Below are positions 1 to 64,000 of a stretch of DNA of 64,000 bases, one piece after another; the first letter of the stretch is position 1, and every line of letters starts with the position of its first letter. This DNA is from Streptomyces sp. V3I8. GTDB taxonomy: Bacteria; Actinomycetota; Actinomycetes; Streptomycetales; Streptomycetaceae. A model generated the notes under the pieces. The model was not told the origin of the DNA and searched no databases. It saw only the letters and a program-made list of their open reading frames with translations. The position numbers were made by a program, and so were the translations under genes. The DNA lies in the NCBI RefSeq assembly GCF_030817535.1, contig NZ_JAUSZL010000002.1, forward strand, positions 4,960,001 through 5,024,000. Reading direction: 5' to 3'.

Positions 1-1881
1 CGGCGGCCGGTCATCGGCGACGGCGGCGGGGACGGCCTCGGGCACGGTGACCGCTTCGGACACGGCGGTGGGGTGGTACGGGGCCGAGGCGAGGAAGGCC
101 AGCGCCGACAGCCACTGCGCGGGGGCCGAGCGGTGGAAGGCGTCGCGCAGGTGGGTGACCGCCGGCTCGGTGGCGCCGAGGGCGAGTTCGTGGTGCAGCC
201 GGTACAGGACGCGCCGCGCCCCGTCGTCCGCGCTCCCGCGGTCGTCCGGAGCGGCCTCGGTGCCCGGGGCGTCCGTGTAGTGGGCGACGAGTGTGCGGTG
301 GGCGGCCCGCCAGGCGGTGTGGTCCGGGTCCCCGCGGTACAGCTCCAGCAGGAGCAGGGCCCGCAGGAACGGGTCGCCGACGAACCGGCCGGGCACCGTG
401 GGCAGTCCCTCCTCGGCGAGGCGTGCCTCCAGGGCGAGGACCCCCGCCGTGCCGAAGTCGCCGGGCAGCAGCGCCGAGGCCAGCGCGCACGCCGACGCGC
501 GGTCGTGCGCCACGGCCAGCAGCGCCGCCGCGTCCCGGCACCCGTCCGGCACGAGACGGTCCAGGAGCTCGCGGCAGGCGGCGCGGTCGCCGTCGCCCCG
601 GCCGAGGTCCGCGGTGAGCAGGTCGCCGGGGGTGACGGCGCCGCGGGGCAGGTTCCGGCGGGCCGACTCGGCGAGCAGCGCGGTGCCGAGCGGGTTGCCC
701 GCGGTCAGCCGGTGGGCGGCGCGCGGCAGCCGGGACGGTACGGCCAGACCCCGGCAGGCCGTCTCGACGACCCGCGCGCAGTCGTCGGGGGACAGCGGCG
801 GCAGCGGCACCAGCAGCGCCCGGGAGGAGGCCGTGCCGCCGGGCTCCCAGCCGCTCGCGCGGGCCAGCCCGGACAGGGTGCCGCGGGCCGCGTTGCGCAG
901 CGCCGGATGGCCGTGGCCGCGCAGCCCGGCGAAGAACGCCACCCGGTCGGCGACGCCGGCGGCCCGGTCGCGCAGCACCGCACCGATCAGCCCGGTCCCC
1001 GGAGCGGTCTGCGCGTTGTCGACGAGGACCACCGGACGCCCGGGCCGGTTCGCGCGCGGCAGCGCACCGCCGTACGCGTCGTCGAGGTCGGCCAGCAGGG
1101 CCCGTACGAGATGGCCCTCGGCGTGGGCGCGCGGGTCGCCGCCCGCCCTGAAGTGGCCCGAGAGCAGCAGGAGTCCGAGCTTGGGGCTGCCCCCGGCGTT
1201 CGGGTGGTCGCGGTACCAGGTGGCGGCCTTGCGCAGCCGGCGGTGCGTGGGGGAGACCCCCTCGGAGAACGCCTCCAGGGCGGCCTCGACGACCGGCTCG
1301 ACCACCGGCCCCGTACCGGACGGCGAGCCGGTGAGGGGGCCGGTGAGAGGGTCGGTCAGCCGGGCGGACACCCGGCCGATCCAGCGGCGCGTGTGTCCGC
1401 CGGCCCACGAACCGGTGTCGTTCAGCAGCAGGATGCGCTCGGCCTCCCGGCGGACGCGGGGCACGTCCCGGTCGTTCCAGCCGCCCGCCGCCACGGCCAG
1501 CAGGCCCGTCGCGAGGCGGGGGAACGGAATCCGTCCCGCGTCGGCCACGGGCTCCGCGAGCTGCTCGGCGATCGTCACCAGCGCCTGCGACAGCGGCGAC
1601 CAGGACTCCTGCGGGCGCCCGGCGGGACACCGCGCGAACCGGTCCTCCTCGCAGTCGATCAGCGCGACGGGCGTGTGCCCCTCGTACGCGGCCCGCAGCT
1701 CGGCCAGCACGGCGCTCCTGCCGAGCCCGCGGGCGCCGGCGAACACCACGAAGGGCAGATCCCTCGGGTGCTCGTACGGACTGGTCCCGTGCTGGAACGG
1801 ACGCAGACCGACGAGCCGTGCGGCGAGGCCCGGCGGTTCCGTGTCGAACAACGCGCCTCGGCCGTACAGCCCTGTGCGCAC
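1..1881 (-). CDS. P-loop-like ATP-binding protein, incomplete (3' end off the left edge)
   Basis: Reads leftward and leaves the window without a stop, so only the first 627 residues are visible. The GTG start at 1881 was chosen because GGGGGAGAA lies just upstream. Residues about 45-60 read FAGARGLGRSAV, the place and shape of a Walker A loop but with Arg where the lysine should be. ALIDCEE follows, and near residue 280 a Walker B-like VVLVDNAQTA. The rest is Ala/Leu-rich and looks helical, as in the ATPase plus helical-repeat part of AAA_16/STAND-like Streptomyces proteins. The long antisense ORFs over it have Arg/Gly/Pro-rich composition typical of shadows. Family assignment is inference; the frame itself is clear. 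Confidence 0.72.
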   Translation of the reverse strand, partial: MRTGLYGRGALFDTEPPGLAARLVGLRPFQHGTSPYEHPRDLPFVVFAGARGLGRSAVLAELRAAYEGHTPVALIDCEEDRFARCPAGRPQESWSPLSQALVTIAEQLAEPVADAGRIPFPRLATGLLAVAAGGWNDRDVPRVRREAERILLLNDTGSWAGGHTRRWIGRVSARLTDPLTGPLTGSPSGTGPVVEPVVEAALEAFSEGVSPTHRRLRKAATWYRDHPNAGGSPKLGLLLLSGHFRAGGDPRAHAEGHLVRALLADLDDAYGGALPRANRPGRPVVLVDNAQTAPGTGLIGAVLRDRAAGVADRVAFFAGLRGHGHPALRNAARGTLSGLARASGWEPGGTASSRALLVPLPPLSPDDCARVVETACRGLAVPSRLPRAAHRLTAGNPLGTALLAESARRNLPRGAVTPGDLLTADLGRGDGDRAACRELLDRLVPDGCRDAAALLAVAHDRASACALASALLPGDFGTAGVLALEARLAEEGLPTVPGRFVGDPFLRALLLLELYRGDPDHTAWRAAHRTLVAHYTDAPGTEAAPDDRGSADDGARRVLYRLHHELALGATEPAVTHLRDAFHRSAPAQWLSALAFLASAPYHPTAVSEAVTVPEAVPAAVADDRPP

Positions 1882-2183
1882 CGCTTCTCCCCCTGGGGCC
1901 CGTGGGTCCGGTTCTCGTACTGAGGTGAGGTGTATCAACCGCGGGGCGGCCAGGGGGCGTTGCTTCGGGATGGATCGCGGAGTGTCCTCCGGCTTCCGCA
2001 AATGTCGGTCCCGCCGACGGAGTCCGACCGTGCACGGAGCGGTCCGGGGGCGCCCGCCACGGTCCACGCGCCCGGATCCCCGGCCCGCGCGCCCGACAGC
2101 ACGATCAGACCGTCCACCACCTGCCCCCCCCCGGAAGGCGGGCCGCGACGGTTGCCAGGCCGTCGCCTCGTCAGGCAGCGATC

Positions 2184-2211
2184 GGTGGCCGGCCACCGGT
2201 GGCCGGCCACC
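2184..2211. repeat. Two tandem copies of a perfect 14-bp palindrome
   Basis: GGTGGCCGGCCACC occurs at 2184-2197 and again immediately at 2198-2211. Each copy is fully self-complementary, so the pair could be two adjacent protein-binding sites or fold into a hairpin in RNA. It lies about 200 bp upstream of the sortase operon. Confidence 0.8.
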
Positions 2212-2297
2212 GGCGGTTGGCGGTTGGCGACGTGTGCGGTGGCGACGCGTGCGGTAGGGGCGCGTGCGGCGGGGGCGCGGAACTTTGCCATCCCTTT

Positions 2298-2324
2298 ACA
2301 ACCTGTGCCACCGCTGCCTCGTCT
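2298..2324 (+). promoter_or_regulatory. Candidate ECF sigma factor promoter
   Basis: ACAACC (2298-2303), a 16-nt spacer and CGTCT (2320-2324) fit the general ECF pattern of an AAC-type -35 and CGTC-type -10. It would start transcription about 70 nt before the ATG at 2403. An ECF sigma gene lies in the same operon, so autoregulation is plausible. Inferred from pattern only. Confidence 0.35.
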
Positions 2325-2402
2325 CTCCGCTCGATCCATGACGCAGTCGCCCGCCGCCCGTCACGTCCTCGTGCGGGCGGACCGATGAGAGGGAGCATCC
2401 AC

Positions 2403-2759
2403 ATGCGCCGAACTGTCCTCAGTGCCCTGGCACTCGCCTGCACCGCCGTGCTGGCGGGCACCGTGCCCGCGTTCGCCGACGGGCCGTCCCCGACTCCCGT
2501 CCCCGCCACCAAGGCCCCGAGCGCCGCACCGGCCGAGACCGACCCCTCCACGGGGAGCAAGCCCCCGGGCACCGCGCCGACCGAGGCACCGGGCAAGAGC
2601 GAGGTCTCCGCCGTTCCGAGCGGGGCGCCCGACACCGGTGTGGCGTCCACCGGCTCCGACGGCGACGGCGGCCTGATCGGCGGGGGCGCCGCCGCGGTGT
2701 TCGCGATGGGCGGCGCGGCCGTCTACGTCGTACGCCGCCGTCGGGCGACCGGGGCATGA
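2403..2759 (+). CDS. Secreted cell-wall-anchor-type surface protein
   Basis: 118 residues. A Sec signal peptide (about 1-25, ending near AFA) is followed by a Pro/Ala/Thr/Ser-rich spacer, then a C-terminal sorting-like tail: GAPDTGVASTG, a hydrophobic stretch (about 92-111) and RRRR. The tail has the layout of a sortase substrate, but no canonical LPxTG or LAxTG is present; APDTG is the nearest match. The ATG at 2403 has GAGGGAG upstream. The stop overlaps the start of the sortase gene (ATGA at 2756-2759), so the two are surely co-transcribed and this protein is the likely substrate. Confidence 0.75.
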   Translation: MRRTVLSALALACTAVLAGTVPAFADGPSPTPVPATKAPSAAPAETDPSTGSKPPGTAPTEAPGKSEVSAVPSGAPDTGVASTGSDGDGGLIGGGAAAVFAMGGAAVYVVRRRRATGA

Positions 2760-3430
2760 CCCTGCCCTCCAGGCGCGCCTTCGTCACCGCGGCCGTGGCC
2801 ACCCTGCTGGTGGGCGGCTGCGGCGGGGGAGGGGGCGACGACGGGGCCGCCGGAACCGGCGGGGCCGGTGCCGCCCGCAAGGAGAGCGCGCCGGGGTCCT
2901 CGGGGTCCTCGGGGACTTCGGGGTCCTCCCCGGACGCCTCGCGGGGCGCCGGGAAGGCGGTGCGCGCCCTCGGGCGTTCGGTGCCCGTCGGGCTGAGCAT
3001 CCCGGCCATCCAGGTCGACACCCCGGTCATGCGGCTGGGACTGGCCCCGGACGGCACCGCCGAGGTGCCTCCGGTCGAGGCCGACGACCGGGCGGGCTGG
3101 TACCGGCACTCGCCGACACCCGGCCAGGTCGGCCCGTCGGTGATCCTCGGTCACGTCACGGTCGGCGCGTACGGGGACGGCGTCTTCCGCCGGCTCGCAC
3201 AACTGCGACGGGGCGACCGGATCGTGGCGCGCCTGGAGAACGGCACCTCGGCGTCCTTCGCCGTCACCGGCGTACGGACCGTCGCGCAGGCGGACTTCCC
3301 GACGGACGACGTCTACGGGGACGTGGGCCGGCCCGAACTGCGGCTCATCACCTGCGGGGGACCGCGCAGCGGTGACGGCTACCGCGACAGCGTGATCGTG
3401 TTCGCGGCGCTGAGCGCGGGCGGTTCCTGA
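2756..3430 (+). CDS. Class F sortase (membrane or lipoprotein form)
   Basis: 224 residues. The N-terminus has basic residues, a hydrophobic segment and LLVGGC, a usable lipobox with Cys22, then a Gly/Ser linker. From about residue 75 the sortase fold shows SIPAIQVDTPV, His133 in ILGHV, Cys200 in LITCGG and Arg210 in GYRDS, which are the His-Cys-Arg catalytic set. Spacing and the APDGTAEVP motif match the class F sortases of actinobacteria. It would cleave a sorting signal and attach the protein to wall or another surface polymer outside the membrane. Starts inside the stop of the upstream putative substrate gene. The lipobox could instead mark the end of a plain membrane anchor. Confidence 0.85.
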   Translation: MTLPSRRAFVTAAVATLLVGGCGGGGGDDGAAGTGGAGAARKESAPGSSGSSGTSGSSPDASRGAGKAVRALGRSVPVGLSIPAIQVDTPVMRLGLAPDGTAEVPPVEADDRAGWYRHSPTPGQVGPSVILGHVTVGAYGDGVFRRLAQLRRGDRIVARLENGTSASFAVTGVRTVAQADFPTDDVYGDVGRPELRLITCGGPRSGDGYRDSVIVFAALSAGGS

Positions 3431-3431
3431 C

Positions 3432-3564
3432 CTGCCCCGGTCCTGTCCCCGGTCCTGTCCCCTGTCCCGCCCGGGTTCCGAAAGTCCCGCAAGCTCCGTA
3501 AGTTCCGGGGATTCCGGGAGTCCCGTGACTTCCGGGAGTTCCGGAAGCCACGGGAGTTCTGCGA
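3432..3564. repeat. Imperfect short repeats between sortase and sigma genes
   Basis: Copies of CCGGTCCTGTCCC, then several variants of TTCCGGGAGT, fill the gap. They look like slippage-derived sequence; some copies could pair with each other. No gene seen here. Confidence 0.55.
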
Positions 3565-3595
3565 GTCCCATGAACGTGTCACGACCAGGAGAGCG

Positions 3596-4087
3596 TTGAA
3601 ACGGTCCCGCGAGGAGGCAGCGTCCGAGCTGTTCGCTGCCCTCTACCCGCGTCTCGCCGGCTGGTGCCGCCGCCTGGTCGACGACGACGGGACGGCCCAC
3701 GAGATCGCCTCGGAGGCGTTCACCCGGCTCTGGGCGCGCTGGACCTCCGTGGCGGAGCCGCGCGGTTTCCTCTACGTCACCGCCGCCAACCTCGTCCGGG
3801 ACCACTGGCGCAAGCTGGAGCGCGAACGCAGGGCGGTGCGCCGGGCGACGGCCGAGGCCGCCGTCCGCCCGGACACCGAACAGGCCGACCCCTCGGTACG
3901 CCTGCTCGTGCAGTCGCTGCCCGAGCGGCTGCGCGTGCCGATCCTGCTGCACTACTACGCTGACATGCCGATCAGGGAGGTGTCCGTGCTCACCGGGCGC
4001 AAGGAAGGGACCGTCAAGGCCGATCTCCACGCGGCCCGAGAACTGCTCCGCGCCCATCTGAGGAGAAGCCTTGATCACACACTCTGA
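3596..4087 (+). CDS. ECF-type RNA polymerase sigma factor
   Basis: 163 residues, starting at TTG (3596) with AGGAG placed 5-9 nt upstream. The N-terminal half carries a sigma-70 region 2 helix set (HEIASEAFTRLWARW, then FLYVTAANLVRDHWRK). The C-terminal half has region 4 with a helix-turn-helix (MPIREVSVLTGRKEGTVKADLHAARELLRAHL). Regions 1 and 3 are absent, as in extracytoplasmic-function sigma factors. The end overlaps the next gene by 17 bp. A partner protein with one membrane segment follows, and a candidate ECF promoter precedes the operon, so it may direct its own surface operon; the stimulus is unknown. Confidence 0.9.
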   Translation: MKRSREEAASELFAALYPRLAGWCRRLVDDDGTAHEIASEAFTRLWARWTSVAEPRGFLYVTAANLVRDHWRKLERERRAVRRATAEAAVRPDTEQADPSVRLLVQSLPERLRVPILLHYYADMPIREVSVLTGRKEGTVKADLHAARELLRAHLRRSLDHTL

Positions 4088-4556
4088 GGACGGCCCGGAC
4101 TTCGACCCCGACGACCCCCTCGCCGTCATCCTGCGGCCCGGCACCGACCACCTCGGCCCGCCGCCCGGCCGGTACGAGGCCATCCGCCGCGGCGCGGCCC
4201 GCCGACGGCTGCTCCGGGCGGCGGCCGGGGCCGGTCTGCTGTGTGCCGTCACCGCCCTCGTGGCGCTGCCGGTCCGCCTGGCGGCACCGGACCGGCCCGT
4301 GTCCCCGGTGGTGCCCCTCGCCCCGCCGCCCGCGACCGGCTCCCCGTCCGCGCCGGCCCTGCCGCCGACCCCTTCGCCGTCGCCGACACCGACACGGGCG
4401 CCGTCGCCGGTACCGGATCCCGCGGACTCCCGGCCTCCCGAGACGTCCCCGACGGCGGTCCCCGGTACGGGGTCGAAGCCGCCGGCGACCGCGCCCGGCG
4501 TGGCACCGTCGAAGGCGTCCACGGAGGCACCGGCCGAGGCCGCCACCCCCCGGTGA
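4071..4556 (+). CDS. Single-pass membrane protein, candidate anti-sigma partner
   Basis: 161 residues, starting at TTG (4071) inside the sigma gene with AGGAGAAG upstream. A short acidic cytoplasmic part (residues 1-45) precedes a positive patch RRGAARRRLLR, one membrane helix (about 50-70), and a Pro/Thr/Ser/Ala-rich tail of about 85 residues likely outside the cell. The gene order and topology are those of an ECF regulator, but no zinc-binding HxxxCxxC motif is seen. Anti-sigma function is inference from context. Confidence 0.65.
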   Translation: MITHSEDGPDFDPDDPLAVILRPGTDHLGPPPGRYEAIRRGAARRRLLRAAAGAGLLCAVTALVALPVRLAAPDRPVSPVVPLAPPPATGSPSAPALPPTPSPSPTPTRAPSPVPDPADSRPPETSPTAVPGTGSKPPATAPGVAPSKASTEAPAEAATPR

Positions 4557-4701
4557 CACGGACGTGGCCCCATGGCCGTGGTGGGGTCAGCCACACCACG
4601 GGCCGGGTGGGCCGCTTCATGGTGGCGGGGGCCGGACGGCGGGATGGTTGCACCGGACGTTCCGAGAGGTGCACGGCCTCTCCACCCGGAAGGAAACCGC
4701 G

Positions 4702-4938
4702 ATGGACATCACGACCGCCCCCGTCACCGTCATCGTCACCGCCCCTGTCACGGCCACCGCTGCTGCCGCCCCGCTCGTCGCCGTGACCCCGGAGAGCGAG
4801 CTCACGCCGCTGCTGGCCGCCTGGGACCACGCGCACCGCGCGGCCACCGACGATCCCGAGTGGCGCCACCTGCTGGACGAGATGGCCCACCCGCGCACCA
4901 CGCAGGCCTTCTACCGCCTGGCCGCGGCCGGAAGCTGA
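4702..4938 (+). CDS. Small hypothetical protein (78 aa)
   Basis: ATG at 4702 with GGAAGGA upstream. The first 25 residues are Val/Thr/Ala-rich (TVIVTAPVTATAAAAP). The rest is a more ordinary acidic helical segment (ELTPLLAAWDHAHRAATDDPEWRHLLDEMAHPRTTQAFYRLA). No family recognised. The good ribosome-binding site and protein-like C-terminal half support it as real. Convergent with the next gene, ending 1 nt apart. Confidence 0.6.
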   Translation: MDITTAPVTVIVTAPVTATAAAAPLVAVTPESELTPLLAAWDHAHRAATDDPEWRHLLDEMAHPRTTQAFYRLAAAGS

Positions 4939-4939
4939 T

Positions 4940-5299
4940 TCAGGCGGCGTCCCCGGGACCCTCGCCGCTGTCGTCCTTGCCGTCCTTGCTGTCCCTGTCG
5001 CCTTTCCCGCCCTTGTCCTTGCCCCTGCCGTCGCCGTCCTCCTTGAGGGACTTGAGGAAGTCGGGGTTGTCGTCGGGGGCGACCCAGCCGCCCCGCCGGG
5101 CCTGGGACGAGCCGCCCGGGGTGCGGACGCGGCCGACGATCAGCCAGGAGATCGAGCCGACGAGCGGGAAGAGCAGGACGAGGATCGCCCAGATCGGCTT
5201 CGGGATGTGGCGGACGTCCTTCTCATCGGTGGTGATGCAGTCGATGAAGGCGTAGATGCTGAGTGCCAGCGGCACCAGGATCATCAGCACCCGAAGCAT
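4940..5299 (-). CDS. PLDc_N-type small membrane protein
   Basis: 119 residues. Two hydrophobic helices (about 3-22 and 36-57) flank [20 protein letters not shown]; this helix-loop-PKxxW-helix arrangement is the PLDc_N (phospholipase D-nuclease N-terminal) domain found alone in many Streptomyces proteins. No phospholipase catalytic domain follows; the tail is hydrophilic and rich in Lys/Asp/Gly. A membrane location is clear; the role is unknown. Divergent from the menaquinone decarboxylase gene across about 130 bp. Confidence 0.8.
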
Positions 5300-5428
5300 G
5301 CGGCGTTCCTCTGCTGTGGAAGTAGGTGCGGGAGTACGTGCGCAAGCGCGTGGGAAAGCACGTGGGGGCGTGCACCTGAACGGCCCCCCTTACAGAGCCA
5401 GCGTAGCGAGTAGCCGATACTGGGACGC

Positions 5429-6889
5429 ATGGCTTACGACGATCTTCGCTCCCTGCTCCGGGCGCTGGAGCGCGAGGGCGACCTCCAGCGCATCAAGGCC
5501 GAGGTGGACCCGTACCTGGAGGTCGGGGAGATCGTCGACCGCGTACAGAAGGCGGGCGGTCCCGCGCTGCTCTTCGAGAACGTCCGCGGATCGGCGATGC
5601 CGCTCGCGATGAACGTCTTCGGCACGGACCGCCGCCTGCTCAAGGCGCTCGGACTGAAGTCGTACGCGGACATCAGCGACAAGATCGGCGGGCTGCTCAG
5701 GCCCGAGCTGCCGCAGGGCTTCGTCGGGGTGCGCGAGGCCTTCGGGAAGCTCGGCGCCATGACCCACGTACCGCCGAGGAAGGTGAAGTCGGACAACGCC
5801 CCCGTCCAGGAGGTGGTGCTCCGCGGCGACGACGTCGACCTGGACGCCCTGCCCGCGCTGTTCACCTGGCCGCAGGACGGCGGGTCCTTCTTCAACCTCG
5901 GGCTGACCCACACCAAGGACCCCGAGTCCGGCGTCCGCAACCTCGGCCTCTACCGCCTGCAGCGCCACGACAAGCGCACCATCGGCATGCACTGGCAGAT
6001 CCACAAGGACAGCCGCAACCACTACCAGGTGGCGGCGCGCAGGGGCGAGCGGCTGCCGGTCGCGATCGCCTTCGGCTGCCCGCCGGCCGTGACGTACGCC
6101 TCCACCGCGCCCCTGCCCGGTGACATCGACGAGTACCTCTTCGCCGGCTTCCTGCAGGGCAAGCGGATCGAGATGGTCGACTGCAAGACGGTGCCGCTCC
6201 AGGTGCCGGCGCAGGCCGAGGTCGTCATCGAGGGCTGGCTGGAGCCGGGCGAGATGCTCCCCGAGGGCCCCTTCGGCGACCACACCGGCTTCTACACCCC
6301 GCAGGAGCCCTTCCCGGCGCTCACCATCGACTGCGTGACGATGCGCAGGCGCCCGCTGCTCCAGTCGATCGTGGTCGGCCGCCCGCCGACGGAGGACGGC
6401 CCGCTCGGCCGTGCGACGGAACGCTTCTTCCTCCCGCTCCTCAAGATCATCGTGCCGGACATCGTGGACTACCACCTCCCCGAGGCGGGCGGCTTCCACA
6501 ACTGCGCGATCGTCGCGATCGACAAGAAGTACCCGAAGCACGCGCAGAAGGTCATGCACGCCGTGTGGGGCGCCCACATGATGTCCCTGACCAAGCTGAT
6601 CGTGGTCGTCGACGCCGACTGCGACGTCCACGACCTGCACGAGGTCGCGTGGCGCGCGCTGGGCAACACCGACTACGCACGCGACCTGAGCATCGTGGAG
6701 GGGCCGGTCGACCACCTCGACCACGCCTCGTACCAGCAGTTCTGGGGCGGCAAGGCGGGCATCGACGCCACCCGGAAGTGGCCCGAGGAGGGCTACACCC
6801 GGGACGGCGGCTGGCCCGAGATGGTCCTCTCGGACCCGGATACGGCGGCGAAGGTCGACCGCCGCTGGAAGGAGTACGGACTCTCGTGA
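5429..6889 (+). CDS. mqnL: Menaquinone biosynthesis decarboxylase, UbiD family
   Basis: 486 residues, full length for a UbiD enzyme. MAYDDLRSLLRALEREGDLQRI at the N-terminus, GPALLFENVRG, and the central NLGLYRLQRHDKRTIGMHWQIHKD are characteristic of the family, which uses prenylated FMN for non-oxidative decarboxylation. In the futalosine route it removes the carboxylate from the prenylated dihydroxynaphthoate-type intermediate. The context supports this: the prenyltransferase MqnP overlaps its stop by 4 bp, and a UbiX-type cofactor enzyme lies 2 kb downstream. Sequence alone cannot exclude another aromatic acid substrate, but the operon makes menaquinone very likely. Confidence 0.92.
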   Translation: MAYDDLRSLLRALEREGDLQRIKAEVDPYLEVGEIVDRVQKAGGPALLFENVRGSAMPLAMNVFGTDRRLLKALGLKSYADISDKIGGLLRPELPQGFVGVREAFGKLGAMTHVPPRKVKSDNAPVQEVVLRGDDVDLDALPALFTWPQDGGSFFNLGLTHTKDPESGVRNLGLYRLQRHDKRTIGMHWQIHKDSRNHYQVAARRGERLPVAIAFGCPPAVTYASTAPLPGDIDEYLFAGFLQGKRIEMVDCKTVPLQVPAQAEVVIEGWLEPGEMLPEGPFGDHTGFYTPQEPFPALTIDCVTMRRRPLLQSIVVGRPPTEDGPLGRATERFFLPLLKIIVPDIVDYHLPEAGGFHNCAIVAIDKKYPKHAQKVMHAVWGAHMMSLTKLIVVVDADCDVHDLHEVAWRALGNTDYARDLSIVEGPVDHLDHASYQQFWGGKAGIDATRKWPEEGYTRDGGWPEMVLSDPDTAAKVDRRWKEYGLS

Positions 6890-7806
6890 GCAGCGCATCG
6901 GCGGCGATCCCGCAGCCCCAGCCCCAGCCGCAGCCGGGACGGACCAAGGCGTTCCTGCGCCTGGTGATGATCGAGCACTCCGTCTTCGCGCTGCCGTTCG
7001 CCTACATCGCCGCGCTGACGGCGATGTTCGAGCTGGACGGGAACATCCACTGGGGCCGGCTGCTGCTCGTCACCGTCGCGATGGTCGGGCTGCGCACCTT
7101 CGCGATGGCCGCGAACCGGATCATCGACCGGGAGATCGACGCCCGCAATCCGCGTACGGCCCACCGCGAGCTGGTCACCGGCGCGATGTCGGTGAAGCAC
7201 GCGTGGACGGGCGCGCTGGTCGCCCTGGTGGTCTTCCTGGGCGCGGCAGCGCTCCTGAACCCCCTGTGCCTGGCCCTCGCGCCCGTCGCGGTGATCCCGA
7301 TGGTGGTCTACCCGTACGGCAAGCGGTTCACGAACTTCCCGCAGGCCATCCTCGGTCTCGCCCAGGCCATGGGCCCGATCGGCGGCTGGCTGGCGATCAC
7401 CGGCGAGTGGTCCTGGGACGCCGTGATCCTCGGCCTGGCCGTCGGCGTCTGGATCGGCGGCTTCGACCTGATCTACGCCTGCCAGGACGTGGAGACGGAC
7501 CGCGAGGTCGGCGTGAAGTCGGTCCCGGCCCGCTTCGGCATCCCGGCCGCGGTCTGGGGGGCCCGTGCCTGCCACGCGGTCACGACCGCGCTCTTCGTCT
7601 GGTTCGCGCTGGCCACGGACGCGGGTGTCTTCTTCTGGCTGGGCCTGGTGATCGTGGCGGCGGCGTTCCTGTACGAGCACACGATCGTCCGCCCGACCGA
7701 CCTGACCCGCCTGAACCGGGCCTTCTTCCAGGTCAACGGCTTCATCGGCATAGCCCTGTTCGTCTGCGCGCTGCTGGACCTGCTGGTACGGGGGCTGACG
7801 GTCTAG
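6886..7806 (+). CDS. mqnP: Menaquinone biosynthesis prenyltransferase MqnP (UbiA family)
   Basis: 306 residues from GTG at 6886, which overlaps the stop of the decarboxylase gene (GTGA). An upstream in-frame extension is not needed. A UbiA-type integral membrane protein with about eight helices. The first Asp-rich motif is NRIIDREIDARNPRT (about residues 79-93) and the second YACQDVETDREVG (about 197-209); these bind the diphosphate of the prenyl donor through Mg2+. It attaches the polyprenyl tail in the membrane before decarboxylation. The tight coupling with the UbiD-like gene implies matched amounts of both enzymes. Confidence 0.93.
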   Translation: MSSASAAIPQPQPQPQPGRTKAFLRLVMIEHSVFALPFAYIAALTAMFELDGNIHWGRLLLVTVAMVGLRTFAMAANRIIDREIDARNPRTAHRELVTGAMSVKHAWTGALVALVVFLGAAALLNPLCLALAPVAVIPMVVYPYGKRFTNFPQAILGLAQAMGPIGGWLAITGEWSWDAVILGLAVGVWIGGFDLIYACQDVETDREVGVKSVPARFGIPAAVWGARACHAVTTALFVWFALATDAGVFFWLGLVIVAAAFLYEHTIVRPTDLTRLNRAFFQVNGFIGIALFVCALLDLLVRGLTV

Positions 7807-7825
7807 CCGCCGCCCCCGCTACGGC

Positions 7826-8101
7826 TCAGCCCGCGTCGACGTCGTCGGCGCGGGCCTTTTTGATGAGGGCGGGGGCGTCGGGGGAGACGAAGGAGCCCAT
7901 GCCGATCTCGGTGTAGACCAGGCCCTCCTTCTTCAGGCCCACGTTCACCTTGGCCGCGGTGGCCGTGGCGATGCCGAACTCCGCCACGATCGCCTGCACC
8001 GAAGGCACGCGGCTGCGCGGCGGATAGGTGCCGTCTTCGATACGGCTGCGGATCACGGCTGCCACCTGGCGCCACCTGGGTACGTCCGGCTCGAACTCCA
8101 T
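7826..8101 (-). CDS. GntR-family winged-helix regulator (91 aa, DNA-binding domain only)
   Basis: Consists of one GntR winged helix (RWRQVAAVIRSRIEDGTYPPRSRVPSVQAIVAEFGIATATAAKVNVGLKKEGLV) with no effector domain, a form common on actinobacterial integrative elements and near small-protein operons. The start is ATG 8101 with GGTGAG close upstream; GTG 8104 is an alternative. It is divergent from two small genes, and the 150 bp between holds a perfect inverted repeat (8116-8123 and 8153-8160) that is its likely operator. Convergent with mqnP, ending 20 bp from it. Confidence 0.85.
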   Translation of the reverse strand: MEFEPDVPRWRQVAAVIRSRIEDGTYPPRSRVPSVQAIVAEFGIATATAAKVNVGLKKEGLVYTEIGMGSFVSPDAPALIKKARADDVDAG

Positions 8102-8115
8102 CACTCACCCATAGT

Positions 8116-8160
8116 GTTCTAGGTATGCCACGGTAATCGATCTCTAGTTCCCCCTAGAAC
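8116..8160. promoter_or_regulatory. Inverted-repeat operator of the GntR/small-protein unit
   Basis: GTTCTAGG (8116-8123) and CCTAGAAC (8153-8160) are perfect reverse complements 29 nt apart. CTAGTTC (8144-8150) repeats the half-site with one change. The site lies just upstream of the GntR start and about 95 bp before the small membrane protein gene, so one regulator could control both directions. Confidence 0.5.
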
Positions 8161-8253
8161 CCTGTAGATTTCTTGCGCTATGTTGGACGACAAAGCCCCG
8201 GCGGCGATTGCACTCGCCCCGGGGCACGGCACCAGCTTCGAAGGAGCTGACGC

Positions 8254-8517
8254 ATGTCCGACCTTATCCCCGCCCTGATTCCCTGGCTGAGTTTTCAGCT
8301 CGCCGCCCTCGGTCTGCTGCTGTCGCTGGCGCGGACCATGGAGCCCGCGACCGGCGGTGGCAGGCACCGCAAGGGGGACGCGGTACCGAACCGGGTCCGC
8401 ATCCCACGGCGCGGCGCACGCGGAGCCGAGGTCCCGCTCGACGGGAACGCGTCCCGCCTCGTGCGGCCCTACCTGCCGAAGGAGTTCTGCCTGACCCGTG
8501 AGGCGGAGGCGGCATGA
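8254..8517 (+). CDS. Small membrane protein (87 aa)
   Basis: ATG 8254 with AAGGAG upstream. Residues 3-25 form one membrane helix (LIPALIPWLSFQLAALGLLLSLA); the rest is basic, with RRGARGAEVPLDGNASRLVRPYLP. No family recognised. It lies directly downstream of the GntR-type operator and overlaps the next small gene (ATGA), so the two form an operon divergent from the regulator. Confidence 0.7.
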   Translation: MSDLIPALIPWLSFQLAALGLLLSLARTMEPATGGGRHRKGDAVPNRVRIPRRGARGAEVPLDGNASRLVRPYLPKEFCLTREAEAA

Positions 8518-8693
8518 GCGCGACGGGTGACGACGTGGTCGAGGCCACCCATCTGGAGATGGCGGCCGTACTGCTCGGCCACGCCCGTGAACTGGCCGGC
8601 GAGGCGGGCCCCGCCGAACTGCGCCACTTGGTGGCGGAGCTGACACAGGCGCTCCACGACACCCTGCGCATCGCCTCCGGCACGCGGCGGTAG
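8514..8693 (+). CDS. Small hypothetical protein (59 aa)
   Basis: Begins at ATG 8514 inside the stop of the upstream membrane protein and ends at TAG 8691. The product is acidic and helical (VVEATHLEMAAVLLGHARELAGEAGPAELRHLVAELTQALHDTLRIA), likely one hairpin of two amphipathic helices. No family recognised. Translational coupling and the terminator 8 bp after the stop support it as a real gene. Confidence 0.65.
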   Translation: MSATGDDVVEATHLEMAAVLLGHARELAGEAGPAELRHLVAELTQALHDTLRIASGTRR

Positions 8694-8700
8694 GGCACGC

Positions 8701-8739
8701 GGGCCCGGCGTCCGGCCCCGCGGCCGGGACGCCGGGCCC
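8701..8739 (+). terminator. Strong stem-loop terminator
   Basis: A perfect 13-bp stem: GGGCCCGGCGTCC (8701-8713) pairs with GGACGCCGGGCCC (8727-8739), loop 13 nt. It starts 8 bp after the stop of the small-protein operon. No U-tract, which is usual for Streptomyces. Confidence 0.75.
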
Positions 8740-8849
8740 TCCGTCCCGCCGCCGTGCGGCCCGGGTCGACGACGGCAGCGAGTTCACCGTCGACCCGAAG
8801 GCGCGCCACCGGTCCTGAGTCAGTGCCGTCGCGCCGGTAGGCTCGGGGT

Positions 8850-9536
8850 GTGAACGCAGGAGAAACACAGCGGCGGCCTTGGATCGTGGGGGTGTCCGGC
8901 GCGTCCGGAACCCCGTACGCGGCGGCCGTGCTGCGTGCGCTCCTGGACGCCGGGGAGAGCGTCGACCTGGTCGTCAGCCGTGCCTCGCGGCTCACCCTGC
9001 TCGACGAGACCGGGATCAGCTTCCGGGACGCCCACTGGCGCGACGACCTGCGGGAATGGCTGGCCCGGGGAGCCGACGGCAAGACCGGCACCTTCGCCGT
9101 GGACGTCGAGGGGCACCTCGACGACGTACGCCACTGGAGTGCGGGGGACCTGGCGGCGGGGCCGTCCTCCGGTTCGTACCCCTGCAAGGGCATGCTCGTC
9201 GTGCCCGCCTCCACCGCCTGTGTGGCGGGAGTCGCGCTCGGCCTCTCGAAGGATCTGCTGCAGCGGGCGGCGAGCGTCACCCTCAAGGAAGGCCGCAAGC
9301 TGGTCGTCGCCGTCCGGGAGACCCCGCTGAACGGGCAGACCCTGCGGCACCTGGTGACGCTCGACGACGCGGGCGCGACCGTGCTGCCGGCCTCCCCGGC
9401 GTTCTACGCGGGGGCCACGCACATCCAGGACCTCGTGGACTTCGTCGCCGGGCGCGTACTGGACGCGGCGGGCGTCCCGCACACGCTCTACCGACGCTGG
9501 AAGGGCGAACTCGGCGGCGGCTCCCGCGCCACCTGA
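8850..9536 (+). CDS. ubiX: UbiX-family flavin prenyltransferase
   Basis: 228 residues from GTG 8850. The N-terminal flavin-binding motif IVGVSGASGTPYAAAVLRAL, then SSGSYPCKGMLVVPAST and ETPLNGQTLRHLV, is diagnostic of the family. UbiX enzymes join dimethylallyl phosphate to FMN to make prenylated FMN, the cofactor of UbiD decarboxylases. Its position between the UbiD-like/MqnP pair and mqnE indicates service to menaquinone synthesis. Transcribed separately from the GntR-linked unit upstream, after a strong terminator. Confidence 0.92.
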   Translation: MNAGETQRRPWIVGVSGASGTPYAAAVLRALLDAGESVDLVVSRASRLTLLDETGISFRDAHWRDDLREWLARGADGKTGTFAVDVEGHLDDVRHWSAGDLAAGPSSGSYPCKGMLVVPASTACVAGVALGLSKDLLQRAASVTLKEGRKLVVAVRETPLNGQTLRHLVTLDDAGATVLPASPAFYAGATHIQDLVDFVAGRVLDAAGVPHTLYRRWKGELGGGSRAT

Positions 9537-9636
9537 GCATCCATCACCCGAGCGCCGCCCACGCACGGCGCACGACAGCAACGCCGCAGTACCCCGTCAT
9601 CACCCACGAACTCTTCAGCGGAAGGCTATCGATCGC

Positions 9637-10092
9637 ATGGACGCGGTGGACAGGCAGCTCATCCAGGCTCTCAGGGAGAACGGCCGGGCCTCGTACGCGG
9701 AGCTGGGACGCCTCGTCGGACTGTCGGGACCCAGTGTCACCGACCGCATCAACCGGCTGGAGGCGGCCGGTGTCATCACCGGCTACCGCGCGACGGTCGA
9801 CTCGGCCTCGCTCGGCCTCGGCGTCATCGCCCTCATCGGCATCTCGCTCTCCGACGCCGCCGACCACGAGGACGTGGCGCGCCGGATGAAGGACCTGAAC
9901 GAGATCGAGGACTGCTGGTTCATCGCCGGCGACGACTCCTTCATGCTCAAGGTGCGGGCGTCCGACGTGGACGGCCTGGAGCGGACCATCCGGCGTCTCT
10001 CGGGGACCAAGGGCGTCTCCAGGACCCGTACCACCATCGTGCTCTCCACGAAGTGGGAGAACCGGGTGGGCGAACTGCCCGAGGAGGAGTAG
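9637..10092 (+). CDS. Lrp/AsnC-family transcriptional regulator
   Basis: 151 residues, the usual length. N-terminal helix-turn-helix (DRQLIQALRENGRASYAELGRLVGLSGPSVTDRINRLEAAGVI) followed by a RAM ligand/oligomer domain (LGLGVIALIGISL ... DCWFIAGDDSFMLKVRA). It sits between ubiX and mqnE, all on the same strand, 100 bp after ubiX and 97 bp before mqnE. Local regulation of these menaquinone genes is a natural guess, but no operator was identified and Lrp proteins often act on distant genes. Confidence 0.92.
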   Translation: MDAVDRQLIQALRENGRASYAELGRLVGLSGPSVTDRINRLEAAGVITGYRATVDSASLGLGVIALIGISLSDAADHEDVARRMKDLNEIEDCWFIAGDDSFMLKVRASDVDGLERTIRRLSGTKGVSRTRTTIVLSTKWENRVGELPEEE

Positions 10093-10188
10093 CACGGGCG
10101 CGGGAGTACGGTTGAGCGGTTGACGCGGATCGGCACAGGCCGCATCGGCACAGGTCACAGGTCACAGGTCACAAGGAGAGGTACACGC

Positions 10189-11352
10189 ATGGACGTCGGG
10201 CTCAAGCGCGAGCTGGAGGACAAGGTCCGGGCCGGTGAGCGGCTGACCCGCGAGGACGGCATCGCGCTCTACGAGTCGGACGACCTGGCCTGGCTGGGCG
10301 GCCTCGCCCACGAGGTGCGTACCCGCAAGAACGGTGACGTCGTCCACTTCAACGTCAACCGCCACCTCAACATGACGAATGTGTGCACCGCGTCGTGCGC
10401 CTACTGCTCGTTCCAGCGCAAGCCGGGCGAGAAGGACGCGTACACGATGCGCATCGAGGAGGCGGTGAAGCTCGCCAAGGCGATGGAGGGCGAGAACCTC
10501 ACCGAGCTGCACATCGTCAACGGCCTGCACCCGAACCTGCCGTGGCGCTACTACCCGCGGTCGCTCAGCGAGCTGAAGAAGGCCCTGCCGAACGTCTCCC
10601 TGAAGGCCTTCACCGCCACCGAGATCCACCACTTCGAGACGATTTCCGGACTCAGCGCCTCCGAGATCCTCGACGAGCTGATCGACGCCGGTCTTGAGTC
10701 CCTGACCGGCGGCGGCGCGGAGATCTTCGACTGGGAGGTCCGGCAGCACATCGTCGACCACCGCACCCACTGGGAGGACTGGTCGCGCATCCACCGCCTC
10801 GCGCACGAGAAGGGTCTGAAGACCCCGTGCACGATGCTGTACGGCCACATCGAGGAGCCCCGCCACCGGGTCGACCACGTCCTGCGGCTGCGTGAGCTGC
10901 AGGACGAGACCGGCGGCTTCCAGGTCTTCATCCCGCTGCGCTACCAGCACGACTTCGTGGACCTGAAGGACGGCAAGGTCCGCAACCGCCTCCAGGCGCG
11001 TACGCAGATGGCCACGGGCGCGGAGGCACTGAAGACCTTCGCGGTCTCCCGGCTGCTCTTCGACAACGTGCCGCACGTGAAGGTCTTCTGGGTCATGCAC
11101 GGCGTCCGGACGGCCCAGCTCGCGCTGCAGCACGGGGCGGACGACATGGACGGGTCGGTCGTCGAGTACAAGATCACGCACGACGCCGACGACTACGGCA
11201 CGCCGAACAAGCTGACCCGTGAGGACCTGCTCGACCTGATCCGGGACGCCGGGTTCCGGCCGGTGGAGCGGAACACCCGGTACGAGATCATTCGCGAGTA
11301 CGAGCCCGCGGCGGCGGACCGCCGGGACACTCCGCAGCCGATGCGGCTCTGA
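10189..11352 (+). CDS. mqnE: Aminofutalosine synthase MqnE (radical SAM)
   Basis: 387 residues from ATG 10189, with AAGGAGAG 8 nt upstream. The radical SAM cluster motif CTASCAYC (CxxxCxxC, about residues 67-74) binds a 4Fe-4S cluster. ELHIVNGLHPNLPWRYY, TATEIHHFE and LESLTGGGAEIF are typical of the MqnE/MqnC family. It joins the enolpyruvyl benzoate made by MqnA to a radical derived from SAM, giving aminofutalosine. MqnE is told from MqnC by length, by its NMTNVCTASCAYCSFQRKPGEKDAYTM region, and by the presence of a distinct MqnC gene at the right edge. CACAGGT repeats stand before the ribosome-binding site (about 10149-10173). Confidence 0.94.
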   Translation: MDVGLKRELEDKVRAGERLTREDGIALYESDDLAWLGGLAHEVRTRKNGDVVHFNVNRHLNMTNVCTASCAYCSFQRKPGEKDAYTMRIEEAVKLAKAMEGENLTELHIVNGLHPNLPWRYYPRSLSELKKALPNVSLKAFTATEIHHFETISGLSASEILDELIDAGLESLTGGGAEIFDWEVRQHIVDHRTHWEDWSRIHRLAHEKGLKTPCTMLYGHIEEPRHRVDHVLRLRELQDETGGFQVFIPLRYQHDFVDLKDGKVRNRLQARTQMATGAEALKTFAVSRLLFDNVPHVKVFWVMHGVRTAQLALQHGADDMDGSVVEYKITHDADDYGTPNKLTREDLLDLIRDAGFRPVERNTRYEIIREYEPAAADRRDTPQPMRL

Positions 11353-11391
11353 CCGCGTCGGCTGCATCAGATGGTTCGTCCGCGGGTGCGC

Positions 11392-11421
11392 GGGGGCTGG
11401 TCGCGCAGTTCCCCGCGCCCC
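11392..11421. repeat. Dispersed hairpin repeat, copy 1
   Basis: Sequence beginning GGGGGCTGG and including CGCGCAGTTCCCC. It is nearly identical to 15655-15684 and can fold on itself (GGGG with CCCC ends). It lies between the convergent mqnE and TetR genes, where it may end transcription from both sides. Confidence 0.65.
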
Positions 11422-11445
11422 CGAAGGCGCCCCTGAAGGCGCTTC

Positions 11446-12030
11446 TCAGGCGGTGCGGGTGTGGAGGATTCCTTCCACGCCCCGCAGGAAGGTCTCGGAG
11501 ACCAGGGCCGGGTCGAAGAGGCAGCCCGCCGCCATCGCGCCGTCCCTGAGCATGACGAAGTGCCGGGCGTCCGCGTCCGCGGGCGCGTCGCCGGTCTCCG
11601 CCAGCAGTTGTGTGACGGTGTTCAGGAACCACTGCCGATGGGCCAGGACGGCCTGATGGATCGGGTGGGCGGCGTCGTGGTACTCGGCCGCCGCGTTGAG
11701 GAAGGCGCAGCCGCGGAACCCGGGGGACCGGATGCCCTCGGTGATGGACCGGGCGACGGCCCGCACCCGCTCGACCGGTGACCGGCCGCTCGCCAGGGCC
11801 GCGGCGACCTGCCCGCGGATCCCCTGGTCGGCCAGATCGAGATACGCGAGGACGAGTTCCTCCTTGCCCACGAAGTGCCGGTACAGCGTGGCCCGGGTGA
11901 CCTGCGCCTCCGTGGTGATCCGGTCGATGCCGACCGAGTGGATCCCCTCCGCGTAGAAGATCCTCGTCGCTGTGTTCAGCAGTCGCGCACGCGCTTCGGA
12001 CGTACTGACGCTCTCCGGGCTCCTGCTCAT
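11446..12030 (-). CDS. TetR-family transcriptional regulator
   Basis: 194 residues. N-terminal helix-turn-helix (ARLLNTATRIFYAEGIHSVGIDRITTEAQVTRATLYRHFVGKEELVLAYL) and an all-helical C-terminal ligand domain. Divergent from a membrane protein gene; the 121 bp between contains two identical palindromic sites in inverted orientation, strongly suggesting that it represses itself and the membrane protein. Ligand unknown. Confidence 0.92.
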   Translation of the reverse strand: MSRSPESVSTSEARARLLNTATRIFYAEGIHSVGIDRITTEAQVTRATLYRHFVGKEELVLAYLDLADQGIRGQVAAALASGRSPVERVRAVARSITEGIRSPGFRGCAFLNAAAEYHDAAHPIHQAVLAHRQWFLNTVTQLLAETGDAPADADARHFVMLRDGAMAAGCLFDPALVSETFLRGVEGILHTRTA

Positions 12031-12058
12031 GCCCGTCAGCGTACCAAAACAAAGAGGT

Positions 12059-12121
12059 AGAACGTTCGGTATTGACAGCTGTGCCCGGCTGCCCCTTAGC
12101 TGTCATGTGACCGAACGTTCT
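12059..12121. promoter_or_regulatory. TetR operator pair with nested inverted repeats
   Basis: AGAACGTTCGGT (12059-12070) and ACCGAACGTTCT (12110-12121) form a perfect 12-bp inverted repeat; each contains the palindrome GAACGTTC. Nested inside are TGACAGCT (12073-12080) and AGCTGTCA (12098-12105). A TTGACA at 12072-12077 suggests that the rightward promoter lies within. Confidence 0.75.
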
Positions 12122-12151
12122 CCCTCACCTTCCGCCTTGAAAGGCACTCCT

Positions 12152-12724
12152 GTGAGCAGCTCAGTGGATTCCCGTGTCACCGCCGGCCCCACCGGCGTTC
12201 CCGCCGCCCTGCGCAAGCTGTACTTCGTGCGCTTCGCGTTCGCCGCGGTGTGGGCCGCCCTGCTGTTCGCGACCGCCGACACCCTGGGGCCGGTGAGCGT
12301 GACGCTGCTGGTGGTCTATCCGCTGTTCGACGTGGCGGCCGCGGTCGTCGACGTCCGGTCCGCCAGGACGAACGGCGGTACGGCCCCGGCGCTGCTCGTG
12401 AACATCGCGATCAGCTCGCTCACGGTCGTCGCCCTGGCCGTCGCCGCCACCTCCGGCATCCCCGCCGTGCTGCGGGTCTGGGGGATCTGGGCCGTCGCCG
12501 CGGGAGTCGTCCAGCTCATCGCGGGCGCCCTCCGCCGGAAGCTGGGCGGGCAGTGGCCGATGATCGCCAGCGGCGCCGTCTCCACTCTCGCCGGCACGTC
12601 CTTCTTCGCCTCGGCCGGCGGCGACGACGCCTCGCTGACGAACCTCGCCGGCTACGCCTTCCTCGGAGGCGTCTTCTTCCTCGTCTCCGCGCTCCGGCTC
12701 GGCCGCGTCCGCGACGGGGCGTGA
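12152..12724 (+). CDS. Integral membrane protein under TetR control
   Basis: 190 residues from GTG 12152, with GAAAGG upstream. About six hydrophobic helices and almost no soluble part; the pattern of short loops resembles the HdeD/DUF308 type of membrane protein, although I cannot assign it firmly. Divergent from the TetR gene across a double operator, so probably induced by that regulator's ligand. No transporter motif seen. Confidence 0.75.
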   Translation: MSSSVDSRVTAGPTGVPAALRKLYFVRFAFAAVWAALLFATADTLGPVSVTLLVVYPLFDVAAAVVDVRSARTNGGTAPALLVNIAISSLTVVALAVAATSGIPAVLRVWGIWAVAAGVVQLIAGALRRKLGGQWPMIASGAVSTLAGTSFFASAGGDDASLTNLAGYAFLGGVFFLVSALRLGRVRDGA

Positions 12725-12779
12725 CCCCGTCCCCGGCAGCCACTTGAGTCCCGGCCGGGGTAATACGTAATCTGGCCGC

Positions 12780-13313
12780 ATGGCCCTTACGTTCGAGCTC
12801 GACCCTTCCGTTGACTTCGCCCTGCGGGACGGCATCACCGCCCTCTGGGCAGACGTGTCCAACGCGGGCGGCTCCGTCGGCTTCGTACCCCCGGTCTCCG
12901 CCGAGGCGGTCCGCCCGGAGCTCGTCAAGCACTTCATCGCGATGGCGGAGGACCGCACCCGTCTCCTCATAGGCCGCGACGAGGACGGGACCGTCGCGGC
13001 CACCGCCTTCCTCACCCGCAACACCCACCGCCTGATGACGCACTGGCTGTGGCTCTACACGGTGATGGTCCATCCCAGGCACCAGGGCAAGGGCTACGGC
13101 CGCGACCTCCTCGCGGCCGCCGCCGACGCAGCCCGGGGCCTCGACGGCATCGAGGCGATACGCCTGACCTGCCGGGGCGGCGAAGGCCTGGAGCGTTTCT
13201 ACGGCTCGTGCGGTTACAAGGAGGTCGGCCGCGTGCCGGACGCGATCAGGGTCGCGCCGGGTGACGACCGGGACGACATCACGATGCTGCTGTCCCTGGG
13301 CCGGGTCGACTGA
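12780..13313 (+). CDS. GNAT-family N-acetyltransferase
   Basis: 177 residues. The acetyl-CoA pyrophosphate-binding loop is clear at VHPRHQGKGYGRDLLAAAADAAR (about residues 96-118), preceded by the strand WLWLYTVMV, followed by the C-terminal ERFYGSCGYKEVGRV. One GNAT domain fills the protein. Substrate unknown. A single gene; the upstream membrane gene ends 55 bp before. Confidence 0.9.
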   Translation: MALTFELDPSVDFALRDGITALWADVSNAGGSVGFVPPVSAEAVRPELVKHFIAMAEDRTRLLIGRDEDGTVAATAFLTRNTHRLMTHWLWLYTVMVHPRHQGKGYGRDLLAAAADAARGLDGIEAIRLTCRGGEGLERFYGSCGYKEVGRVPDAIRVAPGDDRDDITMLLSLGRVD

Positions 13314-13455
13314 GGCACCCGCCCGGTTCCGGCCCAGGTGCCCTGGCCCCGGCACCCGGTCCCCGCTCCGGCACCCCCCTACAAGATCGCGGCCCGCGCG
13401 TGCTTCACTGGACGGTGCCCTTTGGGAACGTTCGGAACGGGAAGAGTGGATTGAG

Positions 13456-13803
13456 ATGTTCCGCTACACACTGATGCGCCTCGGTATCTTCGTGGGCTGC
13501 CTCGTGGTCGTCTGGGGCCTCGTCCACTCCGGCGTCGCCCCCCGGGGCCTCGGCGACTCGAACGGCATGTGGATCGTCATGCTCGCCCTGGTCGTCTCCG
13601 CGCCCATCAGCTTCGTCGTCCTGCGCAAGGAGCGCGACCGCGCCTCGGCGCAGATCGTCCGGCGCGTCGACCGCGTCAAGTCCAACCTCGAGGCCAACCG
13701 CAGCCAGGAGGACGGGACCGTGGACGAGACGGCGGACCGGACCGCGGACCAGGCGTCCAGGGCGCAGGGCGAGGTCCCGCAGACCCAGGGCCAGACCTCC
13801 TGA
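13456..13803 (+). CDS. DUF4229-type small membrane protein
   Basis: 115 residues. Starts MFRYTLMRLGIFVGCLVVVW, with two membrane helices (about 7-26 and 38-58), then a charged cytoplasmic segment RKERDRASAQIVRRVDRVKSNLEANR and a disordered acidic tail. The two-helix arrangement and the RKERDRAS motif match the actinobacterial DUF4229 family. ATG 13456 has GGGAAGAG upstream. Function unknown. Confidence 0.82.
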   Translation: MFRYTLMRLGIFVGCLVVVWGLVHSGVAPRGLGDSNGMWIVMLALVVSAPISFVVLRKERDRASAQIVRRVDRVKSNLEANRSQEDGTVDETADRTADQASRAQGEVPQTQGQTS

Positions 13804-13907
13804 AGACCGCCGCGCACCGCGCCCCGGACTCCCCGAGGACGGCCGGGTGCCGCAGGCGCCGCACCTCGGCCCCGGCGTGAGCGCCCGCAGAACATACCCT
13901 TTCCCGT

Positions 13908-14693
13908 ATGGGTGCAGCGAAGAGCAAACGGATGCCCCGTGCCGTGCGCGAGCAGCAGATGCTGGACGCCGCCGTACGGACCTTCGGGCAACGGGGCTAC
14001 CGTGCCGCGTCGATGGACGAGATCGCCGATCTGGCGGGCGTGTCCAAGCCGTTGGTCTACCTGTACCTGAACAGCAAGGAAGACCTCTTCACCGCGTGCA
14101 TCCGGCGTGAGGCCGCCGCCCTGACCGCGGCGGTACGCGCCGGAGTCCGCCCGGACCTCCCCGCCGACCGCCAACTCTGGGAAGGGCTGCGGGCGTTCTT
14201 CACCCACACCGCGCAGAACCCGGACGGCTGGGCGGTGCTGCACCTCCAGGCGCGTACGCACGGGGAGCCGTTCGCCGCCGAGATCACCTCGATGCGCGAG
14301 GAGATCGTGGCCTTCGTCACCCAGCTGATCGTGGTCGCGGCGCGGGAGGCCCACCGGGACCCGTCGCTGGCCGAGCGGGAGGTCGCGGGCCTCGCGGAAG
14401 CCCTGGTCGGCGCCGCCGAATCGCTCGCCGCCTGGGCGAACACCACCCCCGGTGTCTCCGCCCGGCAGGCCGCCGCGACCCTGATGAACTTCGCCTGGGC
14501 GGGGCTGGGCGACCTGATGGAGGGGCACCCCTGGACGGAGACCCCGGAGACCCCGGAGACCCCGGAGACCCCGGAGACCCCGGAGACCCCGGAGACCCCG
14601 GAGACCCCGGAGACCCCGGAGACCCCGGAGACCCCGGAGGTCCCGGAAGCCGTGACGGTTCCGGAAGGTGCGGGGGCGGCGCCCCGCGCCTGA
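13908..14693 (+). CDS. TetR-family regulator with an ETP-repeat tail
   Basis: 261 residues. N-terminal helix-turn-helix (MLDAAVRTFGQRGYRAASMDEIADLAGVSKPLVYLYLNSKEDLF) and a normal ligand domain to about residue 205. Beyond this the protein is extended by eleven uninterrupted Glu-Thr-Pro units, then PEVPEAVTVPEG. The repeat comes from a 9-bp tandem array (14538-14636) that is probably variable between strains. The gene ends 21 bp from the convergent hydratase gene of the lipid module, so it is a candidate regulator for the TTAC-type operators near 17250. Confidence 0.9.
   Translation: MGAAKSKRMPRAVREQQMLDAAVRTFGQRGYRAASMDEIADLAGVSKPLVYLYLNSKEDLFTACIRREAAALTAAVRAGVRPDLPADRQLWEGLRAFFTHTAQNPDGWAVLHLQARTHGEPFAAEITSMREEIVAFVTQLIVVAAREAHRDPSLAEREVAGLAEALVGAAESLAAWANTTPGVSARQAAATLMNFAWAGLGDLMEGHPWTETPETPETPETPETPETPETPETPETPETPETPEVPEAVTVPEGAGAAPRA
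14538..14636 (+). repeat. Eleven tandem copies of a 9-bp unit in the TetR gene
   Basis: GAGACCCCG is repeated eleven times without error from 14538 to 14636. The unit length keeps the frame, so gains or losses change only the number of ETP triplets. Perfect identity suggests recent expansion by slippage. Confidence 0.95.
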
Positions 14694-14714
14694 GGGCCGG
14701 CGGCACGGTCCTGG

Positions 14715-15590
14715 TCAGTGCAGCGGCAGTACCTCTCCCGTCAGGTGCGGCCGCCCGCCGGGTCCGCGCAGTTCGAAACGGCTCCCCTCCGCCCCGTACG
14801 ACACCGTCCCGGGCAGCAGCACCGGTGCCTTGAACTCCGCCCGCAGCACGGCCTCCTGCGGCGCCCCGTGCTCGGCGAGGCAGCGCGCCACGGTCCACAT
14901 GCCGTGCGCGACGGCCCGCGGGAAGCCGAACAGCCGGGCGGTGAGACGGTGCAGGTGGATCGGGTTGCGGTCGCCGGAAGCGGCCGCGTACCGGCGCCCG
15001 ACGCCCTCGGCGAGATGCCACTCGGCAAGGACGGGCAGAGGTTCGTGTTCCGCCCTGGCACCCTGCCCGCCCTCCGTCGTCGTGCGGTGCCGTGCCAGGT
15101 ACGTGCTGCGCGACTCCCACACGAGTCCCCCGCCGGCCCGTACCTCGGTGACGACGGCGGCCTCGGTGCCGCGCCGGTGCGGGACCAGGTCGTCGACGTA
15201 CACCGTGAGTTCGTAGGTGCCGGTCGTCGTGAGGGGGCCGCGCCGTGTGATCCCGAGGGACGTGTGGACCAGCCCGAGCAGCGGCAGCGGGAACGCGTGC
15301 CCGCTCATCAGCCGCATGGCCGCCGGAAAGCCGAGCACGTGCGGATAGGTGAGGGGCAGTTCATCGGCCCCCACCCCGAACCCGCACGCCCGCTCGTACG
15401 CGGCGAGCCGCCCCAGGTCGACCCGTACACCGGGCAGGACCAGCCGGGTCCGGGGTGCGGTGACTTCGGCCCGGGGCCGCTTGAACGGCGAGAGCAGCGC
15501 CCCCCGGACCAGCAGCGGCCAGAGGGCCGGCGAGCGGGTGAGAGTACGGGTACGGGCATGGCCGGGCACGGCATCCGTAAGGTCGTCCAT
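14715..15590 (-). CDS. MaoC-family (3R)-hydroxyacyl-thioester dehydratase, HtdX-like
   Basis: 291 residues; ATG 15590 has AGGAGGAA 8 nt upstream. The C-terminal hot-dog fold carries the hydratase-2 motif YAAASGDRNPIHLH (about residues 191-204) with catalytic Asp and His, followed by GFPRAVAHGMWTVARC. The N-terminal half is a second, degenerate hot-dog (LTYPHVLGFPAAMRL). It would hydrate or dehydrate acyl-CoA or acyl-ACP. Lies 190 bp downstream of a FabG4-like reductase on the same strand, an arrangement shared with mycobacterial htdX-fabG4. The exact chain length is unknown. Confidence 0.88.
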   Translation of the reverse strand: MDDLTDAVPGHARTRTLTRSPALWPLLVRGALLSPFKRPRAEVTAPRTRLVLPGVRVDLGRLAAYERACGFGVGADELPLTYPHVLGFPAAMRLMSGHAFPLPLLGLVHTSLGITRRGPLTTTGTYELTVYVDDLVPHRRGTEAAVVTEVRAGGGLVWESRSTYLARHRTTTEGGQGARAEHEPLPVLAEWHLAEGVGRRYAAASGDRNPIHLHRLTARLFGFPRAVAHGMWTVARCLAEHGAPQEAVLRAEFKAPVLLPGTVSYGAEGSRFELRGPGGRPHLTGEVLPLH

Positions 15591-15654
15591 CGCTGTGCTT
15601 CCTCCTAGGCCCCGGTCAGGGGCGGCATGGGGACACGGCCGCCTGCGGGCCGGT

Positions 15655-15714
15655 GGGGGCCGGTCGCGCAGTTCCCCGCGCCCCGGGTACCCAGGGCCGG
15701 TGGGGAACTGCGCG
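15655..15714. terminator. Hairpin built from dispersed repeat copy 2 and an inverted partner
   Basis: CGCGCAGTTCCCC (15665-15677) pairs perfectly with GGGGAACTGCGCG (15702-15714). The left arm is part of a repeat (15655-15684) almost identical to 11392-11421. The hairpin lies between the leftward fabG-type and hydratase genes and could attenuate read-through. Confidence 0.65.
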
Positions 15715-15780
15715 CTCAGCCACGACGCACCCGCGCCCTCACACGGGCCCGCAAGCAATGTCGGCGCCCCGGCGGAGCGC

Positions 15781-17172
15781 TCACGCTCCGAGCAGGCTCT
15801 GCCCGCACACCCGCACGACCTGCCCATTGACCGCCCCCGACCCCGGACTCGCGAACCACGCCGTCGTCTCGGCGACATCCACCGGCAGCCCGCCCTGCGC
15901 CAGCGAGTTCATCCGCCGCCCCGCCTCACGGATGAACAGCGGCACCGCGGCCGTCATCCTCGTCTCGATGAAACCGGGCGCGACGGCGTTCACCGTCACC
16001 CCGTACTCCGACAGCGCCCGCGGCCCGAGGGACCGTACGAGCCCGACGATCCCCGCCTTCGACGCGGCGTAGTTCGTCTGGCCGGCGTTCCCCGCGATCC
16101 CGGCGATGGACGCGGTCGCCACGACGCGGCCGCCCGCCCGGAGCGTGCCACCGGTCAGCAGCGCGTCGGTCGTGCGCAGCACACTCGCGAGGTTGACGTC
16201 GAGCACCGGACTCCAGCGCTCGGCGGGCATGTTGACCAGCCGCCGGTCCCGGGTGATCCCCGCGTTGTGGACGAGGACGTCCAGACCCTCGGGCAGTGCG
16301 TCGGCGATCCGTGCCCCCGCGTCCCGCGCCGTGATGTCCAGCGGCAGGACGGTCCCGCCGAGCCGCTCCGCGACGGCGGCCAGGTCGTCCCCGGCGGCGG
16401 GCACGTCCAGGCACACCACCCGGGCGCCGTCCCGCGCCAGCGTCGCGGCGACGGCCGCACCGATCCCGCGTGCGGCCCCGGTGACCAGGGCGGTCCGCCC
16501 GGCGAGCGGTCTGCCCCAGTCCTCCGGCGCGCCCGCCTCGCCGTCACCGAGCTCGATCACCTGCCCGCTGACGTACGCCGACCTGGGCGAGAGCAGGAAG
16601 CGGAACGTGGACTCGGCGGAACGGGCATCCGCGTCCCCTGTGCGGGGTGCGGGATCCCCTGTGCGTGGTGCGAGCCGTACGAGGTTCACGGTCCTGCCCC
16701 GCCCGATCTCCTTGCCGAGCGAGCGTACGAACCCTTCGAGGCCCTGCTGCGCGGCGGCCTGGTGGTGGTCGGCCGGGTCCGGGGCGGTGCCGAGCACCAC
16801 GATCCGCCCGCTCGCGGCGACCGACCGGACGACGGGGTGCAGGGCCGCGTGCACCTCGGCCAGCGTCTCGACGTCCCGTACACCGGTGGCGTCGAGGACG
16901 ACGGCGACCGCGCTCTCCGTGCCCGTACCCGTGCCCGGCTCGGTGTCCAGTCCCGACCGGGCCGTCACGAGGTCCAGGTCCAGCCCCCACCGGGCCAGCC
17001 GGGGCGCCAGGTCCAGGTCGGACCTGCCCGCGGTCAGATGTAGCAGACGGCCCTGCAGAGTGGGCTGCCCGGGGCTCCACCGCCGCAGCCGCACCGGCTG
17101 CGGCAGCCCGAGCCGCCGGGTCAGGAAGCGGCCGGGCGCGGTGCCGGCGAAGCTCAGGTAGCGGTCGGCCAT
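15781..17172 (-). CDS. fabG: High-molecular-weight 3-oxoacyl-ACP reductase (FabG4-like SDR)
   Basis: 463 residues from ATG 17172 (GGGAG upstream), about twice the usual FabG length. The C-terminal 250 residues are a complete short-chain dehydrogenase: TGAARGIGAAVAATL nucleotide loop, HNAGITRDR, TASIAGIAGN with the catalytic Ser, and NYAASKAGIVGLVR with Tyr-x-x-x-Lys. The N-terminal 200 residues resemble a degenerate Rossmann domain, as in mycobacterial FabG4. It would reduce 3-oxoacyl-CoA or -ACP. Divergent from the thiolase gene over a shared operator region, consistent with joint regulation of a reductase-hydratase-thiolase set. Confidence 0.9.
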   Translation of the reverse strand: MADRYLSFAGTAPGRFLTRRLGLPQPVRLRRWSPGQPTLQGRLLHLTAGRSDLDLAPRLARWGLDLDLVTARSGLDTEPGTGTGTESAVAVVLDATGVRDVETLAEVHAALHPVVRSVAASGRIVVLGTAPDPADHHQAAAQQGLEGFVRSLGKEIGRGRTVNLVRLAPRTGDPAPRTGDADARSAESTFRFLLSPRSAYVSGQVIELGDGEAGAPEDWGRPLAGRTALVTGAARGIGAAVAATLARDGARVVCLDVPAAGDDLAAVAERLGGTVLPLDITARDAGARIADALPEGLDVLVHNAGITRDRRLVNMPAERWSPVLDVNLASVLRTTDALLTGGTLRAGGRVVATASIAGIAGNAGQTNYAASKAGIVGLVRSLGPRALSEYGVTVNAVAPGFIETRMTAAVPLFIREAGRRMNSLAQGGLPVDVAETTAWFASPGSGAVNGQVVRVCGQSLLGA

Positions 17173-17236
17173 GGTGCGGCTCCCAGCTCGGTCGGATGCG
17201 TTCTCGCGCACGCACGGCTCGGTACCCACTCCGTGC

Positions 17237-17265
17237 TTACTCTGGAGTAAGGTTACCCGAGGTAA
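17237..17265. promoter_or_regulatory. Two adjacent TTAC-type operators in the fabG/thiolase divergent promoter
   Basis: TTACTC-TG-GAGTAA (17237-17250) and TTACC-CGA-GGTAA (17253-17265) are palindromes 2 nt apart, within the 122 bp between the two start codons. Their similar TTAC/GTAA ends and placement suggest one dimeric regulator binding twice, possibly a TetR protein. Confidence 0.7.
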
Positions 17266-17294
17266 GCCTATGTCACGGTGAGGAGCAGGTCGAG

Positions 17295-18572
17295 ATGAGC
17301 CCCGTTGAACCCCGGCGCGTCGCGGTCGTCGGCGGTACGCGCATCCCCTTCGCCCGCTCCGACGGCCCGTACGCGACCGCCTCGAACCAGGAGATGCTGA
17401 CCGCGGCGGTCGACGGCCTCGTGGACCGTTTCGGCCTCGAAGGGCCGGGTGTGGTCGACGAGTTGGTGGCCGGCGCGGTCCTCAAGCACAGCCGCGACTT
17501 CAACCTCGCGCGCGAGACGGTGCTCGGCTCGCGGCTCGACGCCCGCACCCCCGCCTACGACATCCAGCAGGCCTGCGGCACCGGTCTGCAGGCCGTCATC
17601 GCGGTGGCCAACAAGATCACCCTCGGACAGACCGGGTCGGCCGTCGCGGGCGGCGCGGACACCGCCAGCGACGCCCCGCTCGGCGTCAACGACGAGCTGC
17701 GGCGCATCCTGCTGGAGGTCCGGCGCGCCGGGTCGGCGGGCGCCCGCCTCAAGGCGCTCGCCCGGATCCGCCCCGGCCACCTCGTGCCGGAGATCCCGCG
17801 CAACGCCGAGCCGCGTACCGGCCTGTCGATGGGCGAGCACGCGGCGGTCACCGCCCGCAGGTGGGGCGTCACCCGCGAGGCGCAGGACGAACTGGCCGCC
17901 GCGAGCCACCGACGACTCGCCGCCGCCTACGAACGCGGCTTCTTCGAGGACCTGGTCGTGCCCTTCCGCGGCCTGGCGCGGGACCAGAACCTCCGTCCCG
18001 GTTCCACGGTCGGCAAACTGGCCACCTTGAAGCCGGTGTTCGGCGTCGGGGGTCCCGAACCGACCATGACCGCCGGGAATTCGACGCCCCTGACCGACGG
18101 CGCGGCGACCGTGCTGCTCGCGAGCGAGGAGTGGGCGTCGCAGCGCGGGCTGACCCCGCTCGCGTACCTGACGGCGTACGGGACGGCGGCCGTCGACTTC
18201 GTCGCAGGGGACGTGGCCGGCGGCGAGGACGGTCTGCTGATGGCGCCGGCGTACGCGGTCCCGCGGATGCTGGAGCGTGCCGGCCTGGGCCTCGGCGACT
18301 TCGACTTCGTCGAGGTGCACGAGGCGTTCGCGTCCCAGGTGCTCGCCACCCTGGCGGCCTGGGAGGAACGGGGGCTGGGACAGGTGGACCGGGCCCGCCT
18401 GAACGTGGCGGGCTCGTCCCTCGCCACCGGCCATCCCTTCGCGGCGACCGGGGCGAGGATCGTGGCGACCCTGGCGAAGCTGCTCGCCGAGCGGGACGCG
18501 CCCGGCCGCGGGCTGATCTCGATCTGCGCGGCGGGCGGACAGGGCGTGACGGCGATCCTCGAACGTCCGTGA
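17295..18572 (+). CDS. Acetyl-CoA C-acetyltransferase (thiolase, FadA2-like)
   Basis: 425 residues from ATG 17295 (GAGGAG upstream). Thiolase active-site residues are all visible: nucleophilic Cys in QQACGTGLQAV (about residue 94), His in GHPFAATGARI, and the second Cys in SICAAGGQG. VHEAFASQVLATL is also conserved. It condenses or cleaves 3-oxoacyl-CoA with CoA. Divergent from the FabG4-like reductase and next to the MaoC hydratase; together these could run a partial beta-oxidation or chain-building cycle. The direction of the pathway is not evident from sequence. Confidence 0.93.
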   Translation: MSPVEPRRVAVVGGTRIPFARSDGPYATASNQEMLTAAVDGLVDRFGLEGPGVVDELVAGAVLKHSRDFNLARETVLGSRLDARTPAYDIQQACGTGLQAVIAVANKITLGQTGSAVAGGADTASDAPLGVNDELRRILLEVRRAGSAGARLKALARIRPGHLVPEIPRNAEPRTGLSMGEHAAVTARRWGVTREAQDELAAASHRRLAAAYERGFFEDLVVPFRGLARDQNLRPGSTVGKLATLKPVFGVGGPEPTMTAGNSTPLTDGAATVLLASEEWASQRGLTPLAYLTAYGTAAVDFVAGDVAGGEDGLLMAPAYAVPRMLERAGLGLGDFDFVEVHEAFASQVLATLAAWEERGLGQVDRARLNVAGSSLATGHPFAATGARIVATLAKLLAERDAPGRGLISICAAGGQGVTAILERP

Positions 18573-18584
18573 CGCGCACACGAT

Positions 18585-18632
18585 CCCGATCACCGTCCCG
18601 ATCACCGTCCCGATCACCGCCCCGATCACCGT
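18585..18632 (+). repeat. Four tandem 12-bp repeats after the thiolase gene
   Basis: CCCGATCACCGT occurs at 18585, 18597, 18609 (last base changed) and 18621. It starts 12 bp after the thiolase stop and continues into the gap before the ligase gene. No fold or coding role is evident. Confidence 0.85.
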
Positions 18633-18785
18633 CCGATGAGGCCGGCGCGTCGGGCGGAAGATGAACAGCCGTCCGGACAGCGCACCAACCTCTCACTCTT
18701 CCGCACACAAGCCCCGCACTTTCCCAGGTGAACCCCCCACCTCACGGGTCCGTAATGGGGGGAGCACGAGAGTAAGGAGCCGTCC

Positions 18786-20696
18786 GTGTCCCGCGATCCC
18801 GCAGCCCGACCGCAGCCCAGCCTCCCGGAACCCGAGATCAGGCGGCTGGACGGGGTCGTACGGGAGGTCTCGGTGCCGCCGCTGATCCTGCCCGTCACCC
18901 ACGGCTCGCTCGCGGACATCCCCTTCGACAACGCCGACCAGGTCCCGGACGACGCGGTGCTCAGCCGCAAGGGCCCGGACGGCCGGTGGCGGGACGTGAC
19001 GGCGGCCGAGTTCGCCGACCAGGTGCTCGCCGTCGCCAAGGGGCTGATCGCGGAGGGCCTGATGCCGGGCGACCGGCTCGCGATCATGGCCCGTACGACG
19101 TACGAGTGGACGCTGCTGGACTTCGCCGCGTGGGCCGCGGGCCTCGTCACCGTCCCCGTCTACCCGACCTCGTCCGTCTTCCAGACGCGCTGGATCCTCC
19201 AGGACTCGGGCGCGGTGGCGATCGCCGTCGAGCACGTCTCGCAGGCCGCGGCGCTCGGCCCGGAACGCGACCGGCTGCCCGACGTCCGGCACATGTGGGT
19301 CTTCGAGAAGGGGCACACGGACCGCCTCGCCGAGCTGGGCCGGAACATCCCGGACCAGGAGGTCGCCGTACGCCGCGGAGTGCTCGGCCCCGACTCGCTC
19401 GCGACGATCATGTACACCTCCGGCACCACCGGGCGCCCCAAGGGCTGCGCGCTGACCCACGGCAACTTCTTCGCCGAGGTCGACAACGCCGTCGAACTGC
19501 TCCACCCCGTCTTCAGGTCCACCTTCAAGGAACCGGCGTCCACGCTCCTCTACCTGCCCCTCTCGCACGTCTTCGGCCGGATGGTCGCCGTCGCCTGCAT
19601 GCGCGCCCGGGTGCGCCTCGGCCACGCGCCGAGCATCCGTACGCAGGAGCTGCTGGCCGACCTCGCGGGCTTCGGCCCGACCTTCCTGCTGGCCATCCCG
19701 TACGTGCTGGAGAAGGTCTACAACACCGGCCGCGCCACCGCCGAGAAGATGGGCCGCGCCGCCTCCTTCGACCGGGCCGCCCGGGTGGCCCGCGGCTACG
19801 GGGAGGCGCTGGAGGCCCAGCAGCACGGCACCGGCCCGGGCCCGGGCGCGAAACTGCGGGCGGCCCGCGCCCTCTACGACCCGCTCGTCTACCGCCGGGT
19901 CCGCGCGGCCCTCGGCGGGAAGGTCCGCCAGGTGATCTGCGGCGGCTCCCCGCTCGGCCGCCGCCTCGCCTCCTTCTACGCGGGCGCCGGCATCCAGGTG
20001 TACGAGGGGTACGGCCTCACCGAGTCCACGGCGGCGGCGACCCTCACCTACCCGCACCGGCCCCGCCTCGGCACGGTCGGCTGGCCGCTGCCCGGCACCC
20101 GCGTCCGGCTCGCCCAGGACGGCGAGGTGCTGCTGAGCGGCAGCCAGGTGTTCCGCGGCTACTGGGACCCGCAGGCGGGCGGGGTGGTGCCGGCCGCCCG
20201 GGACGGCTGGTTCGCCACCGGCGACATCGGCGAGCTGGACGACGACGGCTACCTCACGATCACCGGCCGCAAGAAGGACATCCTGATCACCACCAGCGGC
20301 AAGAACATCGCCCCGGCCCCGCTGGAGGACTGGCTGCGCGCCCACCCCCTCGTCAGCCAGTGCGTCGTCGTCGGCGACAACCGCCCGTACGTCTCCGCGC
20401 TCATCACCCTGGACGCCGAGGGCATGGCGCACTGGTGCCGCATGACCGGCAGGGGGGAGGTCCCGGTCGCCACCCTGGTCACCGACCCGGAACTCCTGGC
20501 CGTGCTGCAGCGGGCGGTCGACGACGCCAACCGCCTCGTCTCCCGTGCCGAATCGATCCGCCGCTTCACCGTCCTGCCCCTGAACTTCACGGAGACGGCG
20601 GGCCATCTGACCCCGACGATGAAACTGCGCAGGGCGGTGGTGACCCGGGAGTTCGCCCGGGAGATCGAGGAGATGTACGAAGCGGCGCAGACGTAG
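18786..20696 (+). CDS. Long-chain fatty acid-CoA ligase (AMP-forming)
   Basis: 636 residues from GTG 18786 with AAGGAG upstream. Adenylate-forming signatures in order: MYTSGTTGRPKGC (about residues 209-221), the GYGLTESTAA motif, WFATGDIGELDDDGYLTITGRKKDI, then the C-terminal lysine region LTPTMKLRR. The central LYLPLSHVFGRM and LLAIPYVLEKVYN place it with long-chain acyl-CoA synthetases. It activates fatty acids with ATP and CoA, and follows the thiolase on the same strand, feeding acyl-CoA to the adjoining lipid module. Its own promoter probably lies in the 213-bp gap. Confidence 0.92.
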   Translation: MSRDPAARPQPSLPEPEIRRLDGVVREVSVPPLILPVTHGSLADIPFDNADQVPDDAVLSRKGPDGRWRDVTAAEFADQVLAVAKGLIAEGLMPGDRLAIMARTTYEWTLLDFAAWAAGLVTVPVYPTSSVFQTRWILQDSGAVAIAVEHVSQAAALGPERDRLPDVRHMWVFEKGHTDRLAELGRNIPDQEVAVRRGVLGPDSLATIMYTSGTTGRPKGCALTHGNFFAEVDNAVELLHPVFRSTFKEPASTLLYLPLSHVFGRMVAVACMRARVRLGHAPSIRTQELLADLAGFGPTFLLAIPYVLEKVYNTGRATAEKMGRAASFDRAARVARGYGEALEAQQHGTGPGPGAKLRAARALYDPLVYRRVRAALGGKVRQVICGGSPLGRRLASFYAGAGIQVYEGYGLTESTAAATLTYPHRPRLGTVGWPLPGTRVRLAQDGEVLLSGSQVFRGYWDPQAGGVVPAARDGWFATGDIGELDDDGYLTITGRKKDILITTSGKNIAPAPLEDWLRAHPLVSQCVVVGDNRPYVSALITLDAEGMAHWCRMTGRGEVPVATLVTDPELLAVLQRAVDDANRLVSRAESIRRFTVLPLNFTETAGHLTPTMKLRRAVVTREFAREIEEMYEAAQT

Positions 20697-20757
20697 GCGC
20701 GGGCGTGGGGGCGGGTGTGCGTGTGGGCGTGTGGGCGTGGGCGTCGGGCAGAAAGGC

Positions 20758-20791
20758 AGGAGCCCCTCCACCTGGTGGTGTCGGGGCTCCT
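20758..20791. terminator. Bidirectional terminator between ligase and cold-shock genes
   Basis: AGGAGCCCC (20758-20766) pairs with GGGGCTCCT (20783-20791), loop 16 nt, followed on the plus strand by TGGGTCTT. It lies between two convergent genes and can serve both. Confidence 0.8.
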
Positions 20792-20856
20792 TGGGTCTTG
20801 CTTCTAGGTTCCGGATCAGAGTGCCGGGCTCGGGGAGCCCGGTCTCAGCCGAAGGA

Positions 20857-21060
20857 TCAGACGGGGGTGACGTTCTCCGCCTGCGGGCCCTTCGGACCCT
20901 GGGTCACGTCGAAGGTAACCGCCTGGTTCTCTTCGAGGGAGCGGAATCCGCTCGCGTTGATCGCGGAGTAGTGGACGAAGACGTCCGGGCCGCCGCCTTC
21001 CTGGGCGATGAAACCAAAGCCCTTTTCGGCGTTGAACCACTTCACGGTTCCGGTAGCCAT
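20857..21060 (-). CDS. Cold-shock protein, CspA family
   Basis: 67 residues, one complete cold-shock domain. Both RNA-binding motifs are intact: [12 protein letters not shown] (RNP1 region) and VFVHYSAI (RNP2). [26 protein letters not shown] completes the fold. Acts as a single-strand nucleic-acid chaperone. ATG 21060 follows AAGGAGGGCTT. A promoter about 155 nt upstream and a terminator-like hairpin in the leader indicate control at the RNA level. Confidence 0.96.
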
Positions 21061-21213
21061 AAGCCCTCCTTGGGCCCAAAGGGTTGCCCTGCTCCAGAAC
21101 CTGCAAGGTGTAAACAAAAGCTTGTAAACAACTGCATTCTTCTGAAAAAGACGAGAGCCCGCGGTCACATGCTCCGCAGGCTCTGTACTGCAAGGGAAAC
21201 CAAACTGCAACTT
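21061..21213 (-). promoter_or_regulatory. Long structured 5' leader of the cold-shock gene
   Basis: About 150 nt of untranslated RNA is predicted between the promoter and ATG. It contains a GC hairpin with U-rich tail (21146-21184), two TTGTTTACA copies separated by 6 nt (around 21110-21133), several TTGCAG/TTGCAGG elements and the palindrome TTGGGCCCAA near the ribosome-binding site. Long leaders that change fold with temperature are known for cspA in enterobacteria; a similar role here is inference. Confidence 0.55.
21146..21184 (-). terminator. Intrinsic terminator-like hairpin within the csp leader
   Basis: On the minus strand AGAGCCTGCGG (21184 to 21174) pairs with CCGCGGGCTCT (21164 to 21154): 11 pairs including one G-U, loop 9 nt, followed by CGTCTTTTTC. 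It stands 90 nt before the csp ATG and some 30-60 nt after the predicted transcription start, as an attenuator would. U-tracts after stems are rare in this genome, which makes it stand out. Confidence 0.6.
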
Positions 21214-21220
21214 GCGGAAG

Positions 21221-21249
21221 AGACTACCCACGAGGGCAGCCGAACGCAA
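21221..21249 (-). promoter_or_regulatory. Vegetative-type promoter of the cold-shock gene
   Basis: Read on the minus strand: TTGCGT (21249-21244), a 17-nt spacer, TAGTCT (21226-21221). Transcription would start near 21214. Confidence 0.55.
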
Positions 21250-21407
21250 TAGAGGACAAGATCACGTCACCCGCGGGTTTGGCGGGGTCCCCCGGAGGGC
21301 TGACGATGCGGTATCACGTGGCGTCACAGGGGTTGACAGGACGGTGCGTGAGGCTTTCCGGACCACTCCGGGACCCTGGAGCCCGCACCGTACCGCATGG
21401 GGGTTAG

Positions 21408-22298
<891 letters not shown>

Positions 22299-22302
22299 GG
22301 AC

Positions 22303-22350
22303 CACGGCCACGGGCCACGGCCACGGGCCACGGCCACGGCCACGGCCACG
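22303..22350 (+). repeat. Tandem GGCCAC/GGGCCAC repeats
   Basis: About seven copies of a 6-7 bp unit directly after the mqnA stop. Simple-sequence expansion; no other role seen. Confidence 0.8.
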
Positions 22351-22455
22351 TCCCGAGCGCCGAGGTCCGCCGAGGACGGGCGGCACTACCCTGCTGGAGT
22401 GCGCGCGGGACGGGTATACGCACAGGGGCGTTTGTACGGGGGAGGTGCGGGTGCC

Positions 22456-24219
22456 ATGCGGCCGCTCGAAGTCGATGAACCCACTGTCGTGGGGCCCTAC
22501 CGGCTGCTCGGCCGGCTCGGCTCCGGCGGGATGGGCCGGGTCTATCTGGGCCGCAGCGCGGGCGGCCGTACGGTCGCGGTCAAGATCGTGCACCCGCACT
22601 TCGCGCTCGACGAGGAGTTCCGGGCCCGGTTCCGCCGTGAGGTGGAGGCGGCCCGGCGGGTGGGCGGCGCGTACACGGCCCCGGTCCTCGACGCCGACCC
22701 GGACGCACCGGTCCCCTGGGTGGCGACCGGCTACGCGGCCGGCCCCACGCTGACCGCCGCGGTCACCGACGCGGGCACCCTCGCGGACCATTCCGTACGG
22801 GTCCTCGGCGCCGGACTCGCCGAGGCGCTGTCGGCGGTGCACGGCCTGGGCCTGGTCCACCGGGACGTCAAGCCGTCGAACGTGCTGCTGACCCTCGACG
22901 GACCGCTGCTCATCGACTTCGGCATCGCCCGCGCGACGGACGGCACGGCCTCCCTGACCTCGACGGGCGTCTCCATCGGCTCGCCCGGCTACATGTCGCC
23001 CGAGCAGATCCTCGGCAAGGGCGTCACGGGCGCGGCCGACGTCTTCTCCCTCGGCGCGGTCCTCGCGTACGCGGCCACCGGCTCGTCCCCCTTCCCCGGC
23101 GACTCCTCGGCCGCGCTGCTCTACAAGGTCGTCCACGAGGAGCCCGAACTGGGCGCGCTCTCCGGCGAACTGCGGGAACTGGTGGCCGGGTGCCTCGCCA
23201 AGGACCCGGCCTCCCGCCCCTCCCCGGCGGCCGTCGCGACCGCCCTCGCACCGGAGGGCGCGGCCCGGCTGGTGGCGGTCGGCTGGCTGCCCGGCCCGCT
23301 GGTGGAACAGGTCAGCCGCAGTGCCGTACACCTCCTGAACCTGGAGGCGACGGGGGCGACCCCGGCACCGTCGGGAGTGGTGGGCTTCAGCAGCCCCTCG
23401 GTGGGGAGCCCCGCGGGTCCTCCGCGGGAGGATTCCGCCGAGGACGGCCCTTCGGCGGGGCAGGGGGTGCCCGGCGTCTTCGGCCCGCCCGACCCCTCGT
23501 ACGCGTCCTACTCCCCGTACTCGCCCTACGCGCCCCACCCGCCCGGCGCCCCCGCCCGGGTACCGGAACCCCGTGATGCCGCCGGTGCCGGTGCCGGAAA
23601 GGTGTCCGTCAGCGTGGCGGCCACCTCCGTGCCGGGCGAGGGCGGCCGTGGCCGCAGGCTGAGCTGCACCGTCGCCCTCGCGGTGGCCGGCGCCCTGGCG
23701 GCGGTGACGGTCGGCTCGGTGTTCGTGTTCGACCTGCTGCCGGGCAGCGGCTCGGACGACAGCAGCGACGCGGGGCCCGCCGCCAGCGCGCCCCCTTCCG
23801 CCTCCGCCTCCGCCTCCGCCTCTGCCGGGAGCAGTGACGGCCCCTCCGCTGACGGGAGCGCCCTCTCCGCCGTACCGGAGTCCTACCTCGGTACCTGGGA
23901 GGGCGACGGGTACGCCCTCGACGGCAAGCTCCCGATGGGCACGGTCCGCGTCACGGTCCGCCAGGCCGGCGAGGGCGACCTGCTCGGCACCTTCCGCCAG
24001 ACCGATCTCATCGGCGGCACCTGCGACACCGACCTCTTCCTCGAGGAGGTCACCGCGAAGCAGCTGGTCGCCACGAGCGTGGCCAAGCGGTCCACCACGT
24101 CCGAGTGCACGACGGGCCGGCACGAGGTCCGGCTGGTCCCGGTCGGCGACGGCCTGCGCTACGAGACGGACAACGCGGAGGCGGGCGACCCGGTGGCCCG
24201 CATGTCGAAGGTCCGGTAG
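22456..24219 (+). CDS. Receptor-like serine/threonine protein kinase (PknB type)
   Basis: 587 residues from ATG 22456 (GGGGGAGGTG upstream). Complete kinase domain: LGSGGMGRVY glycine loop, VAVKIV lysine, HRDVKPSN (about 135-142), DFGIA (about 154-158), SPGYMSPEQ. A proline-rich linker (about 300-395) leads to one membrane helix (about 404-430), a Ser/Ala linker and an extracellular domain of about 115 residues (YLGTWEGDGYALDG to the end) with two Cys that could pair. The outer domain is not PASTA. It is convergent with the EssC-type ATPase gene, ending 75 bp from it, and could phosphorylate FHA-type proteins such as the ATPase's N-terminal region. Confidence 0.93.
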   Translation: MRPLEVDEPTVVGPYRLLGRLGSGGMGRVYLGRSAGGRTVAVKIVHPHFALDEEFRARFRREVEAARRVGGAYTAPVLDADPDAPVPWVATGYAAGPTLTAAVTDAGTLADHSVRVLGAGLAEALSAVHGLGLVHRDVKPSNVLLTLDGPLLIDFGIARATDGTASLTSTGVSIGSPGYMSPEQILGKGVTGAADVFSLGAVLAYAATGSSPFPGDSSAALLYKVVHEEPELGALSGELRELVAGCLAKDPASRPSPAAVATALAPEGAARLVAVGWLPGPLVEQVSRSAVHLLNLEATGATPAPSGVVGFSSPSVGSPAGPPREDSAEDGPSAGQGVPGVFGPPDPSYASYSPYSPYAPHPPGAPARVPEPRDAAGAGAGKVSVSVAATSVPGEGGRGRRLSCTVALAVAGALAAVTVGSVFVFDLLPGSGSDDSSDAGPAASAPPSASASASASAGSSDGPSADGSALSAVPESYLGTWEGDGYALDGKLPMGTVRVTVRQAGEGDLLGTFRQTDLIGGTCDTDLFLEEVTAKQLVATSVAKRSTTSECTTGRHEVRLVPVGDGLRYETDNAEAGDPVARMSKVR

Positions 24220-24247
24220 CCGGTAGCCGGTAGCCGGTAGCCGGTAG
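24213..24247 (+). repeat. Five 7-bp tandem repeats spanning the kinase stop codon
   Basis: CCGGTAG is repeated five times from 24213 to 24247. The first copy holds the kinase TAG stop, and because 7 is not a multiple of 3 every frame meets a TAG within the array: a very tight stop region. Confidence 0.9.
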
Positions 24248-24294
24248 CCGAGGGCCGGGGGCCAGTGGCAGACGGTGGGCGGCGGGCGGTGTGC

Positions 24295-27200
24295 CTACAG
24301 CGGCACGGTGACCGTGACCGTCTCCCCGTTCCCCAGGTGCAGCATGCCCTTGCCCGGGGTGACCGGCCCGCCGACCATGCTGCGGGTCGTCCGGATGCCG
24401 ATCAGCTCACCGGCGCCGGAGTCCTGCGGGGAGAGCAGGAGCCCGCGGCGGCCCTTCTTGGCCTCGACCTGCCAGCCGGAGAAGCCGCTGCACACCTCCT
24501 CCTCGTCGCCGCCCAGGACCAGCGCGAGACCGCGGTCGGCGCCGCGCTGGACGAGCCGCTTGAGCTCGCGCTCGCAGTCCGCGTCCTCCAGGACCTCCCC
24601 GTCGTCGACGATGACCACGACCGGTTCCTCGGGACTGGCCGACCCGATCGCCTCGTCGAAGTCGTCGCTCTCGATGTCGTCCTCGGTGAAGACCTTCAAC
24701 ACGCCTTCCTGGCCGTCGAGTTCGCGCAGCGGCGACGGGCGCGGGGCGGCGATCACGAGGCGTACGCCCTGCAGGAGGTACGAGCGCGCCAGGTTGAGCA
24801 GCGCCGTGCTGCGGCCGGACTTCGCCGGGCCCGCGATCACGAACGTCGGCACGCCCTGCGAGAGGTCCGGGCCGAACGCCATGATGTCGTCGCCACCGAT
24901 CCCCGCCAGGCCCCACAGCTTCGACTGCGCGACCGCCGGGTCCCGCATCTCCCAGGCCTCGGTGAAGCCGATCCGGGAGGGCAGCGAGTCCACCCTGAAC
25001 GGCCGTCGCACCCGCGGCACCGCGGCGTCGCGGGCGGCCGCCGCCTCGCCGATCGCGGCGAGCGCGGCGGCCTGCCCCTGACCGGTGACGTCGTCCGACA
25101 GCAGCGCGAACTGCGTCTCGATCGCCGACTCGTTCTTGAAGCCGCGGCCGGGCGGAATCTCCTCCGGCACCTTGCGCGCGTTGATGCCGAGCATCGTGAA
25201 GTCGGAGCGGTCGGCGAGCCGCAGACCGTACTTCTCCTCGGTGAGCGAGGCCATCCGGCCGAGCAGCACCTGCCGGTCGCCGGTGACGACGAGGTGGATG
25301 CCGACGCTCGCGCCCTCGCGCATCATCGTCTGCAGCTCGTCGGTCAGTTCACCGTGGTTGTACTCGCCGAGCGTCGGCAGCCAGCCCTCCCACCGGTCGA
25401 GCAGCACGACGACGTGCGGCAGCCGCTCCTCCCCGGCGACGGACGCCCGCTGCTCACCGATGTCGGCGAACCCCTTGTCGGACAACAGGTCCTGACGCCG
25501 CGTCAGCTCACTCTTGAGCCGGGTGACGAGTCGGACGGCCCGTTCGGTCTGGTTGCGGGCGACGACGGCTCCGCAGTGCGGCAGCCGGGTCAGGGCGTTG
25601 AGGGCGCCGTTGCCGCAGTCGATGCCGTAGAGGTGCACGTCCGCCGCGGAGTGCGTACGGGCGATCGAGCCGGCCAGGGTGCGCAGGATCTGCGAACGGC
25701 CGCTGCGGGGCGCGCCGCCGACGATGAGGTGCCCGAAGGTGGAGAAGTCGACGACGACGGGCCGGCGGGCCTGGTCGGCGGGCAGGTCCTCGACACCGTA
25801 CGGGGCGGGCGGCAGCTTGCCGGGCGCCCGTGCCAGGGCGGCGGCGTCCGGTACCTCGGTCTCGATCTCGTCGAGCAGCAGCGTCTCGGAGAGCGCGGGC
25901 AGCCACGGGCTGTGCTGCGAGGGGATTCCGAGCGAGGTGTTGGCGTCGCGAACGGCGTCGACGAGCACCTTGAGGTCGGTGATCTCCTCTTCCTCCCGCG
26001 ACTCCACCTTGGGCTTGACCAGCGCGGCCCGCCCCAGGTCCTCCCAGCCGAGCGGTCCCGCCCAGGGCGCGAGCAGCCGCGGGTCGGCGGCGCCGGGCCG
26101 CCGGCCGCCCACGCGTCCCGACTGGAACGGTACGAGCGAGGCGTGCCCGAGCCGGACGTACGCGCGGCCGGGGGTGTTCTTGGAGATGTGCCCGGCCTCG
26201 GGGGAGTCGATGACGTCGCTCGACTCGCCGCCGTCCGTCACGCGCAGCGCGATACGGAGGTTGGTGTTGGCGCGGATCTCGGGGGAGACGACACCGCTCG
26301 GCCGCTGGGTGGCGAGCAGCAGGTGGATGCCGAGCGAACGGCCCCGCTGGGCGATGTTGACGAGTCCCGTCACGAAGTCGGGCAGGTCGCGCACCATCGA
26401 GGCGAACTCGTCGATGACGATGAGGAGCCGGGGCAGCGGCCGGTTCGACGGCTCGCGGCGTACGAGGTCCTGGTAGTCCTCGATGTCCTTGGCGTCGGCG
26501 GCGGCCAGGATGTGCTCGCGCCGGTGCAGTTCTGCGCCGAGGGACTCCAGGGCCCGCTCGACGAGGTGGGCGTCGAGGTCGGTGACCATGCCGACGGTGT
26601 GCGGCAGGTTGACACAGTCCTTGAAGGCGGCGCCGCCCTTGTAGTCGACCAGCACGAACGTCATGTTCTCCGGCGTGTTGGCCACCGCCAGCGCCGCCAC
26701 GATGGTCTGCAGCAGCTCCGACTTGCCGGAACCGGTCGTACCGGCGATCAGGCCGTGCGGCCCGTCCCGCCGGATGTCGATGCCGAAGGGCCCGTCGTAC
26801 GACTCGCCGACGACGGCCGTCGTCGACTGCCCGCCCATGCGCCAGCGCGCCGAGATCGCGTCGCCGGTCGGCGGCTCCAGCTGGAGCACGTCGAGCAGCC
26901 GGCTGGAGCCGGGCAGCGCCGAGTCCTCCGTCTCGCCGCTGATGTCCCGGAGGGGGGACAGGGCACGGGAGAGGCGCGCGCACCAGGCCGGCGACACGAA
27001 GTCCGGCCGTACGTCCCTGACCTGGGCGGTGCCCGTCTGCTCGACGCGCAGCCGCAGTTCGAGCGGCTTCCCCTCACCCTCCTGCCGGTCGTCGGCCTCG
27101 GCGGTGTGCCAGGCGTGGAAGGAGGGGAAGCCGTTGGCACCGGCCTGGTAGCCGAGGCCGGGCGGTGCGGCCGTGCCCGCCCCGGGGGCCGCGGGCTCCT

Positions 27201-28998
27201 GCGCCCCCCTGGTCCTGCTCTCTGCCCTGCTCTCGGCCTTGGGCTCGGCCTTGGGCTTCGGCTCGGCGATGACGATGGCCTGGCACTCGCCGGGCAGGAA
27301 CCGCTCCTCCGCGTCCAGGCAGATCGCGTACATGCTGACGGCGGGCCCTTCCCGCAGCAGCCGTACGACGCCGGGCATGGACCGCAACCGGCGCGAACCG
27401 TCCCAGACGACGACGATGTCGGGGTCGGTGAAGTGGGTCTGGCGGCCGTTCTCCTTGGCCGCCTTCTGGCGGGCGTCGAGAAGCTGGGTCAGTTCGCCGA
27501 TGCGGGTGCCGACGGTCTCGGCGTCCGTACCGATCAGGATGTTGGTGTCCTGGGCGCCGGAGGGCCGGGAGTGCGGCAGCCACCGGACCCAGTCCCAGAC
27601 CGGCTGGGCGCTGTTCTCGGTCAGGACGTAGAACTGCACGTCCAGCGGGCTGTGCAGCACGGCGCTCTGCGCGACGATCCACCGCCCGATCGCCTGCGCC
27701 GAGTCGCCGGGCCCCGCGATGCCGACGACCCCGCGCTCACGCAGCGGTACGGCGACGGGGGCGTCCTCGATCTTCCAGGTGACCTCGCGCTTGTGGTCGT
27801 CCTGCTCGGGGTCGTCGAGCACGACCTCGGAGGACAGCTGCCCGCTGCCGACCCGGATGAGCAGGTGGTCGGCGTCGGTGCGGCGCCGCTCCCAGAGCCG
27901 GGTGCGGGGGCCGGTGCCCATCGACAGCACGGCGGCGGGGTCGGGCACGGCCTGCCGCCGGTCGAGGCGTTCGTCGACGAGGGCGTCCTGCGCGTCCTTC
28001 TCGATCCGCTCCTTGTGCTCCTTGTACTCCTTGACCTGCTTGGCATGGGACTTGCGCCCGTGCTTCTTGTCCATGAAGTAGTTGCCGAAGAGGATGACCG
28101 GGCTCAGCAACGCCATGATCAGGTAGTACCAGCGCCCGAAGATCATCACGGCGACGACGGCGCCGACGAGCGGGGTGATCGCCATCAGCCAGGGCAGCGG
28201 CCTGGCCTCGAAGTCACGCGGCTTGGCGGGCAGTTTGAAGCGGGTCTGGCGCTCGGGGGGCCGGAGGCGGGGCGGCCGGTTGTAGTCGAGGCCGGTGCCG
28301 TCCTCGGACCACTTGAGCGCGGCGTTCGGCGGGGAGTAGCGGTCGAGTTCGAGGAGGGTGTTGCCGACGGCGATCTGGGCGCCGAGCGGCCAGTCCTTGC
28401 CGTCGAGGGGTTCACCGTCGAGGGTGACGGTTCCCTCGTCCCCGTCGTCCCCGTGGAGGGCGACCTGGCAGGTTCCGTCCGTTGCAACTGACAACGTCAG
28501 CGCGCGGGGGGCGAGCTCGGGGTCGTCGACGCGGAGGGCGGCGGCGGGGCCGCTGCCGATGTCGTAGCGCCCGATGCCGAGCCGGTGCACGGAGCCGGCG
28601 GCGGGCCCGCCGGCCACGCGCAGCTCGACGAGCCCGGTCGGTTCGCCGGGCAGGCAGCCGGCGGGGTCGTACAGACTGACGACGGCGCCTTCGCGCAGGG
28701 GGGAGGTCGCGATGGTGGAGTCCGGGTCGACGGGACGGCCGTCGACGTAGGCGAGGGGCGAGCCGTCGCCGGTGCCGTGCGGCCGCCCGTGCTGCCCGTG
28801 CTGTCCGTGCTGCCCGATGGGGATGATCTGGGCGCCGCCGCTGACGCCGCTGACGCCGCCGCCGACGTCGCCGCTGTGGCCGACGTGGGCGGCCAGCTCC
28901 TTCGTTATGTCCCCCATGGAGGACTCGGGATCCGCGTCGAGCACGACGTCGGCGCTCGCGCCGCCGAGCGGATCGACGACGGTCAGAGTCAGGCGCAC
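24295..28998 (-). CDS. EssC/EccC-type FtsK/SpoIIIE ATPase of a type VII secretion-like system
   Basis: 1567 residues from GTG 28998 (GGGAGG upstream). Residues 1-130 look ubiquitin-like, about 130-260 FHA-like (HRLGIGRYDIGSGPAAALRV); two membrane helices lie at about 265-310. Three ATPase domains follow. The first has a canonical Walker A GTTGSGKSE (about 750) and Walker B LLIVIDEFAS (about 860). The second (GAPRSGRSQ, about 1098) and third (GPAKSGRST, about 1393) have Arg in place of the Walker lysine. One continuous chain with an N-terminal FHA-like part resembles Firmicutes EssC more than the split mycobacterial EccC. It would drive export of the WXG100-like proteins encoded beside it. Confidence 0.92.
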   Translation of the reverse strand: MRLTLTVVDPLGGASADVVLDADPESSMGDITKELAAHVGHSGDVGGGVSGVSGGAQIIPIGQHGQHGQHGRPHGTGDGSPLAYVDGRPVDPDSTIATSPLREGAVVSLYDPAGCLPGEPTGLVELRVAGGPAAGSVHRLGIGRYDIGSGPAAALRVDDPELAPRALTLSVATDGTCQVALHGDDGDEGTVTLDGEPLDGKDWPLGAQIAVGNTLLELDRYSPPNAALKWSEDGTGLDYNRPPRLRPPERQTRFKLPAKPRDFEARPLPWLMAITPLVGAVVAVMIFGRWYYLIMALLSPVILFGNYFMDKKHGRKSHAKQVKEYKEHKERIEKDAQDALVDERLDRRQAVPDPAAVLSMGTGPRTRLWERRRTDADHLLIRVGSGQLSSEVVLDDPEQDDHKREVTWKIEDAPVAVPLRERGVVGIAGPGDSAQAIGRWIVAQSAVLHSPLDVQFYVLTENSAQPVWDWVRWLPHSRPSGAQDTNILIGTDAETVGTRIGELTQLLDARQKAAKENGRQTHFTDPDIVVVWDGSRRLRSMPGVVRLLREGPAVSMYAICLDAEERFLPGECQAIVIAEPKPKAEPKAESRAESRTRGAQEPAAPGAGTAAPPGLGYQAGANGFPSFHAWHTAEADDRQEGEGKPLELRLRVEQTGTAQVRDVRPDFVSPAWCARLSRALSPLRDISGETEDSALPGSSRLLDVLQLEPPTGDAISARWRMGGQSTTAVVGESYDGPFGIDIRRDGPHGLIAGTTGSGKSELLQTIVAALAVANTPENMTFVLVDYKGGAAFKDCVNLPHTVGMVTDLDAHLVERALESLGAELHRREHILAAADAKDIEDYQDLVRREPSNRPLPRLLIVIDEFASMVRDLPDFVTGLVNIAQRGRSLGIHLLLATQRPSGVVSPEIRANTNLRIALRVTDGGESSDVIDSPEAGHISKNTPGRAYVRLGHASLVPFQSGRVGGRRPGAADPRLLAPWAGPLGWEDLGRAALVKPKVESREEEEITDLKVLVDAVRDANTSLGIPSQHSPWLPALSETLLLDEIETEVPDAAALARAPGKLPPAPYGVEDLPADQARRPVVVDFSTFGHLIVGGAPRSGRSQILRTLAGSIARTHSAADVHLYGIDCGNGALNALTRLPHCGAVVARNQTERAVRLVTRLKSELTRRQDLLSDKGFADIGEQRASVAGEERLPHVVVLLDRWEGWLPTLGEYNHGELTDELQTMMREGASVGIHLVVTGDRQVLLGRMASLTEEKYGLRLADRSDFTMLGINARKVPEEIPPGRGFKNESAIETQFALLSDDVTGQGQAAALAAIGEAAAARDAAVPRVRRPFRVDSLPSRIGFTEAWEMRDPAVAQSKLWGLAGIGGDDIMAFGPDLSQGVPTFVIAGPAKSGRSTALLNLARSYLLQGVRLVIAAPRPSPLRELDGQEGVLKVFTEDDIESDDFDEAIGSASPEEPVVVIVDDGEVLEDADCERELKRLVQRGADRGLALVLGGDEEEVCSGFSGWQVEAKKGRRGLLLSPQDSGAGELIGIRTTRSMVGGPVTPGKGMLHLGNGETVTVTVPL

Positions 28999-29258
28999 GA
29001 TCGTCCTCCCGTATGGCCCTGCTGCTCACTCAGGGCTGCCGGACACCGCCCCGTGTACTGCCCAGAGACGATATCCGCTCCACCCTTCCCGCAGGCAACG
29101 GTGTACGTGCCGGTTCCCTGGAGGCTCTTGCGGGAACCGGGGTGTGCGGCTGCAAGCGCCCTGACTAAGCTGCATGCTCAGCGGACGATCGCATCATCCG
29201 CACCGGGAGCCACGGGGGTTGGCCCTGCGGCAAGTCGAGTTGCTACGGAGGACGCCAC
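28999..29258. other. Divergent promoter region, EssC-type gene and first WXG100-like gene
   Basis: 260 bp with lower G+C in the middle. CGGAGG lies before the ATG at 29259. No convincing -35/-10 pair or operator was identified; the shared position suggests co-regulation of ATPase and substrate. Confidence 0.5.
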
Positions 29259-29564
29259 ATGGCCGGCGGCAAAGACGCGGATATCACTTATGACGAGATG
29301 CACAAGGCGGCTACCAAGCTGACCGACGCCAAGGACAAGATCGACGAGAAGCTCGACTCTCTCGAGCGCTACATCCAGGGCCTCGTCAAGGACGGCTACA
29401 CCACCCGCAAGGGCTCGCAGGCCTTCGAGGACTCCTTCACGGAGTTCAAGAAGGGCGCGAAGGACACGATCGAGGGCCTGACGGGCATGGCCAAGTTCCT
29501 GACGAGCGCCGCGAAGGCGTACCAGGACCTGGACGACGAACTGGCCAAGGGCGTCAAGGGCTGA
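29259..29564 (+). CDS. WXG100-superfamily-like small secreted protein (no W-x-G)
   Basis: 101 residues, two long helices with a break near DGYTTRKGSQAF (residues 45-56) where WXG100 proteins carry W-x-G; here Tyr47 and Gly52 stand instead. The end has YQDLDDELAKGV (Tyr88, Asp92), fitting the YxxxD/E type VII export signal. KDKIDEKLDSLERYIQGL is coiled-coil-like. Divergent from the EssC-type ATPase gene, so it is the prime candidate substrate. Single-gene unit ended by a hairpin. Confidence 0.82.
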   Translation: MAGGKDADITYDEMHKAATKLTDAKDKIDEKLDSLERYIQGLVKDGYTTRKGSQAFEDSFTEFKKGAKDTIEGLTGMAKFLTSAAKAYQDLDDELAKGVKG

Positions 29565-29586
29565 TCACCCGATCTCCTCGGGGCGC

Positions 29587-29621
29587 GGGAGCGGTGGGCA
29601 CGTACGCGGTCCACCGCTCCC
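29587..29621. terminator. Perfect 11-bp stem-loop between convergent genes
   Basis: GGGAGCGGTGG (29587-29597) pairs with CCACCGCTCCC (29611-29621), loop 13 nt. It can end the WXG100-like transcript and the opposing membrane-protein transcript. Confidence 0.8.
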
Positions 29622-29627
29622 GGCGCC

Positions 29628-30320
29628 TCAAGGCCCGGTGCTGTCCGACCCGTCGGATCGCTGGTGGCGCATCAGGTACATGTGCAGTTCGCTGCGCTGC
29701 TCCTCCGTCGTGAGGACCAGCCAGGAACCGTCCATGAAGCGAATGCGCAGCTTCTTGCTGTCGTATGACGGCAGAGGATCCTCGATGACCGCCTGCTGCG
29801 CGGAAATCTCCGCTACGACCCGCATACGCTCTTCCCTGCGCAGGGACACCCGCTTGGGCGGTGCCGCGAAGAGGATCCGGTCCTGCGCCAGCGCGACGAA
29901 CCGCTGATGGTGAGAGGAATGGCTGTACCAACGCAGCAAGAACTGGCCGGCCGCCGCGTTCCAGGCGCCGTCGAAGACGTGGTCGAGGCGCTGATCGACG
30001 ATGATCTGGTCCCGTCGCTCGATGTCGCGGTCCTCCCTGCGGGCGCGCTCGCGCTCCTCCTCGGTCGACAGGAGGCGCTTGAGGGCTTCCTCGCCGGAGG
30101 CGAGCAGGCTGAACAGCATCGCGATCGGCATCAACGGGGCGACCAGTACGGCACCGAGCATGCCGAGCGGTCGCAGGAACGCCGGCCGCAGCGGCCCCGC
30201 ACCGGCTTCCCGGTGGACGTCCGTGGGCGGCTCGGGAATCTTGCCGATCGTGCACCAGGCCGCAGCGTCCGGAGCGACACCGAGGCGACTCCGTGCGGCG
30301 CGGTCCGTGCTTCTGGACAC
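29628..30320 (-). CDS. Membrane protein with a C-terminal PH-like domain (T7SS island)
   Basis: 230 residues from GTG 30320, preceded by purine-rich GGAAAAGGTAGG; an upstream ATG at 30482 is in frame but would overlap the divergent gene. A hydrophobic segment (about 55-80, MLGAVLVAPLMPIAMLFSLLA) is followed by a highly charged linker (EEERERARREDRDIERRD) and a domain ending KLRIRFMDGSWLVLTTEEQRSELHMYL. The F-x-D-G-S-W strand is shared with the gene at 39069-39980, so the two are paralogues. The beta-rich end suggests a PH-like fold. Role unknown; location suggests a membrane accessory of the secretion island. Confidence 0.65.
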   Translation of the reverse strand: MSRSTDRAARSRLGVAPDAAAWCTIGKIPEPPTDVHREAGAGPLRPAFLRPLGMLGAVLVAPLMPIAMLFSLLASGEEALKRLLSTEEERERARREDRDIERRDQIIVDQRLDHVFDGAWNAAAGQFLLRWYSHSSHHQRFVALAQDRILFAAPPKRVSLRREERMRVVAEISAQQAVIEDPLPSYDSKKLRIRFMDGSWLVLTTEEQRSELHMYLMRHQRSDGSDSTGP

Positions 30321-30481
30321 GCTGTCCCACCTACCTTTTCCTCGTCGTCCACCGACCGGGGGCCGGTCCCGGTGGGTGAGCGTATCCGGGTACGGCGCGG
30401 AGGTGGAGGACACGGCAGCAACACGACCGCCTGCGCAACGGTTGAAACGTCCTGCATTATTCATTTCGGGGGAATTCGTCA

Positions 30482-30787
30482 ATGGCCGACAGAACCAGGT
30501 ACGACCTGACGCTCATCAAGGACTGCTCGCGCTCTCTGGGGAAAATCCATGACGAGTTCGAGCACAACGGGAACCCAGCAGACGATTACGGCGACGAGCT
30601 GGGGCACGGTGGGCTCAAGGAGGCCTTCGAGGAATTCGGCAGTACGTGGAAGAAGACCCGCAAGAAACTCATGAAGGAAATCGAAAAGCTCGCCGATGCC
30701 ACCAGGGTGGCGGCGGAGAAGTATGAAGAGATCGACCACGAGCTGGCGAAGGCCATCGAATCGGCCAAGGGGGGGAGCAAGAAGTGA
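30482..30787 (+). CDS. WXG100-like protein, WxxxR variant (module 1)
   Basis: 101 residues. Helix, break, helix: FGSTWKKTRKKLMKEI has Trp56 followed by Arg60 rather than W-x-G, and the end carries YEEIDHEL (Tyr81, Asp85), an export-signal-like motif. The spacing from Trp to the aromatic residue of the end motif is 25, identical in three other small proteins of this window. The stop overlaps the start of the long partner gene (GTGA at 30784), so the pair is translated together, as secreted heterodimers often are. Confidence 0.8.
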   Translation: MADRTRYDLTLIKDCSRSLGKIHDEFEHNGNPADDYGDELGHGGLKEAFEEFGSTWKKTRKKLMKEIEKLADATRVAAEKYEEIDHELAKAIESAKGGSKK

Positions 30788-32067
30788 GCAGGCGATCCAG
30801 CGACTGGCCTCCCTTGTGGGACGAGGACCCGACTCCCGGAGACCCGAACGAAGTTGCCGCGCTCGGCCGCAAACTGCGCAAGACCGCCGAGATGATCGAC
30901 GAACAGTCGAGGGTCATCAAGGCGCTGTCCTCGGTCGACGGCTGGGACAGCGATGCGGGACGTGCCTTCAACGAGGTGGCCGACGGAGCCGGCGACCGTC
31001 TGAAGAAGGCGTTCGAGCGATACGACGAGGCGGCCAACGCACTGGGCACCAAAGTCGCGGAAGGCGAGTCGAAGGAATTCGCCGGCGAACTGCACCGGGC
31101 CCAGACGAAGGCCGACAGGGCCCTGGCGGACTACCAGGAGGCCGAAGCCGAACACGATGTCGCCGACCGTGAGGTGAAGAAGTTCACGGACAAGTATCCC
31201 GTCGTGAGTCAGATCCCGGCGGCGGACAAGACCGAGTACGAACGGTGGGAGAAGAAGCGCGACGACGCGTTGGAAAGGATCGGCCAAGCGCGCAAGGCGG
31301 TGAAGGACGCCAGGGAGATGTTCGAGGATGCCGGGGATCGCGCGGCCAGGCACATCAAGAACGTGGTGCACCACGACGCCGTCCGTGATCCGGGCGGATT
31401 CATGAACTGGCTCGCCGACTGGGCGGACACGTTCTCCAACATCTCCGCGATCCTGTCGGTTCTGGCGGTCATCTGCGCTTTCGTACCGCCGCTGCAGTTC
31501 CTCGTGCCCATCTTCGCCACCCTCGCGGTGCTGTGCAGTGCGGCAGCGCTCGCCGGCCACGCGTACGACATGTCCGTCCGGGGCGGGAAGGTCAACTGGC
31601 TGAAGCTCGGAACCGACACCTTGGGAATCCTGCCCGGCCTGGGCGCACTCAAGGGTTTCCGGGCATTGGTGGGGCTCAAAGGCGTGGCCAAACTCAAGTC
31701 CTTCGGGAAACTCGGCACCTTCAGCTCGTTCAACGGTCTCGCCGCGGTCGACGGGATCGGGCACAACTTTCTCAACGGTCTCAGCGTGGGACTCACCAAC
31801 AAGACGCTGGGCGCGGGCCTCGCGCTCGGCAAGAGACTCAAGCTCCCGAACCTCCCTGAGCAGTTCGTCCCCCTGGGGGGCAAGCAGATCACGGCGGCCA
31901 TCAAGGGGGTGGGACTCGCGAGCGCCCTCAACCGGATGTTCCGTCAGGAGAACGGCGGGAGGACGGGTTACCAGGAACCCTCCGCGCCGATGCCTGTGCC
32001 CGCTCCGACGCCCAGCCCGTCACCCGGTCCCTCGCCCCAGCCGTTCCACGCCGCCCTGGCCGCGTAG
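30784..32067 (+). CDS. Long putative type VII-secreted protein (module 1)
   Basis: 427 residues. N-terminal signature DPTPGD (residues 15-20), then W54-DSDAGRAF, a WXG-like turn. Residues 80-200 form a charged coiled coil. A hydrophobic core (about 218-265, ISAILSVLAVICAFVPPLQFLVPIFATLAVL) is followed by KLGTDTLGILPGLGALKGF, a motif seen in pre-toxin regions. The C-terminus is Pro/Ser-rich with no recognisable toxin domain. Architecture matches the proteins at 35246 and 40076. It could be a secreted effector, a membrane-active toxin or a structural tip. Confidence 0.75.
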   Translation: MSRRSSDWPPLWDEDPTPGDPNEVAALGRKLRKTAEMIDEQSRVIKALSSVDGWDSDAGRAFNEVADGAGDRLKKAFERYDEAANALGTKVAEGESKEFAGELHRAQTKADRALADYQEAEAEHDVADREVKKFTDKYPVVSQIPAADKTEYERWEKKRDDALERIGQARKAVKDAREMFEDAGDRAARHIKNVVHHDAVRDPGGFMNWLADWADTFSNISAILSVLAVICAFVPPLQFLVPIFATLAVLCSAAALAGHAYDMSVRGGKVNWLKLGTDTLGILPGLGALKGFRALVGLKGVAKLKSFGKLGTFSSFNGLAAVDGIGHNFLNGLSVGLTNKTLGAGLALGKRLKLPNLPEQFVPLGGKQITAAIKGVGLASALNRMFRQENGGRTGYQEPSAPMPVPAPTPSPSPGPSPQPFHAALAA

Positions 32068-32106
32068 GCGAAGTGTGACGACCCGGCGCGATGACGCAGG
32101 AGAGGG

Positions 32107-32730
32107 GTGGTGCTCATGAATGACGCGACGGAGCTCGGCGAGCGGGAGTTCATCGGCCGCCGGGGTGGTGACCGAGCCCGGCTCGTGCCCGCCGAGGTGA
32201 TCGCCACGGTTCCTGAAGCCAGAGCGATGGCGCAGTCGGCGAGCACGGAACTCCGCTTCGACTTCCTGGACGACAGGGCCGTACTGCGGATGCTCAGGTT
32301 GCGTCATGCTGATGAGGAAGCGATGTTCGCAGCGGGCTTCAGGACCGGCGTTCCGCTCGCAGTCATCGGCTTCGGCGCGGCGGTGTACTGGGGCGGGGCC
32401 GCTCAGTACTGGGAGTCCGGCAGGGCGCAGATGGTCTACCTCGTCGTCGCGGGGGCGGTCGTCCTGTCGCTCCTGGCGCTCTACATCCGCACGGCGGTGG
32501 CGCACTGGAGAGACCCCGTGCGCCAGAACCTCCGCGCACGCGCCCGGAAGTACCGGGAGGTGGCGCATACGGCCCGCAGGGGTGGTGCCGCGGTCCCCGC
32601 CCACTACCCGTACTACGGTCCGTATCCTTTCGCGGCTGGTTTCCACCCCGAAGCCGAAGAAACAGAAGAAACCGAAGAAGCCCAAGAAACCGAAGAAGCA
32701 GATGAACCTGAGGGCGAAGGCCGGGCATGA
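32107..32730 (+). CDS. Two-helix membrane protein with an acidic repeat tail (module 1)
   Basis: About 204-207 residues; GTG 32107, GTG 32110 and ATG 32116 are possible starts behind AGGAG. Two membrane helices (about 85-105 and 113-130) end in IRTAVAHWRDPVRQNLRARARKYREVA, a basic amphipathic segment. The tail is a low-complexity acidic run of EETEETEE type caused by GAAGAAAC-like repeats. Overlaps the next gene by 4 bp (ATGA). No family recognised; co-transcription places it in the module. Confidence 0.7.
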   Translation: MVLMNDATELGEREFIGRRGGDRARLVPAEVIATVPEARAMAQSASTELRFDFLDDRAVLRMLRLRHADEEAMFAAGFRTGVPLAVIGFGAAVYWGGAAQYWESGRAQMVYLVVAGAVVLSLLALYIRTAVAHWRDPVRQNLRARARKYREVAHTARRGGAAVPAHYPYYGPYPFAAGFHPEAEETEETEEAQETEEADEPEGEGRA

Positions 32731-33395
32731 TCACGACAGCAGCTGATGAGGACCTCCGGGAAGCAGCCGGAACGGAGGGCATCGATGTCCGTTGGATCAT
32801 GCCGGAGGGGTTCTTCGAGATCCCGATGGACGCGGAGGATCTGGACGAGACCGCGGAACAACTCGTCGAGCTGGCCCGAAAGGCGCTCCCGGAGGCCGAT
32901 TTCGAGGTCCAGCTGCAGTGGGCGGTCATGGTTGCCGCCCACTACGACTCGTTCGTGGAAGCGGGAGTTCAGTACGCCGGCCTTTGCATGACCGAGGTGG
33001 ACGGCACGCGCTGCACGGCCACGGTCAGCATCAGCATGGTGGACCTCGACCAGCGCGCGGGAGCGAGGCCCGTCAGGTTCCTGGGCTCGTCGATGCGACA
33101 CCTCGGGCTCGGACAGGTCAGCGAGATCGAACTGCCCTGCGGACCCGCTGTTTCCTGTATCGGGACGAGGAAGGGCAGCCTGGACGGAAGCCTGACGGCG
33201 TCCGGCGCCGACGAGAATGTCCTGACGTCCTTCATCCAGGTACAGATACCGCTGGTCAACGGGACCTGTGTGGTCCTGGAGATGGGATCGCCAACTGCTG
33301 AGGGATGGGAGGTGTTCTCCGCCATGTTCGCCGGAGTGGTGAAGAGTGTCCGGCTGTTCGACGATGCGGGCAAGCCGCTCGTGATGCCGGGATGA
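32727..33395 (+). CDS. P-x-x-W/F family protein (Mog1/PsbP-like?), copy 1
   Basis: 222 residues, no signal peptide. Near the N-terminus VRWIMPEGFFEIPM carries the motif shared by six proteins here (Pro-x-x-aromatic-aromatic-x-Ile-Pro/Asp). A helical segment and alternating strands follow (TRCTATVSISMV, VSEIELPCGPAVSC, LTSFIQVQIPL, CVVLEMGSPT), ending in a helix FAGVVKSVRLFD. The order resembles Mog1/PsbP or LpqN-type folds, but this is inference. Translationally coupled on both sides. A chaperone or adaptor for the neighbouring secreted proteins is plausible. Confidence 0.7.
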   Translation: MITTAADEDLREAAGTEGIDVRWIMPEGFFEIPMDAEDLDETAEQLVELARKALPEADFEVQLQWAVMVAAHYDSFVEAGVQYAGLCMTEVDGTRCTATVSISMVDLDQRAGARPVRFLGSSMRHLGLGQVSEIELPCGPAVSCIGTRKGSLDGSLTASGADENVLTSFIQVQIPLVNGTCVVLEMGSPTAEGWEVFSAMFAGVVKSVRLFDDAGKPLVMPG

Positions 33396-33955
33396 GCGGC
33401 GCACCGGCCGCGTCGGCGCCGCCCAAGGACTACCGGTTGCTGGTTCCGCGTGACTGGTTCCGGATCGACCTCACCCAGGACCGGTGGCGCGGGCAGCTGA
33501 AGACCTTCGTGGACTTCCAGGCGGAAGGCCGGAATGTACCGGCGGAGGCACAGCAGGAGGCGTGGGCCACTCTGCGCAACACCGCCGAGGCCGGCGTCGC
33601 GGGCGGTGCGCTGGAGTTCTTCCTGCGGCCGGAGCTGTCCGACGGCAGCATCATGCCCGCCTCGCTCATCGTGTCGTTGGTCCCACGGCCCGGATCCCTG
33701 ACGCCCCGGGACCTCCTGCCGGTGTTCGAAGCGGAGGAACGCGACCGCGGGCGTGCTTCCGAAGTGTCGGTTGTCGAACTCCCGAGCGGCGGGGCGGTAC
33801 GGATCCTGACGCCCGCCACCCTGGACCTGTACGTCCACATGCCGGGAGCGGTCGGGTACCTGGTGCTCGCTTTCGCCGTGCCTCTGACCGGTATGCGAGG
33901 GCCGATGCACCGACTGTGCACCTCGATCGCGGAATCACTGCGCTGGATCATGTGA
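33392..33955 (+). CDS. P-x-x-W/F family protein, copy 2
   Basis: 187 residues from ATG 33392, overlapping the upstream stop. YRLLVPRDWFRIDL is the family motif (residues 14-27); SVVELPSGGAVRIL matches the central strand of copy 1; the last helix is CTSIAESLRWIM. No membrane segment or signal. Its pairing with copy 1 in one operon suggests a heteromer or recent duplication followed by divergence. Confidence 0.7.
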   Translation: MSGAPAASAPPKDYRLLVPRDWFRIDLTQDRWRGQLKTFVDFQAEGRNVPAEAQQEAWATLRNTAEAGVAGGALEFFLRPELSDGSIMPASLIVSLVPRPGSLTPRDLLPVFEAEERDRGRASEVSVVELPSGGAVRILTPATLDLYVHMPGAVGYLVLAFAVPLTGMRGPMHRLCTSIAESLRWIM

Positions 33956-34051
33956 CCCCGGCCGGGCAGATGACAGGGGCGGCGGCCGGAAGTCTTCCTG
34001 CCGACCCCACCCGCTATCCTCGTCCGGACCCCGCGAGGAATGGGAGAGCCC

Positions 34052-34642
34052 ATGTCTGTTGGATCAGAGGCCGGGAAGCCCCGGGCCCAGGGTTCTGGGC
34101 GCTCGGTCGTGGGGAACGTCGTCTTCGGCGTCGGCCTGCTGCTCGTCCTGGCCGCCATGACGCTCGGTGCCTACGCGGGCGTCGCCCTGGCCGTCCAGAT
34201 GACGGACGATTCGTTCCTGTCGTCGGCGGTGCCGGACGACGGACGCAACGCGCTGGTCGTCGGGGGCATCGGCGCGGGCGGCTTGGCGGGCCTTCTGGTA
34301 CCGCTCATTCTGTTCTCCGCCGTCCGGGGCACTGAGGACAAGCCCAGGACCGGACCCGGAGAGGCCCTGCTCAAGGTCCTTGGCGTCCTCGTCGTCGGTG
34401 TCTACCTGCTGCTCGTCTCCGTGGTCGCGGCACAGCTCGGCCGGTTCCTCCCCGAAGGAGCGACCACCCTGGTGAGCGTCTTCGTCGTCGGCTTCAGCTG
34501 GATGCCGCTGGCGCTCGTGCCATGGGAGCGGTTCGGGCTGAGAGGCGTACAGGAACTGCTGGGTTCCTCCCGTGGAGCTGAGCACGGTCCGGTGCGTGGC
34601 CAGGCGCGCGGCCGGGACGACAGTTCAGACAAGCCGGACTGA
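34052..34642 (+). CDS. Polytopic membrane protein (T7SS island)
   Basis: 196 residues from ATG 34052 with GGGAGAG upstream; ATG 34040 is an in-frame alternative. Four hydrophobic helices (about 20-45, 63-87, 103-126, 132-153), the last followed by VPWERFGLRGVQELLG. The hydrophilic tail is Gly/Arg/Asp-rich. No family recognised. Its 3' end overlaps the convergent gene by 18 bp, marking the border between modules 1 and 2. Confidence 0.72.
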   Translation: MSVGSEAGKPRAQGSGRSVVGNVVFGVGLLLVLAAMTLGAYAGVALAVQMTDDSFLSSAVPDDGRNALVVGGIGAGGLAGLLVPLILFSAVRGTEDKPRTGPGEALLKVLGVLVVGVYLLLVSVVAAQLGRFLPEGATTLVSVFVVGFSWMPLALVPWERFGLRGVQELLGSSRGAEHGPVRGQARGRDDSSDKPD

Positions 34643-35239
34643 GTCCGCCAACTCGTCCGCCATCCGACCCAGTTCCTCGCCGAGTCCCGGAGCCCTCCAG
34701 AGCAGGCGGCACTCCAGCGCGGTGGGACGGGCCCGCGGCAGGACGTAGTGGGCCACACCCTCCAGTACGGAACCGTCGCCGGTATCGGGATCCGTGGGCT
34801 CCAGCCGGTGCATCCGCAGCGCGGCCCCCAGCGGCAGCTCGACCTCACTGATCTCCGGAGGCCGGAAGAACGGACCCTCGGCGCTTTCGGCCGCCGCGCG
34901 CAGTATGTCCAGCCGCAGCGACTCCGGTGGGATGCCCGCCAGCTCGCGTACGCAGTAGAACGCGGCCACGCCACCGTCCTGCGGTGTGAGGAGCGCGGCG
35001 CACAGAGCCTTCTGCCGGGCGGCGACATCGTGATACCAGAGCACGTCCGCCGCGAACGCCGTCCGCCACTCGTCGGGTACGCCCGCCGTGAAGTGCTTGT
35101 CGGCCGCCGAGCGGGCCCATTCCTCGGGCCGCGGAGCGGTGAGGTCGAGCACGAGCCAGTTGTGCGGAGCGGGCAGCGTGACACGGCACTGGTGCCAGTC
35201 GGCTGCCGCCGTGGACGCGGACGCGTCTGCCGTGGGCAT
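34625..35239 (-). CDS. P-x-x-W family protein, copy 3 (module 2)
   Basis: 204 residues. The N-terminal motif is LPAPHNWLVLDL; the central strand ISEVELPLGAALRMHRL resembles copies 1 and 2; the last helix is MADELADSVRLV. DEWRTAFAADVLWYHDVAARQKALCAALL is the helical part. Lies 6 bp after the stop of the long secreted-type protein of module 2, so expressed with it. Confidence 0.68.
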   Translation of the reverse strand: MPTADASASTAAADWHQCRVTLPAPHNWLVLDLTAPRPEEWARSAADKHFTAGVPDEWRTAFAADVLWYHDVAARQKALCAALLTPQDGGVAAFYCVRELAGIPPESLRLDILRAAAESAEGPFFRPPEISEVELPLGAALRMHRLEPTDPDTGDGSVLEGVAHYVLPRARPTALECRLLWRAPGLGEELGRMADELADSVRLV

Positions 35240-35245
35240 CGGCGG

Positions 35246-36634
35246 CTACCTCCCCGCCAGTGAGGCATCGGGTCCGGTCACGTCGATGTCGTCGCCCCCG
35301 AAGAGCCCGACGAAGCTCTTGGTGTCCGAGCCAGCCCCCGTACCGGTCGCCCCGAGCGCCCACGAGTTGTACTGCAGGGCCTGCTTGAAGGCGTCCGGCG
35401 TACCGATGATGTTCAGGTCCGACGGGTCGATGTTCTTGATCCGGGCGAGCTCGTCGACCATGCCGGGACCCACGTACATGCTGGCGAGGCCGCGCGCACC
35501 ACCCGCGCGCCAGGCGTCACGGACGGCGGAGACGTTGTCGCCGACCTTGAGCAGGTCCCGCCAGTTGCCCCGGATCGTGCCGAGGTCGTCGGCGAAGGAG
35601 GCGCCCAGGCCCCTGAAAGCGGCTCCCAGGCTCACGTTGGGCGCGGCGGCCGTCGCGGTCGCTCCGGCGCGCGCACCGACCATCTCGACGACCAGCGCGC
35701 GCCGCGCCGCCGCGTTGAGACCGGGGTTCCACCCGCGTACGTACTGGGCCGCCGCCGTCCACACACGACTGCGGCCGGCCGTCGCGGCGAGCTTGGCACC
35801 GGCGGAGAAGACCCGGCCGATACCGAAGGTCGCGAGGCCCAGTACGTCCATGGCGACATCGCCCCACGACCCGTCGCCGTTGATGGCGAGGAGCAGATGG
35901 CAGACGAGCGAGACGGCGGTCGCGATCAGTGCGATGGTGCCGAGGACACCGGCGATCGCCTGTCCGATGACGGGGATCCAGCCGACCAGGAGTGCCACCA
36001 GCCCGCAGACCGCCGCGACGGCTCCCGCGATGTCCGCGACGATCTTCAGGGTGTCGCGCAGCTCGTCCAGCCAGGAGTCGTTGAGGTCGTCGCTCTCGGT
36101 GATCAGGTGGATCCGCTTGGCGGCGGCGTTGCCGGCTGTGTCGTGCCGCGTCTTGAGCGGTACGAGTTTGCCGCGCAGGTCATCCAGTTCGCCCTGCAGG
36201 CCCGTCACCGCGCCGTCGAGCTTCTTCTGCCCGGTCTCGTCGGTGTCTTCGGGCGGGCTGTCGGCCTTCGACCTGGCGGTCGTCAGGTCACCGCTCTTCG
36301 TCTCGGCCTGCCCGAGGAGCCGGTCCGCCTCCTCCTGGATCTCCTGGAGTTCGGTGTGGTACTCCTTCAGCGCGATGCCCGCCTCTTCGTAGCGGTTGTG
36401 CGCCTTGCTCACGGTCTTCGCGGTGTCGTCGGCCTTCTCGGCGAACTCGCGGCCGGCTTTGGAGTCCCAGCTCTTCTGGTCACCGAGTCGGCGCAGCGCG
36501 GCAGCGGCGTCCGAGATGGTCTTCGCCGTGGCGGTGAAGCGTCTGGCGAGCGCCTTGAGGTCGTCCACGTCGCCGGGCACCGGATCCGCGCTCTCGCCCA
36601 GCACCTCCCAGCGGTGGTCGGCGGGACGCGTCAC
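35246..36634 (-). CDS. Long putative type VII-secreted protein (module 2)
   Basis: 462 residues from GTG 36634, overlapping the stop of the WXG100-like gene (GTGA). DPVPGD at residues 17-22 and W56-DSKAGREF repeat the signature of modules 1 and 3. A long coiled coil (about 75-175) leads to a hydrophobic core (about 200-250: IVADIAGAVAAVCGLVALLVGWIPVIGQAI) and VAMDVLGLATFGIGRVF, a degenerate pre-toxin motif. The C-terminal 150 residues differ from the other two long proteins and have no recognised toxin motif; polymorphic ends are typical of delivered effectors. Confidence 0.75.
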   Translation of the reverse strand: MTRPADHRWEVLGESADPVPGDVDDLKALARRFTATAKTISDAAAALRRLGDQKSWDSKAGREFAEKADDTAKTVSKAHNRYEEAGIALKEYHTELQEIQEEADRLLGQAETKSGDLTTARSKADSPPEDTDETGQKKLDGAVTGLQGELDDLRGKLVPLKTRHDTAGNAAAKRIHLITESDDLNDSWLDELRDTLKIVADIAGAVAAVCGLVALLVGWIPVIGQAIAGVLGTIALIATAVSLVCHLLLAINGDGSWGDVAMDVLGLATFGIGRVFSAGAKLAATAGRSRVWTAAAQYVRGWNPGLNAAARRALVVEMVGARAGATATAAAPNVSLGAAFRGLGASFADDLGTIRGNWRDLLKVGDNVSAVRDAWRAGGARGLASMYVGPGMVDELARIKNIDPSDLNIIGTPDAFKQALQYNSWALGATGTGAGSDTKSFVGLFGGDDIDVTGPDASLAGR

Positions 36635-36945
36635 TTCTTGCCCCCACCGGTCTTGTCCTTGCCGACCAAGGCCTTGTAGAGCTGTTCGTCGATCTCGGTG
36701 TACGCCTCGCCCGCCGTCTTGGCCACCTCGCCCAGGCCTTTGATCTCCTCGATCATCTTCTCGCGGTTGTCGTTCCAGCCGTCGGAGAACTCCTGCAGCC
36801 GTTCCTGCAGCAGCTTGTGGCCGACCGTCCGCCGGTCGTAGGAGTCCAGAAGCTTGTCGAGCCCTTCGAACTCCGTGGCCACCGTCCGCAGTCCCACGCC
36901 CGCCGTGTGCAGGTCGTCGGTGGAGACTCTGAGCCGCTCGCTCAT
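36631..36945 (-). CDS. WXG100-like protein, WxxxR variant (module 2)
   Basis: 104 residues from ATG 36945, which overlaps the stop of the upstream family protein (ATGA). FSDGWNDNREKMIEEI holds Trp57 and Arg61; the end motif is YTEIDEQLY (Tyr82, Asp86), 25 residues from the Trp. A Lys/Gly tail follows. Middle gene of a tightly coupled three-gene unit with a family protein before and the long partner after. Confidence 0.82.
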   Translation of the reverse strand: MSERLRVSTDDLHTAGVGLRTVATEFEGLDKLLDSYDRRTVGHKLLQERLQEFSDGWNDNREKMIEEIKGLGEVAKTAGEAYTEIDEQLYKALVGKDKTGGGKK

Positions 36946-37568
36946 CCTTGTTGCCCCCGTGGTTCCTGAGTCTTTTTCTGCCAGCGCAGAGTACCGGCGA
37001 CCGCGTCGAAGAGCTCCGTCATCGCATCCGCGATCGGCTCCAGCGGAGTGCTGAACGTCAGCATGAGGACCTCGTCCCGATCCGGTACGGGGACGAAGTA
37101 CTCCACGACGGTGTCCTCGAACTCGCTGCCGAGCCGCCGCGTTTCCCGGCTGCGTTCCGTACGCCGCCGACGGACCGCCGGTCCGGTGGTCGGCAGTCGT
37201 ACGCGGGAGGTCTCGCCCTTGCCGGACAGCGCCGAGACCACGCCAAGGCTGTCGAACCGCTGAGAGAGCCTGGAGATCAGCAGGGACGCGGAGAGAGGGA
37301 TCCCCGCCGCTTCCAGGAACGACAGGTAGAGCACCACGCCGCCCTGCTCGACGCCCGCCCCGGCCGCGCCCAGCAGTTGCTCCTCCGCCTGTCGGCGAAG
37401 CACCGGCTGATCGTCCACGCCCGCGAACTGCCTTTTGACCAGCGCGCTCACGGACGCTTCGCGACGGTCCAGTGGCTGAAGCGGGATGCGGTACCAATCC
37501 TCGGGCGTGATGAGGCCGAAGACGTTCTCGCTGTCGGCGCTCCGGTCGGACGGCGCGGTCTGCTGCAT
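36942..37568 (-). CDS. P-x-x-W family protein, copy 4 (module 2)
   Basis: 208 residues from ATG 37568; no clear ribosome-binding site, so the start is less certain. FGLITPEDWYRIPL is the family motif; the last helix is FDAVAGTLRWQ. The middle has VVLYLSFLEAAGIPLSASLLIS and a basic patch RRRRTERSRETRR not seen in the other copies. First of the coupled unit leading into the WXG100-like and long genes. Confidence 0.68.
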   Translation of the reverse strand: MQQTAPSDRSADSENVFGLITPEDWYRIPLQPLDRREASVSALVKRQFAGVDDQPVLRRQAEEQLLGAAGAGVEQGGVVLYLSFLEAAGIPLSASLLISRLSQRFDSLGVVSALSGKGETSRVRLPTTGPAVRRRRTERSRETRRLGSEFEDTVVEYFVPVPDRDEVLMLTFSTPLEPIADAMTELFDAVAGTLRWQKKTQEPRGQQG

Positions 37569-37650
37569 GCCGACCGACGCTAGCCGCGGGGGGTGTGTTT
37601 TCGCCACAGCGAACTTTCCCGTGAGCGGATACAGACAGCCACGAAAGGGG

Positions 37651-38286
37651 TCAATCGGAACTGACAGAGCTGGCAGGGCCGGCCGAATTGGTGGGACCGG
37701 TGAGTCCGGTCTCTGAACGCCCTCTCTGGCGGAGTACGGCCACGGCAATCAGCAGCGCAGCCATGGCGACGGTGGCCGCGAGACCGACCGCCCACAGCCA
37801 GGGCTGGGTACGGAAGGTCCAACTGGGCGCGACGGATACCCCGCGACCCCACTTGCCCGTGTCCTGGGCGACGAAGATCAGAGAGGCGAGCTGGAGCATG
37901 ACTGCTCCGCAGAGGACGGCCAGCAGCGTGCGGCCGAGCGATCGGGCCTTGTGCGTCTTCCAGCGCTCCTTGCTCAGGCCGGCAAGAGTCATCACGAAGA
38001 GCGTCACCACGCAGGGCACGAGCGCTCCCGCGAACACCGCGAAGCCGTACGCGCCGCCCGGCCAGGCATCGGCCACCCACTTCCAGGTGTCGTCGCCCCA
38101 GTACTCGTTCATGAAGATGAACAGGGCGAGCAGGACGGCGATGGCAAGCAACGCCAGGCAGCCGAACAATTTGTTCCCCGTACCGGAGTCCTCGTCCTCG
38201 CGCGCTGTCCGGCGACCGGGCCGGTGCTCGTACTGCAGCGAGGAGGCGGCGGCTTTGCGCCGACGGGGCTTGGCCGAACCTGCCAT
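37651..38286 (-). CDS. Polytopic membrane protein (module 2)
   Basis: 211 residues. A basic cytoplasmic N-terminus (MAGSAKPRRRKAAA), then about four helices: LFGCLALLAIAVLLALFIF, the AVFAGALVPCVVTLFVMTLAGL region, LLAVLCGAVMLQLASLIFV and WAVGLAATVAMAALLIAVAVL. No family recognised. Lies between two copies of the P-x-x-W family on the same strand, 82 bp before one and 4 bp after the other. Confidence 0.72.
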   Translation of the reverse strand: MAGSAKPRRRKAAASSLQYEHRPGRRTAREDEDSGTGNKLFGCLALLAIAVLLALFIFMNEYWGDDTWKWVADAWPGGAYGFAVFAGALVPCVVTLFVMTLAGLSKERWKTHKARSLGRTLLAVLCGAVMLQLASLIFVAQDTGKWGRGVSVAPSWTFRTQPWLWAVGLAATVAMAALLIAVAVLRQRGRSETGLTGPTNSAGPASSVSSD

Positions 38287-38290
38287 CTTG

Positions 38291-39028
38291 TTATCTCCCA
38301 GGTGTCTCGGTAAGGGCTTCAGGGGGCTCGGCGAAGGAAACCGTCTTAAGAACGGCCCCCATCAGTTCGACGAACTGGGCCCAATGATCCACTGAGGCTG
38401 TGAAGAGCGTGAAGACAGCGGTGAACGCACCCGTTGGAAAGGGAACATAGACTTGGATCTGGGCAGTGACGAGATCTGTTGTATCGCCGCTCGCCGAGAA
38501 ATCCTTGTTGATGGTGAATTGGCGCCAAGTCGTGCACGACGCTGCTGGGCCACATGGCAAGTCAAGCCATTCGACCTCGTTGTACGGGTCCTTGGACAGG
38601 GTCGCGAGGATTCCCTGCGTGGCGACGTCTGTATCGGTGTCTGCTTGATCTGTGGGAATGGCAGCCAGAGTGAAGGCGCATTGGGCTGCACCGACTGACA
38701 AGTCATGCCTGGCTATCTCGCCCGTCCCCGACGAGGTCTGTTCTTCCTCAGACGTGGAGAACAGGCCCAGCGCGGCGTAGGAGAGACCGGTGTTCCCCAT
38801 GAGTTCCGCCATCGCCGCGAAGTAGGGAGTGGCGGGATCCCATACCCTTTCGTCCCCACGAGAATAGAGCTCACGGACGAAGGACCGTGCGCGCTCCGCG
38901 CGTTCCTCGGGCTCGAGGGCGAGGGGAAGTGCGAAGAACCCCTCCGGGACCAGGAACCAGACAGGCGGAGGCTCGGTCGTCGGAGTGGGTGAATGAAGTG
39001 GCGCAGTAGGGTTGGCAGAGGGGTTCAT
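38291..39028 (-). CDS. P-x-x-F family protein, copy 5
   Basis: About 245 residues from ATG 39028 (no obvious ribosome-binding site). VWFLVPEGFFALPL is closest to copy 1 (MPEGFFEIP). VEWLDLPCGPAASCTTWRQF parallels ELPCGPAVSCIGTRKG of copy 1, and the last helix is MGAVLKTVSFAE, so copies 1 and 5 are sister genes in two modules. Codon use is less G+C-biased than in flanking genes. Confidence 0.7.
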   Translation of the reverse strand: MNPSANPTAPLHSPTPTTEPPPVWFLVPEGFFALPLALEPEERAERARSFVRELYSRGDERVWDPATPYFAAMAELMGNTGLSYAALGLFSTSEEEQTSSGTGEIARHDLSVGAAQCAFTLAAIPTDQADTDTDVATQGILATLSKDPYNEVEWLDLPCGPAASCTTWRQFTINKDFSASGDTTDLVTAQIQVYVPFPTGAFTAVFTLFTASVDHWAQFVELMGAVLKTVSFAEPPEALTETPGR

Positions 39029-39068
39029 TGAGCTGTAGACCGGTCCGATTATCGTGTGCCGCAGGGTT

Positions 39069-39980
39069 TTAGAGGTCTTCGGGGTGATAATCCTCAGCAT
39101 CGACCTCTATGCCATCGGAGTCCATGACAAGACTCTCCTCCGAGGAACCGAAGGAGGAGGTGAACTGACTCGGTGGCAGGATGTCCACGTTGTAGTGGCC
39201 GCATGCGTTACGAGTAATGATAGGAGTAACGGAATCTGATGCATCGATTTCTCTGATGAATTCTGAGATGGTTGTGCGTTGTTTCGTGCTGAGTGATTCC
39301 AGGGGCAGCAGGTCGGGCGGTTGCATGAAGTATCGCGTGAGCGCTCTTCGCCAGACGCAGGTCAGCCTGCACCATGAGCCGTCCGTGAAGGTGACTGTGA
39401 AGTCGTTGCCGTCCTTGAAGTCCTTGAGTTCGACGATGTCGATGTCGGTGCGTGAGCACTGCCAGAGGACTTCGTCGTCGATCGCTTCGAGATTCTTCCT
39501 GTCGAAGGGCAGGCTGACCAGAACCAGCCTGCGATCGGTGACGATCGCGTGCGTGCGGTGGTGCTTGTGGTCGAAGCGGCTGGGATCCAGTTGCCAGGGC
39601 AGGGACCGGGCCAGGGTGTCCGGCGCGGCCCACATCACCGGGAAGTCCTCGACCTCGTTCGCCGGGTCGTCCGGAGTGTCGGAGCCGGAGTCGTCGGAAG
39701 GGGTGCTGACATTGCCGCCCGCGGAGCTCAGAAAGGCCATGACGGCCACGCCGGCCGCTGTCGCCGCACCCTTGACGGATCTTCGGACCACCGTGCTTCC
39801 CGTCGAACGGGGAGTGAAGGAAGGGCCTTCGGGCCAGCCGGGCAGCTTGCGCTGAATATCGTTGCGGTCAGTGTCACGGAACCAGCGCATGCCTCTGACG
39901 CGTGGCGCGGCTCCCGTCGCGAACGCGACAGGAGCGCGGCCAAGAAGCGTTTCGCCCGGTTCTGGCTGCCAGATGTTCAT
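39069..39980 (-). CDS. Membrane-linked protein with PH-like end, paralogue of 29628-30320
   Basis: 303 residues. One weak hydrophobic segment (about 72-90, GAATAAGVAVMAFLSSAGG) followed by an acidic linker (SDDSGSDTPDDPANEVEDF). Then a strand-rich domain: HAIVTDRRLVLVSLP, DIDIVELKDFKDGNDFTVTFTDGSWCRLT, which resembles bacterial PH-type modules (Thr-Asp-Arg-Arg-Leu-hydrophobics). The F-x-D-G-S-W strand links it to the other paralogue. The last third of the gene is unusually A+T-rich for this genome. Function unknown. Confidence 0.65.
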   Translation of the reverse strand: MNIWQPEPGETLLGRAPVAFATGAAPRVRGMRWFRDTDRNDIQRKLPGWPEGPSFTPRSTGSTVVRRSVKGAATAAGVAVMAFLSSAGGNVSTPSDDSGSDTPDDPANEVEDFPVMWAAPDTLARSLPWQLDPSRFDHKHHRTHAIVTDRRLVLVSLPFDRKNLEAIDDEVLWQCSRTDIDIVELKDFKDGNDFTVTFTDGSWCRLTCVWRRALTRYFMQPPDLLPLESLSTKQRTTISEFIREIDASDSVTPIITRNACGHYNVDILPPSQFTSSFGSSEESLVMDSDGIEVDAEDYHPEDL

Positions 39981-40075
39981 TTCTATGCGCGCTTTCTGTG
40001 AGGCGACCCGTCAGCCTACTCGTCTGGAGTTCGCTCCGCCCTGCGCACGCGCGAGGTGAAATGCGATCTCGCGGA

Positions 40076-41338
40076 CTAGTCCTCGGACAGCGTGTCCTTG
40101 ATATTGGTGGCGGCCTTCGGCGCGATCTTCAGGGTGCCGTCGAGGGCCCTGCCGAAGTCGCTCAGCGGATCCACATTCCCCTTCATCAACGTATTGATGC
40201 CCTTGGTGCCGAGCCATTGCCCCTCGTGGTAGCCGGCACTCACAAGACCTCCCATGCGTGATGCCAGACCGCTGCTCGCATGCGAGACCTCATACACGTG
40301 CTTGGATATGCCGCCGATCTTTACCAGACCAGCTTTTCCGAGCCCGTCCGTGAGACCTTGTGAACTCTTGCCGAACGACATCAGGACGCGTGAGCGGCCA
40401 ATCCTTGTGTATTGGAATCCGTCTCCGAGAAGCGCCACCTTGGCCTGAGCCGCTTTCCTGCCCAGCTTGGCGGTCTTGCCCGCAACCTTGACGCCCTTGC
40501 CGAACGTGCCGATGCCGGGCAGCAACCCCAGTGCGTCTGTGCCGAGGGTCATCCAACTCACGTCCGCGCCAGCCGCCATGGCAACACCGTGGGCTGCCAG
40601 AGCGAGCCCGCTGCCGATCAATGCGGCCGTGCCGAAGATGGCAGCGAGGGGCGGGAACGGAAGTGTGACGATGGCCAGCATGCCCATCAGCGCGGAAATG
40701 TTGCTGAGTACGTCACCGATCGCTTTGATCAGGTCGGCGTGTTCCGTGAGCCACTCGCCTGTCGCGTCCCAGCTGTCCGCGATTCCTTGGCCCAGCTTGT
40801 CCCAGAAGCCCGGCTCGTTCGGGGCTATGTCGCCCGCCTTGTCGAGCTCCTTGCTGATCCTGTCCGCGGCACGCTTGTAGCGGTCCTCCAGGTCGTGGAC
40901 CTTGCCCGTGATCTCGTCGACCGCGCCCGACGCCTTGCCGAGTTCCTCGCTGCCCTTGCCGTTGTCCTTCGCGCCAGCTTTCTGCTGGGCCGTCTCCCTG
41001 GCCTCCAGCTTCTCGCCGGCCGACTTCTCCAGGCGGTTCGCCTCGTCCTGGAAGTCCTCCAGTTCACCGGCCCACCGGTGCAGCGCGCGCGAGGCCTTGT
41101 CGAAGGAGTCGTGGCTCTTGCGGATCAGCGGGGTGACGTCCTGGCCGACGTACTCCGTGAACGCGACCGCCGTTTTGCCCTTCCAAGCGCCGGCCTCGAT
41201 CCGCTCCAACTCGCGGAGCGTGGTGCTCAGATCCCTCGCCAGGCCCCCGAGCTTCTTCGCGAGGTCCCGGGTGTCGTCGTGGTCTCCCGGCGTCGGATCC
41301 CAGCCGATGTGGGGGAAAGCAGGACGCTTGCCGGCCAC
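40076..41338 (-). CDS. Long putative type VII-secreted protein (module 3)
   Basis: 420 residues. DPTPGD at residues 14-19 and W52-KGKTAVAF, here a true W-x-G. A charged coiled coil (about 90-170) precedes the hydrophobic core (about 210-265: ISALMGMLAIVTLPFPPLAAIFGTAALIG) and TLGTDALGLLPGIGTFGKGVK, nearly the same as in module 1. The C-terminal 100 residues (HVYEVSHASSGLASRMGG to the end) differ from the others. Follows the WXG100-like gene by 2 bp, so they are co-expressed. Confidence 0.76.
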   Translation of the reverse strand: MAGKRPAFPHIGWDPTPGDHDDTRDLAKKLGGLARDLSTTLRELERIEAGAWKGKTAVAFTEYVGQDVTPLIRKSHDSFDKASRALHRWAGELEDFQDEANRLEKSAGEKLEARETAQQKAGAKDNGKGSEELGKASGAVDEITGKVHDLEDRYKRAADRISKELDKAGDIAPNEPGFWDKLGQGIADSWDATGEWLTEHADLIKAIGDVLSNISALMGMLAIVTLPFPPLAAIFGTAALIGSGLALAAHGVAMAAGADVSWMTLGTDALGLLPGIGTFGKGVKVAGKTAKLGRKAAQAKVALLGDGFQYTRIGRSRVLMSFGKSSQGLTDGLGKAGLVKIGGISKHVYEVSHASSGLASRMGGLVSAGYHEGQWLGTKGINTLMKGNVDPLSDFGRALDGTLKIAPKAATNIKDTLSED

Positions 41339-41340
41339 GT

Positions 41341-41646
41341 CTACTTGTCCTTCTTCTTCGTCCTGAGGGACTCGGCGAGATCGTGGTCGAGCTTGCCGAA
41401 CTCCTCACCGATCTTGTTGATCATCTTCACGGCGCCCTGCGTGTGCTTGCCGAGCTGCTTGATGCCGAAGCCCCACTCGTCGGCGAACTCGTGCACGTTC
41501 TCGACGAGTCCGCTCTCGCCGACCGCGGAGCCGTCGGCACCGCGGAGTGTGCGGCGTGCGCTGTCCATCCGGTCGCTGATCGTCGAGAAGGTCTTCTTCA
41601 GATCCTCGAAGACGGTGTCCTCGAGACGCAGGTCACTCATGGTCAT
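41341..41646 (-). CDS. WXG100-like protein (module 3)
   Basis: 101 residues from ATG 41646 (ATG 41640 also possible). FADEWGFGIKQLGKHT has Trp58 at the inter-helix turn; the end motif is FGKLDHDLAE (Phe83, Asp87), spacing 25 as in the related proteins. Phe replaces the Tyr of the export motif. Ends in KKKDK. Precedes the long protein gene directly. Confidence 0.8.
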   Translation of the reverse strand: MTMSDLRLEDTVFEDLKKTFSTISDRMDSARRTLRGADGSAVGESGLVENVHEFADEWGFGIKQLGKHTQGAVKMINKIGEEFGKLDHDLAESLRTKKKDK

Positions 41647-41694
41647 CCATGTGGAGTTCGGACTTTCGCAGGAGGGGTGGTCGGGGAGAGGGGG

Positions 41695-42783
41695 TCAGCG
41701 GTTGACCGACTGGATCTCCTCGACCGTGATGTTCTGGACGGCCTCGATCGTGCCGTCGGGCAGACCGACCGCTCCGGCCTGGCCCGTGCCCGTCCAGCTG
41801 ATCTCCCAGGTGAGGGCCGCCTTGAGAGGGAAGGTCTCGCCGCCGGACGAGCGGCGGTAGACGATGCCGCAGGGCGGGGTCTGCTTTGCCTTGCCCTTGG
41901 CGTACGGTTCGCCGATCTTGCCGTTCACGATGGGGCAGCCGCCGTCAGCGGGGATCGTTGTGGCGTCCGCCGTACCTGGACTGAGTGTCAGGGACTTGGG
42001 CTTCGCGGTGGTGGTGGCTGTGATGTTGAATCCGGGTGCGTTGATCGCCGCCGTCGCCTGGACCTCGTCGAACACGGCCTTGTCCAGCCACGCCCACGTC
42101 GGCAGGTTCACCTTGGTGATGGCCTGGGGCGCGAGTGTCACCTTCGTGCCCGGCAACTCCATGTGCTGGTAGGCCAAGGCCGCGAGCATCTCCGGTGTGA
42201 TGGCTTCCTCGTACTGCGGCGGTGGGGTCTCGCCGTTTTCGACCCAGAAGGGGAGGTCGGAGCATGAGGTCCGCGCGGCGTAATTAGGTTCATTGGGGTT
42301 TTCGACACCGGCCCAGAACATTCCCTCGCCGTCCTTGTCGACGTTGTAGTCCTTGTAACCCGGAGTATCCGCCCAGCCGTAGTCGTCCTTGTAGTGGCGC
42401 TGTACCTCGCCGATCGCCGAGTCCGCGGTTCCTGTGATGGCAGGGTCGTTCTGCCACTTCTCGATGTCGCTCGACATCTTCTTCTTGAAGTCCTTGGCAC
42501 CCAGGTAGGGGGCGTACCAACAAGCGGGTGGTGTCCAATTGACGTCGGCGGACGAGACGTTGCCGATACCGCCATTCTTGGCGACCGCACCGGAGTATTG
42601 AACCTGAGCAGCTGCGTAGATGCCGGTGTCGTCGCTACCACCACCTTGCTGATTGCTGCCGGCGCCGTTGTCGCTAGGTTTCGGCTCTGCCGTGTGGGCC
42701 GGTGTCGTCAGCAGGAGGGCGCTGAGGCTCAGTGTCAGGGCAGCCGCGCTGATGTTGAGAGGCGTGTGCCGTGCTCCCTTCAC
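41695..42783 (-). CDS. Secreted protein of unknown function (T7SS island)
   Basis: 362 residues from GTG 42783, overlapping the lipoprotein stop (GTGA). A Sec signal peptide is clear (NISAAALTLSLSALLLTTPAHTAEP). The mature part contains WTPPACWYAPYLGAKDFKKKM, YEEAITPEMLAALAYQHMELPGTKVTLAP, and a C-terminal strand-rich region with paired Cys (GGCPIV ... PPCGIVYRR). The gene is operon-linked to the lipoprotein and lies just upstream of module 3. Probably acts on the outer face of the membrane. Parts of the gene have reduced G+C. Confidence 0.72.
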   Translation of the reverse strand: MKGARHTPLNISAAALTLSLSALLLTTPAHTAEPKPSDNGAGSNQQGGGSDDTGIYAAAQVQYSGAVAKNGGIGNVSSADVNWTPPACWYAPYLGAKDFKKKMSSDIEKWQNDPAITGTADSAIGEVQRHYKDDYGWADTPGYKDYNVDKDGEGMFWAGVENPNEPNYAARTSCSDLPFWVENGETPPPQYEEAITPEMLAALAYQHMELPGTKVTLAPQAITKVNLPTWAWLDKAVFDEVQATAAINAPGFNITATTTAKPKSLTLSPGTADATTIPADGGCPIVNGKIGEPYAKGKAKQTPPCGIVYRRSSGGETFPLKAALTWEISWTGTGQAGAVGLPDGTIEAVQNITVEEIQSVNR

Positions 42784-43448
42784 TGGCACTTCGCCGCCTT
42801 CACCTCGACGAACACCTTGGAGGCCTGCCACAACTTGTCGCTTGTGGGGAACTTGACCATAATGATCTTGAAGTAGTCGAAGTCCTCGATACTGGGCTTG
42901 GTTTTGCGCACCTTCCCGGTCTTGACCTCTTTGCCGTAGAACTTGCTGGAGTCCACGCAGAACGCAATCTCCACCGACTTGCCATTCGGGGCGGAATGGG
43001 TCGTGGCCCGGTAATGACGCCGAGTGCCAGTTGCCGTCCAGCCGTCGTCGACCCTGTCGCTGATCTGTGTCTCCGCGTAGTGGAGGCCATCGCCCGTGGC
43101 GTACGCGGTCACGGCAGCGTCCTTGGTCGTACCCTTATCGACGCCGTGGTAGATCGCACGGACGTAGTTGGCGGCGTCGTCCATGGCCGCTGCCTCGTTC
43201 TTCGCTTTCGGCTTGTCCCAGTCGAAGACCAGGTTCATGTCCTTGGGCAGGGACACGTCCACGCCGTCCGGCTTGTCTTTCGCCGCCCCTGCCGGTTCCG
43301 CCGACTTCGACGGCTTCTGCGAGGTCTGGTCGGCGCCTGCGATCTTGTCGTTGTCGCTGGACTTGTCGTCCCCGCCGCCACATGCCGTCAGCAGCAGGGC
43401 TGCGGTGGCGGCGAGCGCGGTAGCAACGGGCAAAGTGCGGCGCTTCAC
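42780..43448 (-). CDS. Lipoprotein of unknown function
   Basis: 222 residues. Signal peptide MKRRTLPVATALAATAALLLTAC with lipobox LTAC (Cys23), then a Ser/Asp/Lys linker and a globular domain (AMDDAANYVRAIYHGVDKGTTKDAAVTAYATGDGLHYAETQI ... FCVDSSKFYGKEV ... CQ). The helix-plus-curved-sheet feel suggests an NTF2-like fold, as in many Streptomyces lipoproteins, though this is not certain. First gene of the unit leading into the secreted protein. Confidence 0.8.
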   Translation of the reverse strand: MKRRTLPVATALAATAALLLTACGGGDDKSSDNDKIAGADQTSQKPSKSAEPAGAAKDKPDGVDVSLPKDMNLVFDWDKPKAKNEAAAMDDAANYVRAIYHGVDKGTTKDAAVTAYATGDGLHYAETQISDRVDDGWTATGTRRHYRATTHSAPNGKSVEIAFCVDSSKFYGKEVKTGKVRKTKPSIEDFDYFKIIMVKFPTSDKLWQASKVFVEVKAAKCQ

Positions 43449-43645
43449 AGTGAACCCCCGTGAGACTCAGATGCATTCAAGAGCCACGACGGTATCCGTG
43501 GGGCGGACGGTTTCGCTACCGCGAACTTCCCTCAACGGCCGGTCGGACAGGGAGGAACCGGGGCAAGTCCACGGGGCAAGTGACCCGATCGTGTCAGAGT
43601 GCACAGCGGTTCAGGACGGGCCTCGGGCGGGTTCCGGACAGCCCC

Positions 43646-43680
43646 GGGCTCCGGACGGCGCGGGTGCGCGTCCGGAGCCC
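43646..43680. terminator. Perfect 12-bp stem-loop
   Basis: GGGCTCCGGACG (43646-43657) pairs with CGTCCGGAGCCC (43669-43680), loop 11 nt. It follows the stop of the leftward zinc-ribbon-like gene by 13 bp. Confidence 0.75.
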
Positions 43681-43692
43681 AGGGTTTCGCTT

Positions 43693-44049
43693 CTACCGGA
43701 CCGTGCCGTGTTCCGGCTCCCGGCAGCGCGGGCAGCCGCACGGTGGATACGCCGACGTCTGCGGCAACGGATCGACTCCCTGGCCGGCCCGGACTTCGAC
43801 CCTGCTCCGCTCCTTCGTCACGGCGCCCCGTGCGTCGACCGTGTAGACCCGCAAGGTGAGGCGCGAGCTACGGCCGGAGGGTTCCGTGAGGTGCAGTACG
43901 TCCGTCATCGGCGGGTACTGATCGGCGCACTCCGGGCACGCGTACACGTTGAAGCCGGGGCCCGTCGCCGCGTGCACCTCGTGGACCAGGATCGGTCGAT
44001 TCGTCACGCGGTGGCAGCGGGCGCACATCCGTACGGGCGGGCGCGTCAT
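43693..44049 (-). CDS. Small Cys-rich (zinc-ribbon-like) protein
   Basis: 118 residues from ATG 44049, overlapping the stop of the upstream gene (ATGA). CARCHRVTNRP and YACPECADQYP form a CxxC-CxxC set near the N-terminus; a third cluster CGCPRCRE is at the end. Likely binds one or two zinc ions. No enzymatic motif. Second gene of an operon divergent from a GntR regulator. Confidence 0.72.
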   Translation of the reverse strand: MTRPPVRMCARCHRVTNRPILVHEVHAATGPGFNVYACPECADQYPPMTDVLHLTEPSGRSSRLTLRVYTVDARGAVTKERSRVEVRAGQGVDPLPQTSAYPPCGCPRCREPEHGTVR

Positions 44050-44303
44050 CGGGCGGCCATCGGGACGCCGTGGATGCAGTCCGGGCCGATGTCGATACCC
44101 ACCGTCGCCAGATAGAGGGCTCGGCGGCGTTCGCGTTGGCGGCGGAATTCCGCCGCGCCGGTGCTGCGGATGGCGCTGAAGCGGGGCGGGGGAACCGGGA
44201 TGAAGCGGAGTGGCGGGAGTGCGCCTTGGCGGTGGCGACCGCGTGGGCGCGGGGTGCACGCGTCCAGCACCTTGGCGAGAAGGCGGAGGGTAAGGTCCAG
44301 CAC
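44046..44303 (-). CDS. Small hypothetical protein (85 aa)
   Basis: GTG 44303 start. LDLTLRLLAKVLDACTPRPRGRHRQGALP, a basic centre, and an ordinary C-terminal segment LYLATVGIDIGPDCIHGVPMAAR. No family recognised. Coupled to the Cys-rich gene by an ATGA overlap and divergent from the GntR gene across about 160 bp; the arrangement mirrors the GntR/small-gene unit at 7.8-8.7 kb. Confidence 0.6.
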   Translation of the reverse strand: MLDLTLRLLAKVLDACTPRPRGRHRQGALPPLRFIPVPPPRFSAIRSTGAAEFRRQRERRRALYLATVGIDIGPDCIHGVPMAAR

Positions 44304-44465
44304 GTTGACGCTCCTTCGAAGCGTTGGCCATGCCCCGGGACGGTTGCCTCCGTCGCCGGGGTCTCTGCAATTTTTAACACGCTGTAACTCGCATACGTGT
44401 GGTGTATAGCAGTATCGCGTTATCGAACGAGTGATGCCGTGGGTACTAGTCGTACGCTGTTCGAT

Positions 44466-44762
44466 ATGACAGCGGACTCAGGTCAGTCGGCCATCGATCC
44501 GAACAAGATCGCTTACGTGTACATGCAGGTGGCGGACCACATCGCCGACCGCATCGCCAAGGGTGACCTGCGGCCCGGTGCTCGACTGCTCGGCGAGCGA
44601 GCTCTTGCTGAGGACTACGGGGTGGCCAACCTGACGGCCCGCCGCGCCGTCCGCGAGCTCCGTGAGCGCGGGCTCGTCGTTACCCTCCCCGCCAAGGGCA
44701 CCTTCGTCGCGTACCCCGAGACGGCAGAGGACGGCCAGGAGCAGGAGCAGGAGCAGGAGTAG
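44466..44762 (+). CDS. GntR-family winged-helix regulator (98 aa)
   Basis: DNA-binding domain only: AYVYMQVADHIADRIAKGDLRPGARLLGERALAEDYGVANLTARRAVRELRERGLVVTLPAKGTFV, followed by a short acidic tail ending in Glu-Gln repeats from CAGGAG slippage. Similar in form to the regulator at 7826-8101. ATG 44466. The divergent gap is relatively A+T-rich and likely holds its operator (GTACTAGTCGTAC near 44443-44455). Confidence 0.85.
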   Translation: MTADSGQSAIDPNKIAYVYMQVADHIADRIAKGDLRPGARLLGERALAEDYGVANLTARRAVRELRERGLVVTLPAKGTFVAYPETAEDGQEQEQEQE

Positions 44763-44811
44763 TAGAGGTTCGTGGGCGTTCGCGTTCACCGCGCGCGGGC
44801 ACAAAACAGGC

Positions 44812-46335
44812 ATGCCATGCTGCCTCTCCGCCCCGCACGACGTCCTGCGATCCGCCGCCACCTTCGCCCCCACCCTGCTCCGAGCCCTCCACCACGCAGC
44901 CCGTCGCGGAACGGCGCAGGCGCGCCACCCCCAGCGCCGCCCCCATGACCCCGACGCCATATCCGCCGTCAACCTGGAACTGGTCACCCTCACCGAGGAC
45001 CGGGCCGTCATGACCTGGCACACCGGTGTGGCGGGCAGCGACGACGGGTTCGGGCGCATGGTCCCCGCGGTGACCGAGGGCGAGGTCGTCTACGGCACCC
45101 ACCCCGCCCGGCTGAACCGGACCGCGTCCGAGGGGCGGAACACCGCGCACCACTACGTCGAGCTGACCGACCTGGAGCCGGGGCAGACGTACTACTACCA
45201 GGCCCGTTCCCGTGGTTCGGCGGCCATGCCCACGCCGTTGCACCTGGTGAAGGGCAACGCTGTGGGGACCTCCCTGTACGGGTTCGGCACCCACGGCGGC
45301 CCGTACTCCTTCACCACGCCCCAGCCGCCTCCCGGCCGCCACCTGCTCTCGGTCGCGCTCTGCAACGACCTGCATCTCGGCGAGACCACCGCCGGGCTGG
45401 TGACGGGCGTGCCGTTGATGCGGGGCATTTCGCAACGGCTCGGGCTCGCCCCGTACCCGGAGGTCATGGGCGAGGCGCTGGTGCAGGAGGCGCACCGGCG
45501 CGGGGCCCGGCACCTGCTGGCGGCCGGGGACATATCGGCGGGCGGGGCACCGGGTGACCTGGCCCGGGCCAGACGGCTGCTGGACGGGTTCGGCACGCAC
45601 GGGCGGGACTATTTCGTGGTCCGGGGAAACCACGACCGGCGGGCGCAAGCCGTCGCCGGGGCAGGCGGGGACAGCTTTCTGGACGCCTTCCCCAGCGACG
45701 GCGGCGGCGGATCGGGAGACGGGGCGGCGTACTTCGCGCGGGACCTCGGCGGCCTCCGCGTCCTCGGCCTGGACACGTACGAGAAGAGGGGGAGCGGCGC
45801 CGGCGCGGGCGGCCTGTCCGACGAGCAGATTGCCTGGTTCCGGGCTCAGTTGCGGGACCACGCGGACCAGCCCACGCTGGTCTTCGGGCACCACCCGCTG
45901 ACCGTACGCAACTCGCCGTTCCCCGTGACGGGCGGACAGTGCCTGAACCGTCGCCAGGCCCGCGCGATCCTCGCCGCGTACGCCGCCGCACCCGGCGTCT
46001 TCCTCCACCACGCGGGCCACACCCACCGCAACAAGCGCACGGTCCTGCCGCAGGCGCGGCACGTCACGTTGCAGGAGGTGGGCGCCGTGAAGGAGTACCC
46101 GGGCGGCTTCTGTCTGCTGCGCATCCACACCGGCGGTTACGCACTGAACTACTACAAGACCAGCAGCGGACCGGCGCGGGAGTGGAGCGAGCGCAGCCGG
46201 CGCGTGGCGGCGGGCCTGTGGCCGCAGTACGCGCTCGGCCGCTCGGTCGCGGATCGCAACAGCGTCACGGTCCGCGACCTGTCGGGCATCACGCCGGCCG
46301 CGGCACGGCACTCTCCCGCGCACGCGCGCGGCTGA
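44812..46335 (+). CDS. Metallophosphoesterase with a purple-acid-phosphatase-like N-terminal domain
   Basis: 507 residues from ATG 44812. Residues 50-165 look like the fibronectin-type domain of purple acid phosphatases (TWHTGVAG ... YVELTDLEPGQTYYYQARS). The catalytic domain shows the five metal motifs in order: NDLHLG, AAGDIS, RGNHDR, FGHHPL and AGHTHRN. It binds two metal ions and hydrolyses a phosphate ester; the substrate is unknown. No classical signal peptide, though the N-terminus is basic and ambiguous. Not evidently linked to its neighbours. Confidence 0.88.
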   Translation: MPCCLSAPHDVLRSAATFAPTLLRALHHAARRGTAQARHPQRRPHDPDAISAVNLELVTLTEDRAVMTWHTGVAGSDDGFGRMVPAVTEGEVVYGTHPARLNRTASEGRNTAHHYVELTDLEPGQTYYYQARSRGSAAMPTPLHLVKGNAVGTSLYGFGTHGGPYSFTTPQPPPGRHLLSVALCNDLHLGETTAGLVTGVPLMRGISQRLGLAPYPEVMGEALVQEAHRRGARHLLAAGDISAGGAPGDLARARRLLDGFGTHGRDYFVVRGNHDRRAQAVAGAGGDSFLDAFPSDGGGGSGDGAAYFARDLGGLRVLGLDTYEKRGSGAGAGGLSDEQIAWFRAQLRDHADQPTLVFGHHPLTVRNSPFPVTGGQCLNRRQARAILAAYAAAPGVFLHHAGHTHRNKRTVLPQARHVTLQEVGAVKEYPGGFCLLRIHTGGYALNYYKTSSGPAREWSERSRRVAAGLWPQYALGRSVADRNSVTVRDLSGITPAAARHSPAHARG

Positions 46336-46432
46336 TCACCGCCCGGACCGAGTGCGTAGGCTCTCCTGGGTTCGCGCACGCCAGCTCGCGACGTACCCTT
46401 CGTCACCGCCGGAACCGGGGAGAACAGCCGAC

Positions 46433-47080
46433 ATGGCCCGCTACATGGAAACGCTCACCATCGAGCGTGGTGGTTTTCGGATCAAGGTGCCGGAGTCGTG
46501 GTGGGAGTTCGACGTGCGGCCCGAGTCGCGGGAGGACTCGATCCGGCGCATGGTCGACGAGCGGATGCGGCAGCAGCCCGAGCTGGCCAAGTACAGGGAC
46601 ACGTACGCCGCCTTCCTGCAGAAGGCCGCGGCCGACGCCTGGAAGTCGGGCGCCCTGTACTGCGGCTGCATGGCCGAGAGCTTCGGCGGCGACATCCCGA
46701 TCACCGGGTCGATCACCGTCTCCCTCGTCGGCGGGCGTACGAAGGAGGGTGAGCCCCTCTCCACCGATCCGCAGGTCATGGCGTCCCAGCTCGCCGTGCG
46801 CGAGGCCAAGAAGGAGGGCGACGCGTGGCGCAAGGTGACCACGGTCGACATCCCGGACGTCGGGCCGGCCGCGCGGACGTACGGCATCGAGGACATCCCC
46901 GTACCCGGTGACGCGCTCAATCGCACCATCCGTGCCGTGCTCATGCAAACGTTCATCCCCGTCCCGGGCCAGGAGGGCAAGGTCGCCCTCGTCGCCGGGA
47001 GCAGCCAGGTGCTGGACCTCGCGGAGTCGTTCTTCGACATCTTCGACGCGATCACGTCGACGTTCCGTTTCGCGGAGTAG
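46433..47080 (+). CDS. P-x-x-W family protein, copy 6
   Basis: 215 residues from ATG 46433. FRIKVPESWWEFDV carries the shared motif; the last helix FDAITSTFRFAE matches the ends of copies 2-4. The helical part is EDSIRRMVDERMRQQPELAKYRDTYAAFLQKAAADAW. Lies alone, 3 kb from the three modules but 160 bp before the orphan nuclease, so perhaps a remnant or outlier of the same island. Confidence 0.7.
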   Translation: MARYMETLTIERGGFRIKVPESWWEFDVRPESREDSIRRMVDERMRQQPELAKYRDTYAAFLQKAAADAWKSGALYCGCMAESFGGDIPITGSITVSLVGGRTKEGEPLSTDPQVMASQLAVREAKKEGDAWRKVTTVDIPDVGPAARTYGIEDIPVPGDALNRTIRAVLMQTFIPVPGQEGKVALVAGSSQVLDLAESFFDIFDAITSTFRFAE

Positions 47081-47238
47081 GGCCATGGGTGAACGGCGGC
47101 GTCCGGCGTAGCCAAACGGCGCCCCCGCAGCTTCCCCTCGGTCTCCTCCGGCTTCCCTCGTGACCTTTTCATCGAACGCCCGTACCCGATAACTTCACTT
47201 GTGCGTACGAGTGCTTGATGAGGTTGGCGTGACGGGGG

Positions 47239-47706
47239 TTGCGTGGTGGTGGGGTATCGGCCGACGGACTGGTATGTGCTATATGCCATGCCGCAGTCCT
47301 TCGCCGGAACCTGCTGGCGGACGGCCGTCCGGTAGGAGCAGGCCAGGCGGCGGCCCACATCGTCCCCTCCACGTTGAACCGGGCGATCGGACGCACGGCC
47401 GACAGCCGCGCCATTCTGAGTCGCTATGGAGTCGACATCGACGAGGCGGCGAACGGAATACCCTTGAATCACTCACGACCCCACAACTTCACCCACCGCA
47501 ACCCGTTCCTGCTGCGGCTCAATCAGCACCTCGCCGCGACAGAGCGAGCCGGTCTGGCCCGAGGGCTCACCAACCAGCAGATCGGTGACACCATTCGCCA
47601 GGAACTGCGGGAGATCGGGCGCCAGGTCACGCACGAGTTGTCACCCTCGCAGATGGTGAACAGCATGCCCGCACCGACCGCCCGTTGGACAAGGCTGACA
47701 TTCTGA
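47239..47706 (+). CDS. Orphan AHH-type nuclease toxin domain (possibly truncated)
   Basis: At most 155 residues; the frame opens just after a TGA (47230-47232) and no ATG is available, so TTG 47239 is nominal. AAAHIVPSTLNRA, ILSRYGVDIDEAANGIPL, and HNFTHRNPFLLRLNQHLA match the AHH family of HNH/endonuclease VII-like toxins, which cut nucleic acid. Such domains are normally the C-terminal end of a large secreted protein; here the N-terminal trafficking part is absent. It may be a silent C-terminal cassette or the remnant of a polymorphic toxin. Two immunity-like genes follow. Confidence 0.62.
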   Translation: MRGGGVSADGLVCAICHAAVLRRNLLADGRPVGAGQAAAHIVPSTLNRAIGRTADSRAILSRYGVDIDEAANGIPLNHSRPHNFTHRNPFLLRLNQHLAATERAGLARGLTNQQIGDTIRQELREIGRQVTHELSPSQMVNSMPAPTARWTRLTF

Positions 47707-47717
47707 CAGAAGGCACC

Positions 47718-48317
47718 ATGACGTCTGCAGAGAAACAAGGCCCTCTCTCCGTGTACCGCCTGCTGCCGAGCATGCGGGAGTTCCAACTTCTGCATTTCGA
47801 CCACTCACCCGTGGAACTCATGCGCTGGCAGCTCGGCGGCTCCGTCGGCGAACCCCCCACCGACTTCCACGCCGAATGGGGAGGCGATCCGCGGTGGCCC
47901 AGAAGTGAATTCCCCAACGGGGATCCCAGTTGCCCACTCCTCAGCGGCCGCATCGTCGACGCCCTGGGAGACGAACTCGCAGCGGCGGGGCGACTCGTGC
48001 GGATCGACATCGACGGAGGCGGGATCGTGGGAGGTGACTACTTCCTCCACATCGTGGAGCGAGTCGTCGACTGTTTCGACGAGCAGCGTTCATCGTCACC
48101 GGATCAGCTCGGCAGGATCAAGGAGTCGGTGTTCCGGCCGGACGCGCTGCCCGTCGAACTGGCGGCGTTCCGTTTTCCGCAGTTCCCCACGGCGGTCTGC
48201 TGGAACGGATGGATGGTGGAACGTCTCCGTGGGCTGCTGGGGGAGCAACTCGAGTCCAGGCTGGTGTGGTCGGAGGATTCGGAGCTCTCTCCGCACCCTG
48301 CCCCGTGGGGTTTCTGA
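47718..48317 (+). CDS. Putative immunity protein 1 (tandem pair)
   Basis: 199 residues from ATG 47718, 11 bp after the nuclease stop. Reads LSVYRLLPSMREFQLLHFD at the start, ESVFRPDALPVELAAFRFPQF centrally and ends ELSPHPAPWGF. Cytosolic, no membrane segment. The layout resembles Imm11-type immunity proteins, with low certainty. Position right after an AHH nuclease gene fits toxin-immunity order. About half identical by eye to the next gene. Confidence 0.6.
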   Translation: MTSAEKQGPLSVYRLLPSMREFQLLHFDHSPVELMRWQLGGSVGEPPTDFHAEWGGDPRWPRSEFPNGDPSCPLLSGRIVDALGDELAAAGRLVRIDIDGGGIVGGDYFLHIVERVVDCFDEQRSSSPDQLGRIKESVFRPDALPVELAAFRFPQFPTAVCWNGWMVERLRGLLGEQLESRLVWSEDSELSPHPAPWGF

Positions 48318-48440
48318 GCGTCCGGCTCAGGCACGGCCGCTCGCGGCCCGCCGGTTCGAGGCAGGACTCCGTCGTCGCGCACTGATTGGTAACGGGCATG
48401 TGGCGCATGTGGGGCATGTGGAACGGGTGAGGGGGAGACC

Positions 48441-49046
48441 TTGATCAGCCGGACCTCGCGGCTCTCCGTCCACCGGCTGATGCCGGGCCCCGGAGAGTTC
48501 CGGACGCTGTCTCTCGACGAGTACGCGCACCGGAAGCTGATCCGGTGGCTGCGTACAGGGTCCCCGGCGGACCTTCCGGCGGAACTGCGCGCGGAATGGG
48601 TCGGGAACCCGCGACTGAGGCCGGCGGAGTTCCCCTGCGGTTACCCGGGGGCTCCCGTGTTCGGGCGCCGGATCGCCGATCTGCTGCGCGATGAACTGCA
48701 CGCTGCCGGAAAGTACCTTCCGGTCCTCCTTGCCGAGGAGGACGCGAAGGAGGGCGCCCCGGACTACGTCCTCTACGCTGTGGACAAGGTGGTCGACTGC
48801 GTCGACGTGCGCCGGCCGTCGAAGCCGAAGAAGGGCACGGGCAGGATGAAGGCGACGGTCTTCCGCCCCGATGCCCTGCCGACCGGTCTGCCCGCCTTCC
48901 GGGTGCCCGAACATCCCGGGGCCGTTCACTGGAACGGGTGGATGGTGGAGCGCCTGCGCGGGCTCCTGGGCGACGATCTGGAGGCCCGGCTCGCCTGGTC
49001 CGAGGACCGGTCCCGTATCCCGCATCCCGACCCGTGGGGCTTCTGA
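48441..49046 (+). CDS. Putative immunity protein 2 (paralogue of the preceding gene)
   Basis: 201 residues from TTG 48441, with GGGGGAG just upstream. LSVHRLMPGPGEFRTLSLD, ATVFRPDALPTGLPAFRVPEH, VHWNGWMVERLRGLLGDDLEARLAWSEDRS and the end PDPWGF closely follow the upstream protein. Tandem, diverging immunity genes behind one toxin domain are common where protection against several toxin variants is kept. An alternative is a general DUF family without toxin link. Confidence 0.6.
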   Translation: MISRTSRLSVHRLMPGPGEFRTLSLDEYAHRKLIRWLRTGSPADLPAELRAEWVGNPRLRPAEFPCGYPGAPVFGRRIADLLRDELHAAGKYLPVLLAEEDAKEGAPDYVLYAVDKVVDCVDVRRPSKPKKGTGRMKATVFRPDALPTGLPAFRVPEHPGAVHWNGWMVERLRGLLGDDLEARLAWSEDRSRIPHPDPWGF

Positions 49047-49083
49047 GCCGTGGTTCCCGGGCGACGGCCGGCTGCCGCCCGGC

Positions 49084-49932
49084 TCAGCTGTGCTCGGCTC
49101 CGCCGCCGCTCCCCGCCCGCACCTCCTCCAGCAAACTCCGCAGCGCAGGCGGCAGTTCGGGCACGGTCGAGCCCGCCGACCGGGCCGCGGCCAGGGCCTG
49201 TGCGTACTCCACCGCCGTTTCGCGCAGGCGCTGCTGCTCACGGTGTTTGCGGGCTCCTGCCGGCCAGGTCGTGATCGCGAACAGGACGGCGAAAAGCGCG
49301 GCCATGCTGCCGAGAGGGTTGTCCTCGGAGAACGACCAGGCCACACAGTCGATCGCCACGAACAGCAGCAGGCACCCCGCCTCACCGTGCCAACCGCTCT
49401 CCTCCGCCATGGCCTCGTACGACGCGACCGACGCAGCCGACGCAGCCGACGCGACCGACGCGACCGACGCGACCGAGGCGACCGAGGCGGGCTCGGCGGG
49501 GACGGACACGGGGAGGGCTGCCTTCACCTCCGTCGTCAACAACCCCGCCTCCTCGTACGAAGGAATCGGCACCGTCTCCCGGCCTCCGCTCATCGAACGG
49601 CCCACCAGCCGGTCCGGGACGTACGCCACCGCCACCACGAACAGCGGGCCCGCCGGCCCGAACGCCCGCTCCGGGCGGCCGTCGGGGGCGGGCAGGGCCG
49701 AGCCCACGAACGGCCGAGGGACGACGGGCCCGGCGAAACCAGCGAGCTGCGCAATTCGGAGTTTCCGGTTGTTCGTCGAACATGCGGGGAATTCTCGGGG
49801 CGAAAACACGGTGGCGCAGGACCCTTTGTCGAACAAACCGGTCGAGGTCTTGGGCGAACGGGGCAGATCGGACTGTCGGGAACGTCCCTGCACACGCCGA
49901 CGCAGAAGAGCAAGAAGAGTAAAAGTGCCCAT
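49084..49932 (-). CDS. Hypothetical membrane protein with VAS repeats
   Basis: Up to 282 residues; ATG 49932 lacks a ribosome-binding site and the true start may be downstream. The first third is low complexity. The middle has FVVAVAYVPDRLVGRS ... YEEAGLLTTEVKAALPV, then a Val-Ala-Ser/Ala-Ala-Ser repeat (about residues 148-168) from a GACGCGACC-type 9-bp array. Two adjacent helices (GCLLLFVAIDCVAWSF and SMAALFAVLFAITTWP) and a charged tail (KHREQQRLRETAVEYAQALAAAR) follow. Family unknown. Confidence 0.55.
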   Translation of the reverse strand: MGTFTLLALLRRRVQGRSRQSDLPRSPKTSTGLFDKGSCATVFSPREFPACSTNNRKLRIAQLAGFAGPVVPRPFVGSALPAPDGRPERAFGPAGPLFVVAVAYVPDRLVGRSMSGGRETVPIPSYEEAGLLTTEVKAALPVSVPAEPASVASVASVASVASAASAASVASYEAMAEESGWHGEAGCLLLFVAIDCVAWSFSEDNPLGSMAALFAVLFAITTWPAGARKHREQQRLRETAVEYAQALAAARSAGSTVPELPPALRSLLEEVRAGSGGGAEHS

Positions 49933-50137
49933 ATTCGGGAGGGGGGATTCACTGTCCTATTGCGTCGGTTGACACGGGCGGGTTTTGTCGCTCGAATGTG
50001 ATCAGCGCACCGTTGGATATTCCGGTGTGAGAGGCACGCCCATCCGGTAAATGGCGAGTCGCCATCAGTCCGGACAAAGTCGCCAGGACGTCACATCCGA
50101 GGCGGGGACGTGTCCACGGCTCACAGGAGCTCGCATC

Positions 50138-50959
50138 ATGAGCACGACTCACCGCACCCGTCCCCGTGCCGTCGGCAGGGGAGTGCTGGCCGCCGTGACC
50201 GCCATGGTCGGCGCGGCCGGTTTCATGTCGGTCGGCACGACCGCGACCGCCGCCACGGTCACACCTCCCCCGGTCAACGCCGACTTCGACTACCAGATCG
50301 GCGCGCCCTACGCGCCCGCCTCCGGAGTGAAGGTGGTCTCCCGCGACCACACGGCCTCTCCCGTCGCCGGCCTCTACAACATCTGCTACGTCAACGCCTT
50401 CCAGGCGCAGACCGGGGCCGAGAGCGAGTGGGGGGACCTGCTGCTGCGGGACGCGCAGGGAGCGATCGTCTACGACGAGGACTGGGACGAGGCATTCCTC
50501 GACATACGCACCGCGACCAAGCGCCAGCAGATCGCGAACAAGATCAATGTCTGGACGGACGACTGCGCCGCCAAGGGCTTCAACGCCATCGAGCCGGACA
50601 ACCTGGACTCCTTCACGCGCACCTCGCTCATCAGCGAGGCGAACGCCAAGGACTTCGTCAAGCTGCTGTCCACGCACGCCCACGGCAAGGGGCTGGCGAT
50701 CGGGCAGAAGAACACGCCCCAGCTGTCCACCGCGCGTTCCCAGACGGGCCTCGACTTCGCCATCGCGGAAGAGTGCGGCGAATGGGAGGAGTGCGGTGAC
50801 TACACCAAGGGCTACAACGACAACGTCATCGCCATCGAGTACAAGAAGTCGGCCTTCGACGCCGCCTGCGCCGAGTGGGGCAAGCGACTCAGCATCGTCC
50901 TGCGGGATGTGTACGTCACCGCGCCGGGCAGTGGCGCGTATGTACGGCAGTCCTGCTGA
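50138..50959 (+). CDS. Secreted glycoside hydrolase, GH114-like (endo alpha-1,4-polygalactosaminidase type)
   Basis: 273 residues from ATG 50138, with AGGAG upstream. Signal peptide RAVGRGVLAAVTAMVGAAGFMSVGTTATAA. The mature part shows a TIM-barrel-like series with FDYQIG, YNICYVNAFQAQ, YDEDWDEAFLDI, GFNAIEPDNLDSF (acidic pair fitting GH114 catalytic residues), GLAIGQKNTPQL, and DFAIAEECGEWEEC. Family members attack alpha-1,4-galactosamine-containing polymers, including exopolysaccharide. A strong terminator follows. Single gene. Confidence 0.85.
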   Translation: MSTTHRTRPRAVGRGVLAAVTAMVGAAGFMSVGTTATAATVTPPPVNADFDYQIGAPYAPASGVKVVSRDHTASPVAGLYNICYVNAFQAQTGAESEWGDLLLRDAQGAIVYDEDWDEAFLDIRTATKRQQIANKINVWTDDCAAKGFNAIEPDNLDSFTRTSLISEANAKDFVKLLSTHAHGKGLAIGQKNTPQLSTARSQTGLDFAIAEECGEWEECGDYTKGYNDNVIAIEYKKSAFDAACAEWGKRLSIVLRDVYVTAPGSGAYVRQSC

Positions 50960-51045
50960 TCCGTTGATCGGCTGACCGTTGATCGGCTGACCGACGATCG
51001 GCTGGCCAACGGATCGGCTGACCGGCAGATCCGCGGATCCGCTGA
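50960..51045 (+). repeat. Tandem GATCGGCTGACC-type repeats after the GH114 gene
   Basis: Five or six imperfect copies of a 12-15 bp unit, with GATCCG variants at the end, fill the space between the stop and the terminator. Likely slippage-derived. Confidence 0.75.
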
Positions 51046-51050
51046 TCCGT

Positions 51051-51090
51051 CCGGGCTCCGGCCGGCGTTCGACGCCCGGCCGGAGCCCGG
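51051..51090 (+). terminator. Perfect 15-bp terminator stem
   Basis: CCGGGCTCCGGCCGG (51051-51065) pairs with CCGGCCGGAGCCCGG (51076-51090), loop 10 nt. Ends the GH114 transcript. Confidence 0.85.
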
Positions 51091-51578
51091 TCGTGGGTTC
51101 CGGGCCCGCCGGGAGTCACACTTTCGGCTCGAAAGTTCTCCACCCCCGCCTCCGCCCCCGCCCCCACCCCGCCTCCGCCCCGTCCCCCCCCGCCCGGCTC
51201 ACGTGAGCGACCGGTGCAGGCATCATGGACGCAGCGTGACCATCGGGCGGCGTGACACCGGCCGGTGATTCGCTGCCGCACATCGGCAGCCCCCCTGTGC
51301 AGCCCCTTCCCCGACCGGGAACCGAACGCCCCGCATTGCGCGTGGACAACGTCGGGGCGTGTGGGGTTCGCGGACTCGGTCGCGCCTTGAGGGGCTTATG
51401 TGCTGCTGATACGGTGCGATGACTTGACACTCGTTCCGGCCATGGCTATTCGCCGGTTATCCGACCAGGTCGGACGGTACGCCCGGTGAGGGCGAAGTGT
51501 TCGAACTGTTTGAAGTGCGTCAAGTGTCCTGAATGGCGAAAACCTTCTTGGGTGTACGGGGATACGGGGAGCGGTTGC
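51091..51578. other. Intergenic region upstream of the Tad pilus cluster
   Basis: About 490 bp. It begins with a C-rich low-complexity stretch (51135-51200). Near 51424 a TTGACA (51424-51429) with a 17-nt spacer and TATTCG (51447-51452) may be the promoter of the pilus operon. No gene seen. Confidence 0.4.
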
Positions 51579-52316
51579 GTGAAGATCCAGGAGCGTACGG
51601 GGGCGGGCAACAACCGTTCCTCCGCGCCGGTTCAGCCGACGACGGGTGAGCGCCTTCCCTCCCCGCCTCGCGAGCGCAAACCGGCGCTGGCCGCACTCGC
51701 CGTGCTGCTGATCCTGCTGGGTGCGCTCGGGGCGACCATGCTCGTGCTGCGCGCCGGCGACCGTGTCGAGGTCATCAAGGTGACCGCCGACATACAGCCC
51801 GGCGAGTCCGTCGACGGCAAGGTGGCCTCGGTCCTGGTCGCCGACGACGCCGGGATCAACTACATCAAGTGGACCCAGCTGGAGACGCTGAAGAAGCTCA
51901 AGGCCAAGTCCACGATCTACAAGGGCACCCTCGTCATCGGCGAGATGTTCGGCCCCAAGAGCACCCTCGAGGCGGGCAAGGCCGTCGTCGGTCTCTCCCT
52001 CAAGGAGGGGCAGTACCCCGAGAACCTCGCCGTCGGCGACCTCGTGGCCGCCTACCAGGTCGGCAACACCGGCTCCGCGAGCTCCAGCTCCGACTCGGAC
52101 AAGACGGGCTCCGGTTCGACCGGCTCCGCGGGTAGCGCCGACGCGCCGATCGTCGAGGAGGCCCGCATCACCAACGTGCCGCCGACCAAGGGCGACAGCA
52201 CCATCAGCAGCACCAACAAGCGTTTCACCGTGACCGTCGACGAGAGCGACGCCGCCGCGCTGGCCCGCGCCGCCTCGGCGAACCAGGTCGCCCTCGTCAA
52301 GGTCCCCGGCAACTAG
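51579..52316 (+). CDS. CpaB/RcpC-like SAF-domain protein of the Tad pilus
   Basis: 245 residues from GTG 51579 (GGGGAG 6 nt upstream); upstream in-frame codons are Cys/Lys-rich and unlikely to be translated. One membrane helix (about 33-53, LAALAVLLILLGALGATMLVL) is followed by a SAF domain (VEVIKVTADIQPGESVDGKVASVLVADD ... GTLVIGEMF) and a Ser/Gly-rich insert. CpaB-type proteins sit at the outer membrane face and help organise the pilus. First gene of the cluster. Confidence 0.82.
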   Translation: MKIQERTGAGNNRSSAPVQPTTGERLPSPPRERKPALAALAVLLILLGALGATMLVLRAGDRVEVIKVTADIQPGESVDGKVASVLVADDAGINYIKWTQLETLKKLKAKSTIYKGTLVIGEMFGPKSTLEAGKAVVGLSLKEGQYPENLAVGDLVAAYQVGNTGSASSSSDSDKTGSGSTGSAGSADAPIVEEARITNVPPTKGDSTISSTNKRFTVTVDESDAAALARAASANQVALVKVPGN

Positions 52317-52337
52317 CGGCGGAGAGTCACACACACC

Positions 52338-53189
52338 ATGGCCCTCATCGCCCTCGCCGCGGACAAAGGCTCCCCCGGCGTCACCACGACCGCCGTCGCG
52401 CTCGCCGCCGTCTGGCCGCGCCGTGTACTGCTCGCCGAGACCGACCCGGCCGGCGGCGACCTCGTGTACCGCAGCGCCGCCGCGCACGGCGGGCCGCTGA
52501 ACCCCAACACTGGCATGCTGTCCATCGCCGCCACCGCCCGCCGAGGCCTCGTACCGGACCAGATCTGGGACCACGTACAGCCGTTGAGCGGCGGCCTGGA
52601 CGTGCTCGTCGGCCTCGCGAGCGCCGAGCAGGCCGCCGGGCTCGCCGGCCTGTGGCCCACCCTCGGCCGCGCCTTCGCGCAGCTCGCCGACTCCGAGCAC
52701 GCGCCCGCCGACGTCATAGCGGACTGCGGCCGGATCAGCGGGGACACCCCGGCCGTGGAGATGTTCGCGCAGGCCGCGCTCGTCCTGCTCGTCTCGCGCA
52801 CAGAGCCGGAGGCCATCGCGCGCGTACGCGACCGGGCCGCCGCGCTCACCGCCAGGCTGCACGGCGGACCGCGCGGCGCGGGCGCGCTCGGCACCCCCCT
52901 CATCGGGGTCCTCCTCATCACCGACCCGGGCGACTCCGCGAAGATCGTCCACCAGGTCAACGACATGCTGGTGGCCGCGCAGACCGGCGCCCGCGTCGTC
53001 GGCACGATCGCCGAGGACTCCACGGGCGCCGAGCAGTTGGCCGGCCGCAAGCGCGGGCGGCTCGACAAGTCGCTGCTCATCCGCTCGGCGCGCAAGGTGA
53101 CCTCGGACCTCTACCAGCAGTTCGGCGCGGCCTGGTCCGTCCCGGCCGACGGCCCCAACGGCCGGCCCACCGCCGGAGCCGGCCGATGA
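52338..53189 (+). CDS. TadZ/CpaE-like ParA-type ATPase
   Basis: 283 residues. ADKGSPGVTTTAVALAAVW is a deviant Walker A of the MinD/ParA class; LLAETDPAGGDLVYRS gives the switch Asp; DVIADCGRISGD is the Walker B-like strand. TadZ proteins position the secretion platform in the cell. Lies 21 bp after the CpaB-like gene and 70 bp before tadA on the same strand. Confidence 0.8.
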   Translation: MALIALAADKGSPGVTTTAVALAAVWPRRVLLAETDPAGGDLVYRSAAAHGGPLNPNTGMLSIAATARRGLVPDQIWDHVQPLSGGLDVLVGLASAEQAAGLAGLWPTLGRAFAQLADSEHAPADVIADCGRISGDTPAVEMFAQAALVLLVSRTEPEAIARVRDRAAALTARLHGGPRGAGALGTPLIGVLLITDPGDSAKIVHQVNDMLVAAQTGARVVGTIAEDSTGAEQLAGRKRGRLDKSLLIRSARKVTSDLYQQFGAAWSVPADGPNGRPTAGAGR

Positions 53190-53259
53190 CCGCGCGGACG
53201 GCGCACGGGCGCGGGACGGCGGAGACGGCGTACCGGCGCGGGACAGCGGGGGGCGGCCG

Positions 53260-54573
53260 ATGACCGCCGTCGACCACCAGCTGGTCAAGCGGTTCCGGCA
53301 GGAGGCCGGTGACCGGATCGCCGAGCAGCGCCGCCTCGACCAGGTCTCCGGCGTCACGCCGATGTCCAACGAGGACGAGCGGCAGTACGCGCGCGCCGTC
53401 ATCGCCCAGATCCTGGAGGACCACGCCCGCACGGAGATCAACTCCGGCCGTACGCCGCTGGACGCCGAGACCGAGGAGCAGTACGCGGCCGCCGTGCACG
53501 CCGCGCTCTTCGGCGTCGGCCGGCTGCAGCCGCTCCTGGACAACCCCGAGGTCGAGAACATCGACATCAACGGGTACGACCAGGTCTTCGTCGGCTACGC
53601 CAACGGCGAGGAGGTCAGGGGCGATCCGGTCGCCGAGACCGACGAGGAGCTCATCGAGCTGATCCAGATCCTCGGCGCGTACTCGGGCCTGTCCTCCCGG
53701 CCCTTCGACTCCGCGAACCCGCAGCTCGACCTGCGACTGCCGGACGGTTCGCGACTGTCCGCCGTCATGGACGTGACGCGCCGCCCCGCGCTGTCCATCC
53801 GCCGCGCGCGCATGGGCAAGGTCTTCATGTCCGACCTCGTCGGCAACGGAACGCTCACCCCCGACATCGGGCACTTCCTCGCCTGCGCGGTCCGGGCCCG
53901 CAAGAACATCATGATCGCGGGCGCCACCAACGCCGGCAAGACGACGCTGCTGCGCGCCCTCGCCAACGAGATCCCGCCGCACGAGCGCCTCATCACCGTC
54001 GAGCGCGCCCTGGAGCTGGGCCTCGACACCTTCACCGACCTGCACCCGAACGTCGTGGCGTTCGAGGAGCGGCTGCCCAACTCCGAGGGCCAGGGCACCA
54101 TCTCGATGGCGGAACTGGTCCGCCGGTCGCTGCGTATGAACCCCTCGCGCGTCATCGTCGGTGAGGTCCTCGGCGACGAGATCGTGACCATGCTGAACGC
54201 GATGTCGCAGGGCAACGACGGCTCGCTCTCCACGATCCACGCCAACAGCTCCAGCGAGGTCTTCAACCGCATCTCCACGTACGCGCTCCAGGCCACCGAG
54301 CGCCTGCCCATCGAGGCCAGCCAGATGCTCGTCGCGGGCGCGGTGAACTTCGTGGTCTTCGTCCAGCGGCGCAACGACTACCAGACGGGCGGCCGGCTCC
54401 AGCGCATGGTCACCTCGATCCGCGAGGTCAACGGCGTCGACGGACGCGTCCTGTCCAGCGAGGTGTTCGCCGAGGCGCCGGACGGCCGGGTCGTGCCGCA
54501 CGCGCCCCTCGCCTGCCTCGAGGACCTCATCCAGCACGGCTACCGCCTGCCCGGCAGCGGGAACTGGGGGTGA
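53260..54573 (+). CDS. tadA: Tad pilus assembly ATPase TadA (CpaF family)
   Basis: 437 residues. The N-terminal region binds partner proteins; the hexameric secretion ATPase core contains Walker A AGATNAGKTTLL (about residues 221-232), the Asp box ITVERALELGL and the Walker B/His box region MNPSRVIVGEVLGDE ... LSTIHANSS. It powers pilus extension at the cytoplasmic face, working with TadB and TadC. Downstream gene 7 bp away. Confidence 0.94.
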   Translation: MTAVDHQLVKRFRQEAGDRIAEQRRLDQVSGVTPMSNEDERQYARAVIAQILEDHARTEINSGRTPLDAETEEQYAAAVHAALFGVGRLQPLLDNPEVENIDINGYDQVFVGYANGEEVRGDPVAETDEELIELIQILGAYSGLSSRPFDSANPQLDLRLPDGSRLSAVMDVTRRPALSIRRARMGKVFMSDLVGNGTLTPDIGHFLACAVRARKNIMIAGATNAGKTTLLRALANEIPPHERLITVERALELGLDTFTDLHPNVVAFEERLPNSEGQGTISMAELVRRSLRMNPSRVIVGEVLGDEIVTMLNAMSQGNDGSLSTIHANSSSEVFNRISTYALQATERLPIEASQMLVAGAVNFVVFVQRRNDYQTGGRLQRMVTSIREVNGVDGRVLSSEVFAEAPDGRVVPHAPLACLEDLIQHGYRLPGSGNWG

Positions 54574-54580
54574 ACCGATC

Positions 54581-55594
54581 ATGAGCGACATCAGTGAACC
54601 GGCCACGGGCCGGCCGACCGTGCCCCTCGCCGCCCTCGACTCGCTCGGCTCCATGGGCGGGCTGTTCTCCACGACGGTCCTGTACGCGCTCGCGTGCGGT
54701 ATCGCGGTGGGCGGCGGCCTCGCCCTGTTCGCCGTCGCGGTGCGCGGCCTGCCCGCCAAGCCCGAGCACGAGAAGCAGAAGGCGAGCGAACGCGCCTCCG
54801 AGCTCGTACGGTTCGCGGGGCAGCGCGGCTCCGTCGCCGCCGGCGCCGGCATCGTCGTCCTGCTGCTCACCCGGTGGGCCGTGGCCGGCATCGCGACCGC
54901 CGTCCTGGTCTTCTTCTGGGACAAGCTCTTCGGCGGCGCCTCCGAGGAGAAGGCCGCCATGCGCCGCGTGGAGGCCCTCGCCTCCTGGACGGAGTCGCTG
55001 CGCGACACCATCGCGGGCGCGGTCGGCCTGGAACAGGCCATCCCCGCCTCCGCCCGCGCCGCGGCCCCGGTGCTGCGCCCGCACCTCGACGCGCTCGTGG
55101 ACCGGCTGCGCTCCCGTACGCCGCTGCCCGACGCCCTGCAGCAGCTCGCCGACGAGATCGACGACGCGTCCGCCGACATCATCGTGGCCGCGCTGATCCT
55201 CAACGCGCGCCTGCGCGGCCCGGGTCTGCGCCAGGTCCTGGGCGCGCTCGCCAAGTCGGCGCGCGAGGAGGTCGACATGCGCCAGCGCGTGATGGCCCAG
55301 CGGGCCTCTACCCGCCGCTCGGTGCAGATCGTCGTCGCTGTGTCGATCGCCTTCGTGCTGGGCCTGTCCATCTTCAACCGGGAGTTCGTCGAGCCGTACG
55401 GAACGGCCGTCGGACAGCTCGTACTCGCGTGCGTCTGCGGGCTGTTCGCGCTCGGCTTCTGGTGGCTGCGCAAGCTGTCGACCATCGAGACGCCGGAGCG
55501 GTTCCTGGTGCGGGACGAGGCGTCGGTCCAGTTCGTCCGGCCGCGGGGGCCGTCCCAGCCGCAGTCACTGCCGGAGGAGGGGGTACGCCGATGA
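54581..55594 (+). CDS. tadB: Tad pilus inner-membrane platform protein TadB
   Basis: 337 residues. Membrane helices near residues 25-50, 85-120 and two at the end (about 245-290), with the GspF-type cytoplasmic domain between (SWTESLRDTIAGAVGLEQAIPASARAA ... LADEIDDASADIIVAALILNARLRGPGL). This is the T2SF domain of TadB proteins. Overlaps tadC by 4 bp (ATGA at 55591). Confidence 0.9.
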   Translation: MSDISEPATGRPTVPLAALDSLGSMGGLFSTTVLYALACGIAVGGGLALFAVAVRGLPAKPEHEKQKASERASELVRFAGQRGSVAAGAGIVVLLLTRWAVAGIATAVLVFFWDKLFGGASEEKAAMRRVEALASWTESLRDTIAGAVGLEQAIPASARAAAPVLRPHLDALVDRLRSRTPLPDALQQLADEIDDASADIIVAALILNARLRGPGLRQVLGALAKSAREEVDMRQRVMAQRASTRRSVQIVVAVSIAFVLGLSIFNREFVEPYGTAVGQLVLACVCGLFALGFWWLRKLSTIETPERFLVRDEASVQFVRPRGPSQPQSLPEEGVRR

Positions 55595-56517
55595 ACTCGA
55601 CCCTGACCCTGCCCGTCCTGGTCGGCGCCGTGCTGGGCCTCGGCATCTACGCCCTGGTCCGGGCCCTGATGCCGACCAGGCGCAGCGCGGTCGCCCAGGT
55701 CGCGCGCATCGACGCGATGCGGGCGCGCGGAGCGGCGTACGAGTCCGCGCACCGCACCACCGACGCCGGGCGGCTCGGCAGCGTACGGGCCCGGGTGGGG
55801 CAGCGCGTCGCCGAGCTCTACCTGCAGCAGGGCTGGGAACAGCGCTCGCTGCGGGCGGACCTGTCGGTGCTCGACCGGAGCTGGGAGAACTTCCTCGCGA
55901 CGAAGGTGCTGCTGGGCGTCGGGGGACTGTTCTTCGGGCCGCTCATGTTCGCCGTGGTGTGGACGCTCGGCTTCGGCCGCAGCCCCGCCATCCCGGTCTG
56001 GCTGGCGCTGCTCTGCGCGCTCGTCTTCTTCTTCCTGCCGGACCTGGAGGTGCGGCGGGACGCGGCCGAGAAGCGGCGCGACCTGCGGCGCGTGATCGGC
56101 GCGTACCTGGACCTGGTGTCGATGAGCCTGGCGGGCGGCCGTGGTCTCCCGGAGGCCCTGATGGCGGCCGCCGAGGTCTCCGACGGCTGGGCCACGCAGC
56201 GCATCCGCAACGCGCTCGCGGACGCCCGGATCACCGGCATCAGCCAGTGGCAGGCCCTCGGTTCGCTGGGGGAGGAGATCGGGGTCGAGGAGCTCAAGGA
56301 CCTGTCGGCGTCGCTCGCGCTCGTGGCGGACGACGGCGCGAAGGTGCGCGAGTCGCTCGCCTCCCGCGCGGAGACGATGCGGCACCGCGAACTCGCCGAG
56401 ATCGAGGGCAGCGCCGGCGAGAAGTCGCAGTCGATGCTCGTGGCGCAGCTGCTGCTCTGTGCCGGTTTCCTGGTCTTCCTGATCTTCCCGGCGGCGATGC
56501 GCGTGTTCCAGGTCTGA
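55591..56517 (+). CDS. tadC: Tad pilus inner-membrane platform protein TadC
   Basis: 308 residues from ATG 55591. A helix at the N-terminus (LPVLVGAVLGLGIYALV), two in the middle (about 110-150), a T2SF domain (VIGAYLDLVSMSLAGGRGLPEALMAAAEVS ... ASLALVADDGAKVRESL) and a final helix (LLLCAGFLVFLIFPAAM). Forms the membrane platform with TadB. Co-translated with tadB. Confidence 0.9.
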   Translation: MNSTLTLPVLVGAVLGLGIYALVRALMPTRRSAVAQVARIDAMRARGAAYESAHRTTDAGRLGSVRARVGQRVAELYLQQGWEQRSLRADLSVLDRSWENFLATKVLLGVGGLFFGPLMFAVVWTLGFGRSPAIPVWLALLCALVFFFLPDLEVRRDAAEKRRDLRRVIGAYLDLVSMSLAGGRGLPEALMAAAEVSDGWATQRIRNALADARITGISQWQALGSLGEEIGVEELKDLSASLALVADDGAKVRESLASRAETMRHRELAEIEGSAGEKSQSMLVAQLLLCAGFLVFLIFPAAMRVFQV

Positions 56518-56613
56518 GCCCGACAACCGACAACTGCTTCCGCGCCTGCTTCCGCAACTGCTTCCGTGTACTGCCCTGAACCGCTTTGAACCGCCTTGAG
56601 AGGACAACTCACC

Positions 56614-56865
56614 ATGAACGGACGGAACTACAGCACCGGGATCCCGGGGGTGGACTTTCTGATCACCTTCCTCCAGGGCCGGGTGCAGCGCGCCCGCTCC
56701 GGCGAGCTCGACCGCGGTGCGTCCGCGGTGGAGTGGGTCATCATCTCGGCGGTCGTCGTGGCGATCGTCGGCGTGGTCGCCGCGATCATCAACGCCGCGC
56801 TCAGCGACGGTGCCAACAAGGTCGGCGACTGCATCAAGGGCGCGGACGCGGGCAGCACCTGCTGA
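56614..56865 (+). CDS. Flp-type major pilin
   Basis: 83 residues. A leader is followed by a short cut site and hydrophobic pilin helix: RGASAVEWVIISAVVVAIVGVVAAIINAAL (about 40-69). Cleavage would be after the Gly of RG-A, with Glu at mature position +5 (ASAVE), as in type IV-like pilins. Two Cys at the end (GDCIKGADAGSTC) could form a disulfide. The leader is longer than in proteobacterial Flp pilins. The prepilin peptidase at 62043 would process it. Confidence 0.9.
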   Translation: MNGRNYSTGIPGVDFLITFLQGRVQRARSGELDRGASAVEWVIISAVVVAIVGVVAAIINAALSDGANKVGDCIKGADAGSTC

Positions 56866-56925
56866 TTTTGCCGCCGTCCCTTCGCCGTCCCTTCTTTTCT
56901 CCCTCTTTCGCACACGGGGTCGCAG

Positions 56926-57369
56926 GTGAGCGCACGACGCTGGGTACGCCGCAGGGTGGAGGCCGCCTCCGCCCGCGGCGACTCCGGCATGACCGCGATC
57001 GAGTTCGTGCTGCTCACCCCCGTCCTCTTCTTCATGATCTTCGCGACGGTGCAGTTCGCGCTGTACTTCTTCGCCGACCACGTGGCCCAGGCGGCGGCCC
57101 AGGCGGGCGCCCGCAAGGCGCGTGCCACGGCCGACGAGTCCCCGGGCGCCTGGCGCGGCGAGACGCGGGACGTCGTGGACAGCTACATCGCGCAGCTGGG
57201 ACCGCAGCTGGTGCTCGGGCCGGACGTGAAACTGCTCCAGCCGGACCAGAACACGGTCGGGGTGGAGATCACGGCGAAGGTGCCGTCGGTGTTCCCGGGC
57301 ATGGACCTGACCGTGCACGCCCAGTCGGTGGGACCGGTGGAGCGGTTCGTCGAGGAGGGCGGGAACTAG
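56926..57369 (+). CDS. TadE-like pseudopilin 1
   Basis: 147 residues from GTG 56926. SGMTAIEFVLLTPVLFFMIFATVQFALYFF near residue 20 is a pilin-type helix with Glu at +5, the TadE signature, followed by an extracytoplasmic beta-rich domain. Probably a minor pilin cut by the prepilin peptidase. The stop is adjacent to the start of the next pseudopilin gene. Confidence 0.87.
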   Translation: MSARRWVRRRVEAASARGDSGMTAIEFVLLTPVLFFMIFATVQFALYFFADHVAQAAAQAGARKARATADESPGAWRGETRDVVDSYIAQLGPQLVLGPDVKLLQPDQNTVGVEITAKVPSVFPGMDLTVHAQSVGPVERFVEEGGN

Positions 57370-57804
57370 ATGCGTCCAGGTGTACGGGAGATACCTGACG
57401 CCGTGCGCGCGGCGGGTGACCGGGGACTGTCCACGGTGGAGGTGGTGATCCTCGCCCCCGTGATGATCCTCTTCATCCTGGTGCTGGTGGCCTTCGGGCA
57501 GCTGGTGGACGGGCGGGGGGCGCTCGACGGGGCGGCCCGGGACGCGGCCCGCTCGGGTTCGCTGCAGCGGGACGAGGGCTCGGCGATGGCGGAGGCGCAG
57601 AAGGCCGCGGACGCCGACCTGGCGGACGTCTGCTCGGGGCCGGTGTCGGTGAACAAGACGAGCGCCGGCTTCGAGGACGCCGACCTCTTCACCGTGGAGG
57701 TCAGCTGCGAGGTACGGGGCCTGGCGATGCTGGGCCTGGACGTGCCGACGCGACTGGAGGCGTCGTTCACCTCGCCGCTGGACCCGTTCAAGAGGAAGGC
57801 GTGA
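57370..57804 (+). CDS. TadE-like pseudopilin 2
   Basis: 144 residues from ATG 57370. RGLSTVEVVILAPVMILFILVLVAFGQLVDG gives the processed helix with Glu at +5, then GAARDAARSGSLQR and a domain with two Cys (VCSGP ... VSCEVRG). Begins directly after the first pseudopilin and overlaps the third by 4 bp (GTGA). Confidence 0.87.
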   Translation: MRPGVREIPDAVRAAGDRGLSTVEVVILAPVMILFILVLVAFGQLVDGRGALDGAARDAARSGSLQRDEGSAMAEAQKAADADLADVCSGPVSVNKTSAGFEDADLFTVEVSCEVRGLAMLGLDVPTRLEASFTSPLDPFKRKA

Positions 57805-58313
57805 GGGCGGGCGTGGGAGCGGGTGTGCGGGCAGCGGCTTTCGTAGGACGTACGGCGGACGGCGTGCGCGGCTGGGTGGCGGCCCGCCGCGGACGCCTTG
57901 ACGACCGCGGCTCGGGCGCCGGCGCGGTGATCATCTTCGCGCTGGTGTTCCTGTCCCTGTCGGCCTTCGTCATCGACGGCGGCCTGTCCATCTCCAAGCG
58001 CGAACGGGCCGCCGACATCGCGGAACAGGCCGCCCGTTACGCGGCCCAGGACGTGGACCTGGAGGAGCTGTACCAGAACGGGGGCGGCGACGCCCCGATC
58101 CTCTTCGAGAACTGCGGCGCCCGGGTGAAGGCCTTCGCCCGGGAGATGGGGATGACCGGCGCCGACATAGCCGCCACGAACTGTGTGGCCGCCGACGCCG
58201 ACCAGGTCGAGGTGGAGGTCCAGCTCACCTACTCGCCGGTCTTCACGGGCATGTTCTACGGCGGCGACGTGACGGTCCGGGGCCGGGCGGTGGCGGAGAA
58301 CGAGGTGGGCTGA
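57801..58313 (+). CDS. TadE/TadG-like pilus protein 3
   Basis: 170 residues from GTG 57801. RGSGAGAVIIFALVFLSLSAFVIDGGLSISKRERAADIAEQAARYAAQ resembles the TadG N-terminus (helix, then VIDGG and a stretch ending in AAR), but the Glu+5 of true pilins is missing. The rest is an outer domain with two Cys. Last gene of the pilus operon proper. Confidence 0.85.
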   Translation: MRAGVGAGVRAAAFVGRTADGVRGWVAARRGRLDDRGSGAGAVIIFALVFLSLSAFVIDGGLSISKRERAADIAEQAARYAAQDVDLEELYQNGGGDAPILFENCGARVKAFAREMGMTGADIAATNCVAADADQVEVEVQLTYSPVFTGMFYGGDVTVRGRAVAENEVG

Positions 58314-58367
58314 GCCGGCGAGGGCGAGCGGCGAGCGGCAGGCCGCGGACCGCGGCCCGCCGGGCGG

Positions 58368-58697
58368 TCACTCGCCGCCCTTGCCGCCCTTGTCCTCGGA
58401 CTTCACGCCCTCGGAGACCTGCTTCGCCAGGTCGTCGTCCAGCTTCTTGAACTCGCGGACGATCGCCTCGGACATCTGGGCCAGGGCGTCGAGCTGCTGG
58501 TTGATGTCCTCGCGCCCGTCCTCCCAGTTGGACTCGAAGTCCTCCAGCTTGTCGTAGACGCCGCCGTCACCGATGTCGTCCCTGTAGGACTCGAAGAGCT
58601 TCTTGGTGTGGTTCATCCGGGACTTGATGTCCCGCAGCCGGGTGCCGTAGTCCTCGAGATCGCTCAACGGGAGCGCGAGGTCGGGTTTGCCGCCCAT
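58368..58697 (-). CDS. WXG100-like protein, WxxxR variant, inside the Tad cluster
   Basis: 109 residues, opposite strand to the pilus genes. FESNWEDGREDINQQL has Trp58 and Arg62; the end motif is FKKLDDDLAKQV (Phe83, Asp87), with the same 25-residue spacing as the proteins at 30482, 36631 and 41341. It is separated by 15 kb from the type VII-like island. The tail KSEDKGGKGGE is flexible. No long partner is next to it. Confidence 0.82.
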   Translation of the reverse strand: MGGKPDLALPLSDLEDYGTRLRDIKSRMNHTKKLFESYRDDIGDGGVYDKLEDFESNWEDGREDINQQLDALAQMSEAIVREFKKLDDDLAKQVSEGVKSEDKGGKGGE

Positions 58698-59028
58698 GTC
58701 AGGTCCCCCTCCTGATGGTCCGTATGGTCCGTGGCCTCTGCGACGCGAGTCTACGTCCGGGGTCCCGGCGGGGGCCGACGACGAGGACCGACGACGAGGA
58801 CCGGCGACGAGCGTCGACGGCGGGGATCGACGGCGGGGGCCGACCGGACAACCCGGACCAAAGGGGTGGGTGGTGCGGAAGCGGTCGCTCCGTGCGGCAC
58901 TTCCTCCCGGTTGCCCCCTCCAAGCCCTTCGACACGCTCAATAAGATCTCAGTAGGCTCAGCACACCCCCGCTCTCACGCCCCGTAGTCCCCTTGCCTCC
59001 CTCCCCACACGACATCAGGACACCCGCC
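58698..59028. other. Intergenic region with GACGAGGACCG repeats
   Basis: 330 bp between the WXG100-like gene and the LysM-BTAD gene, divergent promoters. Repeats of GACGAGGACCG/GACGGCGGGG at 58777-58852. Toward the right end it becomes A+T-richer (AATAAGATCTCAGTAGGCTC near 58939-58958), where the promoter of the downstream gene probably lies. Confidence 0.5.
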
Positions 59029-62000
59029 ATGGCGCGACGTACCACTTCCAACTCGACGGGAAGCCCGCCCGGGCCGAGGAATCGGACGCCGCAGCCCCTG
59101 CCCCGGCGCCGGCGCTCGGCGGGGGACTTCGTCAAGGCGTTCCTCGCCCTCGTCGCCCTGCTCGTGCTGCTCGTCGGTGTGCCGGGGGCGCTCGCCACGC
59201 AGATGGGCTGGCCGCTGCCCTCCGGGGCGCCGAAGGTGGAGTGGCTGCAGCAGGAGATCACCGTCGACACGTTCATCAACGTGCTGACCGTGGTCGTCTG
59301 GTTCGCCTGGGCCCAGTTCACCGCCTGTGTGCTCGTCGAGGTGAAGGCCGCCCTGTCCGGTGTCGGACTGCCGAACCGGGTGCCCGGGGCCGGTCCCAGC
59401 CAGCTGCTCGCGCGCCAGCTCGTCGCCGCGCTGCTGCTGGTCGGCGCGACCGCGGCGAGCTTCACGCCGGGGCTGTCGCAGCTCGGCCAGCAGCTGGAGG
59501 GCAACCAGCGGCCGGCCGTCGCGGCAGCGGCCCAGCAGACCCCGGGCGGGCTGCTGGCCCAGCAGCAGGGGCAGACCGCCGCGAGCGCCGCCGCGCTGGC
59601 CGAGCAGGCCGCCGGCGCCGCCGCGCACGCGGAGGGCGGCGCCCTGGCGGCCGAGGGCGACACGAAGTTCTACCGGATCCAGCCGCCCGAGGGCCGCCAC
59701 CACGACTCCCTGTGGGAGGTCGCCGAGCGCCACCTGGGCGACGGGCGCCGGTACAAGGAGATCTACCAGCTCAACAAGGACCGTACGCAGCCCGACGGTT
59801 CGAAGCTGTCCGAGGCCAGCCTCATCCGGCCCGGCTGGATCATGGAGATGCCCGGTGACGCCCGCGGCGGCGAACTGGTCGAGATGCCCGACGAGGCACC
59901 GAAGGTCTCCCCGGAGGTCCAGCGGCAGATCTCCGACTACGCGAAGACCGGCGCCGCCCATCAGCAAGGTGGCGGACAGCAGGGCGGCGGACAGCAGGGC
60001 GGCGGGGCCGGTTCCGGGTCCCTCGACCGTGACACCGCCCACATCAGTCTTCCCGAGCAGCGGCCCACCCCCGACCGGGACCGGGGCCAGGACCGAGGCC
60101 AGGGGCAGCAGCAGGACGGGCGGGACCAGGCCGCGCCCCCGGCCGGTGAAGGCAGCGGGTTCGGGCTGCCGCAGGCACTGCTCGGCGCGCCCCTCCTCGC
60201 CGCCGGCCTTCTCGGCGCCCTCGGCCGGCGCCGCCGCCAGGCGCTGTGGCAGTCCGCGCTCGGCGCTGTCGGCGGGCGCCGCGGCATGGAGCCGCCCACG
60301 CCCACCGGCGCCGCCGCCGACGCGCAGGACGCGCTGCTGGTGGGGGCCGACCCCGAGGGCGTACGGCTGCTCGACCGGTCGCTGCGCGGGCTCGCCGCGT
60401 CGCTCGCGGGCGAGTCCCGTCCGCTGCCGACCGTGTACGCGGCCTGGATGAGCGGCAACGGCGACCTGCACCTCCAGCTCGCCCAGCCGGCCGGCCGGCC
60501 GCCCGCGCCCTGGCAGCTCGGGCAGGACCAGACGTTCTGGATGCTGGCCCGCGCCGACGCCGAGCGGTACGAGGACGTGGACGCGGCCGCCCCGTACCCC
60601 GGGCTCGTCAGCCTCGGCACCATGGACGACTCGCGGCTGCTGCTCAACCTGGAGTCCGTGCCCGGCATCGTCTCGCTGAGCGGGCGCGAGCAGGACCGGG
60701 CGGGCGTCTTCGCCTCCGTCGCCGCCGAGCTGGCCACCAACGGCTGGTCCGACCGCATGACGATCACCCTCGTCGGCTTCGGCGAGGACCTGACGCCGCT
60801 CGCGCCCAACCGGCTGCGCCACCTCGACGACGTCGAGGCGCTCGTGGAGACCATGGAGGCCGAGACGCGGCAGCGGCGCGGCGCGCTCGGCGCGGCCGGC
60901 CAGGACTCGGTCCTCACCGGGCGTACGGGCCCGGCCCAGCACACCCGGTGGGCCCCGCACCTCGTGCTGCTGGCCGCCGAGCCGTCCGCCGAGGACGCCG
61001 TCAAGCTCGCCGAACTGGCTGCCGACGCGAGCCGGCTGGGCATCGGCTACCTCGTCGGCACGCAGTCGGGCGATCTGCCCGGCGCCGCCTGGGAGATGGA
61101 GATCACCAGCGAGGGCAAGCTCCTCGCGCCGCTCCTCGGCCTCGAACTCGACGCGCAGCTCCTGCCGGTGTCCCAGCAGCGGGCCGTCGTCGAGCTGTTC
61201 ACCGACGCCGACCCCGAGCGCGACGACGACCGCCCGGCCACCACCCCGCCGTTCCTCGTCGACATCAGCGAGCAGGGGCGCCCCGCGGTGTACGCGCGGC
61301 TCGTCGGCCCGTACGAGATCATCGGGCTCGAGACACCGGACGGCGAACGCAGCCCGCTGCTGCACGAGGCGCTGGCGCTGCTGCTCCTGCACCGCGAGGG
61401 GGTGCACCCGCGGGTGCTGTCCTCCGCGCTCTGGCCGCGCGGGGTCACGGACGACGTCCGGGACGCGCTCGTCGAGCGGCTGCGCGGCTGGCTCGGAACC
61501 GACCCGGACGGCACCGCGCGGCTCGCCGCCGACGCGACCGGGCGGCTCAAGCTCGCCAAGTCCGTCGTGTCCGACCTGGACGTGCTGCGCTCGCTCTACC
61601 ACGAGGCCACCCAGGGCCGCGGAGCCGGCAGCCGCGCGGTGCGCGGACGGCTGCTGACCGACGCGCTCGTCCTGGTCCGGGGGCCGCTGCTCGCCGAGCG
61701 GCCCGCGGGCCGGTACGGCTGGCTGACCCACGAGATCATCGACGCCCAGCTCCCGCTGCTGGTCGCCGACATCGGACTCGCCCTCTCCGCGTTCCACCTG
61801 GAGAAGGACCGGGCCGAGAAGGCGATCGAGGCGCTCGACGCGGCGCTGGGCTCCGCGCCCGGCGACGAGCGGCTGTGGCACGAGCTGCTGCGGGCCACGC
61901 ACGCCACCGGCGACACCGACCGGCTGAAGCGGCTCGCGGCCGACCTGGTCGCGCGCAGCGGCGCGCGCGGGCTGCCGCCCCGGACCGAGGCGCTCCTCGA

Positions 62001-62046
62001 CGAGCTGCTGCCGACCTGGCGCAGCGGCGTCGCCGCCGCGGGATGA
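59029..62046 (+). CDS. LysM and BTAD domain membrane protein of the Tad cluster
   Basis: 1005 residues from ATG 59029. Two membrane helices (about 35-60 and 80-110), a third near 140-155, a LysM-like domain (about 215-280, DSLWEVAERHLGDGRRYKEIYQLNKDR), a Gly/Gln linker with GGGQQ repeats and a further helix (about 375-400). A large middle part of unknown fold follows, then a winged helix (about 775-860, LLLLHREGVHPRVLSSALWP) and a bacterial transcriptional activator domain (about 860-1005, DLDVLRSLYHEATQG ... RLWHELLRATHATGD). It may link wall sensing to transcription or scaffold the pilus machinery. Overlaps the peptidase gene (ATGA). Confidence 0.85.
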   Translation: MARRTTSNSTGSPPGPRNRTPQPLPRRRRSAGDFVKAFLALVALLVLLVGVPGALATQMGWPLPSGAPKVEWLQQEITVDTFINVLTVVVWFAWAQFTACVLVEVKAALSGVGLPNRVPGAGPSQLLARQLVAALLLVGATAASFTPGLSQLGQQLEGNQRPAVAAAAQQTPGGLLAQQQGQTAASAAALAEQAAGAAAHAEGGALAAEGDTKFYRIQPPEGRHHDSLWEVAERHLGDGRRYKEIYQLNKDRTQPDGSKLSEASLIRPGWIMEMPGDARGGELVEMPDEAPKVSPEVQRQISDYAKTGAAHQQGGGQQGGGQQGGGAGSGSLDRDTAHISLPEQRPTPDRDRGQDRGQGQQQDGRDQAAPPAGEGSGFGLPQALLGAPLLAAGLLGALGRRRRQALWQSALGAVGGRRGMEPPTPTGAAADAQDALLVGADPEGVRLLDRSLRGLAASLAGESRPLPTVYAAWMSGNGDLHLQLAQPAGRPPAPWQLGQDQTFWMLARADAERYEDVDAAAPYPGLVSLGTMDDSRLLLNLESVPGIVSLSGREQDRAGVFASVAAELATNGWSDRMTITLVGFGEDLTPLAPNRLRHLDDVEALVETMEAETRQRRGALGAAGQDSVLTGRTGPAQHTRWAPHLVLLAAEPSAEDAVKLAELAADASRLGIGYLVGTQSGDLPGAAWEMEITSEGKLLAPLLGLELDAQLLPVSQQRAVVELFTDADPERDDDRPATTPPFLVDISEQGRPAVYARLVGPYEIIGLETPDGERSPLLHEALALLLLHREGVHPRVLSSALWPRGVTDDVRDALVERLRGWLGTDPDGTARLAADATGRLKLAKSVVSDLDVLRSLYHEATQGRGAGSRAVRGRLLTDALVLVRGPLLAERPAGRYGWLTHEIIDAQLPLLVADIGLALSAFHLEKDRAEKAIEALDAALGSAPGDERLWHELLRATHATGDTDRLKRLAADLVARSGARGLPPRTEALLDELLPTWRSGVAAAG

Positions 62047-62852
62047 ACGGCCTTCACTCGATCGGCCTTCAGGTGACCGGCCTTCAGTTGACCGCCCTTC
62101 AGCCGGTCGACCCCCGGCTGGTCGACCGGCTGATCGTCGTCGGCGCCGTCCTGTGGGGCGGCGTCGCCGGTCTGCTCGTGCCCCGCGCCGCGTACCGCTT
62201 CTGCGTCGACCCCGACGAGCCGTGGGCGGACCGGTGCCCCGAAGGCCATCCGGTGAACGGCTGGATCGGCCCGGCCCGCTGCCGGGAGTGCGGGGCCGGG
62301 GGGCGTGCGTACGGGCCCGGCACCCTTTCGGTGGCCCTCGCCACCGCTCTCGTCTGCGGGCTCCTGGCCTGCGCGACCGGCGCCCGGCCCGAGCTGGCCG
62401 TCTGGCTGCTGCTCGCCCCGCCCGGCGTGCTCCTCGCCGTCGTGGACTTCCGGGTGCAGCGTCTGCCGGACGTGCTGACGCTGTCCCTGGCGGCCGCCGC
62501 CCTGGTCCTGCTCGCGGGCGCCGCGGCGGCCCCCGAGCACGCGGGCGACTGGCCGACCGCGCTGTACGGGGCCCTGGCGCTCGGTGCCGGCTACTTCGTC
62601 CTTTTCCTCGTCAGCCCCGACGGGATGGGCTTCGGGGACGTGAAACTCGCCCTCGGCCTCGGGGCCGTCCTCGGCTGGTACGGCTGGGGGACCGTGCTGC
62701 TCGGCACGTTCGCGGGGTTCCTGTACGGCGGCCTGTACGGGGCGGTGCTCGTCGTCGCCCGCCGGGCCGGGCGCAAGACGTCCATCCCCTTCGGCCCGTT
62801 CCTGATCGCCGGCGCCCTCACGGGCCTGCTCGTCGGGGCGTACGCCGCCTGA
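62043..62852 (+). CDS. Prepilin peptidase (A24 family, TadV/CpaA type)
   Basis: 269 residues from ATG 62043. The N-terminal region has a Cys/His set (CPEGHPVNGWIGPARCRECG) as in zinc-stabilised prepilin peptidases. Membrane helices follow. The two catalytic aspartates lie in VVDFRVQRLPD (about residue 136) and GMGFGDVKLALGLG (about residue 200). It cuts the leader of Flp and TadE-type pilins at the inner membrane face. The first 20 residues show GLHSIGLQVTGLQLTALQ, a repeat-like stretch. Confidence 0.9.
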   Translation: MNGLHSIGLQVTGLQLTALQPVDPRLVDRLIVVGAVLWGGVAGLLVPRAAYRFCVDPDEPWADRCPEGHPVNGWIGPARCRECGAGGRAYGPGTLSVALATALVCGLLACATGARPELAVWLLLAPPGVLLAVVDFRVQRLPDVLTLSLAAAALVLLAGAAAAPEHAGDWPTALYGALALGAGYFVLFLVSPDGMGFGDVKLALGLGAVLGWYGWGTVLLGTFAGFLYGGLYGAVLVVARRAGRKTSIPFGPFLIAGALTGLLVGAYAA

Positions 62853-62923
62853 CGTCGGGTGATCACATCGGCTGGCGTACGCTGGATCAGTCCGTCCACA
62901 CCCCTATGAAAGGGACCGCTCCG

Positions 62924-64000
62924 GTGACCGAGAAGGCCGATCTCCAGTCCGTTCTCGACCGTGCCGCCGAGGGTGGGCGGATCACCCCCGAAGAGGCGCT
63001 CGACCTCTACCGCGACGCCCCGCTGCACGCGCTGGGCGCCGCCGCCGACGCCGTGCGCCGCCGCCGGTACGCCGGTACGGAGCACATCGCGACGTACATC
63101 ATCGAGCGGAACATCAACTACACGAACGTCTGCGTCACGGCGTGCAAGTTCTGCGCGTTCTACGCCCCGCCCAAGGACACCGCCAAGGGCTGGACGCGCG
63201 ACCTGGACGACATCCTGCGCCGGTGCGCGGAGACCGTCGAGCTGGGCGGCACGCAGATCATGTTCCAGGGCGGGCACCACCCCGACTTCGGCGTCGAGTA
63301 CTACGAGGAGCACTTCGCCGCGATCAAGGCGGCGTACCCGCAGCTCGTCATCCACAGCCTGGGGGCGAGCGAGGTCGAGCACATGGCCCGGATCTCCGGG
63401 GTGAGCGTGGAGGAGGCCATCACGCGCATCCACGCGGCCGGGCTCGACTCCTTCGCCGGCGCCGGCGCGGAACTGCTGCCGGCGCGGCCGCGCAAGGCCA
63501 TCGCCCCGCTGAAGGAGAGCGGCGAGCGGTGGCTGGAGATCATGGAGACCGCGCACGGCCTGGGCGTGGAGTCCACGTCCACCATGCTGATGGGCACCGG
63601 CGAGACCAACGCCGAGCGCATCGAGCACCTGCGGATGATCCGTGACGTACAGGACCGGACGGGCGGCTTCCGCGCCTTCATCCCGTACACGTACCAGCCC
63701 GAGAACAACCACCTCAAGGGGCGTACGCAGGCGACGCTCTTCGAGTACCTGCGGATGATCGCCATCGCGCGGCTCTTCATGGACAACGTCGCCCACATCC
63801 AGGGCTCGTGGCTCACCACCGGCAAGGAGGTCGGCCAGCTGTCGCTGCACTACGGCGCGGACGACCTCGGTTCGATCATGCTGGAGGAGAACGTCGTCTC
63901 CTCCGCCGGTGCCAAGCACCGCTCGAACCGGATGGAGATCATCGACCTCATCCGCAAGGCGGGGCGGGTACCGGCGCAGCGGGCCACGACGTACGAGCAC
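62924..64000 (+). CDS. mqnC: Cyclic dehypoxanthine futalosine synthase MqnC, 3' end off the right edge
   Basis: 359 residues visible, no stop before 64000; the family is about 395-400 long, so only some 40 residues are missing. GTG 62924 with AAAGGGA upstream. Radical SAM motif CVTACKFC (about residues 69-76). GGTQIMFQGGHHPDFGVEYYE, LDSFAGAGAELLP, and STMLMGTGETNAERIEHL are specific for MqnC rather than MqnE. It cyclises dehypoxanthine futalosine, a middle step of the futalosine menaquinone route whose other genes are earlier in the window. Not linked by operon to the pilus genes. Confidence 0.95.
   Translation, partial: MTEKADLQSVLDRAAEGGRITPEEALDLYRDAPLHALGAAADAVRRRRYAGTEHIATYIIERNINYTNVCVTACKFCAFYAPPKDTAKGWTRDLDDILRRCAETVELGGTQIMFQGGHHPDFGVEYYEEHFAAIKAAYPQLVIHSLGASEVEHMARISGVSVEEAITRIHAAGLDSFAGAGAELLPARPRKAIAPLKESGERWLEIMETAHGLGVESTSTMLMGTGETNAERIEHLRMIRDVQDRTGGFRAFIPYTYQPENNHLKGRTQATLFEYLRMIAIARLFMDNVAHIQGSWLTTGKEVGQLSLHYGADDLGSIMLEENVVSSAGAKHRSNRMEIIDLIRKAGRVPAQRATTYEH

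What the first reader, a model, noticed from the sequence alone, without database searches (positions are those of the whole stretch)
29259..43448. Three paralogous type VII-like modules next to a lone EssC-type ATPase
Seen: three units (30482-33955, 34625-38286, 38291-41646) each combine a ~100-residue WXG100-like gene immediately before a 420-462 residue protein (overlapping in modules 1 and 2, 2 bp apart in module 3), one or two ~200-residue P-x-x-W/F proteins and often a membrane protein. All three long proteins share DP-x-PGD near residue 15-20, a W-[DK]-[SG] turn near 52-56, a coiled coil, a hydrophobic core and a pre-toxin-like LGxxPGxG motif. Known: EssC/EccC ATPases need EccB/D/E or EssA/EssB partners, and none are here. 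Inference: an actinobacterial T7SS-like system with its own membrane parts and accessory proteins, not yet described as such.
Basis: partly seen in the sequence, partly recalled or inferred. Interest (0 to 1): 0.8.

Follow-up and report, generated by a model that had tools for sequence, protein, structure and literature searches.

The report
Toxin exporter with a transmembrane-shielding chaperone
A soil bacterium carries what looks like a stripped-down, undescribed kind of toxin-export machine in which each predicted toxin has one partner matched to its front end and another matched to its membrane-inserting middle, a division of labour otherwise familiar from a very different bacterial weapon.

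Summary
In detail: three S–LONG–P modules sit beside an EssC-like ATPase, as part of a linked system. In 121 genomes of the genus, all 27 with strong P (P-x-x-W) hits carry the EssC orthologue, against 1 of the other 94. LONG proteins share their delivery domain with RHS/nuclease polymorphic toxins; 181 of 196 small proteins carry a [YF]xxxD export-type motif. The main new result: P has the Mog1/PsbP/DcrB fold of Eag chaperones, which shield transmembrane segments of T6SS effectors. In 59 non-redundant modules P divergence tracks the toxin's transmembrane region (partial 0.48; hairpin 0.02, C-terminus 0.15), while S tracks only the hairpin (0.67). Best reading: a T7SS variant with a Lap-like partner for the hairpin and an Eag-like chaperone for the transmembrane segment. 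EssC has an FHA and a probable fused ubiquitin-like domain; EssB is undetected in the genome and EccB appears only at a distant T7SSa locus. A Tad pilus locus lies within 36 kb in 20 of 21 informative genomes. The membrane proteins look module-specific, not core machinery. Binding, secretion and toxicity are not shown.

The parts
24295..28998 (-). EssC/EccC-family ATPase, 1567 aa: probable ubiquitin-like domain, FHA domain, two predicted TM helices, FtsK/SpoIIIE ATPase domains
   Evidence: PF01580 207.9 bits; TIGR03928 562 bits, below its cut-off of 778; translation
28669..28998 (-). N-terminal YukD/EccD-like (ubiquitin-like) stretch of EssC, residues 1-110
   Evidence: moderate: YukD E 0.55 here, 3 of 38 homologues match, best 4.4e-4; hhalign to four EccD N-termini prob 29.8 or 59.1 by setting, versus at most 1.4 in 30 column-shuffled controls of the second setting; residues 44-77 of the model mostly below pLDDT 50
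28333..28632 (-). FHA domain of EssC, residues 123-222
28063..28194 (-). two predicted TM helices of EssC, residues 269-312
   Evidence: model helices 269-287 and 291-312
29259..29564 (+). WXG100 protein (EsxA-like), divergent from EssC
   Evidence: PF06013 E 4.1e-14; YQDLD motif at 88
30482..30787 (+). S1, small WXG100-like partner, module 1
   Evidence: PF10824 T7SS_ESX_EspC 25.9 bits, cut-off 23.5; WXG100 only E 0.018; YEEID motif
30784..32067 (+). LONG1, predicted T7SS effector, 427 aa
   Evidence: PF21725 T7SS_signal 39.7 bits, cut-off 27
31396..31653 (+). transmembrane region of LONG1 (residues 205-290), whose divergence P tracks
32107..32730 (+). membrane protein M3, module 1, candidate immunity
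   Evidence: its family covaries best with the LONG C-terminus, n=11
32727..33395 (+). P1, Mog1/PsbP/Eag-fold protein
   Evidence: model pLDDT 91, pTM 0.86; folds
33392..33955 (+). P2, second P of module 1
34625..35239 (-). P3, module 2
35246..36634 (-). LONG2, predicted T7SS effector, 462 aa
   Evidence: PF21725 26.9 bits, just under the cut-off of 27
36631..36945 (-). S2, small WXG100-like partner, module 2
   Evidence: Pfam matches below cut-off; YTEID motif
36942..37568 (-). P4, module 2 (start codon uncertain)
37651..38286 (-). membrane protein M5
   Evidence: its cluster in 16 of 97 loci
38291..39100 (-). P5, module 3 (start codon uncertain)
39069..39980 (-). M2, module 3, shares an 83-residue stretch with 29628-30161
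   Evidence: 29% identity, E 3.8e-4
40076..41338 (-). LONG3, predicted T7SS effector, 420 aa
   Evidence: PF21725 27.0 bits, at the cut-off
41341..41646 (-). S3, small WXG100-like partner, module 3
   Evidence: no Pfam match; FGKLD motif
41695..42831 (-). predicted secreted protein (SEC7), accessory
   Evidence: its cluster in 51 of 97 loci
42780..43448 (-). predicted lipoprotein (LPP8), accessory
   Evidence: its cluster in 44 of 97 loci
46433..47080 (+). P6, of the six window P the closest to those of the minimal and RHS loci
   Evidence: 94% to the P directly upstream of an RHS LONG in L176; best window match (26-31%) of the P of L168-L174, 7 of 7
58368..58697 (-). S4, small WXG100-like protein beside the Tad genes
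   Evidence: FKKLD motif
22456..24219 (+). Ser/Thr protein kinase convergent with EssC, possible regulator
   Evidence: Pkinase E 4.8e-37; its cluster in 61 of 97 loci
51579..58313 (+). linked Tad pilus gene cluster (association, not shown to be part)
   Evidence: T2SSE, two T2SSF, TadE and Tad domains; linkage

Best explanation
The locus encodes a type VII-like export system built on an EssC/EccC-family ATPase that carries an FHA and probably a ubiquitin-like domain at its N-terminus. Each LONG protein is a predicted antibacterial effector: a WXG/LXG-like helical hairpin (about residues 1-200), a hydrophobic transmembrane stretch (about 205-290) and a variable C-terminus. The S protein made just before it pairs with the hairpin and brings a YxxxD/FxxxD export signal, as Lap proteins do for LXG toxins. 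The P protein is a cytosolic chaperone of the Mog1/PsbP/Eag fold that covers the transmembrane stretch until EssC exports the complex, as Eag chaperones do for T6SS effectors. Variable membrane proteins in the modules (M2, M3) may be immunity proteins. Shown by computation: gene linkage, co-occurrence, the predicted P fold, the N-terminal relation of LONG to RHS toxins, the motif and the covariation. Inferred: binding, secretion, toxicity, immunity.
Confidence: 0.6

Rival explanations
1. P proteins are immunity proteins that neutralise the cognate LONG toxin in the producing cell.
Against: Covariation is strongest with the TM region in all six settings. In the minimal loci L168-L174 P stays although the LONG sizes and toxin domains differ, and in L169-L173 it adjoins a small WXG100-like gene rather than LONG. 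None of 135 P has an N-terminal signal-like stretch, unlike exported immunity proteins. If LONG itself acts through its TM region, TM tracking would not exclude immunity.
Confidence: 0.22
2. The LONG/S/P modules are exported by the canonical T7SSa of this genome (EccC and EccB near 7.76 Mb), and the EssC here has another role.
For: A T7SSa locus with EccC, EccB and an EccD-like gene exists in the genome, and no EssB was found.
Against: In this genome P and S occur only in the EssC window; P presence follows the EssC orthologue; in the minimal loci EssC, S, LONG and P lie together.
Confidence: 0.1
3. This is the T7SSd of Garrett et al. 2024 in another genus, not a separate subtype.
For: Shared: actinobacterial, FHA on the ATPase, a WXG100 gene and a Ser/Thr kinase beside it; no YukD match in the other window genes scanned.
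Against: No gene with the TsdI pattern (over 900 aa, hydrophobic at both ends) among 107 genes over 900 aa in the 97 loci; 94 of the 107 are EssC itself, so this rests on 13 others. The minimal loci lack the kinase. TsdC sequences were not at hand, so the ATPases were not compared.
Confidence: 0.15

Closest known systems
T7SSb LXG effectors with Lap1/Lap2 targeting factors (Klein et al. 2022, PMC9600955, abstract read)
   Same: small WXG100-like proteins encoded with a long effector; FxxxD/YxxxD-type export motif; variable C-terminus
   Different: EssB/YukC not found here; P takes part; the LONG domain matches T7SS_signal in Pfam
Eag (DUF1795) chaperones of T6SS TM effectors (Ahmad et al. 2020, PMC7773334, abstract and passages read)
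   Same: fold; association with effectors that carry TM segments, RHS proteins among them
   Different: no DUF1795/DcrB profile match; P is longer (222 against 140-146 residues for the Eag chains); the secretion machine is T7SS-like
T7SSc-T7SSj subtypes, T7SSd above all (Garrett et al. 2024, PMC11217815, abstract, sections 7, 9, 15, 16 and passages read)
   Same: FtsK-type ATPase, with FHA in some subtypes, WXG100, kinase nearby, RHS/LXG-like substrates; Tad linkage as in T7SSg and T7SSh
   Different: 'Streptomyces' occurs 0 times in its main text; no TsdI-like gene seen here; P family; probable fused ubiquitin-like domain
EspG/EsaE chaperones of T7SSa/T7SSb (seen in PMC11217815 passages)
   Same: dedicated partner of a helical effector complex
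   Different: P matches the Mog1/PsbP fold; EspG was not among the rows listed, which does not exclude it
Actinobacterial LXG alarmone synthetase AaEAS (PMC12691689, abstract and passages read)
   Same: actinobacterial LXG effector with a targeting-factor gene upstream
   Different: its main text has no occurrence of 'chaperone', 'EccC' or 'PsbP'

Membership tests
Type VII secretion (general) | membrane-bound FtsK/SpoIIIE EccC/EssC ATPase | tested here: met
   bits lie below the TIGR03928/03924/03925 equivalog cut-offs
Type VII secretion (general) | WXG100 protein encoded beside the ATPase | tested here: met
   29259-29564, PF06013 E 4.1e-14
Type VII secretion (general) | ATPase-dependent export of the WXG100 protein | not testable with these tools
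   needs a secretion assay
T7SSa (ESX) | EccB encoded at the locus | tested here: not met
   the only EccB hit in the genome is at C2:7760956-7762413
T7SSb (Ess) | EssB/YukC | tested here: not met
   0 hits in the genome at E<=0.1; the control rings in B. subtilis
T7SSb (Ess) | EssA, EsaA | not tested
   no genome search made
T7SSd | TsdI, large secreted protein with C-terminal TM helix | tested here: not met
   none with that hydropathy pattern among 107 genes over 900 aa (94 of them EssC) in 97 loci; flanks are at most about 10 kb for the named loci
T7SSd | FHA domain with the phosphothreonine-binding residues | tested here: inconclusive
   FHA fold found; binding residues were not scored
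T7SSd | ATPase falls in the TsdC clade | not tested
   no TsdC sequence at hand
Eag chaperone (DUF1795) | Mog1/PsbP/DcrB-type fold | tested here: met
Eag chaperone (DUF1795) | match to the DUF1795/DcrB profile | tested here: not met
   not among the 12 families listed for 60 P scanned at E<=5
Eag chaperone (DUF1795) | binds effector TM segments | tested here: inconclusive
   covariation only
Lap/WXG100 targeting factor | [YF]xxxD motif in the C-terminal part | tested here: met
   181 of 196 after residue 60; 5 of 5 in the window
T7SS polymorphic toxin | conserved N-terminal delivery domain on different toxin C-termini | tested here: met
   (homologues); the window C-termini match no known toxin

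The most novel reading that the evidence does not exclude
Actinobacteria have an undescribed T7SS subtype whose effectors need two kinds of partner with separate targets: a Lap-like WXG100 protein for the helical hairpin and an Eag-like Mog1/PsbP-fold chaperone for the transmembrane segment. The chaperone logic of the T6SS has thus been reached, by descent or convergence, in a type VII system. The system works with no EssB- or EccB-type partner of its own and is tied to a Tad pilus.
Probability: 0.45. Interest if true: 0.85.

Novelty: new variant of a known kind. Interest (0 to 1): 0.72.

Why it matters
How T7SS effectors with transmembrane segments stay soluble in the producing cell is, as far as I know (recalled, not searched), unexplained. 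This locus gives a testable answer with a specific candidate chaperone family, found in 23 of 122 genera sampled in the class. It would extend the T7SS classification to Streptomyces, offers a very small gene set for mechanistic work, and adds another T7SS linked to Tad pili, which bears on whether the two act together.

Tried and rejected
P as a known Pfam family: 0 families for the six window P at the thresholds used and only scattered weak matches for 60 members. Membrane proteins as conserved machinery: rejected, since the families differ between modules and are not seen in L168-L174. c62 (about 1600 aa, beside some EssC genes) as TsdI: rejected, it is a DUF3686/AAA protein. P6 as next to a decayed RHS gene: RHS queries hit only the three LONG N-termini, not the stretch after P6. 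Tree of ATPases: P-associated ATPases separate from four T7SSa EccC proteins, but it has no T7SSb or T7SSd references and some weak nodes, so I do not use it for subtype naming; four ATPases near P outside the genus (L199, L207, L213, L215; 639-743 bits) score not far above the T7SSa EccC proteins (405-457 bits). The fold search of the EssC N-terminus listed its FHA part; the ubiquitin-like stretch was barely tested there. EspG was not among the listed fold matches of P. The paper searches 'Eag chaperone'+'type VII secretion' and Streptomyces+'Tad pil'+'type VII secretion' gave 0 papers; most subscription papers are not held.
Full report
What is there. The window is G000:C2:4960001-5024000 of a 9.3-Mb genome; named relatives of its proteins and EssC locus are Streptomyces, from which I infer the genus. 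The EssC-like gene (24295-28998) is divergent from a WXG100 gene (29259-29564; PF06013 E 4.1e-14). In the whole genome, 6 of 6 P-profile hits and 5 of 5 S-profile hits at E<=0.1 lie in the window. Two of them lie outside the finding: P6 (46433-47080) and S4 (58368-58697).

The parts belong together. I searched one set of 121 genomes of the genus, G000 included, with P, S, 611 residues of the N-terminal part of EssC and the Tad ATPase. With thresholds I chose (P at least 100 bits; EssC orthologue at least 62% identity, plus one partial, G098), 27 genomes have P and 28 have EssC; 27 have both. The exception is G082, whose P hits are weak (Fisher 4e-26; relatedness of the genomes is not corrected for). 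With looser thresholds 38 genomes have both, 11 have EssC alone (any clade, at least 300 bits) and 4 have P alone. S is less specific: 58 of 121 genomes match at E<=1e-5, namely all 28 with the EssC orthologue and 30 of the other 93.

Gene maps. I called genes in 97 loci: the window, the named loci and 17 stretches; L145 gave no gene. The clusters occur in 93 (S), 92 (EssC) and 84 (LONG) of 97 loci; P occurs in 76. Most loci were fetched through EssC, so the EssC count is no independent evidence. Of the 21 loci without a P, ten hold 23.5 kb or more (L105, L106, L131, L149, L151-L153, L155, L158, L164), so a P close to EssC is not universal; in at least one of these lineages (G118) P lies elsewhere on the same contig.

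Module anatomy. Of 120 LONG genes, S lies directly upstream on the same strand in 96 (96 of 112 not at an edge), and P within four genes downstream in 88 (83 of 109 not at an edge); the S-LONG gap has a lower quartile of -4 and a median of 26 bases. The usual order is S, LONG, often a variable membrane protein, then one or two P. Seven distant loci (L168-L174) have small gene sets. Only EssC, S, LONG and P clusters are shared by all seven; five also have a second small gene family (c54), which matches the S profile at 26-38 bits, and the other two have two S genes. A sigma-factor cluster and a lipoprotein cluster are each in five of seven; no kinase was called there. Two further distant EssC loci, L177 and L182, have no P. 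Outside Streptomyces, P was found in 68 of 393 genomes of the class (the genus included), 23 of 122 genera, and in 16 of 396 of the phylum, two of these outside the class. In 20 loci chosen by P hits from other genera, gene calls show S in 18 (L203 none, L208 only 14 bits), LONG in 16 (L203 only 14 bits), and the ATPase in 13 (L205 as a 206-aa piece at 43 bits, L211 only). The caller missed the P that brought in L201, L207, L209 and L212.

LONG proteins are predicted toxins. They match PF21725 T7SS_signal above (LONG1), at (LONG3) or just below (LONG2) its cut-off. Of nine longer homologues scanned, seven have that match at E<=0.01, four of them over the cut-off; five have RHS repeats, one of these with an Endonuclea_NS_2 domain, and one more has a RNAse_A_bac domain; L169 (2028 aa) matches nothing. 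The N-termini of two RHS homologues align to the window LONG: L148 to all three, L176 to LONG1 and LONG2. The C-termini of the window LONG match nothing known. 113 of 115 LONG over 350 aa have a hydrophobic 19-mer in the first 400 residues, median start 210.

Covariation separates the roles. From 76 modules I kept 59 with LONG identity under 85%, from 48 loci. Pairwise identity of P tracks the LONG TM region (rho 0.65) more than the C-terminus (0.51) or hairpin (0.39); partial values 0.48, 0.15, 0.02. S tracks the hairpin (0.74; partial 0.67) and, in partial values, neither other region (-0.03, 0.03). P favours TM over hairpin in 500 of 500 bootstraps and over the C-terminus in 499 of 500. Six settings of region limits and identity definition keep this order (P-TM 0.37-0.54, P-C 0.15-0.24, P-hairpin -0.01-0.14). 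With regions set by hydropathy the contrast is weaker (TM 0.32, C 0.20, hairpin 0.12; n=65), and the second P is ambiguous (n=20). M3, M2 and Q11 track the C-terminus most (partial 0.50, 0.34, 0.30; n 11, 11, 19), c22 does not (n=10). Modules are related by descent and gene exchange, so permutation and bootstrap counts are not exact probabilities.

Export signal. 181 of 196 S proteins carry [YF]xxxD after residue 60, against 34.3 expected after shuffling; all five in the window do. PMC9600955 (abstract) describes an FxxxD motif in Lap1 proteins, akin to YxxxD/E of T7SSa substrates, whose mutation abolishes LXG export.

The ATPase. It matches T7_EssCb_Firm at 562 bits (cut-off 778), EccCa at 412 (509) and EccCb at 320 (347), so 'EssC-type' rests on the FHA domain as much as on the ATPase sequence. 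Its best PDB sequence match is 4nh0, named FtsK/SpoIIIE by its depositors and EccC as I recall (293 bits), then YukB (226). Residues 123-222 model as FHA. Residues 1-110 look like YukD/EccD ubiquitin-like domains; this is moderate evidence. EssB/YukC: no hit in the genome. EccB: one hit, 2.8 Mb away.

Tad linkage. The window cluster has T2SSE, T2SSF, TadE and Tad domains. An orthologue of its T2SSE ATPase (53260-54573; at least 83% identity) is in 30 of 121 genomes; 25 of the 28 EssC-orthologue genomes have it, against 5 of the other 93. Of the 25, 4 have the two genes on different contigs; of the other 21, 20 have them within 36 kb (G011 does not). Of the 5 without the EssC orthologue, three have another EssC within 26 kb of Tad, in G009 only a partial match. 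Common descent of a chromosomal block could explain much of this. Garrett et al. report that T7SSg and T7SSh are always next to Tad genes (PMC11217815, section 16).

Verdict. I read this as an undescribed T7SS variant (0.6). The division of labour between S and P is the strongest and most testable claim. Binding, export and toxicity remain to be shown. The statement that it is not in print rests on ten searches of an open-access library.

Noticed in passing
29628-30161 (-) and 39069-39980 (-): Two proteins (M1, M2) share an 83-residue stretch (29% identity, E 3.8e-4) with no Pfam match; M1 lies between the EsxA-like gene and module 1.
   Followed up: partly
41695-43448 (-): A predicted secreted protein and a predicted lipoprotein (SEC7, LPP8) occur as a pair, sometimes in tandem, near the modules; their clusters are in 51 and 44 of 97 loci; no Pfam match, role unknown.
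   Followed up: partly
47751-49046 (+): Two similar 188-aa proteins in tandem downstream of P6, no Pfam match for either; possibly orphan immunity genes.
   Followed up: no
51579-58697: Tad pilus cluster followed by a convergent small WXG100-like gene (58368-58697), an arrangement also seen in L176 and L181.
   Followed up: partly
L168, L169, L171, L172, L174: A sigma-factor cluster (c45; Sigma70 regions in the one scanned) lies near five of the seven minimal loci, possibly a shared regulator.
   Followed up: partly
L141:8014-8637, cluster c11 (Q11): A roughly 204-aa family following P in many modules looks like a distant P (hhalign prob 46.8, E 2e-4).
   Followed up: partly
L177, L180, L182: Other EssC-like ATPases with different neighbours, two of these loci with two such ATPases, suggest further T7SS variants in Streptomyces.
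   Followed up: no
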